A DNA stretch of 64,000 bases from Streptomyces sp. NBC_01260 (GTDB taxonomy: Bacteria; Actinomycetota; Actinomycetes; Streptomycetales; Streptomycetaceae): positions 1,674,001-1,738,000 of the forward strand of contig NZ_CP108464.1 in NCBI RefSeq assembly GCF_036226405.1, written 5' to 3'. How positions within the stretch are numbered: the first letter of the stretch is position 1; each line of letters begins with the position of its first letter. The notes beneath the pieces are model-generated. The model ran no database searches, was not told the DNA's origin, and saw nothing but the letters and a program-made list of their open reading frames with translations. Of the stretch, positions 1-64,000 are shown in pieces. The translations under genes and the position numbers were made by a program.

Positions 1-1417
1 CCTCGTCGAGACGGCCCGACGCCCGACGGTGCTCGGCGGCGGCCTGCTCGGACACTTCGAGGCGGCCCTCGATGTGGCCGAGCCCTCGCTGGGCGCGGTC
101 CGTGGCTTCCTCGACGGCCCGCCGCGATTCGGGCCCGGGCAGCAGGCCGTCCGCCGGCAGGGCGACGTGCCCAGCGGCCGCCTGCTCCCGCACGTGGGCG
201 CAGGTCTCTTCAGCGCGGCCCCGCGCCGCACGCAGCCGGTTGTCGGCGGCGCCGAGCCGTCCGAGGGCCTTGGCGTGAAGCGCGTCCGCCTGCTGCCGGT
301 CCTCCCGCGCCCGGTCCGCCGCCTGCCCGGTTCGCGTCACGGCCTGGGCGGCGTGCTCCAGCTCTCGGGCGTCGCGCATCTCGGGCGCCTCGCGCAGCGC
401 TGCCTCCTGGGCCCGCAGACGTTCACCGGTCTCGGCCAGGGAGCTGATCTCCGCTTCGGCCGCCGCTCGCTTCTCCTCTGCCCGGGTTCGGCGCTCCTGG
501 TCCTCGGCCAGATCTCGCTGCACGCGCTCGTAGCGGGAGTGCTCGGTGCGAGGGAGCCGGGCGCGGCGCCGGGTGGCGATCCGGGCGTACCGCCGGTAGT
601 GCTCCAGGAAGGCGGAGGCGGCCCGCTCGGCGGCGGACGCGGCGGCCAGCTCGTCCTTCTCCTCGTCCAGGGAGCGGAAGGCCTCGGCCACGTCGGCGAT
701 GACGGCCTGGTCCACGGGCGGCAGCGCCTCGGTGAGGGCGCGGGAGAGAGCGGCTTCGTTGGGCCGCTTGGAGAGCTGGGGCTGGCGCAGCTGGATGAGC
801 AGGTCGACCAGGGCCGCGTAACGCTGCTCTCCGAGGCCGAAGAGCGCTTCGTCGACGGCCCTGCGGTACGCCTTGGCCTGGTCGTACACCATGCCGTGCC
901 CGGCGACGGCCTCGGCAAGACGGTCCCTGGACAGGGCCGTGCCGGTGGCGTCGAGGAGCCGGAAGCTCTCCTCCGTTCGTTCGGTGGAGCCGTGGTCGAC
1001 GCGCTGGCGGGTGACGGCGTACCAGTGTCGGGCGATGCCCCGCCCGCTGACGGCCTTGAGCCCGCACAGCAGCGTGCGGAAGTGCTGCTCGCCGGTCGCG
1101 TCGTCGAGCCTGCCGAACTCGATCCAGGTGTAGCCGAGCCGTTCGGAATGCGGGTGCTCGCCACCGAGGAGCAGGTTCCACTCCATCCGCTTGCCCGGGT
1201 CGCCGTCGGGTTCGACACGACGCGGACTGAGGTCGCCGTCGAGCAGGAACGGCAGGGTCAGGGCGAGCACCTTGGACTTACCGGTGCCGTTGTTGCCGCG
1301 CAGCAGCAGGCGCCCGTCCCGGAAGCGGAACTCCTCCACGTCGTAGTGGAACAGGTCGACGAGCCCGATGCGCAGGGGTTGCCAGCGGGAACGCCGCGGG
1401 GTGGGGAGGCGGGTCAC
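1..1417 (-). CDS. jetC: Wadjet SMC-like ATPase JetC, TIGR02680 family (N-terminal part; continues beyond position 1)
   Basis: This is the motor of a Wadjet (JetABCD) anti-plasmid complex, an SMC/MukB-like ATPase thought to extrude DNA loops before JetD cleaves them. The visible 472 codons start at a GTG whose bases overlap the TGA of jetB (GTGA). A Walker A motif, GNNGTGKSK, lies near residues 40-48 in an SMC-type ABC head. From about residue 240 the sequence turns into Glu/Arg/Ala-rich heptads typical of the long SMC coiled coil. The reading frame is open to the window edge, so the second head half and the jetD gene are outside. The family call rests on the head sequence and on the jetA/jetB neighbours; the type (probably III) is my recollection of the classification. 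Confidence 0.85.
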   Translation of the reverse strand, partial: MTRLPTPRRSRWQPLRIGLVDLFHYDVEEFRFRDGRLLLRGNNGTGKSKVLALTLPFLLDGDLSPRRVEPDGDPGKRMEWNLLLGGEHPHSERLGYTWIEFGRLDDATGEQHFRTLLCGLKAVSGRGIARHWYAVTRQRVDHGSTERTEESFRLLDATGTALSRDRLAEAVAGHGMVYDQAKAYRRAVDEALFGLGEQRYAALVDLLIQLRQPQLSKRPNEAALSRALTEALPPVDQAVIADVAEAFRSLDEEKDELAAASAAERAASAFLEHYRRYARIATRRRARLPRTEHSRYERVQRDLAEDQERRTRAEEKRAAAEAEISSLAETGERLRAQEAALREAPEMRDARELEHAAQAVTRTGQAADRAREDRQQADALHAKALGRLGAADNRLRAARGRAEETCAHVREQAAAGHVALPADGLLPGPESRRAVEEATDRAQRGLGHIEGRLEVSEQAAAEHRRASGRLDE

Positions 1418-2646
1418 GAGGTGGCCTTTCGCTGCGGAGGCACGGGGGCAGAGCCGGGTTCGCGGATGACGGTCTCGCCGACCGCGTACCGGGCGAGGGC
1501 GGGTCGCACCACGACCGTGTACGGAGTACGGGAGATCAGGCCGAGCGCGGCCAGCCGGGCGACGGCCTGTTCGACGAGCTCGGTCTCCATGCCTGGCTCC
1601 CTGGCGGACTTCGACCAGAATCCGCCGTGCTGGGAGGCGAGTTCGCGGACTCGGAGGGCGAGCTCGCCGAGATCGACGGGGCCGTAGGCGGCGGCCAGGT
1701 GCTCGGCGAGCAGCAGGGTGATGTGGCCGTAGGTGCCCTGTTCGGGCATGCGGAGGTCGGTGAGGTGGTCTTCGGGGTCGACCATGGCGATCCCCTCGGC
1801 CCGCACCTCGGCTACCAGTCCGGTCAGTTCGGTGATCCGGGCGGTGAGGAAGCCGCGTTGCCGGGTGAGGTAGCCGAGTTCGGCGTCGCTCAGATCGTCG
1901 TAGTAGAGCACCGGGTCGTCGAGGAGCCTGCGGGTGAGCGAGCGGCGCATGGCGCGGAAGCGCAGCTCGTCGCTGTCCAGGGCGGTTTCGGCGACGAGTT
2001 CGGCGAGCCGGTCGTCGAAGGCTTCGGCGTGGACGGTGGAGGGGCCGCGGCGGGAGGCCAGGAGCCCGGCGAGGACGCGGCGTTCGACGTCGTACAGGAC
2101 GTCGCCCGCCCCGCTGACGTAGGCCTCTTCCTCGCCCGCGACCCGCCGCAGTACTCCGAGGTCGAGCAGCAGCCGTACGACGGCGGCGAGATCGAGGCGC
2201 TCGTCGCGGCGCTCCAGGGCGAACTCGATCCCCGTCGCGGCGAGTCGGGGATCGGCGGCGTCGAGGACGATCTGGTCGGCGAGGCGCCCCAGCGCGATCT
2301 GGGCCTCGCCGCGTTCGAGGGCGGCGAGGGCGAGGCAGAGCAGGACGTAGCGGCGTCGGGTGAAGGGGGCGGCACCGCGGGTCGTGTCCCGCGCGGGGTG
2401 GGTGGGGTTGGTGAGGACACCGGGACTCTTGCGCAGCCGGGCGGCTTCGGTGTCCGACTGGAGCGCCCAGCCGGTGTTGCGGTCGAACCACTCCCGTAGC
2501 TCCGATGCGTGCCGGCGGGCGAGGCGGAACTCGTCGGCGTACCGGCCCCGCGCGAGCAGAAGTGGCTGCTTGAGCAGGGCACGGGCGGCCTTGCGCAGCT
2601 CGGCGGCGTGCTGGCCGTCCAGGACCTCGGCGAGTGGTGTGGTCAT
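1414..2646 (-). CDS. jetB: Wadjet subunit JetB, DUF2398/TIGR02678 family
   Basis: A 410-residue protein that begins MTTPLAEVLDGQHAAELRKA and is rich in Leu/Ala/Arg helices. It matches the DUF2398 family, the MukE/KITE-like winged-helix accessory subunit of this Wadjet class. Its ATG overlaps the jetA stop (ATGA) and its own stop overlaps the jetC GTG, so jetA-jetB-jetC are translationally coupled. A central segment around YYDDLSDAELGYLTRQR and a C-terminal winged-helix-like stretch are visible. In the complex it should bridge the JetA kleisin to the JetC heads. The assignment is by gene order and family resemblance, since no catalytic motif is expected. Confidence 0.82.
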   Translation of the reverse strand: MTTPLAEVLDGQHAAELRKAARALLKQPLLLARGRYADEFRLARRHASELREWFDRNTGWALQSDTEAARLRKSPGVLTNPTHPARDTTRGAAPFTRRRYVLLCLALAALERGEAQIALGRLADQIVLDAADPRLAATGIEFALERRDERLDLAAVVRLLLDLGVLRRVAGEEEAYVSGAGDVLYDVERRVLAGLLASRRGPSTVHAEAFDDRLAELVAETALDSDELRFRAMRRSLTRRLLDDPVLYYDDLSDAELGYLTRQRGFLTARITELTGLVAEVRAEGIAMVDPEDHLTDLRMPEQGTYGHITLLLAEHLAAAYGPVDLGELALRVRELASQHGGFWSKSAREPGMETELVEQAVARLAALGLISRTPYTVVVRPALARYAVGETVIREPGSAPVPPQRKATS

Positions 2647-4298
2647 CGTCGGGGTTCTCCGTCCGTCGGACGGTCTCCGCCCACCAGGTCGTCTCCGTCC
2701 GTCAGGCCGTCTCCGTCCGTCAGGTCGTCTCCGTCCGTCAGGTCGAGGATTTCGATGAGGTGGTCCGGGCCGCTGAAGACTCCGCCGGGGGTGCGGACCT
2801 CGGCGGTCGTACCGTCGGCGAGTGCGGTGAGTCTGATCTCCATGGAGCCGTCGTTGCTGGTGGCGGTGGTGTGCCGCATACCGGGCCGCCATGTGGCCAG
2901 GGCGTCCCCGAGCAACTGGAGGAACAGCCCGAAGGAGTCCGGGTCGAGGTCGCCGAGGGCGGACAGACGCGTGACGCCTTCGGTGACGAGCCGGGCGCGG
3001 GCGGCGGCCGTCTCGGCGGCCTGCTTGGCGGCGGTCTCGGCGAGCGAGCGCCGCAGCTTCTCCCGGTCCTCGACCTTGCGGGGCTTTCCCCGCCGCTCGT
3101 AGCTGCCGGTGCGGCGCAGCTGCGGGCTGATGCGCAACGGCTCGGCCTCGGCCCACGAGGTGGAAGCCAGGACGGGCCGCGCCGCGCGGGCGGCGAGGGT
3201 GTCGGCGTCGACGGTGAGGTGCCGGGCCGGATAGAGGCCGAAGGCGGCCCGCCACAGCCGGTGCCGGGCGTCGTCGTCGGGTGCCTCGGCAAACCAGCGC
3301 GCCAGCGTACGGAAGTCGGCCGACCGGTCGGAGCGGCCGGCCCGGCGCTCGTTCAGCGCTCGTACGACGGCGAGGAGCTGGGGAATCGCGCCGAGTGCCC
3401 GGCCGCGCAGGAGCCTGGCCTGCGACTCGCGCCCGTCCCTGCTGAGGAACCACGCGCCGAGCCCCGACCAGCGGGCGGCCCACCGCTCGTACATCTCCCG
3501 CTCCGCGTTCGCGGCCTCCTCCGGCGAGGCGTCGGCGGCTTCCCGCCCGGCGGCTGCCCGGAGCAGGGGCTCCACCCTCCCGTCCTCTTCCAGCTCCAGG
3601 ATCAGCCGCGCGATCCGTCCGCCCAGCGTGATCAGGTCCTGGATGAACCGCTCCAGGTACTGGATGAGCCGGTCCTTGTACGCGAGGAAGACCGCCTCTT
3701 CGACATCGTGCAGGTCGATGGTCTGCTGGAGCGATCCCATGAAGGCCCGGGCGTTGTCGGCGAGCGCGGCGAACCGGCTGGCCAGCGCGTCGAGCGCCAG
3801 ATGCGCTTTGGCCGGATCCGGCTGCTCCTCGGCAGCCAGGACGAGAAGGGCGCGAAGCTGGGTGACGATGTCGTGCAGGGCCACGGCCTGGAGGGCACCG
3901 CGCCGCCCGAGCGCCTCGTCATAGGCGGACAGCGCCTCCTCGGCGGCCTCCCCCTCCCTCGTGAGCTGGTAGATGAACCGCTTCCGGTAGAAGTCCTCGA
4001 CCGCGGTCACCCGGGCGGTATCGGGATCCGCCCGCAGATTGCCCCAGCCGACGAGCCTGTCGAGCGCGCCGACGACGGCGTCCGGCTCGGCGGGACGGAC
4101 ATCCGCCGGGAGCGCGGTGTGCACGTCCTCGGGCCTCAGGTGGACCGCGAACCGTTCCTTGGCCGTCAGGAACGTCCGCATCACGTGGCGGTAGAGCGGG
4201 GTGTTCGGCACCGTGAGATGAGCGAAGGGGCCGAAGCCCGACGGCTCGGGAAGGGGGCCGGCGGAAGCACTGGGGGCGGTGACAGTCATCGCCGCCAT
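2643..4298 (-). CDS. jetA: Wadjet subunit JetA, DUF2397/TIGR02677 family
   Basis: About 551 residues; the kleisin/MukF-like scaffold of the Wadjet complex. The N-terminus (FAHLTVPNTPLYRHVMRTF) and the helical middle (HDIVTQLRALLVLA, LGGRIARLILELEEDGRVEPLLRAAA) are characteristic of DUF2397. Two ATGs nine bases apart are possible starts (4298 or 4289); the only nearby ribosome-binding-like run (AGGGA) lies 3-4 bases before the first and about 12 before the second, so the choice is open. It is the first gene of the leftward jet operon. An odd feature is a C-terminal tail of about five Asp/Gly/Leu/Thr hexapeptides encoded by an 18-base tandem repeat, which is not part of the family fold. Confidence 0.82.
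   Translation of the reverse strand: MAAMTVTAPSASAGPLPEPSGFGPFAHLTVPNTPLYRHVMRTFLTAKERFAVHLRPEDVHTALPADVRPAEPDAVVGALDRLVGWGNLRADPDTARVTAVEDFYRKRFIYQLTREGEAAEEALSAYDEALGRRGALQAVALHDIVTQLRALLVLAAEEQPDPAKAHLALDALASRFAALADNARAFMGSLQQTIDLHDVEEAVFLAYKDRLIQYLERFIQDLITLGGRIARLILELEEDGRVEPLLRAAAGREAADASPEEAANAEREMYERWAARWSGLGAWFLSRDGRESQARLLRGRALGAIPQLLAVVRALNERRAGRSDRSADFRTLARWFAEAPDDDARHRLWRAAFGLYPARHLTVDADTLAARAARPVLASTSWAEAEPLRISPQLRRTGSYERRGKPRKVEDREKLRRSLAETAAKQAAETAAARARLVTEGVTRLSALGDLDPDSFGLFLQLLGDALATWRPGMRHTTATSNDGSMEIRLTALADGTTAEVRTPGGVFSGPDHLIEILDLTDGDDLTDGDGLTDGDDLVGGDRPTDGEPRR
2661..2742 (-). repeat. 18-base tandem repeat in the 3' end of jetA
   Basis: About four and a half head-to-tail copies of an 18-base unit (on the + strand gtctccgtccgtcaggtc) with a few substitutions. 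In frame they encode repeated LTDGD(D/G) hexapeptides at the extreme C-terminus of JetA. Because the unit is a multiple of three, copy-number change would lengthen or shorten the tail without a frameshift. Confidence 0.85.
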
Positions 4299-4425
4299 TG
4301 TCCCTGAGGCGCGGCAACCTCGGAAAGAGACCGAAATATCCGGCCGATTCACCCCGTTCTGACCGGTTCGGGATGTCAGGACGAAGCTGGAGAAGGGGCA
4401 TCTCCCGACCGCCCTCGGGCTGTAT

Positions 4426-4458
4426 CCGTTCGGGGCAAGGGTGACCTGCCCCGAACGG
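4426..4458. promoter_or_regulatory. Perfect 12-base inverted repeat in the jetA / kinase divergent region
   Basis: Arms ccgttcggggca (4426-4437) and tgccccgaacgg (4447-4458) are perfect complements around a 9-base loop. The element lies between two divergent transcription units, about 110 bases before the kinase start, where a terminator has no obvious gene to serve. An operator for a dimeric repressor is the more natural reading; this is inference. Confidence 0.5.
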
Positions 4459-4568
4459 GACCTACTGTCGGATACCGCCGATACCCTTGGCTGTAGGCGC
4501 GCGACCATCCGACCGCACGCGCGCGGCCATCGCACGACCTTCGGCAGACCTTCGAGGTGGGGACCAGA

Positions 4569-5762
4569 GTGAACGCAACGCCGCTGAGCCCGGACGATCC
4601 GGCCGAGCTGGGCGGGTTCGCGCTGCTGGGACGGATCGGCCACGGCGGTATGGGCCAGGTCTACCTCGGCGAGTCCGCCGCCGGTGAGGCCGTCGCGGTG
4701 AAGGTCATCAAACCCACGGTCGTCGATTCGGAGACCCGGCAGCGGTTCGCCCAGGAGATCGAGGTCCTCAAGACGGTCTGGGGACCGCGCGTCGCCGCGT
4801 TCGTGAAGGCCGACACGGAGTCCGAGCAGCCGTGGCTCGCGACCGAGTACGTGGAGGGCCCCGACCTGCGCCGGCTCCTCGACACCCGGGGTGTCCTGTC
4901 GCCCCTGGCAGCCGCTTCGCTCGGAGCGACCCTTGCCGAGGCTCTGGCCGGAGTCCACAGCCAGGGGCTGCTGCACAGGGACCTCAAGCCGGCGAACATC
5001 CTGCTCGGCCCCAACGGCCCCAAGATCATCGACTTCGGCCTCGCCGTCTTCGCCGAGTCCAGCGCCTCCCTCACCGCACCGAACATGGTGATGGGCACTC
5101 CCGCCTGCATGTCTCCGGAGCAGGCGAACGGGGAGAAGCCGCTGACGGCCCCGGTGGACGTGTACGCGCTCGGGGCGGTGCTGCTCTTCATGAGCACGGG
5201 CCACTATCCGTACCAGGCCGACCACGTGCAGGTGCTGTTCAGCCACATCGTCAACCCCGAGAAGGCCCCCGACCTGTCGGGAGCCCCCGAGGAACTGGTC
5301 GGCCTCCTCTCGTCCATGCTCCGGTACGCGCAACACGACCGTCCGACGATGGACGAGGTCGTCACCCAGTGCGTTGCGGTCATCAAGGCGCACGGGGCGA
5401 CCGTGGCCCAGGCCCGACGGCAACTGGCCGCCCTGGCCAAGGTCGCGTACGCACCGCCGGAACCCTCCCCCGTACCGGCTCCGGCTCCGCCGCCCACCGA
5501 CGCCGAGGCTTTCTCCGAAGTGCCGACTCTCCTGGCCGCCCCGAACCCGGCGGCCATGGCACCGACCGTCCCACTGCCGCAGCCGTCCGTCGCCCCTGCC
5601 CACCCGCCGGGCTACACCCCGACGGTAGCGGTGACCACCCCGGAGGCCGAGGCCGCGCCCCGGCCCACGCCGGCGCCGCATCCTCGCCCCCGCCGTTCCG
5701 TCGCCGCGCTCCGGATCGCGGCACAGTTGCGGGAGACGTACGCGTCGACGGCGCCGTTCTGA
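4569..5762 (+). CDS. Soluble Ser/Thr protein kinase (PknB-type) at the head of the DISARM-like cluster
   Basis: A 397-residue Hanks-type kinase. The glycine loop GRIGHGGMGQVYLG is at residues 21-34, the ATP-anchoring Lys45 in VAVK, the catalytic loop HRDLKPAN near 136 and DFG near 155, followed by an activation segment ending in a CMSPEQ motif (APE equivalent). All key residues are present. After about residue 290 the protein is a Pro/Ala-rich linker with no membrane segment or PASTA domain, so it is cytosolic. The GTG at 4569 is preferred over the in-frame GTG at 4557 because GAGGTGGGG sits at the right distance. It points the same way as drmD 121 bases downstream. Kinases occur in several defence systems as sensors or effectors; a role here is inference from position. 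Confidence 0.85.
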   Translation: MNATPLSPDDPAELGGFALLGRIGHGGMGQVYLGESAAGEAVAVKVIKPTVVDSETRQRFAQEIEVLKTVWGPRVAAFVKADTESEQPWLATEYVEGPDLRRLLDTRGVLSPLAAASLGATLAEALAGVHSQGLLHRDLKPANILLGPNGPKIIDFGLAVFAESSASLTAPNMVMGTPACMSPEQANGEKPLTAPVDVYALGAVLLFMSTGHYPYQADHVQVLFSHIVNPEKAPDLSGAPEELVGLLSSMLRYAQHDRPTMDEVVTQCVAVIKAHGATVAQARRQLAALAKVAYAPPEPSPVPAPAPPPTDAEAFSEVPTLLAAPNPAAMAPTVPLPQPSVAPAHPPGYTPTVAVTTPEAEAAPRPTPAPHPRPRRSVAALRIAAQLRETYASTAPF

Positions 5763-5883
5763 GCGGGACGGCAGGCCGAGACGCTCCAGTGTGCGCCGGG
5801 CCGAGGTGGCACTCGCCCCTTGTCCGGAGGCGTGGCCCGCACGAAGATCTACACAGTTCAGCAGCTATCAGGAGGTACCGCGG

Positions 5884-8778
5884 GTGACCGCCCAGCAGTC
5901 CAGTCGGCCGTCCGGTGGGCAGCCCGTCCCGGGCACCGGTACGAGTCTCCCGCCCGGCGCCCAGATCGTCGTACGCGACGAGGAATGGCTGGTCAAGAAC
6001 GTCACCCGGACCGATCACGACGGCGACCGCATCGAAGCCGTCGGGGTCTCCGATTTCGTCCGCGATCAGGAGGCCGTCTTCTTCACGGGCCTGGAGCGCA
6101 CCCGCGACGGCGCGCCCGGCATCGAGTTGATGGACCCCGCCAAGACCACCCTGATCGGCGACGACTCACCGAACTTCCGCCGCAGCCGGCTCTTCCTCGA
6201 AGCGATCCTGCGCAAGACCCCACTGCCCCAGTCCGAGCGCGGTCTGGCCCTCGCCGACAGCTTCCTCCTCGACCCGCTGCCCTATCAGCAGCGGCCCGCG
6301 CAGCTCGCGCTCTCGGGGCGGAACCTGCGCCCCCGCATGCTGATCGCGGACGTCGTCGGCCTCGGCAAGACCCTGGAGATCGGACTCACCCTCGCGGAGC
6401 TGATCCGCCGCGGCCGCGGCGAGCGGATCCTCGTCGTGACCCCGCAGCACGTTCTGGAGCAGTTCCAGCACGAGCTGTGGACACGGTTCGCCATCCCGCT
6501 GATCCGCCTCGACTCCGCGGGCATCGAGCGGATCCAGCGGGAGATCCCGGCCGGCCGCAACCCCTTCACGTTCTTCAAGCGCGTGATCGTCTCGATCGAC
6601 ACCCTCAAGAACACCGATCAGTACAAGCACCATCTGGAGCACATCCGGTGGGACGCCGTCGTCATCGACGAGTCGCACAACCTGATCAACCGGGGTTCGC
6701 TGCGCAACCAGCTCGCGCAGCTCCTCGCCCCGCAGACGGACGCCCTCATCCTCGCCAGCGCCACCCCGCACAACGGCAACGCCCGCTCGTTCGCCGAGCT
6801 GATCGCGCTGCTCGACCCGGCGGCGATCCGTGACCCGGAGCGTTACTCGGCCGAGGACATCAAGCACCTGTTCATCCGCCGCACCAAGGTCAGCGCCGAG
6901 GTACGGGAGAAGATGTCCGGCCAGTGGGCCGACCGAGGGCCTTCCGAGTCGGTGCACTGCCCGGCGACCCCGGCCGAGGAGAAGATCTTCGACGAGCTGG
7001 CCCAGGTATGGCTGCCCGCCGAGGGCCGCTCGGTGAGCGACGTCCCGCTCTTCCCGTACACCCTGCTCAAGTCCTTCCTCTCCTCGCACGCTGCCCTGAG
7101 CTCCACGGTCGACACCCGGATGAAGACGCTGGAGAAGAAGAACGACCCGGACGCGACGGACGCCGAACTGGCCGCTCTCCAGCGTCTGCGCGGGCTGACG
7201 GCCGATCTGACCGCTCAGGATTCCGGCAAGTTCACCGCTCTCGTCGAGCAGTTGAAGGCGATCGGCGTCGGACCGCGCAGCGAGACACGCGTCGTGGTCT
7301 TCTCCGAGCGCGTCCAGACCCTGGAGTGGCTGCGGTCCGCCGTGCCGGCCGCGCTCGGGTTCAAGGGCAAGTCCCTGGAGGAAGCGGCCCGCGTGATGCA
7401 CGGCGGCCTGTCCGACGAGCAGCAGATGCAGTGCATCGAGGACTTCGGCCTCGCCGACGCACCCGTACGCATCCTCTTCACCGGTGATGTGGCGTCCGAG
7501 GGTGTCAACCTCCACCGGCAGTGCCATCAGCTCATCCACTACGACGTTCCGTGGTCGCTGATCCGCATCGAGCAGCGTAACGGCCGTATCGACCGTTACG
7601 GGCAGGTCCACAAGCCGCAGTTCCGCGCCCTGATCCTGACCAGCGAGGTGGACGGCGCGAAGGACGACCGCACGGTCGCCGAGCGCCTCCTCGAGCGGGA
7701 GGACGAAGCACACCGCTCGCTCGGCACGGCGGAGGCGGTCTCCGGCCTGTACCGCGCGGAGGCCGAGGAGAAGTCGCTGATCCAGGACCTGCTCAAGGGC
7801 CGGACGGTCGACGAGTCGCTCCAGCACACCGCGGACGAGGCGGGCGGCGCGGACGATTTCCTGGCCGACTTCTTCGCCCAGGTCGACGACGTGTCCGCCG
7901 AGCCCGCCGTCGCGGCTCCCGCGTCGGACGGTTCCTCGGCTGCCCCGCCGAAGGCCCACGTGCCCCGTCTCTTCACGACCACCCGCGAGTTCGTCGACGA
8001 GGCGGTACGGGAGGTCTTCCCCGACGCCCAGCAGTCCCTCGGGATGGACCGCGACCCCGAGAACGGCCTGATCTCCTTCAAGCCCCCGGCCGACCTGGTG
8101 CACCGGCTGAAGGCGCTGCCGCCCGACTACCGCCGCGAGCAGCGCCTGAGCGAGCGGCTGCTTGTCACCCTCAACCGCAAGCTGGCCGACCGGGCCCTCG
8201 TACGGGCCCGTGAGTCGGGCACCTCCAGCTGGCCGGAGATCTCCCTGCTCACCGACCTCCACCCGGTGGTGGAGTGGCTGACCGACAAGGTCCTGGTGAA
8301 ACTGGGCCGCCAGGAGGCCCCGGTCATCACGGCCGACGTCGACGCCCCCGTGTACCTCGTGCAGGGCATCTACTCCAACGCCCTCGGCCGCCCCACGGTC
8401 GTGAAATGGATGGCTGTCACCGGCGAGCACGTCACGGACGACATGGTGGGGACACTGCGCGAGGCAGGCATCGGCCCGACGATGGCCAACCCGTTGCAGC
8501 CCCACGACGCCGACGGCCTGCGGGCCGGTATCCCGGCCGCCCTGGAGTCAGCCGAGGCCTTCCTCTCGCGCCACAGCTCGGAGTGGGACAAGGCGCTCCT
8601 CGCCCCGATCGAGGAGTACCGGCAGCGCCTTGGCCAGTGGGAACAGCCCACCCTCGCCGGCGAGGAGACCAAGGACGACCTCTCCCGCCTCGCCGACTCC
8701 CTGCTGACGACGGGCCGGCCCATGCTGCGCGTCCTGGCCGTCCTCGACTCCGCCCACGGCTCCGCCGCGCACGCCTAG
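5884..8778 (+). CDS. drmD: SNF2-family DNA helicase, DISARM DrmD-like
   Basis: A 964-residue SNF2/HepA-type helicase. Motif I, VVGLGKTLE, is near residue 156, the Walker B box DESH near 260, motif III SATPHNG near 293, and the C-terminal RecA domain with the EQRNGRIDRYGQ box near 565-575. A large C-terminal extension is unassigned. Start choice: GTG with an ideal ggaggt 7 bases upstream. It is immediately followed by the methyltransferase gene, whose Shine-Dalgarno (aggag) overlaps this stop codon. An SNF2 helicase paired with an adenine methylase is the defining DrmD-DrmMI pair of class 1 DISARM. A RapA/HepA housekeeping helicase would not sit beside such a methylase. Confidence 0.8.
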   Translation: MTAQQSSRPSGGQPVPGTGTSLPPGAQIVVRDEEWLVKNVTRTDHDGDRIEAVGVSDFVRDQEAVFFTGLERTRDGAPGIELMDPAKTTLIGDDSPNFRRSRLFLEAILRKTPLPQSERGLALADSFLLDPLPYQQRPAQLALSGRNLRPRMLIADVVGLGKTLEIGLTLAELIRRGRGERILVVTPQHVLEQFQHELWTRFAIPLIRLDSAGIERIQREIPAGRNPFTFFKRVIVSIDTLKNTDQYKHHLEHIRWDAVVIDESHNLINRGSLRNQLAQLLAPQTDALILASATPHNGNARSFAELIALLDPAAIRDPERYSAEDIKHLFIRRTKVSAEVREKMSGQWADRGPSESVHCPATPAEEKIFDELAQVWLPAEGRSVSDVPLFPYTLLKSFLSSHAALSSTVDTRMKTLEKKNDPDATDAELAALQRLRGLTADLTAQDSGKFTALVEQLKAIGVGPRSETRVVVFSERVQTLEWLRSAVPAALGFKGKSLEEAARVMHGGLSDEQQMQCIEDFGLADAPVRILFTGDVASEGVNLHRQCHQLIHYDVPWSLIRIEQRNGRIDRYGQVHKPQFRALILTSEVDGAKDDRTVAERLLEREDEAHRSLGTAEAVSGLYRAEAEEKSLIQDLLKGRTVDESLQHTADEAGGADDFLADFFAQVDDVSAEPAVAAPASDGSSAAPPKAHVPRLFTTTREFVDEAVREVFPDAQQSLGMDRDPENGLISFKPPADLVHRLKALPPDYRREQRLSERLLVTLNRKLADRALVRARESGTSSWPEISLLTDLHPVVEWLTDKVLVKLGRQEAPVITADVDAPVYLVQGIYSNALGRPTVVKWMAVTGEHVTDDMVGTLREAGIGPTMANPLQPHDADGLRAGIPAALESAEAFLSRHSSEWDKALLAPIEEYRQRLGQWEQPTLAGEETKDDLSRLADSLLTTGRPMLRVLAVLDSAHGSAAHA

Positions 8779-8788
8779 GAGAATCCCC

Positions 8789-11700
8789 ATGACGTACGAC
8801 TCCCTGGTCAACCGCGGTGACTACTTCTCCGCGCACTACCTGGCCGAGGTCTTCCCGAAGGACCTCAAGTCCGGGCTCCTCGCGGCCTGGAAGACCCGCG
8901 AGGAGGAGGCCAAGTCCTCGGACTCGGACGACTCCGAGCAGGAACCGGCCCCGGACGCCCTCCCGGTAACCCCTCGTCTGGGTCTGCGCGCCCTGCGCCG
9001 CCCGTACTTCCGTAACCGCGCCTTCTTCGCGGAGGCGGCGGTCACGCACGACGACGCGACGACGTACGACGCACCCGAGTGGCGCGAGCGCGCGACCACT
9101 CTCAACGCGTCCGTCCTCCGCGCCCTCGGTTATGACGCCAAGCCCCAAACCCTGACGGTGTCGCGGGCGGACCACACGTACGAGATCCCCGTCGCACACG
9201 CCGAACCGGGTCTGGTGGCCGTCGACTGCGGCTGGGCCGCCGAGCCGGACGCGGCCCTGGACGCGGACGGCTCCGGCCGCCTCCTCACCCCCGTACAGCT
9301 GGACGCGTCCGCCTCTCTCCGTACGGGCTCGAAGCTCGCCTCGTTCCTCTTCGCGAGCGAGGACGCGCCACGGTACGTGCTGCTGCTCGCCGGCGGCGTG
9401 ATCGTCCTCGCGGACCGGGCGGCGTGGGGCGAGGGCCGCTACCTCGCGGCCTCCCTGGACACGGCCCTGGACCGCAACAACACCAAGGACGGCCAGGAAC
9501 TCGACACCCTGGCCGCCTTGTTCGGCGCGGACTCGCTGCGCACTCCGGAGGAGGGCGGCGAGAACCCGCTCGCCGGGCTCGTCGACAAGTCCACGAAGCA
9601 TGCCGTGGGCGTCTCGTCCGAACTCCGTGACGGCCTGCGCGAGTCGGTGGAACTCATCGCGAATGAGGTCCTGGCACGGATCGCCGGCCATGACGGCGTC
9701 CGCCTGGAGGACGTGAAGGAACTCCCGGAACTCTCCCGGCAGCTCACCCGCGAGTCGCTCCGCTACCTGTACCGCATTCTGTTCCTCCTGTACGCGGAGG
9801 CCCGCCCGGAGCTGGGCATCCTGCCGTCCGACTACCCGGAGTACCACCAGGGGTACGGCCTCGGCCGTCTCGGCGAACTCGTCGCGGAGCGGGACCTGGT
9901 GGGCGAGAAGGCCCGCGAGGGTGTCTACCTGTACGAGTCCCTGGACCTCCTCTTCAGCAAGGTCCAGGAGGGCTACCGGCCGCGCCGCACGCACGGGGTG
10001 GGCGCCAAGGACTCCGAAGACGTCGGCCTCCGCTTCGAACCCCTCCACTCGAAGCTCTTCGAACCGGAGTCGATCCGCCTGATCGGCGCGGAGTCGGTCA
10101 AGGACCCCCGCCACGACGACGACTCGGACGAGGGCCCGCGCTACCTGGACACCCGACTCCGCAACGCCACCCTGTACAAGGTCCTGCGGAAGCTGATGCT
10201 CACCCGGGGCAGGAAGGGCGAGCGCGGCGGCTTCATCTCGTACGCGCAGCTCGGCATCAACCAGCTGGGCGCGGTGTACGAGGGACTGATGTCGTACGCG
10301 GGCTTCATCGCGGGCGCGGAACTGTACGAGGTCGCGAAGAACGGCGACCCGAAGGACGGCTCCTGGCTGATCCCGTCCTCGAAGGCCGACGAGTACGCGG
10401 ACTCGGTCTTCGTCCGCCGGCGGGACGAGGAGACGGGCGCGGATATCCGGCTCCGGTACCGACCTGGCTCGTTCGTCTACCGCCTCTCCGGCCGCGACCG
10501 CCAGACCTCGGCCTCGTACTACACGCCGGAATCCCTGACGAAGGTCACGGTCCAGCTGGCGTTGCAGCACCGCCTGGACCAGGACGACACGGTCACCGAG
10601 GCCCGGGAGCTCCTGGACTGGAAGATCTGCGAGCCGGCCCTCGGCTCGGGCGCGTTCCTCAACGAGGCCATCAACCAGGTCGCGTCGGAATACCTGCGCC
10701 GCCGCCAGGACGAGACCGGCCGGGCCATCGACACCGAGCAGTACCCGGTGGAGCTCCAGAAGGCCAAGGCGTACATCGCGCTGCACAACTCGTACGGCGT
10801 GGACCTCAACTCGACGGCGGTCGAGCTGGCCGAGGTCTCGTTGTGGTTGAACACGATGCACCCGGGCATGGAGGCGCCGTGGTTCGGCCTCCATCTGCGG
10901 CGGGGCAACTCGCTGATCGGGGGCCGCAGGGAGATCTACTCTGCGGACCGCCTGAAGAAGGGCGGCTGGCTGGGCGCCACGCCAGAACGCTTCCCTCTCA
11001 CGGAGGCTTCGGCGGGCCTGCCGACCGGCTCGGTCCACCACTTCCTGCTCCCGGCGAAGGAGTGGGGCGCGGTCGCCGCCGAGAAGGAGGCGAAGGCCCT
11101 GGCCCCGGAGGAGGCGAAGGCCCTGGGCGCCTGGCGCAAGGCGATCACTAAGTCGCCGAGCGCGAAGCAGACGGCCCGGCTTCAGGGGCTCGCGCGTCGG
11201 GCGGAGTACCTGTGGCAGCTGGTGGTGCGTCGTTTGGAGATCTCCGAGCGGGACATCAGCCGCAAGATCGACGTCTGGGGTGCGGAGCCGCAGTGGCTGC
11301 GGCAGCCGGTGGAAGCGGTCCAGCGAGAAGAGGTCCTGGCGGACCTTGAGGCGGTGGACACCCCGTACTGGCGGCTGAAGACGCTGATGGACGCGTGGTG
11401 CGCGCTGTGGTTCTGGCCGGTCCAGGAGGCGTCGCTGCTGAATGGCACGAATCCCCGTTACCGGCAGGCGGCGGAGCTGGCGGAGCAGTCGGCGGCGTAT
11501 GAGGTGGCGGTCTCGGGGGCGGAGGACGAGGAAGAGGACGAGGACGAGAGCGCCGGTGTCCTGATGTCCTGGGAGGAGGAGGCCCTCCCTGGTTTTGGTA
11601 CGGAGGCCAAGCAGCTCTCCTTGACCCAGGAGGCCGTGGCCAAGCGCCGGATGGGCCGCCGCAAGGAGTCCATCACTGAGCGGCGCCGCGAGGTGATCCC

Positions 11701-13864
11701 GCTGGCGAACCTGGACGACTGGTTGGACTTCGCGGAGTCGCTGCTGGGGACGCAGGATGTGCCGGCGGAGTCGCTGATCGCGGAGTTCGAGTCGCTTACG
11801 GAGCTGACACCGTACGAGGATGCGTTGCCGGACTTGATGGGGATGGATCGGTCTTATTGGCTGGAGTCTCGGTTCCCGTGGGCGGCGCAGGCGAAGGACA
11901 TTGCCACCCAGCAATGGTTCTTCCATTGGGAGTTGGAGTACGCGCAGGTCTTTGAGCAGGGCGGGTATGACTTGCAGGTGGGGAACCCGCCGTGGGTACG
12001 CCCAACTTGGCAGGAAGACTCCGTTCTCGCCGAACTTGAGCCGTGGTTCATGCTCGTAGAGAAGCCCAGCCTCACTGATTGGCGTTCCCGAAAGCTCGAG
12101 ATCCTCCACGGAACGGGATCCACATATTTCCTAAACGAGCTTTCCGCCAATGTCGGACTCGCCTCAATCCTGGGGTCTCCCACTACATACCCCCTACTTT
12201 CTGGGACTCAGTCAGATCTCTACCGAGCGTTCATGTGCCGCTCCTGGATCAGCCTCAGCCAAACGGGAATCTCTGGACTCATTCACCCTGATACGCATTT
12301 CGGTGGAAGTCGAGATGGCAACCTTCGGGCTTCCGCTTACAAGCATCTAAAATTCCACGCACATTTCTCCAACAGGCGAGCCCTATTCCCCGAAGTGGAA
12401 CGCGCACGGAAGTACGGCCTGCACATCTATGGGCCAGAGTCGGACATCTCATTCCCTCACTTGAGTTGGATGTTCGAACCACGAACAATCCTAGAGACCC
12501 TGACACACGACGGGTCTGGCGCGCTCCCCGGAATCAAACACCTTGGCGAATGGGATATTCGACCCCATAAAGGTCGCATCGTTCAGGTCAACCCCACAAC
12601 CCTTGCCGAATGGAACCACCTGACCGGCTCAGAGGGTCCGCTTAGCCAAACACCCCTGCTAAATCTGGTCACATCCGGAGAACAGGGCGCAATCGCGGCC
12701 CTAGCGAGCCCAATGAAGCGGCTTGACGTGAATTCGACCTTCATCTCCTCCGGCTACCACGAGAAGTCGGCCAAGGATTCAGGAATCATCGAATGGCGTC
12801 AGAGCCAGGCGACAGATGCACGTGAAGTCGTAATTCAAGGGGTTCACGTTGGCGTAGCAAACCCCCTCTGCAAATATCCCAAGATTCCGTGCCGAAGCGT
12901 GCAGGATTGGAAGCTCAGAGACCCTCGCACACTTGCGGATTCAGAACTCCCGCGCACGAATTATGCGCGAGCCTGCGAATTTTCCAGATTCCGATCCAGT
13001 CAGGACCAATGGGACGGCAAGGAATATTCGGACTACTATCGAATCGCCTGGCGCAAGATGATTTCTTTCGATGGCGATCGAAGTCTCTTTTCAGCGATCA
13101 TCGCCCCCGGTGTAGCACATGTTGACGGGCTGTACAGTATGGCTCTTCGCGATAACGCAGAAACTGCCCTCTGCGCAGGATTCTGGGCATCGATTCCCCT
13201 CGACTACATGGTTCGAATTCTAGGCAAAGGAAACCTCCACCCTTCAGAGGTCTCCGGATTCCCGACCCCGGAGACTGGCCACCCACTTTCATCGGCACTC
13301 ATCGTCCGCACACTTCGCCTCAACTGCCTCACGAACTCGTACGCGGCCATCTGGGGGGAGCTCTTTCACCCGACCTGGCCAGGGTATGAAGACTGGGCCC
13401 TTGCCTGGCCAAGCACCTCGCCACTTGCAAGCGACCAAACGGCCAACTGGCAGCATGCCACAGCATTTCGAACTGAACACGAGCGCCGCGCGGCACTAGT
13501 GGAAATAGACGCGCTTGTATCTGTCTGGTTGGGGATCACTGCGGATCAACTCGTCGCCATCTACAGGTCGCGCTATCCCGTGGTCTCCGACTACGAGTCA
13601 GAGATGTACTTCGACGCAACTGGCCGCAAGATCGCGAGGAACCATAACGCCTACGGTTTTGGCCAGACCAAGGAGACCTACCCGGCCCTCCTCGATCACC
13701 TGGATAGCCCGGCCGCCACCCCACTGCCCGAGGGCTACACCGCCCCCTTCTACAAGGCCGACCGCGAGACCGAGATGCGGGCCGCGCACGCGCACTTCTC
13801 CGCTCGGCTCGACGCGGAGATCGCTGCCGACCGGTGGACACCACCTGTGAAGGCCGACGCGTAG
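8789..13864 (+). CDS. drmMI: Eco57I-like N6-adenine DNA methyltransferase, DISARM DrmMI-like
   Basis: A 1691-residue class I methyltransferase. The SAM-binding motif EPALGSGAFLNEA is near residue 617 and the catalytic NPPW motif near 1066, the gamma-type order of adenine methylases. The roughly 550 N-terminal residues precede the catalytic core, and the C-terminal third would be the target-recognition region. In DISARM this enzyme marks host DNA. Base use changes sharply just after the NPPW codons: from about 12.0 to 13.65 kb the G+C falls to about 50-55% by eye and codons become mixed, then returns to Streptomyces style for the last 200 bases. That indicates a swapped specificity module. The stop codon is shared with an IS insertion. 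PglX/BREX methylases are related, but the upstream SNF2 gene favours DrmMI. Confidence 0.82.
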   Translation: MTYDSLVNRGDYFSAHYLAEVFPKDLKSGLLAAWKTREEEAKSSDSDDSEQEPAPDALPVTPRLGLRALRRPYFRNRAFFAEAAVTHDDATTYDAPEWRERATTLNASVLRALGYDAKPQTLTVSRADHTYEIPVAHAEPGLVAVDCGWAAEPDAALDADGSGRLLTPVQLDASASLRTGSKLASFLFASEDAPRYVLLLAGGVIVLADRAAWGEGRYLAASLDTALDRNNTKDGQELDTLAALFGADSLRTPEEGGENPLAGLVDKSTKHAVGVSSELRDGLRESVELIANEVLARIAGHDGVRLEDVKELPELSRQLTRESLRYLYRILFLLYAEARPELGILPSDYPEYHQGYGLGRLGELVAERDLVGEKAREGVYLYESLDLLFSKVQEGYRPRRTHGVGAKDSEDVGLRFEPLHSKLFEPESIRLIGAESVKDPRHDDDSDEGPRYLDTRLRNATLYKVLRKLMLTRGRKGERGGFISYAQLGINQLGAVYEGLMSYAGFIAGAELYEVAKNGDPKDGSWLIPSSKADEYADSVFVRRRDEETGADIRLRYRPGSFVYRLSGRDRQTSASYYTPESLTKVTVQLALQHRLDQDDTVTEARELLDWKICEPALGSGAFLNEAINQVASEYLRRRQDETGRAIDTEQYPVELQKAKAYIALHNSYGVDLNSTAVELAEVSLWLNTMHPGMEAPWFGLHLRRGNSLIGGRREIYSADRLKKGGWLGATPERFPLTEASAGLPTGSVHHFLLPAKEWGAVAAEKEAKALAPEEAKALGAWRKAITKSPSAKQTARLQGLARRAEYLWQLVVRRLEISERDISRKIDVWGAEPQWLRQPVEAVQREEVLADLEAVDTPYWRLKTLMDAWCALWFWPVQEASLLNGTNPRYRQAAELAEQSAAYEVAVSGAEDEEEDEDESAGVLMSWEEEALPGFGTEAKQLSLTQEAVAKRRMGRRKESITERRREVIPLANLDDWLDFAESLLGTQDVPAESLIAEFESLTELTPYEDALPDLMGMDRSYWLESRFPWAAQAKDIATQQWFFHWELEYAQVFEQGGYDLQVGNPPWVRPTWQEDSVLAELEPWFMLVEKPSLTDWRSRKLEILHGTGSTYFLNELSANVGLASILGSPTTYPLLSGTQSDLYRAFMCRSWISLSQTGISGLIHPDTHFGGSRDGNLRASAYKHLKFHAHFSNRRALFPEVERARKYGLHIYGPESDISFPHLSWMFEPRTILETLTHDGSGALPGIKHLGEWDIRPHKGRIVQVNPTTLAEWNHLTGSEGPLSQTPLLNLVTSGEQGAIAALASPMKRLDVNSTFISSGYHEKSAKDSGIIEWRQSQATDAREVVIQGVHVGVANPLCKYPKIPCRSVQDWKLRDPRTLADSELPRTNYARACEFSRFRSSQDQWDGKEYSDYYRIAWRKMISFDGDRSLFSAIIAPGVAHVDGLYSMALRDNAETALCAGFWASIPLDYMVRILGKGNLHPSEVSGFPTPETGHPLSSALIVRTLRLNCLTNSYAAIWGELFHPTWPGYEDWALAWPSTSPLASDQTANWQHATAFRTEHERRAALVEIDALVSVWLGITADQLVAIYRSRYPVVSDYESEMYFDATGRKIARNHNAYGFGQTKETYPALLDHLDSPAATPLPEGYTAPFYKADRETEMRAAHAHFSARLDAEIAADRWTPPVKADA

Positions 13865-13886
13865 AGCTCGTAACACGATCTTGTTG
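13864..13886. repeat. Left terminal inverted repeat of the IS
   Basis: Matches the reverse complement of 15295-15317 at 21 of 23 positions. The first base is also the last base of the drmMI TAG codon. Confidence 0.85.
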
Positions 13887-13938
13887 AAGTGTCCTGGTTG
13901 GGCGTTACCGGTGTGACGATTCGGCCGTTCGTGATGGT

Positions 13939-14742
13939 GTGGGTACTCGACCGTGGATCGTGGACGATGAGTTGTGGGCGTTGATCGAGCCGTTGCTGCC
14001 GCCGTGGCCGGAGCGGTCGCCGGGGCCTCGGCCGGTGTCGGACCGGCTCTGTCTGCAGGGCATCCTGTTCGTCCTCTACAACGACATAGCCTGGCAACCG
14101 CTGGAGCTGGGGTTCGGCTCAGGGCAGACGTGCTGGCGTCGCCTGGACCGATGGCAGAAGGCAGGGGTCTTCGACCGGCTGCACCGGATCCTGCTCGCCG
14201 AACTGAACGCGGCCGGCGAGCTTGACTGGTCCCGGGCGTGCGTGGATGGCTCCCACATCCGCGCGAAAAAGGGATCCGACACCGGCCCGTCGCCGGTCGA
14301 CCGGCGGAAGGCGGGCAGCAAACACCGCCTGATCTGCGACGGACGCGGCACCCCGCTCAAGGTCATCACGACCGCGGCCAACGTCAACGACGTCACCCAG
14401 ACCCTCGCCCTGGTCGACGGCATCCCGCCCGTCGCGGGCCGCCCAGGCCGGCCCCGCCGCAGACCTGAAGCTCTGCTTGGCGACAAGGGATACGACTCCA
14501 ACGCCCACCGCGACGCGCTGCGTCATCGGCGAATCCTGCCCATCATCTCCCGCAAGGGATCACCGAACATCAAGGGCTTGGGCAAGCTCCGCTACGTTGT
14601 CGAGCAGACCTTCGCTCTGCTCCACCACTTCAAGCGCCTGGCCGTCCGCTGGGAACGCCGCACCGAACTCCACGACGCCTTCGTCTCCCTCGCCTGCAGC
14701 CTCATCTGCTGGCGGCGGCTTCGGAAACCCAAGAACGGCTGA
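13939..14742 (+). CDS. IS5-family transposase (DDE type)
   Basis: A 267-residue single-frame transposase. The N-terminal helical region (WIVDDELWALIEPLLPPW) is the DUF4096-type DNA-binding part. The catalytic core shows CVDGSHIRAKKG (first Asp), LLGDKGYDSN (second Asp) and, near the end, RYVVEQTFALLHHFKRLAVRW carrying the final Glu. All three acidic residues are present and the frame is unbroken, so no programmed frameshift is needed and the enzyme is probably active. GTG start at 13939. It lies wholly inside the inverted repeats, reading rightward. Confidence 0.92.
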   Translation: MGTRPWIVDDELWALIEPLLPPWPERSPGPRPVSDRLCLQGILFVLYNDIAWQPLELGFGSGQTCWRRLDRWQKAGVFDRLHRILLAELNAAGELDWSRACVDGSHIRAKKGSDTGPSPVDRRKAGSKHRLICDGRGTPLKVITTAANVNDVTQTLALVDGIPPVAGRPGRPRRRPEALLGDKGYDSNAHRDALRHRRILPIISRKGSPNIKGLGKLRYVVEQTFALLHHFKRLAVRWERRTELHDAFVSLACSLICWRRLRKPKNG

Positions 14743-14829
14743 CTGGTGTCAGGGCAGGCCAGGGGCCCCGACCGGCTGCTTCAGAACGTTGGTACCCTCC
14801 GCATCTACAGCGAGGCGGGGGAGATAATC

Positions 14830-15216
14830 GTGGGAACAGAGCCGTCGCGACCTCCGAGCCGCTGGTTTAGAGGAACTGGCTTTGGGGTCCTCTTCGGTGG
14901 GCTGACCACGGTGGTGACCACTGCTGCCATTGGGAGGGCCTGGGCTGCTTGTGACATCGGTAGCAGCGCAGCAGCCAACAGCATGACTTTGCTGCTTCTT
15001 GCGCCTCTCATATGGATCGCCGCTGCAGTTCCGTGGGTGATCCTGCACGGCACCCTCGGGAAACGTCATCGCAGGACAGCCCTGACTGCAGGGCTCGTCT
15101 TCACCCTGTGGTTCGCCTGGTTCCTCGTCACATGGCTCGGCATGCCGGACTCCTACCCCGCCCCGCTGTGCCCGGCCAACGTCCCACCCTGGTGGCCGAG
15201 CTTCGTCCCGGCATGA
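14830..15216 (+). CDS. Small membrane protein carried inside the IS (passenger gene)
   Basis: A 128-residue protein with three hydrophobic segments at about residues 15-37, 48-69 and 81-101 and a short Pro/Trp-rich C-terminus. No family is recognised. The GTG start follows a good gggggag. The gene lies between the transposase stop and the right terminal repeat, in the same orientation, so it travels with the element. Ordinary IS5 elements end soon after the transposase, which makes this extra cargo unusual. It could be a captured chromosomal gene or a toxin- or immunity-like peptide; nothing in the sequence decides. Confidence 0.65.
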   Translation: MGTEPSRPPSRWFRGTGFGVLFGGLTTVVTTAAIGRAWAACDIGSSAAANSMTLLLLAPLIWIAAAVPWVILHGTLGKRHRRTALTAGLVFTLWFAWFLVTWLGMPDSYPAPLCPANVPPWWPSFVPA

Positions 15217-15294
15217 CTCCGGCGAAGCCTACGAACGGCCTTGGCACAGGAAACAGCAACCTACTCAGCTGCCCCCGACCAGGCCGCTGCATGC

Positions 15295-15317
15295 CAGCAA
15301 GATCGTGTTACGAGTTC
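15295..15317. repeat. Right terminal inverted repeat of the IS
   Basis: Pairs with 13864-13886; the adjoining GTA at 15318-15320 duplicates the GTA at 13861-13863. Confidence 0.85.
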
Positions 15318-15330
15318 GTAGAACACGAAC

Positions 15331-15360
15331 GGGCCGTGCCAACCGAGGTTGGCACGGCCC
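15331..15360. terminator. Strong hairpin shared by convergent genes
   Basis: A perfect 13-base stem (gggccgtgccaac / gttggcacggccc) around a 4-base loop. It lies just past the right IS end and before the DUF397 gene stop. In the pre-insertion sequence it sat about 14 bases after the drmMI stop, so it is probably the original bidirectional terminator of drmMI and the leftward DUF397 operon. Confidence 0.8.
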
Positions 15361-15375
15361 GCTTGGTCGTACAGG

Positions 15376-15579
15376 TCAGTGCGACGTGAAGGCGACGAAC
15401 GCCGCCCACTGCTCCTCGTCGAAGCTCAGCACAGCCCCGACCCTGTTCTTCGAGTCGCGTACGTGGGTCGAACCAACGACGTTCGCCACCTCCACGCACT
15501 CGCCTCCCTCGCCGCTGCTGTAGCTGCTCTTGAACCAGGCCGATTCCGGCACGGCCCGCACAGACTCTTCGACGTTCAT
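15376..15579 (-). CDS. DUF397 domain small protein
   Basis: 67 residues with the DUF397 signature: W-F-K-S-S-Y-S near residue 15, a C-V-E-V core and VRDSK near residue 40. DUF397 proteins are small partners of XRE/DUF5753 regulators in streptomycetes, and some behave like toxin or antagonist partners. The ATG overlaps the stop of the upstream regulator gene (ATGA), so the two are co-translated. Function in this cell is not known. Confidence 0.9.
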   Translation of the reverse strand: MNVEESVRAVPESAWFKSSYSSGEGGECVEVANVVGSTHVRDSKNRVGAVLSFDEEQWAAFVAFTSH

Positions 15580-16415
15580 GTCTCTCCCAGCAACTTCTCG
15601 ACGACGGCCAGCGATTCGCGCGGAGTGAGGGCCTGCGCCCTGAGGAGCCCGTACTGCTCCTCGATCTCCCGCACCGAGTTCCGATCCGTATGAAGGCGGC
15701 TGTCCTTGAGCACCTCCACGTAGGCGATCCTCCGCCCTTCCCTCGTCTCGATCAAGGTGAACGGGCCCGCCAACCCAGCGTGGTCCTCACGCTCTGTCGG
15801 CATCACCTGGATCTCAACGTTGCGGCGATGTCCCACCAGCAGCAGGTGCTCCAACTGCCCCCGCATCACGTCCCTACCACCCAACGGGCGACGCAGCACG
15901 GACTCCTCGATTACGAAGCTGATGGTGGGCATCGGCGTGCGGGAGAGAATCTCGTGCCTGGCCAGCCGGGCCGCGACCCGTTCCTCAACGGTCGCCTCAT
16001 CCAACAAGGGCCGCCGCATCGCGAACACCGCCCGCGCGTACTCCTCCGTCTGCAACAGCCCCGGCACCGCCTGCACCGCGTACACATGCAGTTCCACGGC
16101 CTCCTTCTCCAGCTTCGCCGCGCCCCGGAAGAACGCCGGGTACTGGGCTCGCGCCACCTCCTCCTTCATCTCCTTCAAGATGCCGCGCGCACCCAGCAAC
16201 TCATCCGCCTGATCGATGAACCTCCCCGGCGGGATCCGCTTGCCCTGTTCGAACGCCGCGATGGTCGCCGCCGAATACCCCGTCCTCGCCCCGAACTCCG
16301 CCCGACCCAGCTCCGCCCACTCCCGAAACCGCTTCAGCTGCCGCCCGAACACCTGAAGGATGCCCGTCGCCCCCTGCTCGGCCTCGTACCCGGCTTCCAC
16401 TTCCCGATCGTCCAT
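15576..16415 (-). CDS. XRE-family regulator with DUF5753 (WhiJ-like)
   Basis: 279 residues. An N-terminal helix-turn-helix (LGRAEFGARTGYSAATIAAFEQGKR read in two parts, residues about 36-60) is followed by the DUF5753 domain from about residue 95 (AVQAVPGLLQTEEYARAV, then ESVLRRPLGG and EIQVMP). This is the streptomycete regulator class that includes WhiJ. The ATG at 16415 is preceded by gggagg. It is divergent from an HATPase gene and co-translated with DUF397, forming the familiar three-gene set that usually acts in developmental or local control. Confidence 0.9.
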   Translation of the reverse strand: MDDREVEAGYEAEQGATGILQVFGRQLKRFREWAELGRAEFGARTGYSAATIAAFEQGKRIPPGRFIDQADELLGARGILKEMKEEVARAQYPAFFRGAAKLEKEAVELHVYAVQAVPGLLQTEEYARAVFAMRRPLLDEATVEERVAARLARHEILSRTPMPTISFVIEESVLRRPLGGRDVMRGQLEHLLLVGHRRNVEIQVMPTEREDHAGLAGPFTLIETREGRRIAYVEVLKDSRLHTDRNSVREIEEQYGLLRAQALTPRESLAVVEKLLGET

Positions 16416-16562
16416 GATCCGCGCCTCCCACGCCCAACGCCCCGGCCGTCCCGCCGGTCACGCCCCGCACTGCCGACATCCTCCGCACCAACGCATACAG
16501 CCCGCACCCGTCCGCGCGTCACTCCTGGTCAACGGCACTCACGCAACGCCACCGTTGGCGGC

Positions 16563-17033
16563 ATGAAATCCACAACTCACACCACCCAGCCCGCACACGA
16601 ACTCCGCTCCCCCGGCCTGGAGTTCGACATGCGCTTCACATCCACCCCACGAGGTGCACGGCTCGCCCGGCGCCTCGTCTCGCACCGGCTCCACGAGTGG
16701 GGCCACCCGTACAACACGACCACCAACGACACCGTCACCCTCATCGCCGCCGAGCTCGCCGCAAACGCCGTACGCCACGGCCACGTCCCCGGCCGGGACT
16801 TCCACCTCCGTCTGACCATCGACGCAGACGCCGACGCCACGACCATCCGTATCGAGGTCACCGACACCCGCACCGAGCGGATTCCCGCCCTCGCCACCCC
16901 CGCGCCGGACGCCGAAGCCGGCCGTGGCCTGCTCCTCGTGGCGACCCTCGCGACCCTTTGGGGCACCACATCCCGCGTCGCCGCCCCCGGCAAGACCGTC
17001 TGGGCGGAGATCAGCACTCCCTCAGACCGGTGA
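16563..17033 (+). CDS. ATP-binding protein, anti-sigma-factor-like HATPase
   Basis: A 156-residue HATPase_c_2 protein of the RsbW/SpoIIAB type. The N box LIAAELAANAVRHG is near residues 60-73 and the GRGLLLVATLATLWG G box near 120-134. It lacks a kinase phospho-acceptor domain. It faces away from the XRE/DUF5753 gene across about 147 bases, the standard partner arrangement in Streptomyces. It presumably binds ATP and a protein partner in the cytosol. Confidence 0.85.
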   Translation: MKSTTHTTQPAHELRSPGLEFDMRFTSTPRGARLARRLVSHRLHEWGHPYNTTTNDTVTLIAAELAANAVRHGHVPGRDFHLRLTIDADADATTIRIEVTDTRTERIPALATPAPDAEAGRGLLLVATLATLWGTTSRVAAPGKTVWAEISTPSDR

Positions 17034-17562
17034 TCCCCTACGCTGCCGTCGTGGTCTATGCAATCTCCCTCTCGGCAGCAGAACTCGACTACACCGACTG
17101 ACAGTTGCAGCTGGACCAGTTCATGGGAAAGACCATGGGTTCGTCCATGCGGTCGCGTGACTGTCTCCCCAGGTCACGCTCGATTTCGCGCGTACACGCC
17201 CGAGACAGGCAGCGCCGCCCCGCTGAACAGTCGCGGGTCGGCATGGTCGAGCACCCCCACGGGCAGACGAATCGCCGCCCCCGCGACGCCCTGACCGGGG
17301 TGTAATGGAGTCATTGTGGGCAGTCCCGCCCCCTGGGGGGAACTGGCGACTGTGACGCCCTCGCCGTGCCGCGTGGGCGCCGCGAATCTCAGCCTCACAC
17401 TCTCCGACGAGGTCGCCGTAGCCCCCGACAAACTCGGTCAGTGCCTCGTCACCGTGCAGCGCGCGCTCGGACCGCGCTTGCAAGCTCCTCGACCGGCGGC
17501 TGAGGAGCGCCCCCTGCTCTCTCATTAGGATCTCCACGGGGATCTACATATGGGGGGTTGTT
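17034..17562. other. 529-base stretch with no convincing gene
   Basis: Short frames exist on both strands, but none has both a good ribosome site and a convincing sequence. The best is a leftward frame starting near 17525 whose residues 25-60 look protein-like (DEALTEFVGGYGDLV) but then turn Arg/Gly-rich. It may be a decayed gene. The rest probably holds the promoter of the lipoprotein gene. Confidence 0.4.
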
Positions 17563-18072
17563 GTGCGAAGACTTATTGGAGCGGTCGCCGCAGCGGTTCT
17601 GGCTGTATGCGCGAGTGCGTGCTCTGAGCAGGGGCCACCTGCGAAGGCGGAACCGGCCGCGGAAGCCGTGCCGGCTGCAGAGATGAAGTCGGTCGAGAAG
17701 GTCGAGGGCAATGCGGACGTGCCCGCCTGGGTCACGAGTCGCACTTTCCCCGGTCTCACGTATGTGAAGTACAGCGAGTACCACAGCGCGACATCGGCGG
17801 AGCTGGGCGAAGCGCTGGACCACTTCGGGGGTAACGTCGACGCAGGCGAGGCAGTGGCGTATTGGGAGGACAAGGGGGTCTCGTCCACCAAGGATGCGAT
17901 GTTCGAGGCAGACGTGACGGAGGGCGACCTCATGCAGTTGTGCAAGTTCGCACTTGGAAGGCTCCCTGATCGGAGCGTCGTCCTGATCCGCAATCTTGAC
18001 TCGGGTACCGAGGCCAGTGCCAACATGAACATGAGTACAGGCGACACCCCTGGTACGTGCGAGAAGCCATGA
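17563..18072 (+). CDS. Secreted lipoprotein of unknown function
   Basis: 169 residues with a short basic N-terminus, a hydrophobic stretch and a lipobox-like CASAC, after which Cys20 would be lipidated. The mature part is acidic with no family I recognise; a paired Cys (near residues 127 and 167) may form a disulphide. GTG start. A hairpin terminator follows six bases after the stop. It sits inside the defence island without an obvious link to DNA-directed defence. Confidence 0.7.
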   Translation: MRRLIGAVAAAVLAVCASACSEQGPPAKAEPAAEAVPAAEMKSVEKVEGNADVPAWVTSRTFPGLTYVKYSEYHSATSAELGEALDHFGGNVDAGEAVAYWEDKGVSSTKDAMFEADVTEGDLMQLCKFALGRLPDRSVVLIRNLDSGTEASANMNMSTGDTPGTCEKP

Positions 18073-18077
18073 CGTAA

Positions 18078-18110
18078 GAGGGCCGGCGCACGCAAGCTGA
18101 GCCGGCCCTC
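18078..18110. terminator. Hairpin after the lipoprotein gene
   Basis: Stem gagggccggc / gccggccctc, 10 bases, with a 13-base loop, directly after the stop at 18072. Confidence 0.75.
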
Positions 18111-18198
18111 CCCGGAAGCCGACCAGTCGAAGCAGCCACTGGCCGGGGACCAGATGTCGTTCTTCGAACCCGACGAGGGTCACCAGGGCTGACTGAGA

Positions 18199-19788
18199 TC
18201 AGCCGTCCTTCGGCAGAGTCCCGTACGAGAAGGTGCACCGGACGCGGCCGTCGGCCGCGGGAACAAGGCGTACCTGCTCGGCGGACATCTGCAGCGGCCC
18301 GCCCGCCGACGCGTCCCAGAGCGATACCGTCCCTCCGGCCTCCCCGAACGACAGGTACGGATGCTCGGGCTTCAGAACACCACCCCGGCTGCCGAGTTTC
18401 GCCGCGGGAACCGTCGGCTCGACGCACATCCACTCCGGTGCCACCCCGAAGTACGAAGGTGGCGCCGTCTTCCGGACCGCGGCCGTACGGAAGTCGTCCA
18501 CCGCCTCCCGAGCCGAGTCCAACGCCCCCAACCCGCACACCGCCACCACGGCCAACTGGGCACACACGTACAACGGAACTCCCAGCCGCTCGACAGGGCT
18601 GACGAACGGTGCGTGCACGTGTTTCGCGATGCCCCAGAGGGCCGGGACGAGCAGGGCGTAGCTGAGCAGGCTCAACAGCTTCACCGCCGACGTGGCCTGC
18701 CAGATCCCGGGAACGTCGAGGACATCGGGTGTCACGCCGAGACCGTCCGCGTACAGCGCGTGCAGCACCGATCCGGAGGCCACCACGCACGACACGGCAA
18801 CCGCGAAGACGAGCGGCGCCGCCCAGGCGAGCCATTCGCCCCACGTCCACTGGCGGACGAGCAGCCAGATACCTCCCACCGTCGCCGTCACGGCGAAGGC
18901 CGACAGCATCTGCGCCGGAGTCCGGGCTCTGCCGTCCCCCGCGCCGAGGGACACGGCGAGGAGAAAGACCGCCACCACACCGCACATGAGGAGACTCCGC
19001 ACACGGCCGCCGACCGCGAACAGGCCGTATGCAAGCCGGGCTCCCCCGACGAAGCACAGCACCGCGATCCCCGCCCACACCCATACCCGCACCCCGCTGT
19101 GCTGCCGGGCGACCGCCGCGCAGAAGGCCATGGCGAGCAGCCAGGCCACGAAGCGGAACACACGCTGCCAACCGTCCTCCTCGCGACGCGGAACGATGTG
19201 GCTTCGCTCCCGTCCGTAGAACGGCCGTACATCGACGGCAGCCCCGGGAGCGGAACCTCCGGGCAGGTTCATTCGGGAGAGCCGACGGGCTTCCGATGCC
19301 GTACCCGTGACCACCATTCCGGTGTCGTGGTAGCCGCGCCTCTCCGAAATACGCGCGCGTGACACTCCGACCGCTCGGCGCAGTCTCGCCATGCGTGTCA
19401 CGGGCCCCGGGGCGGGTGCGCGGGGTGGTCTGTGATCAACCGTATGCACCCGCCAGCCGGTCAGCTGCTCCCGGTCCCGGTCCACCAACTCGCAGCGCCG
19501 GGCGTACATCTCCAGACCGACCGCCCGTGCCAGCTGCTCCACCCGCCAGGCAGCCGCCTGCTCAGTGCGCCGGTTGCGGGCTCCGAAGAACCGCACCTCG
19601 ACGGAGTACAGCCGCGCCGAGGGAGCCGCGCGCAGCACCCCTCGCGACGCGCCCACACCGCGCGCGAACCCAGCGACGACCGGCCAGCCCCGCTGGTCGA
19701 ACAGCCGCTCCGCCTCGTCCCAGTCGCGTTGCTCCCCGCGTACCTCGACGAGGACCACCACACGCTGGTCATAGCGTTTCCTGAGCAC
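18199..19788 (-). CDS. Polytopic membrane protein of unknown function
   Basis: 529 residues. About 205 N-terminal residues are soluble, opening with a hydrophobic strand and a charged segment (VVVLVEVRGEQRDWDEAERL). At least seven hydrophobic segments follow between about residues 208 and 430, then a roughly 100-residue extracytoplasmic or cytosolic C-terminal domain with two cysteines. GTG start with ggggga upstream. It is divergent from the DUF262 gene, 98 bases apart. No family is recognised. It could be an accessory membrane effector for the adjacent ATPase genes or an unrelated cargo gene. Confidence 0.6.
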   Translation of the reverse strand: MLRKRYDQRVVVLVEVRGEQRDWDEAERLFDQRGWPVVAGFARGVGASRGVLRAAPSARLYSVEVRFFGARNRRTEQAAAWRVEQLARAVGLEMYARRCELVDRDREQLTGWRVHTVDHRPPRAPAPGPVTRMARLRRAVGVSRARISERRGYHDTGMVVTGTASEARRLSRMNLPGGSAPGAAVDVRPFYGRERSHIVPRREEDGWQRVFRFVAWLLAMAFCAAVARQHSGVRVWVWAGIAVLCFVGGARLAYGLFAVGGRVRSLLMCGVVAVFLLAVSLGAGDGRARTPAQMLSAFAVTATVGGIWLLVRQWTWGEWLAWAAPLVFAVAVSCVVASGSVLHALYADGLGVTPDVLDVPGIWQATSAVKLLSLLSYALLVPALWGIAKHVHAPFVSPVERLGVPLYVCAQLAVVAVCGLGALDSAREAVDDFRTAAVRKTAPPSYFGVAPEWMCVEPTVPAAKLGSRGGVLKPEHPYLSFGEAGGTVSLWDASAGGPLQMSAEQVRLVPAADGRVRCTFSYGTLPKDG

Positions 19789-19886
19789 CAGCTCCCCCTC
19801 TCACCGGGATCCGAAGGTACAGCGACCTACGATGTGACGGTCACGGTGGTAGGCAGCCACTCCTACGAAGGAACGGACGCGAAGAC

Positions 19887-21200
19887 ATGTCACCGGAGGA
19901 CAGCGGCAGCAACCGCGCACCCCAGCCGAAGGACCAGCTGTCCCTGTACGGCCGCTATCTGGACGATGCGTCCGCCGAGGACAGCGGGGGCTTCCTGGTG
20001 GAGATCGGGGCGGGCGGTCGGAGCACCGATGTCGAACTGGAGCGGCCCGACGAGGAGCCGGACAACGCGGATGAGCCGATCACGGCACCGTACGACCCGT
20101 CCAAGATCGAGATCCAGACCCTGAACCCGACGATCAACCTGCTGATCTCCCGGCTGGTCAACAAGATGATCGACCTCGCCCCGGACTTCCAGCGCAAGGC
20201 GGGCATCTGGTCGGACGAGCAGCAGAGCCGGCTGATCGAGTCCCTGCTCCTGCGTATCCCCATCCCCTCCTTCTACGCCTCCGAACTCACCGACAGCTCC
20301 TGGGCCCAGGACAGTTCCTGGGCGATCGTCGACGGTATCCAGCGCCTCACTGCCATCGCGCGGTTCATCGCCCCCGAGGCTCTGGCGAAGGCGGGGATAA
20401 GGTCCGGACCGCTGAAGTTGCGCGGCCTGGAATACCTCAAGGACGACTTCGAGGGCAAGGGGTACGCGGATCTGTCAGGGCGCATGCAGATCCGTCTCAA
20501 CGAAAGCCAGGTCGTCGTCCACCTCATCCGTCCAGGGACTCCGGAAGAGGTCAAGTTCAACATCTTCGCGCGGATCAACACTGGTGGCCTCCCACTGACC
20601 CGTCAGGAGATCCGGCACGCGCTCGTCCCGGGCCCGGCACGCAAACTCCTGTCCTCGCTCGCCGAATCGCCGGAGTTCGCCTCGGCCACCAGCCACGGCG
20701 TCTACAGCGAGCGGATGGCGGACCGCGAGATGGTGCTGCGTTATCTCGCCTTCCGGCTCACCGACCCCAACCTGTTCCGGAGCCAGGACTTCGACCAGTT
20801 CCTCGCTCTCACCATGCGCCAGGTCAACCGGCTCACCGATAACGAGCGGGAGGGTCACGGCCACGACTTCCGGCGGGCCATGGTCACGGCTGAGAAGATC
20901 TTCGAAGGCCACGCCTTCCGTAAGCAGTTCCCTGGTCAGACGCGTCGCTCCCCCGTCAACAAAGCCATCTTCGAGACAGTTTCCGTGAATCTGGCCGCTC
21001 TCTCGGACCGCGAACGATCTGCGCTGGTAGCGTCCCGGGAACAGGTGGTCGAGGGTTTCCAGCAGCTCATGACCGACCGGGACTTCGAGCGGGCCGTGTC
21101 CGTGGGCACCGGCGACCGGGTCAAGGTGGTCGACCGCTTCGCCAAGGTGCGCGAACTCTTCCGCACCGTCCTGGAGAACAATAGGGGCAGCAACCAGTGA
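19887..21200 (+). CDS. DUF262 (GmrSD N-type, ParB-like fold) protein
   Basis: 437 residues. The DUF262 core begins near residue 75 (LISRLVNKMIDLAPDFQRKAG), carries the diagnostic VDGIQRLTAI at about 147-156, and FARINTGGLPLTRQE near 225. DUF262 domains have a ParB/sulfiredoxin-like nucleotide-dependent fold and are the NTP-sensing half of type IV enzymes such as GmrSD and of several defence systems. No DUF1607/HNH half is present here, so it would need a partner nuclease. Its stop overlaps the GTG of the ATPase gene, so the two proteins are coupled and probably form a complex. Confidence 0.85.
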   Translation: MSPEDSGSNRAPQPKDQLSLYGRYLDDASAEDSGGFLVEIGAGGRSTDVELERPDEEPDNADEPITAPYDPSKIEIQTLNPTINLLISRLVNKMIDLAPDFQRKAGIWSDEQQSRLIESLLLRIPIPSFYASELTDSSWAQDSSWAIVDGIQRLTAIARFIAPEALAKAGIRSGPLKLRGLEYLKDDFEGKGYADLSGRMQIRLNESQVVVHLIRPGTPEEVKFNIFARINTGGLPLTRQEIRHALVPGPARKLLSSLAESPEFASATSHGVYSERMADREMVLRYLAFRLTDPNLFRSQDFDQFLALTMRQVNRLTDNEREGHGHDFRRAMVTAEKIFEGHAFRKQFPGQTRRSPVNKAIFETVSVNLAALSDRERSALVASREQVVEGFQQLMTDRDFERAVSVGTGDRVKVVDRFAKVRELFRTVLENNRGSNQ

Positions 21201-22345
21201 TCGAACAATTGTCACTGACCAACTTCAAAGCGTTCCAGTCCGCCGACATCCGGCTGGCCCCGGTCACTCTCCTCACCGGCCTCAATTCCTCGGGCAAGAG
21301 CACGGTCCTGCAGTCCCTGGCGTTGCTGCGCCAGTCATACGACTCGGGCATCCTCATGTCCACCGACGGGGACACCGATATCCACGGGGGCCTCCTCCTC
21401 GACGGTGACCTTGTGGAGCTGGGAACCGGGCAGGACCTGCTGCACGAGGACTTCACCACGGAGCAGCCGGGCATGGACCCGGCAATCTCCATCGCGTTCA
21501 AGACTGCCGACAAGAAGACGTACACCTGGTCTGCTCGGTATGCGCCCGAACAGGACGTACTGCCGCTGGAAATCTCCACGCGGAAGGCGGACTGGGGTGA
21601 CGTCCCCCTCTTCTCTCGGCACTTCCAGTACCTCAAGGCCGACAGGATTGTGCCCGCCACGACTTATCCTCGTTCTCACCACCAGGCGATCGGCCGTGGC
21701 TTTCTCGGATCGCGTGGCGAACACGCCGTCAACTTTCTCCGGCATCACGCCCAATACGTTGTGCCGGAAGGGGACCCGCTCCGACACCCGGAGGCTGGCG
21801 GACACACCCTGCTCGACCATGTCGTCGCATGGATGCAGGAGCTCTGCCCGGGGGTCAACCTCGAAGCCTCGGAGATTCCCGGGATCGACTCGGTCCGTCT
21901 CAGCTTCGGATTCGGCGGCACCGCCGGCCTGGACTCCACCCGGCGCCGCCGCCCGACGAACGTCGGCTTCGGTCTCACGTACGCCCTCCCCATCGTCGTG
22001 GCCTGCCTTACCGCCGGGCCCGGCAGCCTCATCCTGCTGGAGAACCCCGAGGCCCATCTCCACCCGCGCGGCCAGTCCCGTATGGCCTCCCTCATCGCCG
22101 CCGCGGCGTCCGCCGGTGCGCAACTCGTCGTCGAGACCCACAGCGACCACGTACTCGACGGGACCCGGCTCGCGGTCAAGCAGGGGCGGCTCGCGGCCGG
22201 GGACACCGCAGTCCACTTCTTCCGGGGCAACGGGGCTGGAGTGGAGATCATCACCCCTACGGTCGCCGAGGACGGATCGCTCTCCGAATGGCCGGAGGGC
22301 TTCTTCGACGAGTCGGATCACACACTGGACCAACTGCTGGGCTGA
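21197..22345 (+). CDS. AAA ATPase with DUF3696 domain (OLD/SMC-like ABC fold)
   Basis: 382 residues. The start LTNFKAFQSADIRLAPVTLLTG leads into Walker A GLNSSGKST at about 29-37. An ABC signature-like region is followed by Walker B LILLENPEAHLHPRG near 275-289 and the switch histidine in VVETHSDHVLDGTR. The C-terminal 50 residues match DUF3696. Such RecF/OLD-type ATPases act with nucleases in defence systems such as Gabija and the retron ATPases. There is no Toprim domain, so nuclease activity must come from elsewhere. Coupled to DUF262 by a GTGA overlap and followed after 45 bases by an unknown gene on the same strand. Confidence 0.85.
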   Translation: MIEQLSLTNFKAFQSADIRLAPVTLLTGLNSSGKSTVLQSLALLRQSYDSGILMSTDGDTDIHGGLLLDGDLVELGTGQDLLHEDFTTEQPGMDPAISIAFKTADKKTYTWSARYAPEQDVLPLEISTRKADWGDVPLFSRHFQYLKADRIVPATTYPRSHHQAIGRGFLGSRGEHAVNFLRHHAQYVVPEGDPLRHPEAGGHTLLDHVVAWMQELCPGVNLEASEIPGIDSVRLSFGFGGTAGLDSTRRRRPTNVGFGLTYALPIVVACLTAGPGSLILLENPEAHLHPRGQSRMASLIAAAASAGAQLVVETHSDHVLDGTRLAVKQGRLAAGDTAVHFFRGNGAGVEIITPTVAEDGSLSEWPEGFFDESDHTLDQLLG

Positions 22346-22390
22346 ACGCCCGTACCGGATAGCGGAGCTCACCAGGGGGGAGAGCGCTCA

Positions 22391-23326
22391 GTGGTGCTCA
22401 TGTTCTTCAACGAGAGGTCCTGCGTCTCGGACGCTACGCAGGACGAGGCCAGGCAGGCCATGCGCGACTTCATCAAGGTCTGCCAGGCGGTGTGGCAGAT
22501 CCATCGCGGGACGACGCTGGTGAGCGAGGTCCGGCTGGAGGACGTGGAGATCTCTCCGGGCTACTACCTCCAGCAGTGGCGCAACGAGCCCGCCAACCAC
22601 GACGCCTGGCAGTTCATGCGGAGGACATTGCAGAGAAAGGCGCCCCTCTCGGGTGTGCTTCCCAAGCCACCGGAGGACCAGGAGAGCGAGTATCGACACG
22701 AAGGCGACCCTGTTCTCGGCCTGGCCGCCGCCCACCTGATGAAGATGCTGGCTGTCAGCCTGCCCACGGGTTCCCGCTGGGCGGCCCCTTGGCTCAAGGT
22801 CGACTACGAGATCCTCAATGACGACGGCCTTACCACGGACAGCGCGAGCGTCCACCACGCCTCCGAGGACGCACACGTCCGTGAGCACGAGGACTGGATA
22901 CGCACCACCGCCGCCTCCGCCACCACCAGCGGTGTGCAGTTGTGGGAGGAGCGCGACACCTTGTTCCCTTACCTCCAGTTCGTGCCGGGGGTGGAGCAGA
23001 ATCTGCGGGAGCTGCCGGGTGTGGCTGTGGCGAACGTACGGGCCGAGCTCGTGCATCTCAATACCGCTGCGGAGAACTGGAAGCCCGGGGAGTCGGAGCC
23101 CTCGTGGGCGGTCAAGGTCGTTCCAGAGAGCGACACCCGCATTAATATGGGGCTGGTCGACTTCATCGATCTCGACGGTCTGAAGCGGACGTTCAGTCCC
23201 CATGTCCGGTACCAGCCGTACCAGGGCCGTATCCACTTCCGGCTGATCGCGGATGAGAGCAGGATCCGTGTGGGGTACGTCGGTCGCAAGCGCCTGACGG
23301 CCGGGGTACCGCGCAGCGCCCGGTAG
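22391..23326 (+). CDS. Unknown protein, third gene of the DUF262-DUF3696 operon
   Basis: 311 residues; not recognised. The N-terminal part (FFNERSCVSDATQDEARQAM) looks alpha-helical. A central acidic segment and a C-terminal beta-rich end with RIHFRLIADESRIRVGYVGR follow, resembling a small nucleic-acid-binding or toxin-like barrel, although this is only an impression. GTG at 22391 (or 22394) follows a ggggggag run at 7-10 bases. It ends six bases before the stop of the convergent PLD-helicase gene, leaving no room for a separate terminator. Position makes it the likely effector of the ATPase pair. Confidence 0.7.
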   Translation: MVLMFFNERSCVSDATQDEARQAMRDFIKVCQAVWQIHRGTTLVSEVRLEDVEISPGYYLQQWRNEPANHDAWQFMRRTLQRKAPLSGVLPKPPEDQESEYRHEGDPVLGLAAAHLMKMLAVSLPTGSRWAAPWLKVDYEILNDDGLTTDSASVHHASEDAHVREHEDWIRTTAASATTSGVQLWEERDTLFPYLQFVPGVEQNLRELPGVAVANVRAELVHLNTAAENWKPGESEPSWAVKVVPESDTRINMGLVDFIDLDGLKRTFSPHVRYQPYQGRIHFRLIADESRIRVGYVGRKRLTAGVPRSAR

Positions 23327-23332
23327 CGGCGA

Positions 23333-26300
23333 CTACGGCAGCCAGCGCGCCGCCTGTTCCCGGCTGACCTTGGCCTCGTCGACCCACCAGTGCCGGGCCT
23401 CCTTGTCCCACTGGGCCCGCAGCAGACGCTTGGCCTCGTGCCTCTGCTCGTACGAGACGTTGAGGTACAGGCGGCCGTCCCGTACCAGCCCCGGGTACAC
23501 CTTCCCGTCCTGCGCCTCCGCTCGCTGGGCAGGCACCTCGGACACCGGAGCGGTCTCTCCGGCGGGGCGCCACTGTGCGCGCGCCGGACGTTCCATGCGG
23601 GTGTGCTCCATCAGACGCCGTACGCGGTCGCAGGAGGCGGGGTCGGTGTAGCGCATCATCAGGTCCGTCGGCCCGATGTTCGCGAGCAGGTTCTTCGAGC
23701 CGTGCCACAGGACCGAACCGTCCAGGATGAGGACCTTCTCGTGCATGCGGTCGCGGAACTCGACCCGGCAGCCGACGGCCTCCAGCTGCCCGACCAGCTC
23801 CCGGTGCCGCGCTACGCGGGTGGGTTCCTGCTGCTCCTCCGGCGGGCGGGTGAAGACCGTGACCTGGATCCCGGCAGCCGTCTTCGGTTCGAGCATCCTG
23901 GCCCACCGGCGGACCGGCGGCGCGTCCATGAACGCCGAATACAGCTCGATGCCGCGCTGCGCTCGCTCCACGTCCCATGCCACCGCTTCCAGGACCTCGC
24001 TGTGTTCGAAGAAGGCGGGCCGTGCCAGCTCCTCCGCCGACATGGTGGCCAACTGGTCCGCGTCACGGATCGGGATCAGCTGGTCGGCGGAGATGGTCTG
24101 CGCGTGCGCCTCCAGATGATCGACCATCGCCAGCGCCTCGCTGTGCGGGGCCAGGTGCTTGCGCAGGAAGTCGACGTCCGCCACGACGACCAGGTGGTCC
24201 TGGGCCCGGCTGAGAGCGACGTTGAGGAGGCGACAGGTCTGCGAGGACAGCCCCGTTCCGCTGTAGAAGAAGCCGGCATCCTTACCGGCGCCCGCCACGG
24301 TGTCGAGGAGCACGACGGGGCGCTGGCTGCCCTGGAACCGGTGGACGGTGTCGACCAGGCCGTCGTAGTCCTCCCCGAAGCGGTGGGCCAGGCTGCTCTT
24401 GAGGGCCTTGACTTGTTCCCGGTACGGGGAGATGACGGCGAGCCGGTCGGTCGCCCGTTCCCCTTCGGGGACCTCCTGCCACTTGCGGCCGGGCAGGATT
24501 CCCTCGTGCTGGAGCCCTCGGACCAGTTCGTGGATGACTGCGGCGTGAACGGCGTTCGTCATGTGGGGCTTGCGGCCGCCGCCGGGGATCCGGCGGCCGG
24601 ACGTGTCGATCAGGATCACCGGGGAGTCGATGAGCGGGGCGAACGGCAGACGGCTGGTGTTGCCGCGCCCGGTCCTGAGTGGAGCGTCCGGATACGCCAC
24701 CTCGTTGACGACCGCGCAGATCGGCTCCCGCATCCGGTACTGGGTGTCGAGCGCCACCAGTCGAGGGTCCTGGCGTACCCGGCCGGAAGGGTCGACCAGG
24801 CCTGCGGCGTGGAAGGCGTCCCGCGCCGTCCACTCGCGGGAGTGGGCGCGCTCCTCCTCGCTCGCCGCCCGGTCGCCGTCGCCCTTGGTCACGGCGGGCA
24901 GCTGCCGGAAGTCGCCCGCCACGATCAGCCTCTTGCGGGCGAGTCCGGCGGCGAACCAGGCCGAGGGAAGGTTTACCATGCCGGCCTCGTCGATCACCAC
25001 GACATCGACCTCGTCGAGCAGCTTCCTCGACTGGACGGCCTTGGCCACGGTCGCTCCGAGCACTCGGCAATGGGAGCGGACTTCGTCTTGGATGCGCTTG
25101 CGCTTCTGCCCGAGTTCGCCAAGTCGCTCCTGGAGAGAGGCAACGGACTCGACGACGTTCTGCCTGGGCGGGATCCCTAGGATGGCGGCGCGGGCAGCAG
25201 GGAGGGCTCGGCTGGCCTCGGCGGCCTGCTTCTCGCCCGCCGTGTGGCGACGGGCCGCGCGCGAGACGTCCTCCCTGGCCCGCGCCGACTCGCCCTCCTC
25301 ATGCGCCAGGGCGGTCCGGAGGTCACGCAGTTTCGCCGCTCTGCGCTCCGCGAAGGGTCCGGTCGGCTGCCCGGCCTTCTCCGTCTTCAGCCGCAGCTGC
25401 GCAGCCAGGGTGTCCGCGGCCGCCACCGCCTTCGCCGCTGCGGCGTGGTCGCGGCCGGCCCCGGCCATTTCTTCTGTGCCGGTGGCCAGGTCCGACTCCA
25501 GGTCCTGGACCCGGTCGTGCAGGACCAGCGCCGCCCGTGCGCCCTTGAGCTGGTCGGCCGCCGTGCTGATCTGCCGGTCGATGCTCTCCACCAGCAGGGC
25601 GGCGATCCGGGCCGGGTCGACCTGGTCGCCGTAGCGGCTGCGCAGCGACGGCAGGACGATGCTGCCGGACCGCTGGACGATCCCCTCGGCGAAGCCCTCC
25701 TCGTGCTCCAGCAGGGAGCACATCCGCTCAAGGGCCTGGTCCACCGCAACGTTTGTGGGGGCAAGGAAAAGGACCTTGAGTCCTTGGCGGAAACTGCCCT
25801 CGACGATGTGGCCGACGACATCCGTCTTCCCGGTGCCGGGCGGCCCCCACAGGAACAGCACCTCACTGGCGAGGGCCTGTGCGACGGCATCACGCTGACG
25901 TGGGTTCAGCTGGAGCCCCGTCCAGTTCGCCACCCACTGTCCCGGGTTCCCGGCACGGCCGGTGCGCGGGGCGCCCCGGCCGAACAGCCAGCCGGCATGG
26001 TCCGCGTCGATGGGGCTGTCCTGGCTGCCGGCCGTCTCCAGGCGCTCGGCCAGCACGGCCCAGTTCGCGGAGTCGTCCTTACGGATCTGGATGTTCCCGG
26101 GCGTCGCCCCGAAATCGGCTTTCGTCACGAGCCGTACGGTTCCGTCAGGAGCACGCGTGGCCTCGGCCGGTTCCCATGCCTTCCGGGAACGTGACGGCCT
26201 GGCGAGGACGGGAAGACCGTCCAGGCTCTCCTGCCAGGTGCGGCACTCGAAGAGATACTCGCGGGTCCCCCCGGACTGCGAGAGGAGCCGCCCCTTGGAC

Positions 26301-26410
26301 AGGGCGACCTTCACAGCGCCGTCGGCGTCGCTCCTCTGTTCGGCGAGGATCTCGGCGCGCACCGCCGTCAGAAGCTCCTCGACGGGATAAGGACGTCCCG
26401 TGCCGGTCAT
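23333..26410 (-). CDS. SF1 (Upf1-like) helicase fused to phospholipase-D nuclease and DUF5710-like tail
   Basis: 1025 residues. Helicase motif I WGPPGTGKTDVV is near residue 188, an insert with coiled-coil character runs at about 260-440, and motif II VVIDEAGM is near 470. QYRMREPI and the C-terminal motif VALSRAQDHLVVVADV near 735 complete an AAA_11/AAA_12 SF1B helicase. Residues about 805-905 form a single PLD domain with the HxK(x)4D box MHEKVLILDGSVLWHGSKN. The last 45 residues (LYLNVSYEQRHEAKRL ... RHWWVDEAKV) resemble DUF5710. DISARM's DrmC is a stand-alone PLD protein; here the nuclease is built into a helicase. ATG at 26410 with ggggag upstream. The shared upstream region points to co-regulation with the rightward helicase operon. 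Confidence 0.82.
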   Translation of the reverse strand: MTGTGRPYPVEELLTAVRAEILAEQRSDADGAVKVALSKGRLLSQSGGTREYLFECRTWQESLDGLPVLARPSRSRKAWEPAEATRAPDGTVRLVTKADFGATPGNIQIRKDDSANWAVLAERLETAGSQDSPIDADHAGWLFGRGAPRTGRAGNPGQWVANWTGLQLNPRQRDAVAQALASEVLFLWGPPGTGKTDVVGHIVEGSFRQGLKVLFLAPTNVAVDQALERMCSLLEHEEGFAEGIVQRSGSIVLPSLRSRYGDQVDPARIAALLVESIDRQISTAADQLKGARAALVLHDRVQDLESDLATGTEEMAGAGRDHAAAAKAVAAADTLAAQLRLKTEKAGQPTGPFAERRAAKLRDLRTALAHEEGESARAREDVSRAARRHTAGEKQAAEASRALPAARAAILGIPPRQNVVESVASLQERLGELGQKRKRIQDEVRSHCRVLGATVAKAVQSRKLLDEVDVVVIDEAGMVNLPSAWFAAGLARKRLIVAGDFRQLPAVTKGDGDRAASEEERAHSREWTARDAFHAAGLVDPSGRVRQDPRLVALDTQYRMREPICAVVNEVAYPDAPLRTGRGNTSRLPFAPLIDSPVILIDTSGRRIPGGGRKPHMTNAVHAAVIHELVRGLQHEGILPGRKWQEVPEGERATDRLAVISPYREQVKALKSSLAHRFGEDYDGLVDTVHRFQGSQRPVVLLDTVAGAGKDAGFFYSGTGLSSQTCRLLNVALSRAQDHLVVVADVDFLRKHLAPHSEALAMVDHLEAHAQTISADQLIPIRDADQLATMSAEELARPAFFEHSEVLEAVAWDVERAQRGIELYSAFMDAPPVRRWARMLEPKTAAGIQVTVFTRPPEEQQEPTRVARHRELVGQLEAVGCRVEFRDRMHEKVLILDGSVLWHGSKNLLANIGPTDLMMRYTDPASCDRVRRLMEHTRMERPARAQWRPAGETAPVSEVPAQRAEAQDGKVYPGLVRDGRLYLNVSYEQRHEAKRLLRAQWDKEARHWWVDEAKVSREQAARWLP

Positions 26411-26490
26411 GTCCGCCGCTCCCCACCATCGCCCCACAGATCCGGAGACTGTACGTGAGTCTGCCGCCGCCGAACGGTGCACTCGGCGGC

Positions 26491-26502
26491 CACTGGCCAG
26501 TG
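26491..26502. promoter_or_regulatory. 12-base perfect palindrome in the divergent helicase promoter region
   Basis: CACTGGCCAGTG, immediately followed by a partial repeat ACTGGCC, in the 197 bases between the two divergent helicase operons. It is well placed for an operator controlling both. A TATACC-like -10 for the rightward operon occurs about 50 bases before its GTG. Functional role inferred. Confidence 0.4.
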
Positions 26503-26607
26503 ACTGGCCGGAATCATTCACGATCAGTCATTGCCCGGAGCGTTGTCGGCGGCGCCGTATACCGTTGGCGCAGCTCACCGACCTGGCACGAAGCGAAGGA
26601 GATCGCC

Positions 26608-29600
26608 GTGAGGCCCACGCTGGCCGCCGCGCAGCTGCGGGGCAGTCTCACCCAGTACCTCACGACGACGTACGCACTCACCGACGAGGACACCCGTCGG
26701 GCGCTGGAGCGGTTCCTCGAACATCCCGAGACCGGGATGTTCCGTGGCCCCTATCTGCGGATCAGGACCCCCTTCCACAAGGCCGTTGCCGGCTGGGAGA
26801 AGCACCTGGAGTGGAACCCTGGCTTCACCCCGTACCGGCATCAGGCGAAGGCGTACGAGCGGCTGAGCACGCTCCACGGGCCCGCCCTGCCGACGCTGGT
26901 CACGACGGGGACGGGTTCCGGGAAGACCGAGTCGTTCCTCGTCCCCGTCCTCGACCACTGCCGACGTGAGAAGGCACTCGGGCGCCGCGGGGTCAAGGCC
27001 GTGCTGCTCTATCCGATGAACGCGCTCGCCACCGATCAGGCCGGCCGCATCGGCGAGTACCTCGCGCAGCCGGAACTGGCCCAGGTGACCGCGGGGCTCT
27101 ACATCGGCGACCGGCCGGACACCGACTTCCGCCGGGTGATGACGCGGCGTGAGGAGATGCGGCAGTCGCCGCCCGACCTGCTCATCACGAACTACAAGAT
27201 GCTCGATCTGCTGCTCCAGCGGACCGAGGACCGCGCGCTGTGGCAGGACTCCGGGATCCAGTACGTGGTGCTGGACGAGTTCCACACCTATGACGGGGCG
27301 CAGGGCACGGACGTCGCCATGCTGCTGCGCCGCCTGGCTATGGCCACGGGGCAGAGCGAGCCCGGGCGTCCCCTCGGTTCGATCTGCCCGGTGGCGACCT
27401 CGGCGACCCTCGGTGAGGGCGGGCCCGGGACCGGTCCCGGCTCCATCCTGGAGGTGGCTGCTCAGGTCTTCGGGATGCCCTTCTCCAAGGACGCGCTGGT
27501 GGGCGAGGAGCGGATGACACCCGAGCAGTTCACCGGGCCGGTGAACTACGGTCTGCCCGAACCGCCTTCGCCCGAGGAGGTCATCGCCTGCTCCGGTGGC
27601 CCCGATGTGGTGTCGCGTCCGGACTTGCTCGATCTCAATGCCCTGGCGGCTCGGATGCTCGGGCAGCAGGGCCTGTCCGCCTTCGAGATCGGGCGGCTGC
27701 TCAAGCAGCACGACTTCACTCAGGGGGTGCTGTCCCTCCTCGACGGGGACCCGCTGAGCGAATGGGAACTCCGTGACCGCCTCGGCCGGTTCGGGTACAC
27801 CTGGGGCCGGACCGCGCGGGAGAACCCCCGCCTCGCCCTCGCCGCGCTCGCACGCTTCGTCGCCCTGCTGTCGGCGGCCCGCGATCCGGAATCGGACGAG
27901 CGCCGCCCGCGCCCCCTGCTGCACGTGGAGACCCACCTGTGGATCCGGCCGGTCGGCCGGATCGTGCGCGGAGTCGGCCCGGGAAAGCCCGAGTTCCACT
28001 GGTACGAGGACGATCGCGCTCGGCGCTCCGCCCTGCTCGCGACGCCCTCTGAGGGCGACGAGGAACCCGAAGCCGGCCAGATCGGGCACGTGGCGCGTTC
28101 TCATCGCGCGCAGTCGGCGATCGGCGCGGACACCGCCGTACGGCAGGCGAGCATAAGGCTGCCTGCCGTGTACTGCCGCAACTGCGGCCGCTCCGGCTGG
28201 GCGGCCGTCTCCCCGGAAGCCGATCCCCAACAGCTCGTGATGGCCCACGACAAGATCTGGCGCGCCAGCGTGGGGCGGGAGAAGCGGCGGGTCCGCTATT
28301 TCATCGCCGCCACGGCGGCGGAGCAGGAGGACACGCTGGCGGCGGTCAGCCAGTCCCGCCCCGCAACGGGAGGCGGACAGCCACCGGCGCTGATCCTGGA
28401 CGGTGCTCAGGGGACCTACCGGCTGCCGGTCGCCCAGGACGCCGGGAGCCTTCAGGACGCCTGTTTCGTCCAGGCGATCACCGAGAAGAAGACCGCCGAC
28501 CGGGCTGCCGTCGATCAGCGCTGCCCTGCCTGCGACACCGACAACGCGATGCGCTTCCTCGGCACTCGGCCGGCAGCCCTGGCGGCCGCGACGGTGACCC
28601 AGCTGTTCACCGGTCAGGAGGTCGCACTCGAAGCGGAGGAGCGCAAGACCCTCCTGTTCAACGACTCGACCCAGGACGCCGCCCACCGTGCGGGGTACGT
28701 GGCAAACCGGTCGTTCACGTTCTCGCTGCGCTCACTCCTCGCGCGCAACCTGGACGAGTCCGGCAAGCCGTCGGCTCTCAACGACCTGATCGGGAACGTG
28801 CTCGACTCCGTCGAGGATCCGCAGGCCCTCGCGGCTGTCGTCCCGCCCGATCTGTACGACGAACCAGGCGTGGACCGGCTGCTCTCCGGGCGGGGCACGG
28901 GCGATCTGCGGACCTGGAAGCTCATCGGAGAGCGGCTCGCCTTCGCCACCGTCATGGAGTTCGGACTCCGATCCCGGCAGGGCCGCACCCTGGAGCTGAC
29001 CCGGACGGCGGCCGCCGAGGTCGTCATCGGGGACCAGCACCGGATCACCATGCTCGCCCGCGACCTGCACATGTCCTTGCCCGGTCAGCTGCTCGGCACC
29101 GGCCTGCCGACGGCCGAGCGCTATCTGGCCTTCGTCCGCGGGCTGCTGGAGCGGGTCCGGCTGCGCGGCGGGGTCCGGCACCGGTGGCTGGAGCCGTGGA
29201 TGAAGGACGCCGGGGTGACCCGGTTCAAGATCTGGGGCGGCAGGCCCGACGGCATGCCGGCGTTCCCCGACAGTGTGGCCGCGCCGCGCTTCCTGCTCGA
29301 CGGTGACAAGGGCAGGTCCGACTTCGACTCGACGACAGCCCGCACCGGCTGGTACCAGGACTGGGCGCGCCGGTGCCTGGGCCTCGACGCCCCCGGGGCT
29401 GCGGAGTATCTCCGCAGGCTGCTGCCGGTCCTCGTCGACGAGGGTCTCCTCGCGGTGCGGACGGCACAGGACCGGACGACGAAGGTCTACGGCCTGCAGC
29501 CCGGCCATGTCGAGGTGCGGCTGCTTGAGGACGACATCGTCAACAAGGCCTTCGTCACCTGTGAGGCGTGCGGCTGGCAGCAGGTGGTCCATCCCTCCCG

Positions 29601-32600
29601 GCGGACCCGCTGGTACGGCCATCCCTGTCCCCGGTACCGGTGCCGGGGGCAGATCACCGCGCCGCAACCGGGCCAGGCCACGGTGCTGTCCTCCGGTTCC
29701 ACCAGCTTCGGCGGCCCCCGGCCGCGCGACTACCGCGATGACTACTACCGGCACCTCTACCGGACGGGTGGCACCTTCCGGGTGGTCACGGCCGAGCACA
29801 CCGGCATGCTCACCCGGCCGCAGCGGGAGCGCGTGGAGCGGGCCTTCCGCGACGGCACCCACTACACCGACCCGAACGTGCTGTCGTGCACTCCGACCCT
29901 GGAGCTCGGCATCGACATCGGAGACCTGTCCGCGGTCCTCCTGGGATCGCTTCCGAAAGGCCCTGCCAACTACGTGCAGCGAGCGGGCCGTGCGGGCCGC
30001 AGGACGGGCAACGCCCTGGTGGTGGCCTTCGGCGGTCGCCGGGCCCGCGATCTGTACTACCTGGACGAGCCTCGGGAGATGATCGCCGGGGACATCGTGC
30101 CGCCCGGCTGCTACCTCTCCGCGGTGGAGATCCTGCGCCGCCAGTACACGGCACACCTTCTGGACCTCGCGGCGCGGGGCCGGCTCACGACGAGCGACGG
30201 TGAGCCACTGCAACCCGCGCCGCGCCTGGTGTCGGCGCTGTTCGGCAGCACGGCCTGGTGCCAGGATCTCGCGGACGCGGCCCTCGCCCATGGCGCCGTG
30301 CTCGTCGAATCGTTCCTGGCCCTCTTCCCCTCACTCCCGGGCCGGCCGGACACCGGGGTCTCCGGCCAGGCCGCCGACGAACTCCGCACGTACGCGTGCG
30401 GTGGCATCGTGCGCGCGCTCCAGGAAGCCGAGGAGGAATGGACCGGCCGCGGTGAGGAACTCCGGCGCCGACTCCACGCCATCGACACCGCGATGGACCA
30501 GCTCGTGCGCAGCGATCCCGAGCAGGAACGCGAATGGCGCGAGTTGCGCGCCGAGCGCTACGCGACGGGCAACCTGCTGCGCGACCTGAACCAGACCAGT
30601 GCCCACGGGGCTCTCGTCGAGCTCGGTCTCCTGCCCAACTACACCCTCTCGGACACCACCACGCAGCTGGAAGCCACCCTCTCCTGGACCGAGCAGCCCG
30701 AGACCGAAGGGGCCAAGAAGACCTACCACAGCGAGGTCCGGGACTACGAGCGCTCCCGCCGGTCCGCGCTGTCCGAACTGGCGCCCGGCAACAGCTTCTA
30801 CGTCAACGGCTACAGGCACGTCGTCCGGGCCCTGGACATCGGCAGTCCGGAGCGCCGTGCCTGGTCGGTGTGGCGCATGTGCCCCGCCTGCGGCTACGTC
30901 CGTACGGAGAACTCCCAGGCCGATGCCTCGCCCTGTCCCCGGTGCGGCGGCCGGGAGATCGCCGACGCCGGCTGTGTCCAGCGCGTTCTGGAACCGAAGC
31001 GGGTCATGTCGCGCGACAAGCGGGACGACGCCCGCGTCCGGGACGACAAGGACGAGCGCGACAGCAGAAGGTACGCCGTCCTCACCACCGTGGACGTCGA
31101 CCCCGTGCACCTGGCTACGGGCTCCTGGCGCCATGACACCGCCGTCTTCGGCGTCGACTTCACCCGCCAGGCCGTGGTGCGCACGCTCAACCTGGGCCTC
31201 GACCGTCAGGACGGCAGCAGCACCGTGCCCCTCGCCGGGGCCGAGGTGCGGATCAACCCGTTCTACGTCTGCACGAGCTGTGGCGGCGCCACCTCCGAGG
31301 GGCGTCCGGTCGTGGACCACCATCAGGACGCGCTCACCGAATCCCTTGCAGCGGCGACCAGGGCCAGCGCCCACCACCAGCTCTGGTGCCCGCGCCGCAA
31401 GGTCCGTACAAGCGCCCCGGAAGGTCAGGGGAAGGGAGAGGACGTCCCTCTGCTCCTGGCCCACGAGCTGACCACCGAGGCCGTCCGCATCCTGCTTCCC
31501 GCATCGGTCGCCCGCGTCAAGGAACGCCTCGCGTCCTTCACCGCCGCGCTGTTCGTGGGCATCGCCGCTCGCTACGGCGGCGACCCGGACCACATCGACA
31601 TCACCGCCGCGTCGATGCCTGACGGCAACGACCCGGAATGGCCTCGTCGTTTCCTCGTCGTCTACGACCGTCTGCCGGGCGGCACCGGCTATCTGCACCG
31701 GCTCGCCACCTCCGACGGCTTCCGCGAAGTGCTGCTGAGGGCCCGCGAGGTGATCGACAACTGCCCGTGCATCGAGAAGGGCCTCGACGGCTGCCACCGC
31801 TGTCTCCTGCGCCGCGTACCGGCCGGCGACTACGACAAGGTCAGCCGCAACGAAGTCCGGCAGATGTTCGACGAACTGCTGGGAGCCGACGGCGGCGACT
31901 GGGCCACCTCACCGGTCGCGGCCACCCACCAGATCCCATTGGAGCAGCAGGCCGAGAGCGATCTTGAGGTCATGTTCATGGAGACCTTGGTCGAATGGGC
32001 GAAGCAGCCCTCGGCCAAGGCCAGTGCGGACGCCTACACGACCACGGCCGGGACGTACTCACTGGACCTGCGGCTGACCGGCGTGGACGGGGCCACCTTG
32101 AGCTGGCGGGTCTCCCAGCAGCGGGTCCTCGACGGCACCCGCCCCGACGTCCTCTTCGAACGTACCGATGCACCCGGTCCGCGGATCGCGCTCTACCTCG
32201 ACGGATACGAGTTCCACGCCGGGCCGAAGCACAAGGACAGGCTCGCCGACGACGCCGTCAAGCGCACCAGGCTGCGCGCCGACGGGATACGGGTCTTCCA
32301 GCTCACCTACTACGACGTGAAGGACTGGCGGACCCGGGTCCGCGACACAGGGTACGCGAGCACGGGGCCGGAGAACCCGGTCTGGTTTCCGTACGGCGAG
32401 CAGGGCCAGAAGCGTGCCCGCGACTACTACGCGGGCGTGCACGGCGGCCTGCCGGGCGAGCTGTCCGCGAAGCTCTGGGTGAATCCGGCGGACCTTCTGA
32501 TCGCTTATCTGCGTGCCCCGGACGCTTCCTTGTGGCAGCAGCGCGCCGAGGCCGCCGTCGCGGGGCTGCTGGGCGCCGGGGCCCGGATCGCCGCGCTGCA

Positions 32601-33438
32601 CCCTCAAGCCGTCGGCGAACAACTCCTCATCGCGCTGCGGGGCGGCGCCCCGCAGGGGCCCAAGGGACCGGTGCAGCTGCTGACCGCGGTCGACGCCGCA
32701 GGATGTGTGGTCACCGCCGCCGCGGACGGTCGCCACCGGCCGCCGATGTGGACCGGGCTGACCCCGCTCGACGACAGCGACCGGGCCGTCTCGGACGAGG
32801 CCGGGCACAAGCGGCGCTGGCAGGGCTGGCTCTACTGGAGCAATGTGCTGCAGTTCCTGGAGCACGGCGGCGGTGACAGTGTCCAGTTGACGACCAGCCT
32901 GCTGGAAGGCTTCACCGTCGACGGCCTCAGCGTCGCCGGAGGCTCGGGCTGGCTCGAATCGCAGCGGGCCGAGCGGCCGGCCGCCGCCGCCGTCACGGCG
33001 AGTCCCGCCGGAGACGTCGTGGAAGAGCCCGCCCCGGTCATCCCCGCCTCTCGGCCCGCCCAGCCCACCAACGCAGCTCATGACACGGGCTGGGGACAGG
33101 TGCTGGAGTTCCTCGACCCCGATGAGCCCGGTCTGCTCCCCCTCAGCCAAGGGCTGTGCGCTCTGGACGTGGTGCCGCCGGAAGCCGGCTACGAGCTGGA
33201 CGAGCACGGCTGGATGGCCGAACTCGCCTGGCCCTCCGCCCAAATCGCCGTGGTGACGGCCCACCGACCGGCCGACGGGGAGCGCGACCACGACGCGGAG
33301 GACCGGGACAGGGCCTTCGCCGCGGCAGGCTGGTGGATCAGCACAGCCGTCTCCTGCACCCCCCGGGACATCAAGGACCTCCTTGCCGCGGCAGAGGGCG
33401 AAGACACGGACACGAACGACGGAGACCAGCAGCGATGA
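26608..33438 (+). CDS. Giant DEAD/DEAH helicase with DUF1998 and C-terminal PD-(D/E)XK-like nuclease
   Basis: 2276 residues. Motif I TGTGSGKTE is near residue 100, the Walker B box is DEFH near 223, SATL near 265, and the second RecA lobe has TPTLELGIDIGD (about 1095) and QRAGRAGR (about 1125), so the two lobes are separated by some 700 residues of inserted domains. Zn-binding Cys pairs recur (near 521, 638, 986, 1007, 1426, 1447, 1554). The DUF1998 block with LPGGTGYLHRL and C-x-C-x7-C-x2-C lies at about 1690-1735. From about 1840 a Vsr/DUF559-like nuclease follows (RPDVLF ... LYLDGYEFH). It combines what DISARM splits into DrmA (helicase) and DrmB (DUF1998) and adds a nuclease; MrfA/YprA helicases are the other relatives. 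GTG start with aaggag. The stop overlaps the next gene (ATGA). Confidence 0.82.
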   Translation: MRPTLAAAQLRGSLTQYLTTTYALTDEDTRRALERFLEHPETGMFRGPYLRIRTPFHKAVAGWEKHLEWNPGFTPYRHQAKAYERLSTLHGPALPTLVTTGTGSGKTESFLVPVLDHCRREKALGRRGVKAVLLYPMNALATDQAGRIGEYLAQPELAQVTAGLYIGDRPDTDFRRVMTRREEMRQSPPDLLITNYKMLDLLLQRTEDRALWQDSGIQYVVLDEFHTYDGAQGTDVAMLLRRLAMATGQSEPGRPLGSICPVATSATLGEGGPGTGPGSILEVAAQVFGMPFSKDALVGEERMTPEQFTGPVNYGLPEPPSPEEVIACSGGPDVVSRPDLLDLNALAARMLGQQGLSAFEIGRLLKQHDFTQGVLSLLDGDPLSEWELRDRLGRFGYTWGRTARENPRLALAALARFVALLSAARDPESDERRPRPLLHVETHLWIRPVGRIVRGVGPGKPEFHWYEDDRARRSALLATPSEGDEEPEAGQIGHVARSHRAQSAIGADTAVRQASIRLPAVYCRNCGRSGWAAVSPEADPQQLVMAHDKIWRASVGREKRRVRYFIAATAAEQEDTLAAVSQSRPATGGGQPPALILDGAQGTYRLPVAQDAGSLQDACFVQAITEKKTADRAAVDQRCPACDTDNAMRFLGTRPAALAAATVTQLFTGQEVALEAEERKTLLFNDSTQDAAHRAGYVANRSFTFSLRSLLARNLDESGKPSALNDLIGNVLDSVEDPQALAAVVPPDLYDEPGVDRLLSGRGTGDLRTWKLIGERLAFATVMEFGLRSRQGRTLELTRTAAAEVVIGDQHRITMLARDLHMSLPGQLLGTGLPTAERYLAFVRGLLERVRLRGGVRHRWLEPWMKDAGVTRFKIWGGRPDGMPAFPDSVAAPRFLLDGDKGRSDFDSTTARTGWYQDWARRCLGLDAPGAAEYLRRLLPVLVDEGLLAVRTAQDRTTKVYGLQPGHVEVRLLEDDIVNKAFVTCEACGWQQVVHPSRRTRWYGHPCPRYRCRGQITAPQPGQATVLSSGSTSFGGPRPRDYRDDYYRHLYRTGGTFRVVTAEHTGMLTRPQRERVERAFRDGTHYTDPNVLSCTPTLELGIDIGDLSAVLLGSLPKGPANYVQRAGRAGRRTGNALVVAFGGRRARDLYYLDEPREMIAGDIVPPGCYLSAVEILRRQYTAHLLDLAARGRLTTSDGEPLQPAPRLVSALFGSTAWCQDLADAALAHGAVLVESFLALFPSLPGRPDTGVSGQAADELRTYACGGIVRALQEAEEEWTGRGEELRRRLHAIDTAMDQLVRSDPEQEREWRELRAERYATGNLLRDLNQTSAHGALVELGLLPNYTLSDTTTQLEATLSWTEQPETEGAKKTYHSEVRDYERSRRSALSELAPGNSFYVNGYRHVVRALDIGSPERRAWSVWRMCPACGYVRTENSQADASPCPRCGGREIADAGCVQRVLEPKRVMSRDKRDDARVRDDKDERDSRRYAVLTTVDVDPVHLATGSWRHDTAVFGVDFTRQAVVRTLNLGLDRQDGSSTVPLAGAEVRINPFYVCTSCGGATSEGRPVVDHHQDALTESLAAATRASAHHQLWCPRRKVRTSAPEGQGKGEDVPLLLAHELTTEAVRILLPASVARVKERLASFTAALFVGIAARYGGDPDHIDITAASMPDGNDPEWPRRFLVVYDRLPGGTGYLHRLATSDGFREVLLRAREVIDNCPCIEKGLDGCHRCLLRRVPAGDYDKVSRNEVRQMFDELLGADGGDWATSPVAATHQIPLEQQAESDLEVMFMETLVEWAKQPSAKASADAYTTTAGTYSLDLRLTGVDGATLSWRVSQQRVLDGTRPDVLFERTDAPGPRIALYLDGYEFHAGPKHKDRLADDAVKRTRLRADGIRVFQLTYYDVKDWRTRVRDTGYASTGPENPVWFPYGEQGQKRARDYYAGVHGGLPGELSAKLWVNPADLLIAYLRAPDASLWQQRAEAAVAGLLGAGARIAALHPQAVGEQLLIALRGGAPQGPKGPVQLLTAVDAAGCVVTAAADGRHRPPMWTGLTPLDDSDRAVSDEAGHKRRWQGWLYWSNVLQFLEHGGGDSVQLTTSLLEGFTVDGLSVAGGSGWLESQRAERPAAAAVTASPAGDVVEEPAPVIPASRPAQPTNAAHDTGWGQVLEFLDPDEPGLLPLSQGLCALDVVPPEAGYELDEHGWMAELAWPSAQIAVVTAHRPADGERDHDAEDRDRAFAAAGWWISTAVSCTPRDIKDLLAAAEGEDTDTNDGDQQR

Positions 33439-35690
33439 CGACCACGGGCGTGACCCTGCGTCTGCTCGACAAGGCGGACAAGGAGATCCTGAGGCTGCCT
33501 CGTGCGGTCAAGGGCGCGATCTACGACTTCCAGCACAAGTTCAAGGAGAACCCGCAGCTCCGGGGTCTGCGGTTGAAACAACTGGAGGGTCACGACCGGC
33601 TCTGGTCGGCCCGTGTCAACGACGAGTACCGGGCCCTGCTGCTGCGCCTGGCGGAGACCGACTGGCTCATCGTCTCCGTCAAACACCGCAAAGACGTGTA
33701 CGAGAAGCTCGACCGGCTCTCATACGGAATCAACCGGATCACCGGCGGCATCGAGTACGTAGACCTCGAGATCGTCGAGGAGAGCGTCCTGCGTCGGGCG
33801 GCGACTCCCGGGCCGGCCACCGCCCCCATCGAGCCTGCCCCGGCGCCCGCTCCCGTCCCGCTGTTCGCCGCGTTCTCCGATGAGCAGCTCACTGACCTCG
33901 GCGTCGCGGGACCGCTCGTACCGGTCGTCCGGACCCTGACCACAGAGGATCAGCTCCTCGGCCTGGCGGAGTACGCCCCGCAGCTCACTTCCGAAGTCCT
34001 GCTCGCACTTCACGACGGCGCGTCGTACGACGCGGTGCTGGAGCAGATCACCAGTCCCGTCTCCGCACCGGACCCCGTCGACACCGACGACTTCCGGGTC
34101 GCCGCCGAGCGGCCGGCCACCATGGTCACGACGACGGACGAGGCGCTGCGCGAAGCCCTGGAAGGCGGCGACTTCGGTCGGTGGAAGGTATTCCTCCACC
34201 CGACCCAGTCCCGGCTCGTCGACCGCGAGTACTCGGGCCCCGCCCGGGTGGGTGGCGGGCCGGGCACGGGCAAGACCATCGTGGCCCTGCACCGGGTCAA
34301 GCACCTGGTGGACCGGCTCCCTCCCGGACGCAACAAGCCCGTCCTCCTCACCACGTACAACAAGAATCTTGCCGCCGACCTCAGGTCACGGCTGCTCCAG
34401 CTGGGCGGCGAGGAGCTGCTGGCGCGGGTGGAGATCAGCCACGTCGATCAGCTCGCGCTGCGCGTCGTACGCGAAGCCGAGCCCGGAAGCGCCAAGCAGA
34501 CGCTCGACGAGAGCCAGGCTCTCCGAGAGTGGCGTGCCATGCTCGACGAGCTGGGCGAAACCGGGTGGGACGCCCAGTTCCTGCACGACGAGTGGTCGCA
34601 GGTCATCCTGGGCCAGGCCGTCGTCTCCCGCACCGAATACTTCCGTGCGCGGCGAGCCGGCCGGGGCAAGAACATCGCACGGGCCGAGCGCGCCGAGATC
34701 TGGCAGCTCGCGGAGCGTTTCACCCAGCGACTCGACCGCCTCGGGCGGCAGACCTGGGAACAGGTCGCGGAGCGCGCGGCGCGGCTGGAGATGGACCGCG
34801 AGCGGCGGATCCAGGCCGTCGAGCGTCAGCGGGAGGAGGCGGGTGGTCTCGACAACATCCATCTTCAGGCCGGCTCCGCGGGCTGGCTGCGGCACCGCTT
34901 CCAGCACATCGTCGTCGACGAGGCACAGGACCTGCGGGCCGCGCACTGGAAGCTGCTGCGGGCGATGGTGCCGCGTGCCGCCAACGACATCTTCCTCGTG
35001 GGCGACACGCACCAGCGTATCTACGGCAACCAGGTCACGCTGGGCAGCCTCGGGGTCCATATCCGCGGCCGCTCGGCCAAGCTCACGTTGAGCTACCGAA
35101 CGACGCGGCAGATCCTCGGCTCCGCTCTCGGGGTGCTCAGCGGTGAGAGCTTCGACGACTTGGACGGCAGTACCGAGGACCTGGCCGGGTACAGGTCCGT
35201 CCTGACCGGAAGCCTTCCGCAGTTGCACGGTTGCGAGGACTGGGAGTCCGAGCAGGAGTCGATCGCCGCACTCCTCGTCGACTGGATCGCCCTGCCGACA
35301 CCCCCAGGGCAGATCGCCGTCTGCGTTCCGACCAACGCCATGGCAAGCGAGCTTGCTTACACTCTGCTCGCCCACAAGGGGATCAAGGCCGTCGAGATCG
35401 GCCCCGAAGGCCCTCGTGGAGACGAAGGCGTCCACATCGGCACGATGTTCCGCTTCAAGGGACTCGAGTACCAGCGCATGGTCATCGCGGGCGTGCGGGA
35501 CGGGCTCGTCCCCCGGGAGGCGGTCACCCGCCTACAGAGCGACGATGCCGTCCGCTATCGACGCGAGCTCCAGCGGGCCCGCTCACTGCTCTTCGTCGCT
35601 GCCACCCGTTCTCGGGACAGCCTCGCCATCTTCTGGCACGGCCGTCCGAGCCCGTTCCTCGGACCGCTCATGCGTTTGCCCGCTTCATGA
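33435..35690 (+). CDS. RelE/ParE-like domain fused to UvrD/Rep SF1 helicase
   Basis: 751 residues. Residues 1-95 read as a RelE-superfamily fold (LRLPRAVKGAIYDFQHKF, LKQLEGHDRLWSARVNDEYR, IVSVKHRKDVYEKL), the core of mRNA interferase toxins. A Pro/Ala linker follows, then a UvrD-type helicase: GGGPGTGKT near 273, VVDEAQD near 492, LSYRTTRQIL near 555, MFRFKGLEY near 675 and LFVAATRSRDSL near 722. It is translationally coupled to the giant helicase, so the two are made in step. The RelE part may be a nucleic-acid-binding module rather than an active RNase; catalytic residues of RelE vary too much to judge by eye. Confidence 0.83.
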   Translation: MTTTGVTLRLLDKADKEILRLPRAVKGAIYDFQHKFKENPQLRGLRLKQLEGHDRLWSARVNDEYRALLLRLAETDWLIVSVKHRKDVYEKLDRLSYGINRITGGIEYVDLEIVEESVLRRAATPGPATAPIEPAPAPAPVPLFAAFSDEQLTDLGVAGPLVPVVRTLTTEDQLLGLAEYAPQLTSEVLLALHDGASYDAVLEQITSPVSAPDPVDTDDFRVAAERPATMVTTTDEALREALEGGDFGRWKVFLHPTQSRLVDREYSGPARVGGGPGTGKTIVALHRVKHLVDRLPPGRNKPVLLTTYNKNLAADLRSRLLQLGGEELLARVEISHVDQLALRVVREAEPGSAKQTLDESQALREWRAMLDELGETGWDAQFLHDEWSQVILGQAVVSRTEYFRARRAGRGKNIARAERAEIWQLAERFTQRLDRLGRQTWEQVAERAARLEMDRERRIQAVERQREEAGGLDNIHLQAGSAGWLRHRFQHIVVDEAQDLRAAHWKLLRAMVPRAANDIFLVGDTHQRIYGNQVTLGSLGVHIRGRSAKLTLSYRTTRQILGSALGVLSGESFDDLDGSTEDLAGYRSVLTGSLPQLHGCEDWESEQESIAALLVDWIALPTPPGQIAVCVPTNAMASELAYTLLAHKGIKAVEIGPEGPRGDEGVHIGTMFRFKGLEYQRMVIAGVRDGLVPREAVTRLQSDDAVRYRRELQRARSLLFVAATRSRDSLAIFWHGRPSPFLGPLMRLPAS

Positions 35691-36284
35691 ACACACCGGA
35701 CGGCTGAGCCACCCTGGAACAGGAGATTCTCGGGGACTCAGCCGCCCCGTTTGGCGAGCCCAACGCTCCGGAGCACTGATGGCGCAGGTGACGCGTAATC
35801 AACAGTGGACGGGACGACGGGAACAGCTCCGCCCAGTGCGATCCCTCGGTCACTCCTGACACGCTTGCGCGATCAGGCCGTCCCTTCAATCCGATGCGGC
35901 TTCACCTCCTGCAGAGACAGCAGGGCCTGGAGGCTCGACCTCATCGGTGAGACCCAGAGGCGGCTGCGCCGAAGTCACCGTGAGCCAGTCATCTCTGACA
36001 CCACAACCGCTCTCGCCGTCGCGGTCGTCTATTTCTCGGACGCAGCGCATCGTGATCGCTGGCGGCTCCCCGCGGTCGGATGGCACGAGGCGGCCACGAA
36101 GCGCACCCTCAGCAAGGACGCGACGCCCCGTGCGACTCGGTGAGCTCGAGCCTTGGCTGACGCGCAATCAGAACGGGCGTCAAGTGAGCGTCAGCCCGTC
36201 GCGCACCATTCCCGGAGAAAGTCACCGCAGCTGGCTCATCCCTTGCGGTCGTGGGTGAAACCGCAGGTCAGAGCAGTCTGCCCG
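35691..36284. other. 594-base non-coding stretch at the island border
   Basis: Begins with a weak 8-base inverted repeat (35701-35708 / 35737-35744) that may terminate the helicase operon. Several short frames occur on both strands, but none has a ribosome site and protein-like sequence together. The content is mixed and looks like decayed DNA between the defence island and the core genes. Confidence 0.45.
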
Positions 36285-36336
36285 GAATGGCACGCACTCC
36301 ACGTCGTGTACCGGGGGAAACAGGTCGAACAACCCA
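36285..36336 (-). pseudogene. Relic of a TrmA-type RNA methyltransferase C-terminus
   Basis: On the minus strand this stretch reads LFDLFPPVHDVECVPF, closely matching the last residues of the adjacent intact gene (AFDLFPMTHHVECVAIL, at about 36385-36440). The DNA is also similar, roughly three quarters identical over 45 bases including cgcactccac. No upstream domain remains. It is a degenerate second copy of the gene end about 100 bases beyond the real one, at the point where the defence island meets core genes, and may mark a past integration or replacement event. Confidence 0.65.
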
Positions 36337-36357
36337 CCCGAACCACAAAGCGTCAGG

Positions 36358-37746
36358 TCAGGCACCCTTGTCCGCAGGCTCCAAGATGGCCACGCACTCC
36401 ACATGATGCGTCATCGGGAACAGATCGAACGCCCGCAGCGTCCGCACCTTGTACCCGCCCTCGCGGAAGTACGCCAGGTCCCGCGCCAGCGCCGCCGGGT
36501 CGCAGGCCACGTAGGCGATGCGGCGGGCGCCGAGGGCGGCGAGGCGCTTGACCGTCTGCTTGCCGGCTCCGGCGCGGGGCGGGTCGAGGACGATCAGGTC
36601 GGCCTCGGTGATGCCGGTGCGGGGCAGGATCTGGTCGACCTTGCCGTGCTCGATGCGGACCCGCTCCAGGTCCTTGAGGTTGTGGCGGGCGTCCTCCACC
36701 GCGCGCTTGCCGGACTCGATGCCGAGGACGGCGCCCTTGTCGCCGAGGCGTTCGGCGAGGGAGCCGGCGAACAGGCCGACGCCGCAGTACAGGTCGAGGG
36801 CCATTTCGCCCTTGCGCGGCATCAGGCCCTGCATGACGGCCTTGACCAGGGTGTAGGCGGCCTGGGGGTGGACCTGCCAGAAGCCGCCGGAGCCCACGCG
36901 GTAGGTGCGGTCATCAGCGCGTTCGCGGACGAAGCCGCGGCCGTGGACGCGGTGCACTCCGCCGTCGTGCTCGTCGACGCGCAGGACCGAGACGGGCTTG
37001 TCGAGCTCGACCAGCGGGAGGCGGCCGCCGGAGCGGGGGGTGAGGATGACCTGACGGTCGTTGGAACCGGTGGCGGCGATGGCCTCCACCGTGGCCATCT
37101 GGGGCCAGTCCTGCTTCTCGATGCCGAGTTCGGTGACGCCGGGGGCGGCGATCAGGCAGTGGTCGATGATCTCGATGTCGTGCGAGCGGTGCTTGCGCAG
37201 GCCGACCCGGCCGTCCTCGTCGATGGCGTACTGGACCCGGGTGCGCCAGGCGGGCACCTCGCCCGGCGGGAGCTTGTCGCCCTCGGCCGGCATGACGGTG
37301 CCGTCCCAGCCGGCCTCCTCCGGGGTGAGGCCCGCGAGGTGCTGGAGCTGTTCGGCGATCACTTCGCCCTTGAGCCGTCGCTGGGCGCCGGGCTTGGCGT
37401 GCTGCCAGTCGCAGCCGCCGCACTTGCCGGGGCCCGCGAACGGACAGGGGGCCTTCACTCGGTCCTTGGACGCCTCGATGATCCGCACCGCGTCGGCGCG
37501 CAGGAAGCGGGAGTCGGCCGCACCGTCGGTGACCCGGGCGACGACCGTCTCGCCGGGGAGCGTGTGGCGTACGAACAGGACCTGGCCCTGCGAGGTCCGG
37601 GCGATGCAGTGGCCGCCGTGTGCGACGGGGCCGACCTCGACCTCGTACTCCTGCCCCACCAGCGATTCCACGGCCTGCGTTTCTTCCGCCTGCGGGTCTG
37701 CGGCCTGCGTTTCCCCGGTCTGCGGCGACGTGGATTCGTTCTGCAT
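36358..37746 (-). CDS. TRAM-domain class I SAM-dependent RNA methyltransferase (TrmA/RlmD family)
   Basis: 462 residues. An acidic 30-residue leader is followed by a TRAM RNA-binding domain (about 33-90), the 4Fe-4S cysteines in CPFAGPGKCGGC (near 103-114), the SAM-binding LYCGVGLFAG near 327, DPPRAG near 405, and the catalytic Cys in YVACDPAALARDL near 430. It makes 5-methyluridine in tRNA or rRNA; the exact target is not clear from sequence. ATG at 37746 is chosen because the TRAM domain follows directly; the more upstream in-frame ATG gives an implausible leader. It corresponds by neighbourhood to M. tuberculosis Rv2689c, as I recall. Confidence 0.9.
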   Translation of the reverse strand: MQNESTSPQTGETQAADPQAEETQAVESLVGQEYEVEVGPVAHGGHCIARTSQGQVLFVRHTLPGETVVARVTDGAADSRFLRADAVRIIEASKDRVKAPCPFAGPGKCGGCDWQHAKPGAQRRLKGEVIAEQLQHLAGLTPEEAGWDGTVMPAEGDKLPPGEVPAWRTRVQYAIDEDGRVGLRKHRSHDIEIIDHCLIAAPGVTELGIEKQDWPQMATVEAIAATGSNDRQVILTPRSGGRLPLVELDKPVSVLRVDEHDGGVHRVHGRGFVRERADDRTYRVGSGGFWQVHPQAAYTLVKAVMQGLMPRKGEMALDLYCGVGLFAGSLAERLGDKGAVLGIESGKRAVEDARHNLKDLERVRIEHGKVDQILPRTGITEADLIVLDPPRAGAGKQTVKRLAALGARRIAYVACDPAALARDLAYFREGGYKVRTLRAFDLFPMTHHVECVAILEPADKGA

Positions 37747-37800
37747 GAGGGGGTGGCTCCAGAGATCAGGGGAAACAGGGGGAACGATCGCGACGTGAGA

Positions 37801-37847
37801 GCGGCCGGACAACAACCTACGAGTGTACGTGGGTGTCGTCCGGCCGC
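37801..37847. terminator. Possible hairpin after the permease gene
   Basis: Arms gcggccggac (37801-37810) and gtccggccgc (37838-37847) enclose a 27-base loop between the permease stop and the methyltransferase start. The long loop makes this a modest candidate. Confidence 0.45.
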
Positions 37848-37892
37848 TTACCACGAGCGGGACCGGGCTGCGGAATGGACCGCTGCCGTGTG

Positions 37893-39941
37893 TCAGCTCT
37901 TGTGGGTGGGCTCCTTGGGCCTGCGCTCCACCGGGCCGCGTCGCACCATGCCCGGGGCGCTCCAGTCCGCGCGCTTCCTGGCACGCTTCTTGGCCGCCTC
38001 GGAGGACTCCAGCTGGTAGGGCACGGAGGTGACCATCACGCCGGGAGTGAAGAGCAGTCGGCCCTTGAGGCGCAGGGCGCTCTGGTTGTGCAGCAGGTGC
38101 TCGTACCAGTGGCCGACGACGTACTCCGGGATGTAGACGCTCACGACGTCGCGCGGGCTCTCCCGGCGCAGGCCCTTGACGTACTCGATGACCGGGCGGG
38201 TCACTTCGCGGTACGGCGAGTCGAGGATCTTCAGCGGCACGTTGATGCCGCGCCGCTCCCAGTCCTCCCTGAGCGCCTTCGTCTCGGCCGGGTCGACGCT
38301 GATGGAGAGCGCCTCCAGCTGGTCCGAGCGGATCAGCTTCGCGTACGCGAGCGCGCGCAGGGTGGGGCGGTGGAGCTTGGAGACCAGGACGATCGAGTGG
38401 ACCCGGGAGGGCCGGACGCTCTCGTCGGACGGGGTCTCGTCGGCGGCGATCTCCTCGGCGACCCGGTCGTAGTGCTTACGGATCGCGGTCATCGTGCCGT
38501 AGAAGATCACCATGCCGAGCAGCGCGACCCAGGCGCCGTGGGTGAACTTGGTGGCCAGGACGACGACGAGCACCAGGCCGGTGAAGAAGGCGCCGAAGGT
38601 GTTGATCGCGCGGGAGCGGATCATGTGACGGCGCTTGAGCGGGTCCTTCTCGGCCCGCAGGTGGCGGTTCCAGTGCCGGACCATGCCGGTCTGGCTGAGG
38701 GTGAAGGAGACGAACACACCGACGATGTAGAGCTGGATCAGCCGGGTCGAGTCCGCCCCGTAGATGACGACCAGCAGGATCGCGGCGCCGGCCAGCAGCA
38801 CGATGCCGTTGGAGAAGGCGAGGCGGTCACCGCGGGTGTGCAGCTGGCGCGGCAGGTAGCGGTCCTGGGCCAGGATCGAGCCGAGCAGCGGGAAGCCGTT
38901 GTACGCGGTGTTCGCGGCCAGGAAGAGGACGAGTGCGGTGGCCCCGGCGAGGATGACGAAGAAGAACGTCCCGTCACCGAACACGGCGGCCGCGACCTGG
39001 GAGATCACCGGGTCCTGGACGAAGCTCGGACCGACCGGGGTGCCGTTGTTGATCAGGTCCTTCGCCGGGTTCTCGGCCATCTTCACATCGGTGGCCATGG
39101 CCAGCCCGATGATGCCGCAGAACATCGTGACGGCCAGCAGGCCCATCGCCGCGAGGGTGGTGGCGGCGTTCTTGCTCTTCGGCTTGCGGAAGGCGGGGAC
39201 GCCGTTGCTGATCGCCTCGACGCCGGTGAGGGCGGCGCAGCCGGAGGAGAACGCCCGCAGCAGCAGGAAGACCAGGGCGAAGCCCGACAGGCCCTCGTGC
39301 TCGGCCTTGATCGTGTAGTCCGAGGTCGGGGCGTGCATGGTGTCGCCGAGGACCAGCCCGCGGAAGGCACCCCACGCGATCATGATGAAGACGCCGGCCA
39401 CGAAGAGGTACGTGGGGATGGCGAAGAGCTTCCCCGACTCCTTCACGCCACGCAGGTTCATCACCGTCAGCAGCACGATGGCCGCGACGGCACAGGCCGT
39501 CTTGTGCTCGACGACGAACGGGATGGCGGAGCCGAGGTTCTCCACCCCGGAGGCGATCGACACGGCGACGGTGAGGACGTAGTCGACCAGCAGTGCGCTG
39601 GCGACGGTCAGACCGGCCTTCGGGCCGAGGTTGGTGGTCGCGACCTCGTAGTCGCCGCCGCCGCTCGGGTACGCGTGCACGTTCTGCCGGTAGGAGGCGA
39701 CGACGGTGAACATCAGGACCACGACAGCGACTGCGATCCACGGGCTGAAGTGGTACGCCGACACGCCTGCGATGGACAGCACCAGGAGGACTTCTCCGGG
39801 GGCGTACGCCACCGAGGACAGCGGATCGGATGCGAAGACGGGCAGGGCGATGCGTTTGGGGAGGAGTGTCTCCCCCAGCTTGTCGCTGCGCAGGGCCCGT
39901 CCGATCAGGATCCGTTTGGGCACGTCGGTCAGTTTGGACAC
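37893..39941 (-). CDS. APC-superfamily permease, KimA-like potassium transporter
   Basis: 682 residues with twelve or so membrane segments in the first 480 residues (FASDPLSSVAYAPGEVLL at the first, with the unwound-helix glycines, and YPSGGGDYEVA in the second) and a 190-residue cytosolic C-terminal domain. This layout fits KimA-type proton/K+ symporters rather than small amino-acid permeases. The gene is divergent from two TrkA-family RCK proteins, which supports a potassium role. The GTG at 39941 is taken as the start; it lacks a ribosome site but lies seven bases after a TACGAT -10 box, so the mRNA is probably leaderless. Syntenic with Rv2690c. Confidence 0.82.
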   Translation of the reverse strand: MSKLTDVPKRILIGRALRSDKLGETLLPKRIALPVFASDPLSSVAYAPGEVLLVLSIAGVSAYHFSPWIAVAVVVLMFTVVASYRQNVHAYPSGGGDYEVATTNLGPKAGLTVASALLVDYVLTVAVSIASGVENLGSAIPFVVEHKTACAVAAIVLLTVMNLRGVKESGKLFAIPTYLFVAGVFIMIAWGAFRGLVLGDTMHAPTSDYTIKAEHEGLSGFALVFLLLRAFSSGCAALTGVEAISNGVPAFRKPKSKNAATTLAAMGLLAVTMFCGIIGLAMATDVKMAENPAKDLINNGTPVGPSFVQDPVISQVAAAVFGDGTFFFVILAGATALVLFLAANTAYNGFPLLGSILAQDRYLPRQLHTRGDRLAFSNGIVLLAGAAILLVVIYGADSTRLIQLYIVGVFVSFTLSQTGMVRHWNRHLRAEKDPLKRRHMIRSRAINTFGAFFTGLVLVVVLATKFTHGAWVALLGMVIFYGTMTAIRKHYDRVAEEIAADETPSDESVRPSRVHSIVLVSKLHRPTLRALAYAKLIRSDQLEALSISVDPAETKALREDWERRGINVPLKILDSPYREVTRPVIEYVKGLRRESPRDVVSVYIPEYVVGHWYEHLLHNQSALRLKGRLLFTPGVMVTSVPYQLESSEAAKKRARKRADWSAPGMVRRGPVERRPKEPTHKS

Positions 39942-39948
39942 GCTGAGG

Positions 39949-39954
39949 ATCGTA
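39949..39954 (-). promoter_or_regulatory. -10 box (TACGAT) of a leaderless promoter for the permease
   Basis: TACGAT on the minus strand, seven bases before GTG 39941, no ribosome site in between. No clear -35 was seen. Confidence 0.4.
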
Positions 39955-40283
39955 AGGGTTCCGTATGGAGGCCGCCCACGCACCACCCCCGTATCACTTG
40001 AATCTCCTGCACTCGGACGGAAAAGCCACGAAATCCTTAACGGAATCCTTGCACCGCGGCTCCCCGAATCTCACCGGAACACTTCGGTCAGCTGCCGCTT
40101 TGCCAACGCGACCCCGGCGAAAGGACACTCGAATGAGGCAACGCACCCGGCGCCGCATAAGCTCATCCTGGGCAACGGGGACGAACCGTTGCCCCATTGT
40201 TTGCCCGGCCAGCCGAGGAAAGAGTGTGAGCAGGGTGTTTTCGCAGGTCAGCCGGACGACCAGGACTGCGAGGTAGGCGCAAG
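39955..40283. other. Divergent control region between the K+ permease and trkA genes
   Basis: No gene is seen in these 329 bases. A perfect 9-base inverted repeat (gggcaacgg 40170-40178, ccgttgccc 40186-40194, 7-base loop) lies about 90 bases before the first TrkA gene. It could be an operator or an RNA hairpin in the trkA leader. I looked for a c-di-AMP (ydaO) riboswitch pattern, which often controls K+ genes, and did not see one. Confidence 0.4.
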
Positions 40284-40952
40284 GTGCACATCGTCATCAT
40301 GGGCTGCGGGCGAGTGGGAGCCGCTCTCGCGCAGACCCTGGAGCAGCAGGGGCACACGGTCGCCGTCATCGATCAGGACCCCACCGCGTTCCGGCGCCTC
40401 GGCTCCGGATTCGGCGGCCGTCGGGTCACCGGCGTCGGTTTCGACCAGGACACCCTCCGCGAGGCGGGGATCGAGGAGGCCGGTGCGTTCGCGGCGGTGA
40501 GCAGCGGCGACAACTCGAACATCATCGCGGCCCGGGTGGCGCGCGAGATGTTCGGCATCGAGAACGTCGCGGCCAGGATCTACGACCCCCGGCGTGCCGA
40601 GGTCTACCAGCGCCTCGGCATCCCCACGGTCGCCACCGTGCGCTGGACCGCGGACCAGATGCTGCGCCGGCTGCTGCCCTCGGGCGCCGAGCCGCTGTGG
40701 CGGGACCCGAGCGGCGGTGTCCAGCTCGCCGAGGTGCACACCACGCCGTCCTGGATCGGCCACAAGATCAGCACGCTGCAGGAGGAGACGGGCGTCCGCG
40801 TGGCGTTCCTCACCCGGTTGGGCGAAGCCGTACTGCCGTCGTCGCAGACGGTGCTGCAGGAGGGTGATCTGGTCCACGTGATGATGCGTACGGACGAGAT
40901 CGCGAAGGTCGAGGCGGCCTTCGCCGAGGGCCCTGAGGAGGGCGGTCACTGA
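40284..40952 (+). CDS. trkA: TrkA-family potassium uptake regulatory protein (RCK), first copy
   Basis: 222 residues. An N-terminal Rossmann NAD(P)-binding TrkA_N domain (MGCGRVGAALAQTLEQQGHTV, acidic residue at the end of strand two in VIDQD) is followed by a TrkA_C domain after about residue 140. Such cytosolic proteins gate K+ transporters in response to nucleotides. GTG start after gaggtagg. It is coupled to a second TrkA by a TGATG overlap and divergent from the KimA-like permease, the arrangement of ceoB-ceoC in mycobacteria (Rv2691-Rv2692), as I recall. Confidence 0.9.
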   Translation: MHIVIMGCGRVGAALAQTLEQQGHTVAVIDQDPTAFRRLGSGFGGRRVTGVGFDQDTLREAGIEEAGAFAAVSSGDNSNIIAARVAREMFGIENVAARIYDPRRAEVYQRLGIPTVATVRWTADQMLRRLLPSGAEPLWRDPSGGVQLAEVHTTPSWIGHKISTLQEETGVRVAFLTRLGEAVLPSSQTVLQEGDLVHVMMRTDEIAKVEAAFAEGPEEGGH

Positions 40953-41629
40953 TGCGTGTCGCGATTGCCGGGGCCGGTGCGGTGGGCCGTTCCATCGCGG
41001 CCGAGCTGCTGGAGAACGGCCACGAGGTGCTGCTCGTCGACAAGGCGCCGACCGCCATCTCGGTGGAGCGGGTGCCGATGGCCGAGTGGCTGCTGGCGGA
41101 CGCCTGCGAGATCACCTCGCTGGACGAGGCGGCGCTTCAGCGCTGCAACGTCGTGATCGCCGCGACCGGCGACGACAAGGTGAACCTGGTCGTCTCGCTG
41201 CTCGCCAAGACGGAGTACGGCGTGCCGCGGGTCGTCGCCCGGGTGAACAACCCGAAGAACGAGTGGCTGTTCAACGAGTCCTGGGGCGTCGATGTGGCGG
41301 TCTCCACGCCGCGGCTGATGTCGGCCCTGGTCGAGGAGGCGGTGAGCGTCGGCGATCTGGTCCGGCTGCTGCGCTTCAGCCACGGCGACGCCAACCTGGT
41401 CGAGCTGACGCTGCCCCCGGAGTCGGCGCTGGCCGGGACCCGGGTCGGCGAGGTGGCATGGCCCGAGGACACCTCGCTGGTGACGATCATCCGCGGACAG
41501 CGGGTTCTGACGCCGAGCACGGAGGAGAGCCTGGAGGCCGGTGACGAGCTGCTGTTCGTGGCGGCCCAGGCGCGCGAGGAGCAGTTGGAGGACCTGTTGT
41601 CGGTGCGCCGGGGAGACCCGGAGAGCTGA
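40952..41629 (+). CDS. trkA: TrkA-family potassium uptake regulatory protein (RCK), second copy
   Basis: 225 residues with its own TrkA_N (AGAGAVGRSIAAELLENGHEV, VDKAP) and TrkA_C (LAGTRVGEVAWP, DELLFVA) domains. Its ATG shares bases with the stop of the first copy. The pair probably assembles into a hetero-oligomeric RCK ring. There is no TrkH channel nearby, so the transporter controlled is either the divergent permease or one elsewhere. A strong terminator follows. Confidence 0.9.
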   Translation: MRVAIAGAGAVGRSIAAELLENGHEVLLVDKAPTAISVERVPMAEWLLADACEITSLDEAALQRCNVVIAATGDDKVNLVVSLLAKTEYGVPRVVARVNNPKNEWLFNESWGVDVAVSTPRLMSALVEEAVSVGDLVRLLRFSHGDANLVELTLPPESALAGTRVGEVAWPEDTSLVTIIRGQRVLTPSTEESLEAGDELLFVAAQAREEQLEDLLSVRRGDPES

Positions 41630-41637
41630 GCACATAC

Positions 41638-41682
41638 GAAAAGGGGCCCAGGACCGCCAGTGGCGGTCTCGGGCCCCTTTTC
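41638..41682. terminator. Strong bidirectional terminator
   Basis: Arms gaaaaggggccc and gggccccttttc, with an inner stem gaccgcc / ggcggtc. A/T tails on both sides make it work for the rightward trkA genes and the leftward DUF3159 gene. Confidence 0.9.
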
Positions 41683-41760
41683 GTGTCCGCGTTCCGCGGC
41701 GCGGGGACCGGGTCTCGGAAAGACCGTTGCCGCGTGCCCCGGAAGGGCCGGCCGTCCGCC

Positions 41761-42531
41761 TCAGAACTCCTGGCTGCGGGCGGCTTCGGTGGCTGCTGCC
41801 CTTCGGGCCTTCTCGGCCTTCTCGGCCTGCTCCTCGGCCTCCATCTCGGCGAAGACGTCGATGGGCGGCGGCGCCTTGGCGAGGAAGACCCAGGTGAGGT
41901 AGACCGCGAGCAGGAACGGCGGGATCTTCAGCGCCACCAGGACCCAGCCGAACTGGGTGGTGTCGCCCCACCAGTACAGCGGGAAGAGGATCGTGCACTT
42001 GGCGAGCAGGATCAGTCCCCAGGCGTAGCTGGCCTTGGCGTAGGCCTTCTTGCGGCCGGGGTTCCTGGTGCGCCAGGAGAGGTTCTCCTTGAAGACCGGG
42101 CCCAGGATCAGACCGATCAGCGGCAGTCCCGCCAGCGTGGTGACCAGGTAGGCGACGGCCAGTCCGAGCGTGTAGATCATGCCCGGCAGATAGAAGTCCT
42201 TGGCGTTGCCGGTCATCTTCGCGAAGACGACACCGAAGGCCACGCCGAAGACACCGCTGAAGGCGTGCTTGACGGTGTCCCTGCGGATCAGCCGGACAGC
42301 CACGAGCGCCAGCGACACCGCCACGGCCGCGATGGCCGAGTACGTGAGGTTCTTGTCGATGGTGAAGATCGTGACGAAGAGCAGTCCCGGCAGGACTGTC
42401 TCCACCATGCCCCGGATGCCGCCGAAGGCCTCGAAGAGCGCGGCCTCGGTGACCGCCTTCGCGTCGGCCTCCTGCTGGTCGGTGCTGGTGGTGGGGTCCG
42501 TGTCGGACGTCGGCTTGTCAAGAGACGTCAC
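41761..42531 (-). CDS. DUF3159 membrane protein
   Basis: 256 residues. A 30-residue Asp/Thr-rich N-terminus precedes about six hydrophobic segments between residues 40 and 225 (for example GMVETVLPGLLFVTIFTI) and an Ala/Glu/Lys coiled tail. This matches the actinobacterial DUF3159 family (Rv2693c neighbourhood). Function unknown; the conserved place beside TrkA genes suggests a membrane role in ion homeostasis, but this is inference. GTG start three bases after the upstream OB-fold gene stop, so it is in that operon. Confidence 0.85.
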   Translation of the reverse strand: MTSLDKPTSDTDPTTSTDQQEADAKAVTEAALFEAFGGIRGMVETVLPGLLFVTIFTIDKNLTYSAIAAVAVSLALVAVRLIRRDTVKHAFSGVFGVAFGVVFAKMTGNAKDFYLPGMIYTLGLAVAYLVTTLAGLPLIGLILGPVFKENLSWRTRNPGRKKAYAKASYAWGLILLAKCTILFPLYWWGDTTQFGWVLVALKIPPFLLAVYLTWVFLAKAPPPIDVFAEMEAEEQAEKAEKARRAAATEAARSQEF

Positions 42532-42534
42532 CGG

Positions 42535-42951
42535 CTACTCCTTGCCGAGCGGTCGGAGTTCGTATTTGGGGTTGAACAGCACCCGGCGACCATGACTCAT
42601 GGAGATCCGGCCCGAGGCGATGAGCTTGCGGCCCGGTTCGATGCCCACGATGGAGCGGCGGCCGAGCCAGACCACGTCCAGCGGAGCACTGCCGTCGAAG
42701 AGCTCCGCCTCCAGGGCGGGCACTCCGGCGCGCGGTCGCAGGGTGACCGTCCGCAAGGTACCAGTGACCTTCACGATCTGGCGGTCGGCGCACTCCGAGA
42801 TCCGGGTGCATCCCGAGGCATGCGAGTCCTCCGCCAGCTCCTCGCACTCCAGGTCCTCCTGGGAGCTGGAGAGCCGGTCGAGCATCCGCCGGAAGCGCCC
42901 GGTCGGCCGCTCGGCCTTCCCGGCCTTCTCGAATCGAGGAACAGCACTCAT
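42535..42951 (-). CDS. OB-fold nucleic-acid-binding protein
   Basis: 138 residues. A helical N-terminus is followed by a five-stranded OB-type barrel (IVKVTGTLRTVTLRP, LEAELFDGSAPLDVVWLGR, LIASGRI) that looks like the RecG/tRNA-synthetase wedge OB domain. The family is conserved in actinobacteria at this locus (Rv2694c equivalent). The ATG at 42951 is chosen over an upstream in-frame ATG because the conserved part starts there; a TACCCT element six bases before it may be a leaderless -10. Confidence 0.8.
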   Translation of the reverse strand: MSAVPRFEKAGKAERPTGRFRRMLDRLSSSQEDLECEELAEDSHASGCTRISECADRQIVKVTGTLRTVTLRPRAGVPALEAELFDGSAPLDVVWLGRRSIVGIEPGRKLIASGRISMSHGRRVLFNPKYELRPLGKE

Positions 42952-43037
42952 AACCGAAGGGTACCGGTCCCAGGGGGTCCTGGCGGATGGCCACTGTTTC
43001 ACTCGAACGGGTTACAGGGAGAGTCGGGCGGCGCCCT

Positions 43038-43730
43038 TCAGGCGCGCTCGAAGCGGTATCCCATCCCCGGTTCGGTGACGAAGTGCCGGGGGTGCGAGGG
43101 GTCGGCCTCCAGCTTGCGCCGCAGCTGGGCCATGTAGACCCGCAGATAGTTGGTCTCGGTGCCGTACGACGGGCCCCAGACCTCCTGGAGCAGCTGCTTC
43201 TGGCTGACCAGCCGGCCGCTGTTGCGGACCAGTACCTCCAGCAGATGCCACTCGGTGGGGGTGAGCCGTACGTCCCGTCCCTCGCGCTGGACCTTCTTGG
43301 CGGCCAGGTCGACGGTGAAGCCCGTGGTCTCGACGATCACGACCTGGTCGCCGCCGTCCTGGCCGACGGGTTCGGCGCGGCGCACCGAGGCGCGCAGCCG
43401 GGCCAGCAGCTCGTCCATGCCGAACGGCTTGGTGACGTAGTCGTCGGCCCCGGCGTCCAGCGCCTCGACCTTCTCGTCGGAGGTGTGGCGGGCCGAGAGC
43501 ACCAGGATCGGCACCCGGGTCCAGCCACGCAGCCCCCTGATCACCTCGACGCCGTCCATGTCGGGCAGCCCGAGGTCCAGGACGACGACGTCGGGGTGGC
43601 GGGCGGCGGCGAGCTGGAGGGCGGTCGCCCCGTCGGGCGCCGCGTCCACCTCGTACTTGCGCGCCTTCAGGTTGATCACGAGGGCGCGTACGATCTGCGG
43701 CTCGTCGTCGACCACAAGCACCCGGGTCAT
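43038..43730 (-). CDS. kdpE: KdpE response regulator
   Basis: 230 residues. The receiver domain has the acidic pair DDEP, phospho-acceptor Asp in VVVLDLGLPDMDG (near 53) and the conserved Lys in VTKPF (near 103). The OmpR-type winged helix ends in GTETNYLRVYMAQLRRKLE and GMGYRF. It activates kdp transcription when KdpD signals low K+ or salt stress. ATG at 43730 with aggacc nearby; an in-frame ATG at 43784 overlaps the kdpD stop, so coupling is possible. Last gene of the kdpDE unit. Confidence 0.93.
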   Translation of the reverse strand: MTRVLVVDDEPQIVRALVINLKARKYEVDAAPDGATALQLAAARHPDVVVLDLGLPDMDGVEVIRGLRGWTRVPILVLSARHTSDEKVEALDAGADDYVTKPFGMDELLARLRASVRRAEPVGQDGGDQVVIVETTGFTVDLAAKKVQREGRDVRLTPTEWHLLEVLVRNSGRLVSQKQLLQEVWGPSYGTETNYLRVYMAQLRRKLEADPSHPRHFVTEPGMGYRFERA

Positions 43731-43780
43731 CTCGGTCCTGCCTTTCTGCTGTACATCGGGTCCGCGGAGCTCTCCGCGGA

Positions 43781-46324
43781 TCATGAGGTGACCCGCGCGG
43801 GCAGGTCGGGGCTGACCGGGACGTGTCCCGAGGCCGCCCTGAGGGTCAGGACCATGGTGAGGCCGCCGCCGGGGGTGTCCTCGGCGTCCAGCGTGCCACC
43901 CATGGACTCCACGAAGCCGCGGGCCACCGCGAGGCCCAGGCCGACCCCGGCGCCGCGCGGGGCGTCGCCGTAGCGCTGGAAGGGTTCGAAGATGCGTTCC
44001 TTGCCGTCGTCGGGGACGCCCCGGCCGCGGTCGGCCACGCGTAGCTCGACGCGGGCGCCCAGCGCGCTGGCGGCCACCGTGACGCGGTCGCCGTCGGGGT
44101 TGTACTTGACCGCGTTCTCGACGATGTTGGCGACGGCCCGCTCCAGCAGCCCGGGGTCGACGGCGACCATCGGGAGCGTTTCGGGGATGTCCAGGTCGAC
44201 GCTGTCCTCGGGCACGCCGCCCAGGGCCATGGGCACGACCTCGTCGAGGTCGATCTCGCGGATCAGCGGGGTGACGGTGCCGGTCTGCAGCCGGGACATG
44301 TCGAGGAGGTTGCCCACCAGGTGGTCGAGGCGGTCGGCGCCGTTCTCGATGCCTTCCAGGAGTTCGGCCTCGTCGTCGTCGGACCAGGCGACGTCATCCG
44401 AGCGCAGGGAGCTGACCGCGGCCTTGATGGCGGCGAGCGGGGTCCGCAGGTCGTGGCTGACGGCGGCCAGCAGCGCGGTCCTGATCCGGTTGCCCTCGGC
44501 GAGCCTGCGGGCCTCCTCGGCCTCGCCGACGAGGCGCTGGCGGTCCAGTACGACGGCGGCCTGGGCGGCGAAGGCGCCGAGCACCCGGCGGTCCTCGGCG
44601 GGCAGCACCCGGCCGGAGAGCGCGAGGGCCATGTGATCGCCGACGGGCATGTCCACATCGGCGTCCTCGGGCCGGGTGACGGGCCCCGGGCCGACGCTCC
44701 CGGCGCACGTCCACGGGTCGACGTCGCTCTGCCGCTCCAGCAGCGCGACGGACTCCATCCCGAAGGTCTCGCGGACCCGGTCCAGGAGCGCGGCCAGGGT
44801 GGTCTCGCCGCGCAGCACGCTGCCGGCCAGGAAGGACAGGATCTCGGACTCGGCGCGCAGCCTGGCGGCCTGGTGGGTGCGGCGGGCCGCCAGGTCGACG
44901 ACGGAGGCGACCGCGACCGCCACCGCGAAGAAGATCACGATGGCGACGAAGTTCTCGGGGTCCTGGACGGTCAGGGTGTGGGTGGGCGGGGTGAACCAGT
45001 AGTTCAGCAGCAGCGAGCCCACGGCGGCCGAGGCGAGGGCGGGCAGCAGCCCGCCGAGCAGGGCGGCGGCGACGGTCATGAAGAGGAACAGCAGGACGTC
45101 GTTGGCGAGCCCCGGACCGTTCTCCAGGCCCTTGAGGAGCAGCGAGAGGAGGACCGGGCCGCCCACACCGACGACCCAGCCCCAGATGATGCGGGCCCGG
45201 CCGAGCCGGGCGCCGCGGGCGATGGGCAGGCCCCTGCCCTTGGCGACCTCGTCGTGGGTGACGATGTGGACGTCGAGGTCGGTGCCGGACTCACGGGCGA
45301 CGGTGGCGCCCACGCCGGGGCCGTAGATGTACTGCCAGGCCTTGCGCCGGCTGGAGCCGAGGACGATCTGGGTGGCGTTGACACCCCGGGCGAATTCGAG
45401 GAGCGCCGAAGGGATGTCGTCGCCGATCACGTGGTGGAAGGTGCCGCCGAGGTCCTCGACGAGGGTGCGCTGGACGGTGAGCTCCTTGGGCGAGGCCGAG
45501 GTCAGTCCGTCGCTGCGGGCGATGTAGACGGCGAGGATCTCGCTGCCGGAGCCCTTGGCAGCCATCCGGGAGGCGCGGCGGATGAGGGTGCGGCCCTCGG
45601 GGCCGCCGGTGAGTCCGACGACTATGCGTTCGCGGGCCTGCCAGGTGGTGCGGATGTTGTGCTCGCCGCGGTACTGCTGGAGGTATTCGTCGACCCGGTC
45701 GGCCACCCAGAGGAGGGCCAGTTCGCGCAGGGCGGTGAGGTTGCCGGGGCGGAAGTAGTTGGAGAGCGAGGCGTCGATCCGGTCCGGCTTGTAGATGTTG
45801 CCGTGAGCCATTCGTCGGCGCAGCGCCTGGGGCGACATATCGACAAGTTCGAGCTGGTCGGCGCGGCGGACCACCTCGTCGGGCACGGTCTCGCGCTGGC
45901 GTACGCCGGTTATCGACTCGACGACGTCCCCGAGGGACTCCAGGTGCTGGATGTTGACGGTGGAGACCACGTCGATGCCGGCCTGGAGGAGCTCCTCGAC
46001 GTCCTGCCAGCGCTTGGCGTTGCGGGAGCCGGGCACATTGGTGTGCGCCAGTTCGTCCACCAGGGCGACGGCCGGGGCACGCTCCAGGACGGCGTCGACG
46101 TCCATCTCGGTGAAGACCGCGGAGCGGTACTCGATCTCGCGGCGCCGGATCTGTTCGAGGCCGTGCAGCATGACCTCGGTGCGCGGGCGGTCGTGGTGCT
46201 CGACGAAGCCGACGACGCAGTCGGTGCCCCGCTCCACGCGGCGGTGCGCCTCGGAGAGCATGGCGTACGTCTTGCCCACGCCGGGTGCCGCACCGAGGTA
46301 GATCCGAAGTTTGCCGCGCGCCAT
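43781..46324 (-). CDS. kdpD: KdpD osmosensitive K+ sensor histidine kinase
   Basis: 847 residues, full family length. The N-terminal KdpD domain has the ATP-binding GAAPGVGKT and downstream FVEHHDRPRTEV. A universal-stress-type domain follows (about 220-360), then four transmembrane segments near 380-480 (DUF4118), a GAF-like region, the H-box AAVSHDLRTPLAA and HATPase motifs (NIVENAVKYNPDG, DRGRGVPDDG). Domain order and key residues are complete. The protein is coupled to kdpE. It is separated from kdpFABC by a terminator and an unrelated ABC ATPase gene, so regulators and transporter are separate units here. Confidence 0.95.
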   Translation of the reverse strand: MARGKLRIYLGAAPGVGKTYAMLSEAHRRVERGTDCVVGFVEHHDRPRTEVMLHGLEQIRRREIEYRSAVFTEMDVDAVLERAPAVALVDELAHTNVPGSRNAKRWQDVEELLQAGIDVVSTVNIQHLESLGDVVESITGVRQRETVPDEVVRRADQLELVDMSPQALRRRMAHGNIYKPDRIDASLSNYFRPGNLTALRELALLWVADRVDEYLQQYRGEHNIRTTWQARERIVVGLTGGPEGRTLIRRASRMAAKGSGSEILAVYIARSDGLTSASPKELTVQRTLVEDLGGTFHHVIGDDIPSALLEFARGVNATQIVLGSSRRKAWQYIYGPGVGATVARESGTDLDVHIVTHDEVAKGRGLPIARGARLGRARIIWGWVVGVGGPVLLSLLLKGLENGPGLANDVLLFLFMTVAAALLGGLLPALASAAVGSLLLNYWFTPPTHTLTVQDPENFVAIVIFFAVAVAVASVVDLAARRTHQAARLRAESEILSFLAGSVLRGETTLAALLDRVRETFGMESVALLERQSDVDPWTCAGSVGPGPVTRPEDADVDMPVGDHMALALSGRVLPAEDRRVLGAFAAQAAVVLDRQRLVGEAEEARRLAEGNRIRTALLAAVSHDLRTPLAAIKAAVSSLRSDDVAWSDDDEAELLEGIENGADRLDHLVGNLLDMSRLQTGTVTPLIREIDLDEVVPMALGGVPEDSVDLDIPETLPMVAVDPGLLERAVANIVENAVKYNPDGDRVTVAASALGARVELRVADRGRGVPDDGKERIFEPFQRYGDAPRGAGVGLGLAVARGFVESMGGTLDAEDTPGGGLTMVLTLRAASGHVPVSPDLPARVTS

Positions 46325-46541
46325 GGCCTCATTGTCTTCCCGAAACCGGCTGCGGCCGATGCGGCAGCCTCTGTCGAAGCTACCCCGTGAATTTCCGGCA
46401 TATCGGGCGGGGGGTGCTGGAGCGGAGCGTATTTACGTAATTCTGATGCCCCGGGCCGGGCCCTATACGGCCAGGGCGGCGCACCCCGGAAGCGGCAAAA
46501 GCTCCCTCGCGCGTGCCCGGCGTACGCCGTGACGGCTCCCG

Positions 46542-47279
46542 CTACACGTGCTCGACGATGTGCCCGTCACTGAGTTCCAGGACCCGGTCGGCGAGGCCGA
46601 GCAGCTGGGCGTCGTGTGTGGCGACGAGCGCGGTGACGCCCTCGCTGTGCACGACCGCGCGCATCAGTTGCATCACCGCGAGGCCGGTCTCCGCGTCGAG
46701 CTGTCCGGTCGGCTCGTCGGCGATCAGCAGCGCGGGCCGGTTGGCCAGCGCGCGGGCGATCGCCACCCGCTGCTGCTGGCCGCCGGAGAGCTCGCCGGGC
46801 CGCTGGGCCGCGTGGTCGGCGAGGCCGACCAGGGAGAGCAGCAGCGACACCCGCTCCTCGCGCTCGCGCGGGTCGGCCTTGCGCAGCCGCATGGGCACGC
46901 CGACGTTCTCCGCCGCGGTCAGGATCGGGATCAGGCCGAACGACTGGAAGATGAAGCCGATCCGGTCGCGGCGCAGTTCCAGCAGTCCGTTCTCGCCGAG
47001 CGCGGAGAGGTCGGTGCCGTCCACGATGATCCGGCCGCTGTCGGGGCTGTCGAGCCCACCGACGAGGTTCAGCAGGGTGGTCTTGCCGGAGCCGGAGCGC
47101 CCCTTGAGTGCGACGAGCTCACCGCGCGGTACCTCGAAGGACACTCCGCGCAGCGCGTGCACGGCCGCGGCGCCGGAGCCGTAGGAGCGGTGCAGGTCCT
47201 CGATCCGGACCATGGGCCTCTCGGCGACTGCCGTGCCGCTCTCCCCGCCGTTGCCCGCCGCGTCGATGCTCTCGGTCAT
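46542..47279 (-). CDS. ABC transporter ATP-binding protein, MacB/LolD (FtsE) type, without a local permease
   Basis: 245 residues. Walker A GRSGSGKTTLL, Q-loop FQSFGLIP, signature LSGGQQQRVAIARA, Walker B LLIADEPTGQLD and the switch His in VATHD are all present. The class pairs with FtsX-like permeases that move lipoproteins, peptides or act as sensors. No permease gene is nearby; it lies alone between kdpD and the kdpC terminator. ATG with ggggag five bases upstream. Confidence 0.9.
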   Translation of the reverse strand: MTESIDAAGNGGESGTAVAERPMVRIEDLHRSYGSGAAAVHALRGVSFEVPRGELVALKGRSGSGKTTLLNLVGGLDSPDSGRIIVDGTDLSALGENGLLELRRDRIGFIFQSFGLIPILTAAENVGVPMRLRKADPREREERVSLLLSLVGLADHAAQRPGELSGGQQQRVAIARALANRPALLIADEPTGQLDAETGLAVMQLMRAVVHSEGVTALVATHDAQLLGLADRVLELSDGHIVEHV

Positions 47280-47344
47280 GTCGCTCCCCGTACGTCCTTG
47301 GTCCTGTCGGCCGCCAGTATGTCCATGAGGCCCGGGTACGGGCA

Positions 47345-47382
47345 ATGCCCGGTACCGGCCGCGGGCGGCCGGTACCGGGCAT
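47345..47382 (-). terminator. Strong hairpin ending the kdpFABC operon
   Basis: Almost perfect 18-base stem (atgcccggtaccggccgc and its complement) ten bases after the kdpC stop. It separates kdpFABC from the ABC ATPase and kdpDE. Confidence 0.85.
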
Positions 47383-47391
47383 CGCGGGCGG

Positions 47392-48069
47392 TCAGCGTCC
47401 CGCGGTTTCGCTCACGAGCTGCCGCAGCGCGATGTTCAGCCGCAGGACGTTGACCCGCGGCTCACCCACGAAACCGAGGATCCGGCCGTCGGTGTGCTGG
47501 TCCACCAGCTTCGCCACCTGCCCCGCGTCCAGGTGATTGCGCTCGGCGACCCGGCGGACCTGGAGCTGTGCGTAGGCCGGGGAGATGTCCGGGTCGAGGC
47601 CGGAGCCCGAGGAGGTGACGGCGTCGGCCGGCACCTGCGCGGGGCGCACGGGGTGGCCGGGGACGGAGTTGTCCTTCACCACCGCGGCCTTGGCGGCCGT
47701 GACCCAGTCGATCAGCTCCTTGTTGTCGCCGGAGCGGTTGGTCGCGCCGGAGACGAGGAGGGAATACTGGGTGTTGACGCTGTTGGTGCCGAGGCCGTTG
47801 GAGGGGCGCGGCTGGAACCACTTGAGATCGGGGTCCGGCGTCTCCTGGCCCTTCTTCTGCGGCAGGTCGTAGCGCTGGCCGATGAGTTCGGAGCCGACGG
47901 CCTTGCCGTTCGCCGTGATCTCGGAGCCGTTGGCCCGGCCGGGCATCAGGCCCTGGGCGATCCCGGTGACGGCGAGCGGGTAGAGGACGCCGCAGACCAG
48001 GGTGAGGACGAGCAGGGCGCGCAGTCCGGCCCACAGGAGCCGGGCGGAGTTTCCTACGGAGCTGTTCAT
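47392..48069 (-). CDS. kdpC: KdpC, potassium-transporting ATPase subunit C
   Basis: 225 residues, slightly longer than the enterobacterial form. A single N-terminal membrane segment (LLVLTLVCGVLYPLAVTGIAQ) precedes an extracytoplasmic domain with SELIGQRYDLP, WFQPRPS and DPDISPAYAQLQVRRVA, the KdpC hallmark. The C-terminus VNVLRLNIAL is typical. It stabilises the KdpA-KdpB complex. Lies seven bases after kdpB. Confidence 0.95.
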   Translation of the reverse strand: MNSSVGNSARLLWAGLRALLVLTLVCGVLYPLAVTGIAQGLMPGRANGSEITANGKAVGSELIGQRYDLPQKKGQETPDPDLKWFQPRPSNGLGTNSVNTQYSLLVSGATNRSGDNKELIDWVTAAKAAVVKDNSVPGHPVRPAQVPADAVTSSGSGLDPDISPAYAQLQVRRVAERNHLDAGQVAKLVDQHTDGRILGFVGEPRVNVLRLNIALRQLVSETAGR

Positions 48070-48075
48070 GGCAGG

Positions 48076-50202
48076 TCAGCCGATTCCGGGGATGAGGGAG
48101 ATGATCAGGTCGATGATCTTGATGCCGATGAAGGGGGCGATCAGGCCGCCGAGTCCGTAGATCCCGAGGTTGCGCCGGAGCATCGAGTCGGCGCCCGCGG
48201 GCCGGTAGCGCACGCCCTTGAGCGCGAGCGGCACCAGCGCGACGATGATCAGCGCGTTGAAGATCACGGCGGACAGGATCGCGGACCGGGGCGAGGACAG
48301 GTCCATGATGTTGAGCCGGTCCAGACCCGGATAGACCACGGCGAACATCGCGGGGATGATCGCGAAGTACTTCGCGACGTCGTTGGCGATGGAGAACGTC
48401 GTCAGCGCACCACGGGTGATCAGGAGCTGTTTGCCGATCTCGACGATCTCGATCAGCTTGGTCGGGTCGGAGTCCAGGTCCACCATGTTCCCGGCCTCCT
48501 TGGCGGCCGAGGTGCCGGTGTTCATGGCCACACCGACGTCGGCCTGGGCGAGCGCAGGCGCGTCGTTCGTCCCGTCGCCGGTCATCGCGACGAGCTTGCC
48601 GCCCGCCTGCTCGCGCTTGATGAGGGCCATCTTGTCCTCGGGCGTGGCCTCGGCGAGGAAGTCGTCGACCCCCGCCTCCTCGGCGATGGCCTTCGCGGTC
48701 AGCGGGTTGTCGCCGGTGATCATGACCGTGCGGATGCCCATCCGGCGCAGTTCGTCGAACCGCTCGCGCATGCCCTCCTTGACGACGTCCTTGAGGTGGA
48801 TGACGCCGAGGACCCGGGCGCCGTCCCCGTCGTCGACCGCGACCGGCAGGGGTGTGCCGCCCTCACGGGAGATCCGGTCGGTGAGTACGGCCACGTCGGG
48901 GTGGACCGTGCCGCCGCGCTCCCGGACCCAGGCGACGACCGAACCGGTGGCCCCCTTGCGGATCCGGCGTCCGCCGACATCCACCCCGGACATCCGGGTC
49001 TGGGCGGTGAAGCCCACCCACTGCGCGCTGGCCAGTTGCCCCTGATGCCGTTCCCGGAGCCCGTACGCCTCCTTCGCAAGGACGACGACGGAGCGGCCCT
49101 CGGGCGTCTCGTCGGCCAGCGAGGAGAGCTGGGCGGCGTCCGCCAGCTCGGCCTCCGTCACACCCGCGACCGGGAGCAGCGCCGCGGCCTGCCGGTTGCC
49201 GAGGGTGATCGTGCCGGTCTTGTCGAGCAGCAGGGTCGACACATCGCCCGCCGCCTCGACGGCACGCCCCGACATGGCGAGCACGTTGCGCTGCACCAGC
49301 CGGTCCATGCCGGCGATGCCGATCGCGGAGAGCAATGCGCCGATGGTGGTCGGGATCAAACAGACCAGCAGCGCGGCCAGCACGATCATGGACTGCTCGC
49401 TGCCCGCGTAGACGGCGAACGGCTGGAGGGTGACCACGGCCAGCAGGAACACGATGGTCAGCGAGGCGAGCAGGATGTTCAGCGCGATCTCGTTGGGCGT
49501 CTTCTGCCGTGCCGCGCCCTCGACAAGGGCGATCATGCGGTCGATGAAGGTCTCGCCGGGCTTGGTGGTGATCTTGATGACGATGCGGTCGGAGAGCACC
49601 TTCGTACCACCGGTCACGGCGCTGCGGTCGCCGCCGGACTCCCGGATGACCGGTGCCGATTCGCCCGTGATCGCGGATTCGTCGACGCTCGCCACTCCCT
49701 CGACGACGTCTCCGTCGCCCGGAATGATGTCCCCGGCCTCGCAGACCACCAGGTCGCCGATGCGCAGATCGGTGCCCGGTACCCGCTCCTCGTCCGTCCC
49801 CGTCAGCCGGCGGGCGACGGTGTCCGTCTTGGCCCTGCGCAGGGTGTCCGCCTGCGCCTTGCCGCGCCCCTCGGCGACCGCCTCCGCCAGGTTGGCGAAG
49901 ACCGTGGTCAGCCAGAGCCAGACCGTGATCGCCCAGCCGAACCAGTCCCCCGGGTCCAGGGCCGCCAGCACGGTGGTGAGCACCGACCCGGTCAGCACCA
50001 CGAACATCACCGGTGACTTGATCATCACCCGGGGATCGAGTTTGCGTATCGCGTCGGGGAACGAGGCGATCAGCATCCGGGGGTCGAACAGACCCGCGCC
50101 GACGCGCCCTTCGGGGCCGTGCCCGGACGGGGTGTCCCGGTGCGGTGCGCCGGCCGGTGTGACTGTGGACATCGCGTCCTCTTGCTTCGTACGGAGGGTC
50201 AT
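48076..50202 (-). CDS. kdpB: KdpB, P-type potassium-transporting ATPase subunit B
   Basis: 708 residues. The actuator motif is ITGES, the phosphorylation site [11 protein letters not shown], and the hinge [21 protein letters not shown]. Membrane helices occur at the N-terminus, around the [14 protein letters not shown] helix and at the C-terminus. KdpB hydrolyses ATP to drive K+ through KdpA. ATG at 50202 overlaps the kdpA stop; a second in-frame ATG at 50172 is possible and would drop ten residues. Confidence 0.95.
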
Positions 50203-51863
50203 GACGCCAGCCCCTCGGCCAGTGGGCCCAGAGCCAGGGCCGGGAAGTAGGTCAGACCGGCGATGATCATGACGGTGGCCACCAGCAGTCCGCTGAAGAG
50301 CGGTTTGTGTGTGCCGAGGGTGCCGACGGTCGCCGGGACGGGCCGCTGCTCGGCGAACGAGCCCGCCAGGGCGAGGACGAACACCATGGGCAGGAACCGG
50401 CCCAGCAGCATCGCCAGTCCGATCGTGGTGTTGAACCACTGGGTGTCCGCGGCCAGTCCGGCGAAGGCCGAACCGTTGTTGTTGGCGCCGGAGGTGTAGG
50501 CGTAGAGGATCTCGGAGAAACCGTGTGCGCCCGTGTTGGTCATCGAGTCGCCCGGGGTGGGCAGGGCCATCGCCGCGCCGGTGAAGCAGAGCACCAGCGC
50601 CGGGGTGATCAGGATGTAGCAGGCCGCGAGCTTGATCTCCCGGGTGCCGATCTTCTTGCCGAGGTACTCGGGTGTGCGGCCGACCATCAGGCCGGCGATG
50701 AACACCGCGATGACCGCCATGATCAGCATCCCGTAGAGACCGGAGCCGGTACCGCCGGGCGCGATCTCGCCGAGTTGCATGCCGAGCATCGTGATGCCGC
50801 CGCCGAAGCCGGTGTACGAGGAGTGGAAGGAGTTCACCGCACCGGTCGAGGTGAGCGTGGTGGCCACCGCGAAGAGGGACGAGCCGCCGACGCCGAAACG
50901 GTTCTCCTTGCCCTCCATGGCCCCGCCCGCGATATCGAACGCGGGCCCGTGGTGGGCGAATTCGGTCCACATCATCAGCGCGGTGAAGCCGAGCCAGATG
51001 ACGCCCATGGTGGCGAGGATCGCGTAGCCCTGCTTGAGCGAGCCGACCATCCGGCCGAAGGTGCGGGTCAGAGCGAACGGGATGACGAGGATCAGGAAGA
51101 TCTCGAAGAGGTTGGAGAGCCCGTTGGGATTCTCGAAGGGGTGGGCCGAGTTGGCGTTGAAGTAGCCGCCACCGTTGGTGCCCAGCTCCTTGATGACCTC
51201 CTGGGAGGCGACCGCGCCGCCGTTCCACTGCTGCGAACCGCCCAGGAACTGGCCGACGGAGTGGATGCCGGAGAAGTTCTGGATCGCCCCGCAGGCGACC
51301 AGCACGAGCGCGCCGATCACCGAGACCGGAAGGAGGATCCGTACGGTGCCGCGCACCAGGTCGGACCAGAAGTTGCCGAGTTCACCGGTACGGGTGGCGG
51401 CGAGGCCCCGTACGAGGGCCACCGCGACGGCGATGCCGACGGCGGCCGAGACGAAGTTCTGCACCGCGAGGCCGCCGGTCTGCACGACGTGGCCCATGGC
51501 CTGTTCGCCGGAGTACGACTGCCAGTTGGTGTTGGCGACGAACGACGCCGCGGTGTTGAACGCCTGGTCGGGGTCGATCGAGGCGAAACCGAGGGAGCCG
51601 GGCAGCGAGCCCTGGAGCCGCTGCAGCAGATACAGGAAAAGGACGCTCACGGCGGAGAAGGCCAGGACACCGCGGAGATAGGCGGGCCAGCGCATCTGCG
51701 TGTTCGGATCGGCGCCGATGGCCTTGTATATCCACTTCTCGGCCCGCAGATGCCGGGGCGAGGTGTACACACGGGCCATGTGGTCGCCGAGCGGGCGGTA
51801 CGCCAGACCCAGCGCCACGACGAGCGCGAGCAGCTGGAGCACAGCTGCGAGGACGGGGCTCAT
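50199..51863 (-). CDS. kdpA: KdpA, potassium-binding channel-like subunit
   Basis: 554 residues with ten or more membrane helices. Selectivity-loop signatures are visible: [33 protein letters not shown] and [15 protein letters not shown], each carrying the conserved Gly/Asn residues that line the K+ filter. Length matches the family. The ATG at 51863 follows the kdpF gene by seven bases and the stop overlaps kdpB. Confidence 0.95.
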
Positions 51864-51870
51864 TTCGGGC

Positions 51871-51960
51871 TCAGAACCTCTCCGGGTACAGAAGGGCGAG
51901 GACGAGATAGCCCAGCAGGGCGACGGCCACGACGAGGCCCACCACGTTTTCGGCGGTCAC
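51871..51960 (-). CDS. kdpF: KdpF small membrane subunit
   Basis: 29 residues, one hydrophobic helix ([18 protein letters not shown]) ending YPERF, the normal KdpF pattern. GTG start overlaps the stop of the small gene upstream (GTGA). KdpF binds at the KdpA interface and stabilises the complex. Confidence 0.92.
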
Positions 51961-52040
51961 AGCTTCGTCACCCCCTTGGCGATGAGTGCCACCAGCGCGA
52001 AGACCGCGATCGTGGTGACGACGAAGGCCATATCGGCCAT
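51957..52040 (-). CDS. 27-residue membrane peptide upstream of kdpF
   Basis: Opens MADMAFVVTTIAVFALVALI and ends in Lys/Gly/Val/Thr/Lys/Leu; one hydrophobic helix with a short basic end. A strong aggag sits seven bases before the ATG and the stop overlaps kdpF by GTGA, so it is very likely translated and is first in the operon. It is a different sequence from KdpF. It may be a second small subunit or a translation-coupling leader; function unknown. Confidence 0.7.
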   Translation of the reverse strand: MADMAFVVTTIAVFALVALIAKGVTKL

Positions 52041-52199
52041 CGGGTGCTCCTGGATGAGGTGCGGATTTCTCGGACCTCATGAGCAAACCTGCCGCAGACA
52101 CCGCTTTGACCTGCGTTGATGGCTTCCATACGGAGATGGGTCGGCCCTTGACGGCGCCTGTACGTGCCCGATACGCGCCTCATACGCCACGGCGACCGG

Positions 52200-52237
52200 T
52201 TCCCGTGCGGCGGGCGGGGCCGCACGGCGCACGGGAA
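52200..52237. promoter_or_regulatory. 10-base inverted repeat upstream of the kdp operon
   Basis: Arms ttcccgtgcg and cgcacgggaa around an 18-base spacer, 160 bases before the first kdp start. Either a second terminator hairpin or an operator. Confidence 0.3.
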
Positions 52238-52244
52238 CGCAGAA

Positions 52245-52286
52245 GCCGGTGGGCCGTACCCCAGGAAAGGGGTACGGCCCACCGGC
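52245..52286 (-). terminator. Terminator of the DUF3710/dut operon
   Basis: A perfect 18-base stem (gccggtgggccgtacccc and its complement) with a 6-base loop, 20 bases after the DUF3710 stop. Confidence 0.9.
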
Positions 52287-52306
52287 CGGTGCTTACGGGT
52301 GCGGGG

Positions 52307-53080
52307 TCAGCGCACCTCGGTGATCTCGGGGCCGCGCTGGAGCTGACCCATGCCGCCGGAGAACTTCGAGCCCTCCTGCTCCTCCTGCTGAACACCCTCG
52401 GGCACCATCTGGGCATCGTTGGGGAGCTTCAGGACGATCGGGTCGCGCGGGGCCATCGGGCCGTCGCCGCGGACCACCACGGTGTCCCGGAAGACCGTCT
52501 CCAGCAGACCGGCGGCCTCCGGCTGCACGGCGCCCTGGCCGGAGATCACACCGCGCAGGAACCAACGCGGGCCGTCGATGCCGACGAAGCGGACCAGCTG
52601 CACGCCGTTCGCCCCGTCGGGAAGCTGTACGGGGACCTGCGCGCGCAGCTCCCAGCCCAGCGGGCCCTCGACCTCGTCGATGATCCCGCCCTGCTGGGTG
52701 ATGCCGGAGGCGATCTCGTCGCGGACCTCGCCCCAGATGCCCTCCTTCTTGGGGGCGGCGAAGGCCTGCAGCTGGATCGCGCTGTCGCGCAGCACGACGG
52801 TGGCGGCGACGATCGCGTCACCGGCGACCTCGACACGCAGCTCCATGCCCTCGACCCCGGGCACGAAGATGCCGCCCAGGTCGACCCGGCCCTCGCCGGG
52901 CTGGGAGACCTCTTCGATGTCCCACGGCCCGTCCGGTCGCGGCGCCGGCGGAAGGTTCATCCGACGCGATCCGCCCTCGGCGGCATCGGCGTCATCGAGC
53001 TCGTCGACGACCTGCTCGGCCTCGCGCGCTTCGTCCGCCGTGTCCTCGGCGGAACCACTGTTCTTGCGACGTCCGAACAC
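52307..53080 (-). CDS. DUF3710 family protein
   Basis: 257 residues. A basic/acidic N-terminus (FGRRKN then a long Glu/Asp stretch) leads into the DUF3710 core with VDLGGIFVPGVEGMELRVEV and WGEVRDEIASGI, and the later VRFVGIDGPRWFLRGVISG. Cytosolic, no known activity. GTG start with ggaagga; the stop of dut lies one base upstream, so the two are co-transcribed, as in mycobacteria (Rv2696c-Rv2697c by recollection). Confidence 0.88.
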   Translation of the reverse strand: MFGRRKNSGSAEDTADEAREAEQVVDELDDADAAEGGSRRMNLPPAPRPDGPWDIEEVSQPGEGRVDLGGIFVPGVEGMELRVEVAGDAIVAATVVLRDSAIQLQAFAAPKKEGIWGEVRDEIASGITQQGGIIDEVEGPLGWELRAQVPVQLPDGANGVQLVRFVGIDGPRWFLRGVISGQGAVQPEAAGLLETVFRDTVVVRGDGPMAPRDPIVLKLPNDAQMVPEGVQQEEQEGSKFSGGMGQLQRGPEITEVR

Positions 53081-53081
53081 G

Positions 53082-53615
53082 TCACTGTCCTTCCCGGTCG
53101 GATTCGACCGAAGCGTAGCTGTTCCCGTCCTGGGGAACCCCGCCCCGGACGCCATCAACATCAACGGCGGCATGACCGCCGGTGGACCCGAAGCCCCCTT
53201 CGGCCCGCGCCGAACCGGGAAGCTCCGACACTTCGTGGAAGCGCACCTTCTCGACCTGTTGCACGACCAGTTGGGCAATCCGGTCGAACCGCTCGAACCG
53301 CACGGACTCGCGCGGGTCGAGATTGATGACGATCACCTTGATCTCTCCACGGTACCCGGCATCAACCGTCCCCGGGGCATTCACCAGTGCGACTCCACAG
53401 CGCGCGGCGATGCCGGACCGGGGGTGCACGAACGCGGCGTACCCGTCGGGCAGTGCGATCGAAACCCCCGTGGGCAGCACGGCCCGCTCGCCGGGTGCCA
53501 GTTCGGCGGCCTCGGTGGTCACCAGATCGGCTCCGGCGTCGCCGGGGTGCCCGTAGGCCGGGATCGGCACGTCCGGGTCGGTCCTGCGGATCAGCACGTC
53601 CACGGGATGGCGCAT
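53082..53615 (-). CDS. dut: Deoxyuridine 5'-triphosphate nucleotidohydrolase (dUTPase)
   Basis: 177 residues. All five trimeric dUTPase motifs can be found: GDAGADL, the PRSGIAARCGV loop, NAPGTVDAGYRGEI, RIAQLVVQ and the C-terminal GGFGSTGG that closes over the substrate. It hydrolyses dUTP to dUMP and keeps uracil out of DNA. A 30-residue extension follows the last motif. The ATG overlaps the stop of the thioesterase gene (ATGA). Confidence 0.95.
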   Translation of the reverse strand: MRHPVDVLIRRTDPDVPIPAYGHPGDAGADLVTTEAAELAPGERAVLPTGVSIALPDGYAAFVHPRSGIAARCGVALVNAPGTVDAGYRGEIKVIVINLDPRESVRFERFDRIAQLVVQQVEKVRFHEVSELPGSARAEGGFGSTGGHAAVDVDGVRGGVPQDGNSYASVESDREGQ

Positions 53616-54199
53616 CAGGGGTTCACCTCGAAGGCGCGGGCGCGCTTGGCCTGGTCGGGGTCGGCCATCGCCGCCCGGATCTCGGCCGGGCGGCCGTTCT
53701 CGATGAAGTGGTCGACCTTGACCTCGATGAAGAGGGCCTCGGCCCGGACCGCCACGGGCCCGTCCGGGCCGCCGATCCGGCCCGTCGCCCTGGAGTAGAT
53801 CTTCCGGCCGTGCACGGCGGTGATCGCGGCGTCGAGGAACAGCACCGTGTCGACCGGGACGGGGCGGACGAAGTCGGTCTCCAGCCGTCCGGTCACCGCG
53901 ATCACCCGCAGCAGCCAGTTCAGCGAGCCGAGCGTCTCGTCGAGCGCGGTGGCCAGTACCCCGCCGTGCGCCAGGCCGGGGGCTCCCTGGTGGGCGGCCT
54001 GCACGGTGAACTCGGCGGTGACCTCGACACCCTCGCCGGCCCGCGCCTGGAGGTGCAGCCCGTGCGGCTGTCCCCCGCCGCATCCGAAACAGTGTTCGTA
54101 GTGCGCGCCGAGGAGCTCGCCGGGGGCCGGCGCGTCGGGGTGCCGGACCGGTTTCACCGCGTCGGCCGGGGGCTTCAGAGCCGCAGATGTTCCACTCAC
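53615..54199 (-). CDS. PaaI/YdiI-type hotdog-fold thioesterase
   Basis: 194 residues. The hotdog core includes HCFGCGGGQPHGLHLQ, then HQGAPGLAHGGVLATALDE with the catalytic acidic residue in the central helix, and LETDFVRPVPVDT. Such enzymes hydrolyse acyl-CoA. The GTG at 54199 has no ribosome site but sits eight bases after TAAGGT, so translation is probably leaderless. First gene of an operon with dut and DUF3710. Confidence 0.85.
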   Translation of the reverse strand: MSGTSAALKPPADAVKPVRHPDAPAPGELLGAHYEHCFGCGGGQPHGLHLQARAGEGVEVTAEFTVQAAHQGAPGLAHGGVLATALDETLGSLNWLLRVIAVTGRLETDFVRPVPVDTVLFLDAAITAVHGRKIYSRATGRIGGPDGPVAVRAEALFIEVKVDHFIENGRPAEIRAAMADPDQAKRARAFEVNP

Positions 54200-54207
54200 A
54201 GCCGCAG

Positions 54208-54213
54208 ACCTTA
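54208..54213 (-). promoter_or_regulatory. -10 box (TAAGGT) for the thioesterase-dut-DUF3710 operon
   Basis: TAAGGT on the minus strand, eight bases before GTG 54199 with no ribosome site, consistent with a leaderless transcript. Confidence 0.35.
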
Positions 54214-54257
54214 CCCGCGCGGCTACCCGCAGGTCGCGCCGTGCCAAGCTTGGGCTC

Positions 54258-54716
54258 ATGCAGCCTTCCGCCCCGCCATTCGACGAACGCCTCACCGCAC
54301 CCCGTTCATGGTGGGTGATCTGCTTCCTCCTCGGCATCGCGTGCGCGCTGATGCTGCTGCCGCTGGGCACCCTGCCGCTGCTCGCCGGCCTGGTGGGCGG
54401 CACAGCCGCGTCGGCGGTGGTGGTGAGTTCGTACGGCTCCGTCCGGATCCGGGTGGTGGGCGACGCACTCGTGGCCGGTGACGCGCGGATCCCGGTGTCG
54501 GCGCTCGGTGAGGCCGAGGTGCTGGAGGCCGAGGAGGCGCGCGCCTGGCGCTCGTACAAGGCGGACACCCGGGCCTTCATGCTGCTGCGCAGCTACATCC
54601 CGACGGCGGTGCGGGTGAAGATCACGGATCCGCAGGACCCGACTCCGTACGCCTATCTGTCGACGCGCGAGCCGCAGGCGCTGGTGGCGGCGCTGAAGGC
54701 GGCGGTCCGGGCCTGA
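54258..54716 (+). CDS. DUF3093 membrane protein
   Basis: 152 residues. Two adjacent hydrophobic segments at about 20-60 are followed by a small beta-rich domain (VRIRVVGDALVAGDARIPVSALGEAEVL) and a conserved YLSTREPQALVAAL end, as in DUF3093 (Rv2698 neighbourhood). Function unknown. Divergent from the thioesterase operon. Confidence 0.85.
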   Translation: MQPSAPPFDERLTAPRSWWVICFLLGIACALMLLPLGTLPLLAGLVGGTAASAVVVSSYGSVRIRVVGDALVAGDARIPVSALGEAEVLEAEEARAWRSYKADTRAFMLLRSYIPTAVRVKITDPQDPTPYAYLSTREPQALVAALKAAVRA

Positions 54717-54823
54717 GGCTGGTCCCGGGCCCCACGGGCCTCAGGCAGCCCTGGACGGGGCCGGCCGGGGCCCTGAGGCCCCAGGGGGGCGCGGTCGGCC
54801 CGCGGGGCGCGTGAACGGCCCGG

Positions 54824-55792
54824 CTAGCCCTCGGGGGGCTGGTCCGCCGGATGTCCGGGAAAGGCCTCGTACGGGAGCGCGGGCCGTTCCAGCGGCGGCA
54901 GCTCCGGCAGCCGGTCCCAGGGGATCTGCCGCTTCCGCAGATCCTTCCTGACCCGTTCGGCAAGTCTTCTGGTCTCACGGCGGTTCATCATCGCGCCGAC
55001 CGTGGCGCCGATCATGAACGGAATCAGGTTCGGCAGATTGCGCGCGGTGCGCTTCATGATCTGCTGGCGCAGCTCGCGCTTCATCTGGCCGCCGAGTGCC
55101 GCGTTGACCGTCACGGGACGGGTGATGTCGATGCCGCGCTCCTCGGTCCAGGAGGTGAGGTAGGCGGTGGAGCGCTGGGCGAGACCGCCGGGCGGGCGGA
55201 GCCCGTACACCTCGTGCAGCTCCGCGACGAGCTTCATCTCGATCGCGGCCACACCGGTGATCTCCGTGGCCAGCTCGGCGAGCATGGCGGGCGGTACGGG
55301 CATCATGGCCGCCGCGCCGATTCCGGCGCCGACGGCGGCGGTGGCCTTGCCCGCGCCCGCGATGAGCTTGTCGGCCAGCTCCTCGGGCCCGAGGTCCGGG
55401 AACTGCTTGCGCAGGGTGGCGAGATCGCGCACAGGGACGCGGGGAGCGATATCGATGATCAGGTCGGCGATATGACCGATCGCTGCCCTGGCGCTCTCCC
55501 CGCCCTTGCGTACGCCCCGTTTCACTGATTTCAGACGGCCTGCCCCGGTCACGGGCTCCGTCCTGTCGACCTGTTCGGCCCTGTCGGCCGTGTCGACTTC
55601 TGCAGCCGCTCCGGCTGCTTCGAGCGAGGCCGGCCGGCCCCGCTCGTCGTCCTGTCCGCCCGGCGAGGGTGGCAGGGCGGACGGCTCGGCAGGCGCTGCT
55701 ACGCCTTCTGCCGGGCCTGTACCGCCCTGATGCGCCTCCGACGACTTACTGCGCCGGGGGCGCCGCTTCCTGAACGGTGTGTCCCCTGCCAC
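54824..55792 (-). CDS. Conserved streptomycete protein with a glycine/alanine membrane-like segment
   Basis: 322 residues. A Pro/Ala/Asp-rich 80-residue N-terminus, a basic linker, then a helical domain with DLGPEELADKLIAGAGKATAAVG and a hydrophobic AAMMPVPPAMLAELATEI that could associate with membrane. FMIGATVGAMMNRR near 270 is a short possible membrane helix. No family name recalled. GTG start. Lies just downstream of DUF4193 on the same strand, 13 bases away, so probably co-transcribed. Confidence 0.75.
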   Translation of the reverse strand: MAGDTPFRKRRPRRSKSSEAHQGGTGPAEGVAAPAEPSALPPSPGGQDDERGRPASLEAAGAAAEVDTADRAEQVDRTEPVTGAGRLKSVKRGVRKGGESARAAIGHIADLIIDIAPRVPVRDLATLRKQFPDLGPEELADKLIAGAGKATAAVGAGIGAAAMMPVPPAMLAELATEITGVAAIEMKLVAELHEVYGLRPPGGLAQRSTAYLTSWTEERGIDITRPVTVNAALGGQMKRELRQQIMKRTARNLPNLIPFMIGATVGAMMNRRETRRLAERVRKDLRKRQIPWDRLPELPPLERPALPYEAFPGHPADQPPEG

Positions 55793-55805
55793 GGCCGACC
55801 GGACC

Positions 55806-56102
55806 TCAGTCGCAGTCGCGGCAGATCGGCTGGCCGTTCTTCTCGCGGGCCAGCTGACTGCGGTGGTGCACGAGGAAGCAGCTCATGCACGTGAATTCGT
55901 CGGCCTGCTTGGGCAGGACCCTTACGGCCAGTTCTTCGTTGGACAGGTCTGCGCCGGGCAGCTCCAGTCCTTCGGCCGCGTCGAACTCGTCGACATCGAC
56001 GGCCGAGGCCGTCTTGTCGCTCCGACGAGCCTTGAGCTCTTCAAGGCTGTCCTGATCGACGTCGTCGTCGGTCTTTCGTGGGGTGTCGTAATCCGTTGCC
56101 AT
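55806..56102 (-). CDS. DUF4193 zinc-ribbon protein
   Basis: 98 residues. An acidic N-terminal half (TDDDVDQDSLEELKARR) precedes a C-terminal zinc ribbon with CMSC and CRDC pairs. This matches DUF4193, an actinobacterial family found near suhB and sigA (Rv2699c). The zinc ribbon suggests protein or nucleic-acid contact, perhaps with the transcription machinery; unproven. ATG follows gggggaga. Confidence 0.92.
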   Translation of the reverse strand: MATDYDTPRKTDDDVDQDSLEELKARRSDKTASAVDVDEFDAAEGLELPGADLSNEELAVRVLPKQADEFTCMSCFLVHHRSQLAREKNGQPICRDCD

Positions 56103-56506
56103 GTCGCTCTCCCCCTCTGGGTGTCTGCGGTGTCTCAGCGCACGTAACGCGTGAGAGGCCGGACTTGTGCCCGACCCGAGGCGGAGATTTTGCCTCACAT
56201 CAAGGTCTGTTACTCAATCGACACCCAAAAGGACCGCTCGAGAGCGATCGGCTTGGGTGGCGATGGGGACCGTACACGGTCCTGGCGGCGCCGTTGACCG
56301 GCGCCACCCCGTGTACTTCCCGTGATAATGACCCCCGAAAACCCCAACTATTGCCGGATTTCCGGTGGGGGCCCTGATCACGGAGCGTGGACGGCCGGAA
56401 ATTCGCTCCTGTGATCGATCACACATGGCCCCTTCGGGGCCGGGTCCGGAAAATTCCGCTCAAAGCGAACAAAATAATCCGCGTGCGAATCGCTTCGTCC
56501 GGCCTG
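56103..56506. other. 404-base control region between DUF4193 and cutS
   Basis: No gene. It holds the DUF4193 promoter region and a near-palindrome GACCGTACACGGTC (56268-56281) whose inner part pairs with ccgtgtac at 56309-56316; either an operator or a hairpin ending the cutRS transcript. Confidence 0.4.
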
Positions 56507-57748
56507 TCAGACAGGCAGTGAGACGCGCATCACAAGACCACCGCCCTCGCGGGGCTCCGCGATGATACGGCCTCCGTGAGCACGCGCGACGGACCGCGCG
56601 ATCGACAGGCCGAGCCCCACCCCCTTGTCGCTGCCCGTCCGCTCCGTACGCAGCCGTCTGAACGGCTCGAAGAGGTTGTCGATCTCGTAGCCGGGCACCA
56701 CCGGCCCCGTGTTCGAGACGACGAGCAGGGCCTGGCCCGGCAGGAGCTCGGTGGTGACCCCGACCCAGCCGCCGTCCGGAACGTTGTAGCGCACCGCGTT
56801 CTGTACGAGGTTCAGCGCGATCCGCTCCAGCAGCACGCCGTTGCCCTGGACCACGGCCGGGGCCAGCTCGTCGCGCAGCTCCACGCCCTTGGCCTCGGCC
56901 TCGCCCCGGGTCTGGTCGAGGGCGCGCGAGGCGACCTCGGCGAGGTCGACGGGTTTGCGCTCGACGATCTGGTTGTCACTTCGGGCGAGCAGCAGCAGGC
57001 CCTCGACCAGCTGCTCACTGCGTTCATTGGTGGCCAGCAGCGTCTTGCCGAGCTGCTTGAGCTCCGGGGGTGCCTGCGGATCGGAGAGGTGGACCTCCAG
57101 CAGCGTGCGGTTGATCGCCAGGGGCGTGCGCAGCTCGTGCGACGCGTTCCCGACGAACCGCTGCTGCGCGGTGAAGGCCCGCTCCAGCCGGTCCAGCATG
57201 TCGTCGAAGGTGTCGGCGAGCTCCTTGAACTCGTCGTCGGGACCGTCCAGCTCGATGCGCCTGGAGAGATCCGTACCGGCCACCCGACGGGCGATCCGGG
57301 TGATCCGGCCCAGCGGCGAGAGCACCCGTCCCGCCATCGCGTAACCGAAGGCGAAGGCGATGATGCTCAGGCCCACGAGGGCCAGCAGCGACCGGTTGAG
57401 GAGCGTGTCGAGCGCCTGCTGGCGCTGGTGGTTGACGCAGGAGTTCATCGCCGCGTTGACGGAGTCCGGTGAGCTCCCCTCCCCCAGCAGGTTGCAGACC
57501 TTGCTGGACACATGGCCGTCGACGATCTTGAACGGCAGCTCGCTGCCGACGTGCAGGGCCTGCGCGGCCAGCATGTAGATGATCGACAGCAGCAGGATGC
57601 CGGCGATCAGGAACATGCCGCCGTACAGCAGGGTGAGACGTATCCGGATGGTGGGGCGCAGCCAGGGGTACGGGGGCTCCTGCTGTTTGGGCTCCCACGT
57701 GGGTTTGGGGGGCGCCGTCGCGGGCGGCGGGACAGTGGGCACCGGCAT
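56507..57748 (-). CDS. cutS: CutS-type sensor histidine kinase
   Basis: 413 residues. A Pro-rich cytosolic N-terminus, membrane segments at about 33-55 and 128-148 flanking an extracellular loop with two cysteines, HAMP, then the HisKA box GNASHELRTPLAINRTL and HATPase motifs (NLVQNAVRYNVPDG, GLGLSIARSVARAHGG). Length and neighbourhood match CutS of Streptomyces. The start ATG overlaps the cutR stop. CutRS links cell-envelope or redox protein folding to gene control, including antibiotic production, in S. lividans/coelicolor. Confidence 0.88.
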   Translation of the reverse strand: MPVPTVPPPATAPPKPTWEPKQQEPPYPWLRPTIRIRLTLLYGGMFLIAGILLLSIIYMLAAQALHVGSELPFKIVDGHVSSKVCNLLGEGSSPDSVNAAMNSCVNHQRQQALDTLLNRSLLALVGLSIIAFAFGYAMAGRVLSPLGRITRIARRVAGTDLSRRIELDGPDDEFKELADTFDDMLDRLERAFTAQQRFVGNASHELRTPLAINRTLLEVHLSDPQAPPELKQLGKTLLATNERSEQLVEGLLLLARSDNQIVERKPVDLAEVASRALDQTRGEAEAKGVELRDELAPAVVQGNGVLLERIALNLVQNAVRYNVPDGGWVGVTTELLPGQALLVVSNTGPVVPGYEIDNLFEPFRRLRTERTGSDKGVGLGLSIARSVARAHGGRIIAEPREGGGLVMRVSLPV

Positions 57749-58401
57749 CAGATCCGGTAACCCGAGCCGGGCACGGTGACGATCACCGGCGGCTCACCGA
57801 GTTTGCGCCGCAGGGTCATGACGGTCACCCGGACGACGTTGGTGAACGGGTCGGTGTTCTCGTCCCAGGCCTTCTCCAGGAGCTGCTCGGCCGAGACCAC
57901 GGCGCCCTCGCTGCGCATCAGGACCTCCAGCACCGCGAATTCCTTGGGCGCGAGCTGGACCTCCTGCTCGCCACGGAAGACCTCCCGGCGGTTCGGGTCG
58001 AGCTTGATCCCGGCACGCTCCAGGACCGGCGGCAGTGCGACGGTCGTACGGCGCCCGAGCGCCCGAACCCGCGCGGTCAGCTCACTGAAGGCGAAGGGTT
58101 TGGGCAGATAGTCGTCGGCGCCGAGCTCAAGGCCCTCCACCCGGTCACTGACGTCTCCGGAGGCGGTGAGCATGAGCACCCGGGTCGGCATGCCCAGCTC
58201 GACGATCCTGCGGCAGACGTCGTCGCCGTGCACCAGGGGGAGGTCCCGGTCCAGCACCACGACGTCGTAGTCGTTGACCTCGATGCGCTCCAGTGCCGCT
58301 GCACCGTCGTACACGACATCGACGGCCATGGCCTCCCGGCGCAATCCGGTGGCCACCGCATCGGCGAGCAGCTGCTCGTCCTCCACGACGAGTACGCGCA
58401 C
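57748..58401 (-). CDS. cutR: CutR-type response regulator
   Basis: 217 residues, the same length as CutR. Receiver: VVEDEQ acidic pair, Asp in VVVLDRDLPLVHGDD (near 51), Lys in LPKPFAFSE (near 100). OmpR-type DNA-binding domain: QVQLAPKEFAVLEVLMRSEG and NVVRVTVMTLRRKLG. GTG start with ggaaggaag upstream. First gene of the cutRS operon. Confidence 0.92.
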   Translation of the reverse strand: MRVLVVEDEQLLADAVATGLRREAMAVDVVYDGAAALERIEVNDYDVVVLDRDLPLVHGDDVCRRIVELGMPTRVLMLTASGDVSDRVEGLELGADDYLPKPFAFSELTARVRALGRRTTVALPPVLERAGIKLDPNRREVFRGEQEVQLAPKEFAVLEVLMRSEGAVVSAEQLLEKAWDENTDPFTNVVRVTVMTLRRKLGEPPVIVTVPGSGYRI

Positions 58402-58796
58402 GGCGCTTCCTTCCCTAGAACTTCCACAACAGAGCTGCACAACGTCCGCGACGGACCGGCGGAACGTTCGAACCAGACCGGTGGCCCATGATCCGGGCCG
58501 TACCCAGGCACGGTCTGTGCGCCTCCATCCTGCCCGTAACGCGTATAAACGGGCGGTAAGACGGCGCGGCCCGACCTGCGGCTTCCCGGAATGCAGCGGT
58601 TTTCCGGGCCAGTTGAGGTTTCTCTGAGGGCCGGGTTGGGGAGGACGAATTCACACCCGCGATCGCGCCTCTTACGTGGCGTGCCACTGGCCCCCTCCGT
58701 TCCCCCGGAGGATGCGTGATCACCCGCCCTACCGCCTCGGCGGAGGGAAACCCGGGCACACCCCCGTGCCACCGACCCACGATGAGGGGGCGCCTC
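58402..58796. other. 395-base divergent promoter region, cutR / small protein
   Basis: No gene seen. An AT-rich patch gtataaa on the + strand near 58547-58553 could supply -10 elements on both strands. A gcgatcgc palindrome lies near 58660. Nothing else stands out. Confidence 0.4.
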
Positions 58797-58970
58797 ATGG
58801 ACGCTTTCACCGCAGGTCTGCTGCAACGCATCAAGACCACCGAGTCCGACCTCACGAAGGCCCGCGAGACGGGCGACGACTTCCTCGCGGACGTCGAGCA
58901 GAGCGAGCTGGAGGATCTGCACCGCCTCGCTGCCGAGCATGGAGTCCACATCGGCGCCTCACGCGTCTGA
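58797..58970 (+). CDS. 57-residue acidic helical protein
   Basis: Opens MDAFTAGLLQRIKTTESDL and is a single amphipathic, acidic helical protein ending in HGVHIGASRV. The ATG follows gagggggcg. Such small proteins are conserved beside cutR in Streptomyces, to my recollection; function unknown. A strong terminator follows ten bases after the stop. Confidence 0.75.
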   Translation: MDAFTAGLLQRIKTTESDLTKARETGDDFLADVEQSELEDLHRLAAEHGVHIGASRV

Positions 58971-58980
58971 GCCGTCACGA

Positions 58981-59020
58981 GAAGGCCCCGCAGTGCCGTA
59001 CCGGCACATGCGGGGCCTTC
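58981..59020. terminator. Strong bidirectional terminator
   Basis: Arms gaaggccccgca and tgcggggccttc with an inner stem gtgccg / cggcac, between the convergent 57-residue gene and the inositol-monophosphatase gene; T-rich on both exits. Confidence 0.9.
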
Positions 59021-59055
59021 TTCGTTCCGGTGCGGCCCACGGCCCGCACAGCGGC

Positions 59056-59877
59056 TCAGTCGTGCCAGGCGCCCAGTTCCTCCAGCAGGGACTGCAGCGG
59101 CTCGAAGACGCCCGGTGACGCGGCCACCGTCAGGCCGCCGTCGGCGGGCATCCCCGGCCGCCCGCCGGTGAGCGCGCCGGCCTCCCGCGCGACGAGGTCA
59201 CCGGCCGCCAGGTCCCACGGGTGGAGGCCGCGCTCGTAGTAGCCGTCGAGACGGCCCGCGGCGACGTCGCAGAGGTCGATCGCGGCGGAACCGCCACGCC
59301 GGATGTCCCGCAGCCGCGGGATCAGCACGCGCGCCACGTCGGCCTGGTGCGCCCGGACGTCGGCGACGTAGTTGAAGCCGGTCGACACGAGCGCCTGGTC
59401 GAGCGGCGGAGCGGGACGGCAGCGCAGGGCGGCCCCGCCGTCCCCGTAGGCACCGCCCTTCGCGTACGCACCGCCGCCGAGCACCGCGTGGTACGTCTCC
59501 CGGCGCATCGGGACCTCCACCACGCCCACGACCCGCTCGCCGTCCCGTTCCGCGGCGATGGAGACGGCCCAGGTGGGCAGCCCGTACAGGTAGTTCACGG
59601 TGCCGTCGAGCGGGTCGATCACCCAGCGGATGCCGCTGCTGCCCTCGGAGCTGGCGCCCTCCTCACCGAGGAAGCCGTCCTGGGGGCGGCGTTCGGACAG
59701 GAAGCCGGTGATCAGTTTCTCGGCGGCGATGTCCATCTCGGTGACGACGTCCACCGGGCTGGACTTGGTCGCGGCCACCCCCAGGTCAGCGGGGCGTCCG
59801 TCGCGCAGCAGCGCGCCGGCCCGGTGGGCGGCGTCCAGGGCGAGGTCGAGCAGTTCGGACAGCAGGGGGTCGGTCAC
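59056..59877 (-). CDS. suhB: Inositol monophosphatase family protein
   Basis: 273 residues. The Mg2+-binding motifs are complete: GEEGA near 71, DPLDGTVNY near 87, and WDLAAGDLVAREAGA near 223. The family removes phosphate from inositol phosphate or related sugar phosphates. GTG start preceded by gggagcg. Syntenic with mycobacterial suhB (Rv2701c by recollection). Lies 39 bases after hemH on the same strand, so likely co-transcribed. Confidence 0.9.
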   Translation of the reverse strand: MTDPLLSELLDLALDAAHRAGALLRDGRPADLGVAATKSSPVDVVTEMDIAAEKLITGFLSERRPQDGFLGEEGASSEGSSGIRWVIDPLDGTVNYLYGLPTWAVSIAAERDGERVVGVVEVPMRRETYHAVLGGGAYAKGGAYGDGGAALRCRPAPPLDQALVSTGFNYVADVRAHQADVARVLIPRLRDIRRGGSAAIDLCDVAAGRLDGYYERGLHPWDLAAGDLVAREAGALTGGRPGMPADGGLTVAASPGVFEPLQSLLEELGAWHD

Positions 59878-59916
59878 AGCGCTCCCAAGGGGGTGAGGGG
59901 ACGGGTCGGGCGGGAC

Positions 59917-61044
59917 CTACGCGTACGGGCTGTCGGCGCCCGCGGCGGCCGGCCTGGCCGCACGGGCCGGGCAGCAGCCGACCGGGCAGAGGTCGTGGCT
60001 TGCCCCGAGCGCACCGAGGGCACACCTCTTCCGGCCGCGGCCCTGTTCGGTGGCCGCGCGCTCCAGCACGAGGTCGCGCACCGCCGCCGCGAACCGCGGG
60101 TCGGCGCCGACGGTCGCGGACCGGCGCACCGGCAGGCCGAGCTCGGCGGCCTTCGCGGTGGCCTCGGTGTCGAGGTCGTACAGGACCTCCATGTGATCCG
60201 AGACGAAGCCGATGGGCGCCATCACCACGGCGGGAACGCCGTCGCTGTGCAGCAGCTCCAGGTGGTCGCAGATGTCGGGTTCCAGCCACGGAATGTGCGG
60301 GGCACCGCTGCGCGACTGGTAGACGAGCTGCCAGGGGTACTCGGCACCGGTCCGCTCACGGACGGCCTCGACGATCACCCGTGCCACGTCGAGATGCTCG
60401 GCGACGTACGCACCGCCGTCGCCGTGCGCCTCCGGCGGGCCGGAGGCATCGGCCGCCGAGGTGGGGATGGAGTGCGTGGTGAAGGCGAGGTGCGCCCCGG
60501 CCCGCACGTCCTCGGGAAGGTCGGCCAGGGAGGCGAGCACGCCGTCCACCATCGGTTCGACGAAGCCGGGGTGGTTGAAGTAGTGCCGCAGCTTGTCGAC
60601 GCGCGGCACCGGCAGCCCTTCGGCCTCCAGGACGGCCAGCGACTCGGCGAGGTTCTCGCGGTACTGCCGGCAGCCGGAGTACGAGGCGTACGCGCTGGTC
60701 GCCAGGACGGCGATGCGACGGTGTCCGTCCCCGGCCATCTCGCGCAGGGTGTCGGTCAGGTAGGGCGCCCAGTTGCGGTTGCCCCAGTAGACCGGCAGGT
60801 CGAGTCCGTGATCCGCGAAGTCCTTGCGCAGGGCGTCGAGCAGGGCCCTGTTCTGGCCGTTGATCGGGCTGACGCCGCCGAACAGGAAGTAGTGCTTGCC
60901 GACCTCCTTCAGCCGCTCCTCTGGGATGCCCCGGCCGCGGGTCACGTTCGCCAGGAACGGAACCACGTCGTCCGGGCCTTCGGGGCCCCCGAAGGAGAGC
61001 AGCAGCAGGGCGTCGTAGGGAGCGGGCTCACGCAGATCGGACAT
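59917..61044 (-). CDS. hemH: Coproporphyrin/protoporphyrin ferrochelatase
   Basis: 375 residues. [15 protein letters not shown] at the start, [26 protein letters not shown], a catalytic His in FTTHSIPTS and the Glu-containing [14 protein letters not shown] loop give a full ferrochelatase. The C-terminus has four cysteines ([18 protein letters not shown]), consistent with the 2Fe-2S cluster of actinobacterial enzymes. In these bacteria the enzyme usually inserts iron into coproporphyrin III (CpfC). ATG at 61044 gives normal length. Confidence 0.95.
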
Positions 61045-61203
61045 GACATCGATCCTGCCACCCGTCCCCGGCGCGGCTCCCACCGACATCCGTCCCGCAC
61101 ACCCGCCGGTCTCCCGCGGCCGGGCACACCGCCCCACCCGTAAGCTGTATCGGCCACGTTCACCCCTGACACCGCGTGTGACCACGCCGTAGCGGAGTAC
61201 CCC

Positions 61204-62451
61204 TTGCCCAGTCCCTACCGCGCGATCTTCGCCGCCCCCGGCTCCAAGAGGTTCTCCTCGGCCGGCTTCTTCGGCCGCATGCCGCTGTCCATGATGGGCA
61301 TCGGCGTGGTGACCATGGTCTCCCAGCTGACCGGCCGGTACGGGCTGGCGGGCGCGCTCTCCGCGACGCTGGCGATGGCCGCAGCGGTGGTGGGACCGCA
61401 GGTGTCCCGGCTGGTCGACCGGCACGGACAGCGCCGGGTGCTGCGCCCGGTGACCCTCGTCGCCCTGGCGGCCGTGGCCGGTCTGCTGGTCTGCGCGCAG
61501 CAGGGGCTGCCGGACTGGACCCTGTTCGTGTTCGCGGCCGGCGCCGGCTGCGTCCCCAGCGTCGGTTCGATGGTCCGGGCCCGCTGGGCGGAGATCTACC
61601 GGGGCTCGGCGCGGCAGCTCCACACCGCGTACGCGTGGGAGTCGATCGTCGACGAGGTGTGTTTCATCTTCGGCCCGATCATCTCGATCGGGCTCTCCAC
61701 CGCCTGGTTCCCCGAGGCGGGCCCGCTGCTGGCCGCCGGCTTCCTGCTGGTCGGCGTCTTCTGGCTGACCGCGCAGCGGGCCACCGAACCGGTGCCGCAT
61801 CCGCACGCGCGGCACACCAGCGGTTCCGCGCTGGCCTCCCGCGGCCTCCAGGTGCTCGTGGGGACCTTCGTGGCGACCGGCGCGATCTTCGGAGCGATCG
61901 ACGTGGTGACGGTGGCCTTCGCCGAGGAGCAGGGCCACAAGGCCGCGGCGAGCCTCGTGCTGGCCGTGTACGCGCTGGGGTCCTGCCTCGCCGGGGCGGT
62001 CTTCGGCCTGCTGCACCTGAAGGGCAGGCCGTCCAGCCGGTGGCTGGTGGGAGTGTGTGCGATGGCCGTGAGTATGATCCCCCTCCAACTGGCCGGGAGC
62101 CTGCCGTTCCTGGCCGTGGCGCTCTTTGTCGCGGGCCTCGCCATCGCACCGACGATGGTCACCACCATGGCTCTCGTCGAACAGCACGTACCGCGCACCA
62201 GACTGACCGAGGGCATGACCTGGACCAGCACCGGGCTCGCCGTAGGTGTGGCGCTCGGCTCCTCGGCCGCCGGCTGGGTGGTCGACGCGTCCGGGGCGAA
62301 GGCGGGGTACGCGGTGCCCGTCGTGGCGGGAGCGCTCGCGGCCGCGGTGGCGTTCCTGGGGTACCGCCGGCTCAGTGGGCCGGTTCCTACGGAAGGGCGC
62401 GGGGAAGATGACCGACACCTACGCACGGACGACGACAAGCGCGTGGCGTAA
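61204..62451 (+). CDS. MFS transporter
   Basis: 415 residues with twelve hydrophobic segments and a loop [10 protein letters not shown] between segments two and three, the MFS motif A position. The start is TTG (cggag upstream), giving [20 protein letters not shown]. Substrate not predictable; export is likely from the sequence type. Divergent from hemH, whose locus it shares in streptomycetes. Its last 44 bases overlap the next gene. Confidence 0.85.
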
Positions 62452-63730
62452 CTGGGCGGGGAACGTCACCGCCCGTCCGGTACGGACCGTGTCACCCGCC
62501 TCCGTGGACGAGCTGGCCGAGGAGCTGCGCAGGGCGTCCGAGGACGGCCTGAAGGTGAAGCCGGTGGGCACCGGCCACTCCTTCACCGCGACCGCGGCCA
62601 CCGACGGACTGCTGATACGCCCCGATCTGCTCACCGGCATCCGGGAGATCGACCGTGCGGCGATGACGGTGACCGTCGAGGCCGGCACCCCGCTGAAGCG
62701 CCTCAACACCGCGCTGGCCCGCGAGGGCCTCTCGCTCACCAACATGGGCGACATCATGGATCAGACGGTCGCCGGGGCCACCTCCACCGGCACCCACGGC
62801 ACCGGCCGCGACTCGGCGTCGATATCCGCGCAGATCCGCGCCCTGGAGCTGGTCACGGCGGACGGCACGGTGCTGACCTGCTCGGAGACCGAGAACGCGG
62901 ACGTCTTCGCCGTCGCCCGGATCGGGCTCGGCGCCCTGGGCGTCATCACGGCGATCACCTTCGCCGTGGAGCCGGTCTTCCTGCTGACCGCCCGCGAGGA
63001 GCCGATGACCTTCGACAAGGTCACGGCCGACTTCGATCAGCTGGTGGCCGAGAACGAACACTTCGAGTTCTACTGGTTCCCGCACACCGGCAACTGCAAC
63101 ACCAAGCGCAACAACCGGAGCGCGGGCCCCGCCGCTCCGCCCGGCAAGGTCAGCGGCTGGATCGAGGATGAGCTCCTCTCCAACGGGATCTTCCAGGCGG
63201 CTTGCTCGCTCGGCCGGGCGGTACCCGCCACGATCCCCTCGATCGCCAAGCTCTCCAGCCGCGCCCTGTCGGCACGCACGTACACCGACATCCCGTACAA
63301 GGTCTTCACCAGCCCGCGCCGGGTGCGGTTCGTGGAGATGGAGTACGCCCTGCCCCGCGAGGCTGCCGTGGAGGCGCTGCGCGAGGTCAAGGCGATGGTC
63401 GAGCGTTCACCGCTGCGCATCAGCTTCCCGGTGGAGGTGCGCACCGCCCCCGCCGACGACATCGCGCTCTCCACGGCCTCGGGCCGGGAGAGCGCGTACA
63501 TCGCCGTCCATCTGTACCGGGGCACGCCGTACCAGGCGTACTTCACGGCGGTGGAGCGGATCATGACCGCCCACGACGGCCGCCCCCACTGGGGCAAGGT
63601 CAACACCCGTGACTCCGGGTACCTGGCCGGGGTGTACCCGCGGTTCGGCGAGTTCACCGCGGTCCGGGACCGGCTGGACCCGGACCGCCTCTTCGCCAAC
63701 GACTACCTGCGCCGGGTCCTGGGCGACTGA
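62408..63730 (+). CDS. FAD-linked D-arabinono/L-gulono-1,4-lactone oxidase
   Basis: 440 residues. The N-terminal FAD-binding PCMH domain has [18 protein letters not shown] and [18 protein letters not shown], and the ALO domain begins near residue 185 and ends HWGKVN ... YPRFGEF, the ALO signature with [13 protein letters not shown]. Oxidises aldono-lactones or related sugars. ATG at 62408 with gggga upstream; overlaps the MFS gene by 44 bases, so translation is coupled. Confidence 0.9.
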
Positions 63731-63743
63731 TGACCGCGTCCGC

Positions 63744-64000
63744 TCACTGACCGGCGTCCGTGCCGGTGGGTGCGTTCTCCTGCGCCGGCGCGCTGCCCGA
63801 CGGGGCGGGGGTGCTGCCGGTGCCGGTGCCGTCGCTGGGGGTGGGCGGCGGCGGGGCGACGGAGCCGTCGCCCGCGGAGTCCGACGGGGTGGGAGTGGGC
63901 GTCGGCGTCGGGTCGGCCGTGGAGCCGTCGCCCCGGCCCGGCTCCGGGCTCCGGCTCTGTCCGCCCGACCCCGGGTCGGTGCCGGGCGCCGTGCCGTTGT
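63744..64000 (-). CDS. C-terminal tail of a Pro/Thr/Ser/Gly-rich protein (continues beyond 64000)
   Basis: The last 85 or so residues of a leftward gene are visible, ending TGTDAGQ. They are dominated by Pro, Thr, Ser, Gly and Asp (TADPTPTPTPTPSD), a low-complexity tail of the kind that trails secreted or membrane-anchored proteins. The frame is open to the edge. The family cannot be named. Confidence 0.6.
   Translation of the reverse strand, partial: NGTAPGTDPGSGGQSRSPEPGRGDGSTADPTPTPTPTPSDSAGDGSVAPPPPTPSDGTGTGSTPAPSGSAPAQENAPTGTDAGQ

Follow-up and report, generated by a model that had tools for sequence, protein, structure and literature searches.

A probable kinase-bearing ARMADA Type II anti-phage locus of Streptomyces, split by regulators and cargo

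Gene content of the locus

The window is a stretch of 64,000 nucleotides of Streptomyces sp. NBC_01260 (contig NZ_CP108464.1), and positions are counted from its first letter. Between 4569 and 35690, five genes, all on the + strand, are arranged as kinase-ArmA-ArmB-[slot]-ArmC-ArmD, the slot splitting ArmB from ArmC. The features are as follows:

4569..5762, + strand: Ser/Thr protein kinase of 397 aa, leading the operon (Pkinase, 161 bits)
5884..8778, + strand: ArmA, SNF2/RapA/BrxHII-type helicase of 964 aa (35% identity to E. coli ArmA)
8789..13864, + strand: ArmB, PglX/type IIG-like N6-adenine methyltransferase of 1691 aa (NPPW motif at residue 1066)
12044..13588, + strand: presumed target-recognition part of ArmB, residues ~1086-1600 (GC 0.56 against 0.69 in the core)
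13865..15316, unstranded: IS4/5-type insertion sequence (19-bp terminal inverted repeats with one mismatch; 5-bp target duplication CGTAG)
15376..15579, - strand: DUF397 (BldB-like) protein (profile match)
15576..16415, - strand: XRE-DUF5753 (WhiJ-like) transcription factor, recurring in the ArmB/ArmC slot of relatives
16629..17033, + strand: HATPase (AbaA/anti-sigma-like) protein, recurring in the slot (HATPase_c_2 found in the longer reading frame 15690-17033)
18199..19161, - strand: membrane-protein-like gene, judged by eye (no Pfam or PADLOC match; relatives in L106, L122, and G109)
19887..21200, + strand: NsnA (GmrSD_N/DUF262) of Menshen (PADLOC 440 bits)
21197..22345, + strand: NsnB (AAA ATPase, DUF3696) of Menshen (PADLOC 386 bits)
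22391..23326, + strand: NsnC of Menshen (PADLOC 330 bits)
23333..26521, - strand: SF1 helicase, a Mokosh-like accessory gene, called the PLD helicase below (AAA_11, AAA_12, DUF5710; C-terminal PLDc_2 match below the Pfam cut-off)
26608..33438, + strand: ArmC, YprA-family helicase (DEAD, Helicase_C, MZB/DUF1998) with a C-terminal PD-(D/E)xK/Vsr-like region, 2276 aa (profiles, alignment)
33435..35690, + strand: ArmD, RelE-like N-terminus fused to a UvrD/GajB-like helicase, 751 aa (32% identity to E. coli ArmD)

Alternative starts are possible for ArmA (an upstream GTG at 5791) and perhaps for the PLD helicase (26362). The gene at 18199..19161 is also present in sister slots.

The initial annotation of this DNA had listed a kinase, an SNF2 helicase, and an adenine methylase in succession, and these are indeed found in that order on the + strand (4569-13864). 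Its DEAD helicase with DUF1998 and a nuclease corresponds to ArmC, where DEAD and MZB/DUF1998 are accompanied by a C-terminal nuclease-like region, and its RelE-UvrD helicase to ArmD. The phrase "three fused helicase-nucleases" has to be amended, as a nuclease-like part exists in two of the three and the third has a RelE-like domain. The PLD-carrying helicase exists as a gene, with PLDc_2 below the cut-off; the three helicases do not constitute one gene run, since this gene lies on the minus strand, divergent from ArmC.

Assignment of the core to ARMADA Type II

ARMADA is a broad anti-phage system named in September 2025 (Bell et al., preprint, PMC12458937). Type II is described there as a set of an SNF2 protein, a PglX-like methylase, a YprA helicase with a C-terminal nuclease, and a RelE-UvrD protein, and the main text stresses their strict gene order (PMC12458937). 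In E. coli, all four genes are required and the protection is direct and non-abortive; E. coli is the only host in which the preprint demonstrates anti-phage activity (Bell et al., PMC12458937).

In the window, ArmA to ArmD each match the E. coli plasmid ARMADA operon, used as the reference, across most of their length with 29-35% identity. ArmB aligns in two blocks (35% and 32%), and ArmC shares 29% identity over 2087 alignment columns. A second E. coli copy, chromosomal and located at tRNA-Leu/ahr, has the context drawn in Figure 5B of PMC12458937. The four genes occur in the order ArmA, ArmB, ArmC, ArmD on a single strand and consist of a BrxHII/RapA-like SNF2 helicase, a PglX-like NPPW methylase, a YprA core fused to DUF1998/MZB (DEAD, Helicase_C, and MZB all above cut-off), and a GajB-like UvrD helicase with an N-terminal RelE-like domain. 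Both domains and gene order agree with Type II as described in PMC12458937. Judged from alignments, gene order, and domains, the core at 4569-35690 is almost certainly ARMADA Type II, and the "new composite system" considered in the initial annotation has at its center four genes that already bear a name.

ArmB matches the type IIG profile at 951 bits, far above DrmMI (174). Its stretch at 12044..13588 differs in each of three sister strains, and from its position, it is presumed to be the target-recognition part. The best PADLOC profile of ArmC is DruE3 (294 bits), and the closeness of the ARMADA YprA helicase to DruE is also stated in PMC12458937. The ArmC C-terminus, a putative nuclease, shares an LDGxxxH-type region in the nuclease-region alignment. 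ArmD, overlapping ArmC by 4 bp, has GajB as its top PADLOC match, while its N-terminus matches the profiles of RelE-like toxin 2khe (E 1.1e-4) and YoeB (4e-4); the row with the best E value (3.3e-5) is a protein A chain over 40 positions, and the single-sequence AlphaFold model of the RelE-like N-terminus has a pLDDT of 41.

ArmB and ArmC are non-adjacent in the window and adjacent in relatives without a slot. The initial annotation had proposed to check whether the methylase gene is directly followed by the helicase genes where the IS and cargo are absent, and this is the case: ArmC comes immediately after ArmB when the slot is empty, as in the kinase-bearing locus L167 of S. cinnamoneus, and of the 27 named loci that show the ArmC start, 15 have the two genes overlapping by 4 bp. 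Of 150 genomes surveyed in the genus, 20, the window counted, have the complete order kinase-ArmA-ArmB-[slot]-ArmC-ArmD collinear on a single contig (ArmB of the first G057 copy was found by one search only, and ArmC of G119 was called in pieces). The arrangement is common, whole or in part, to many related bacteria. Compared with the description in the main text of PMC12458937, the leading Ser/Thr kinase and the split of ArmB from ArmC by regulators and cargo are new here.

The kinase upstream of ArmA

The catalytic residues K45, H136, D138, N143, and D155 are kept in 73-74 of 75 aligned kinases, the remainder being gaps. In a pooled ArmA tree, reduced from 141 to 131 rows by the removal of ten near-copies, a kinase is found immediately 5' of ArmA in 104 of 127 evaluable rows, all of which belong to one 100*-supported clade of 111 rows. 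Kinase presence needs 6 label changes on this tree against 21.5 with shuffled labels (shuffled minimum 17); five rows inside the clade are without it (L108, L152, L183, L184, and G033). The kinase has probably been present since the base of its ArmA clade. Four low-GC plasmid operons (L105, L209, L220, and L221) are missing from the tree because the GC-based gene caller missed them, and their annotation has no kinase directly upstream.

Among the named loci, the top 80 out of at least 563 and hence biased to close relatives, the kinase adjoins ArmA upstream in 74 of 78 evaluable cases. An even class-wide sample, in which 32 strong matches among 55 hit genomes were followed, has it upstream of ArmA in 15 of 29 evaluable loci (17 of 31 with two further loci added), that is, in about half of the strong ArmA loci. 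The kinase and ArmA lie on the same strand with a median gap of 117 bp, and their distances are correlated (Mantel r 0.89), a correlation confounded by host phylogeny. In addition, the YprA helicase carries an N-terminal kinase domain in all seven streptomycete operons examined that are ARMADA-I-like, a label given by gene order only (the domain was found by Pfam for two); the SNF2 gene of one of them goes by the PADLOC name DpdE (1697 bits). These seven operons and three DISARM loci considered below are from 11 hand-picked loci among weak SNF2 matches, the eleventh of which (G043) fits neither group.

The kinase may alternatively be a stand-alone defense gene (PD-T4-6/Stk2-like) that travels with actinomycete ARMADA by chance. 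Its PADLOC matches, mad6 as the best profile together with single-gene PD-T4-6 kinases, are in line with this, and so are its loss from five rows and the absence of an adjacent co-directional kinase from the E. coli, cyanobacterial, and alphaproteobacterial plasmid operons examined. Kinase-less clades, E. coli among them, show that ARMADA is able to work without it. Chance travel is nevertheless unlikely, as the kinase rows fall into a single clade that spans many genera and has few losses, with the kinase directly before ArmA on its strand, and as the kinase co-diverges with ArmA and related operons have a kinase domain fused to their YprA helicase. By these comparisons, the kinase is probably a functional component of the system.

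In Nostoc, two annotated kinases are located ~7-12 kb upstream of the operon in a separate gene group. The word "kinase" does not occur in the main text of PMC12458937, and no description of the kinase and the regulator slot of ARMADA was found in that text or by a literature search.

Regulators in the ArmB-ArmC slot

The interruption noted in the initial annotation does contain an IS4/5-type transposase; the rest is not filler and comprises XRE-DUF5753, DUF397, and HATPase genes and a complete Menshen system. The insertion sequence begins immediately past the armB stop codon and is missing from two sister strains. Of the slot contents, it alone appears recent, and the break between ArmB and ArmC is old.

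Among the evaluable rows, the slot holds at least one WhiJ/BldB/AbaA-type regulator (an XRE-DUF5753, DUF397, or HATPase gene called after ArmB and ahead of ArmC or the locus end) in 50 of 94 with a kinase and 0 of 20 without; loci with neither a regulator nor ArmC in view (10 kinase rows and 3 kinase-less) are left out of these counts. The slot XREs belong to several paralogue lineages, with 11 label changes on a tree of all 29 paralogues, of which at least six are forced by well-supported branches; the ambiguous G109 row is left out of this tree, where several long branches meet. The case for repeated recruitment of the slot regulators is strengthened by this topology. In all three Streptomyces DISARM loci examined, an XRE-DUF5753 of the same kind separates DrmA from the SNF2-methylase pair. 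The window's genome has 37 DUF5753 matches. By their layout, the slot genes would divide the operon into two or more transcription units with a cargo slot between them. No operator common to the kinase and XRE promoters was found, the longest shared word being 9.3 bases against 8.9 in mismatched pairs.

Neighboring defense systems

The slot also houses the complete set NsnA-NsnB-NsnC, in order, at 19887-23326. We take this gene set to be the Menshen system, with all three genes as known, here nested within an ARMADA operon instead of standing alone.

The helicase part of the PLD helicase matches MkoA of Mokosh at 208 bits, and MkoC is matched at 149 bits with its best stretch in the C-terminal part. 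A 92% copy is found in the same slot of a sister genome, and the gene lies beside ARMADA-type operons in the window, sister G437, G013, G049, and Murinocardiopsis. Most ARMADA loci lack it, as does the entire genome of sister strain L122, and near-full-length matches exist in 4 of 150 same-genus genomes, the window counted. A strict link to ARMADA is disfavored because the 20-kb stretch around a homologue in G108 includes a DUF4011/MTES_1575 helicase and is free of ARMADA genes. The PLD helicase was hence rejected as a core gene and is regarded as a recurrent neighbor. Of the six genes that the initial annotation joined into one system, the kinase-SNF2-methylase and DEAD-UvrD blocks do co-occur, in the five-gene order described above, and the PLD helicase drops out.

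Upstream, a candidate Wadjet type II system adjoins the operon, with matches to JetA2, JetB2, and the N-terminal part of JetC2; JetC runs past the window edge. With several named systems packed at the locus and PADLOC naming its two halves differently, the whole might be a chance defense island in which Wadjet II, the kinase-helicase-methylase module, Menshen, the Mokosh-like helicase, and the DruE-like pair are unrelated. For the five-gene core, this is refuted by the conserved collinearity in 20 genomes, to which the ArmB-ArmC overlap adds, and it is very improbable as an account of the locus; the island view applies to Wadjet, Menshen, and the PLD helicase alone.

Comparison with known systems

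The window has the same four proteins, order, and domains as ARMADA Type II, to which it adds a Ser/Thr kinase upstream and a parting of ArmB from ArmC by regulators, Menshen, and the PLD helicase. It resembles class 1 DISARM in its SNF2 helicase, methylase, and YprA/DUF1998 functions; DrmA and DrmB are separate genes in DISARM, and here DUF1998/MZB is fused to the YprA helicase core. ArmD is not known to have a counterpart in DISARM. The initial annotation was right in seeing a DISARM relative with an extra kinase; its DISARM subtype does not survive profile comparison, as ArmA, ArmB, and ArmC score 265, 174, and 48 bits for DrmD, DrmMI, and DrmA against 1347, 1542, and ~1025 in true streptomycete DISARM. 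A rearranged six-gene DISARM subtype including the PLD helicase, for which the shared functions and the recurrence of that helicase beside ARMADA-type operons could be cited, is rejected as highly improbable, given that true DISARM proteins score at least five times higher, that the matches listed for the window include no separate DrmB or DrmC, and that the PLD helicase is on the opposite strand and missing from most ARMADA loci.

Druantia shares the DruE-like ArmC, but the window has an ArmA/ArmB/ArmD set instead of the DruH or DruA-D partners, and no other Dru protein is among the matches listed for the scanned proteins. Pgl/BREX type 2 (PglW) and MADS (Mad6, a PADLOC name) likewise combine a Ser/Thr kinase and a methylase in an anti-phage cluster. 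PglW is a multidomain protein of much larger size (PMC12839542), and neither PglZ nor BrxC is among the matches listed for window proteins. The other BREX-related systems of PMC12839542 were also rejected, the new ones described there being DUF499-centered with a different gene set.

Proposed mechanism

Taken as a whole, the locus is probably an actinomycete anti-phage system of ARMADA Type II with an added kinase. The following roles are proposed for its genes from homology and from the work of Bell et al. in E. coli. Host DNA would be methylated by ArmB, whose exchangeable target-recognition part sets the site, and ArmA, an SNF2 translocase, would act on DNA together with ArmB. The nuclease-like helicase ArmC and the RelE-UvrD protein ArmD would attack phage DNA that lacks the modification. 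Most likely, the kinase would phosphorylate one of the ARMADA proteins and in this way turn the restriction half on or off. Its likeliest partner is ArmC, because the YprA helicase carries the kinase domain in ARMADA-I-like operons, and the chance that the kinase acts on ArmC may be put at a little under even. The slot regulators probably govern either the restriction half or the cargo, separately from the methylation half; that they separate the timing of methylation and cutting is suggested tentatively.

A broader and slightly more doubtful proposal is that streptomycete ARMADA II and DISARM are split at one seam, between SNF2 plus methylase and the YprA helicase, by repeatedly recruited BldB/WhiJ/AbaA regulators, with the ARMADA kinase as an extra gate. 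Such regulators might put methylation before cutting, tie defense to development, and give some orphan clusters a function.

Significance

The kinase marks one large actinomycete branch of ARMADA. If its proposed role is true, it would be a regulatory component so far missing from the ARMADA/DISARM/Druantia superfamily, and this is directly testable. The recurrence of WhiJ/BldB/AbaA-type genes within ARMADA and DISARM points to a concrete role for this regulator family. If true, the proposed control would show how a restriction-type system can be switched separately from its methylase, and it would link defense to the developmental cycle and provide a function for some of the dozens of orphan WhiJ/BldB/AbaA clusters.

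Gene content and identity of the cluster

The gene set of the window is, on sequence comparison, almost certainly ARMADA Type II and not DISARM. Genes were called by reading frame and position-specific GC, and annotated by Pfam and PADLOC scans. The host genome comprises 9.28 Mb in three contigs (window on contig 1, 1674001-1738000), and Streptomyces supplies the nearest relatives by ArmA, both in the ArmA tree and among the 80 best of at least 563 named loci.

Gene layout of the window
2-4211, minus: Wadjet II JetC-JetB-JetA (PADLOC: JetA2, JetB2, start of JetC2)
4569-5762, plus: Ser/Thr kinase, first gene of the core
5884-8778, plus: SNF2 helicase (ArmA)
8789-13864, plus: methylase (ArmB)
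Between ArmB and the regulator genes: IS of 1452 bp adjoining the armB stop codon, target duplication CGTAG
After the IS, minus: DUF397 and XRE-DUF5753 genes
After XRE-DUF5753, plus: HATPase gene
Between HATPase and NsnA, minus: membrane-protein-like gene
19887-23326: NsnA-NsnB-NsnC, a complete Menshen system
23333-26521, minus: SF1 helicase (DUF5710 present, PLD match weak)
26608-33438, plus: DEAD/Helicase_C/MZB protein, 2276 aa (ArmC)
33435-35690, plus: UvrD helicase (ArmD)
Downstream of the UvrD helicase, in order: TrmA-like RNA methylase, permease and TrkA-type genes

The initial annotation was partly right in both observation and interpretation: its six genes are all present, with the PLD helicase encoded on the opposite strand, and what it called an interruption contains a second named defence system, Menshen (19887-23326). 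The DISARM subtype that it raised as a possibility is rejected on profile scores, since the window proteins reach 265 (DrmD), 174 (DrmMI) and 48 bits (DrmA), far below the 1347, 1542 and about 1025 bits of a true streptomycete DISARM. The latter also matches DrmB (about 270 bits), whereas no separate DrmB is among the PADLOC matches listed for the window proteins.

ARMADA Type II is described in the main text of a September 2025 preprint (PMC12458937). An E. coli plasmid operon of this type (L105) shares 35% identity with the window in ArmA, 35% and 32% in two blocks of ArmB, 29% over 2087 columns of ArmC, and 32% in ArmD. A chromosomal E. coli copy (L315), whose ArmA is interrupted by IS1, adjoins tRNA-Leu and ahr, the context in Figure 5B of that preprint, and a 2-kb piece of ArmC DNA was matched in 518/5426 E. 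coli genomes. Aligned across phyla, the ArmD N-terminus matched structures of a RelE-like toxin and of YoeB (E 1e-4 to 5e-4), with a protein A chain ranking higher over 40 positions. The Wadjet type II genes flanking the operon also adjoin the kinase in a sister strain (L106).

Collinearity of the two halves

The kinase-SNF2-methylase block and the ArmC-ArmD helicase block form one system, as had been suggested. Among 150 same-genus genomes, methylase matches were found in 25, mostly with SNF2 and UvrD matches in line, and gene order was examined in 29 fetched stretches plus the window. The order kinase-ArmA-ArmB-[slot]-ArmC-ArmD lies on a single contig in 20/150, window included; one further genome (G033) has all four Arm genes without the kinase, and two (G142, G017) have the cluster divided among contigs. 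Where the slot is empty, the methylase runs directly into the helicase gene by a 4-bp ArmB/ArmC overlap (15 of the 27 named loci that reach into ArmC).

Kinase branch

The kinase lies directly upstream of ArmA in 74/78 evaluable named loci (best 80 of at least 563); four lack it, and two cut by a contig end were not counted. Because these loci are biased toward close kin, an even class-wide sample of 296 genomes was taken, giving 55 with matches and 32 strong ArmA matches; here, the kinase is present in 15/29 evaluable of 30 newly fetched loci (17/31 adding two others of the sample). In the pooled ArmA tree (131 rows, 10 near-copies removed beforehand), all 104 kinase rows fall inside one fully supported clade of 111, together with five kinase-less and two unjudgeable rows, while 18 kinase-less rows lie outside. 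This gives six label changes, vs. 21.5 on average and never fewer than 17 after shuffling. The kinases keep their catalytic residues in alignment, and kinase distances correlate with those of ArmA at r 0.89 (ArmB, 0.96). The word "kinase" is absent from the main text of PMC12458937, and literature searches found no publication linking ARMADA and a kinase.

Some kinase-less actinobacterial ARMADA II operons (L272, L273, L274, L275, L207) carry a DrmB/DUF1998-like gene directly or nearly directly before ArmA, giving the impression of an added DISARM component.

An N-terminal kinase domain on the YprA helicase occurs in 7/7 streptomycete operons examined of ARMADA-I-like order (YprA-SNF2-methylase), by Pfam for two. 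One such operon lies in the window's own genome; PADLOC names its SNF2 gene DpdE, and "ARMADA-I-like" refers to gene order.

YprA helicases with N-terminal Ser/Thr kinase domain
L217:8188-14514, minus
L214:10022-16345, minus
L322:3365-9712, plus

Regulators and cargo of the slot

XRE-DUF5753, DUF397 and HATPase genes are of the WhiJ/BldB/AbaA kind (PMC10294661). At least one occupies the slot in 50/94 evaluable kinase rows vs. 0/20 kinase-less rows, with 8 label changes on the ArmA tree vs. 38.5 shuffled. DUF5753 matches number 37 in the window's genome, about one per 250 kb, so a regulator within a few-kb slot would be unexpected by chance. Placed in one tree together with 29 paralogues from that genome, the slot XREs are spread over several lineages, with 11 label changes (24.1 shuffled), of which at least six are forced by well-supported branches; the slot regulator therefore seems to have been recruited repeatedly. 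An S. jietaisiensis plasmid carries all three upstream of the kinase and not in the slot. No operator-like word common to the kinase and XRE promoters was found, which counts against a simple regulatory link. Similarly to the ARMADA slot, XRE-DUF5753 lies between the methylase and DrmA in 3/3 DISARM loci examined, which are close relatives of each other (genomes G117, G140 and G148; loci L323/L329, L325/L330 and L324/L331), adjoined by DUF397 in two and HATPase in one; profiles confirmed DrmD and DrmMI in G117, and DrmA plus DrmB in each of the three loci, with DrmC unconfirmed.

Menshen occupies the slot in 11 ArmA-tree rows (4 changes vs. 10.6 shuffled). Six of the ten closest NsnA genes of the genus survey belong to the slot and three lie elsewhere; the remaining one adjoins a lone ArmB. 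In L101 (G131 contig 13), a lone ArmB with one stop codon in its tblastn match is followed by an XRE regulator and Menshen, with no ArmA or ArmC called within 20 kb, possibly a remnant or reduced form of the ARMADA-slot arrangement. The slot of the sister genome G437 (from which L106 comes) is ordered as in the window, including the PLD helicase, with one extra called gene (492 aa) and no IS; the IS thus looks like a recent addition. A second sister (L122) has Menshen, and the PLD helicase is missing from its whole genome. The PLD-carrying SF1 helicase (23333-26521) recurs divergently beside ARMADA-type operons of at least two genera (L214, L217, L319, L318), and once without ARMADA within the 20 kb examined (G108).

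Specificity part of ArmB

ArmB residues 1-900 are 91-100% identical to those of sisters L106 and L122, and residues 1101-1600 only 38-65%; the presumed target-recognition part (12044-13588), which differs among all three strains, has a GC of 0.56 vs. 0.69 for the core. This divergence and lower GC beside a conserved part would fit exchange of the specificity module by recombination.

Proposed mechanism and significance

ARMADA itself has been described before. In the texts searched, there appears to be no account of its kinase branch, of the fusion of kinase and YprA, or of a slot for regulators and cargo. In E. coli, the preprint's main text reports that all four ARMADA genes are required and that protection is direct (PMC12458937). 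ArmB would mark self DNA, and unmarked DNA would be attacked by ArmA, ArmC and ArmD. The kinase may gate this attack, most likely via ArmC, given the kinase-YprA fusions, and the regulators may let the cutting half and the cargo be expressed separately from the methylating half.
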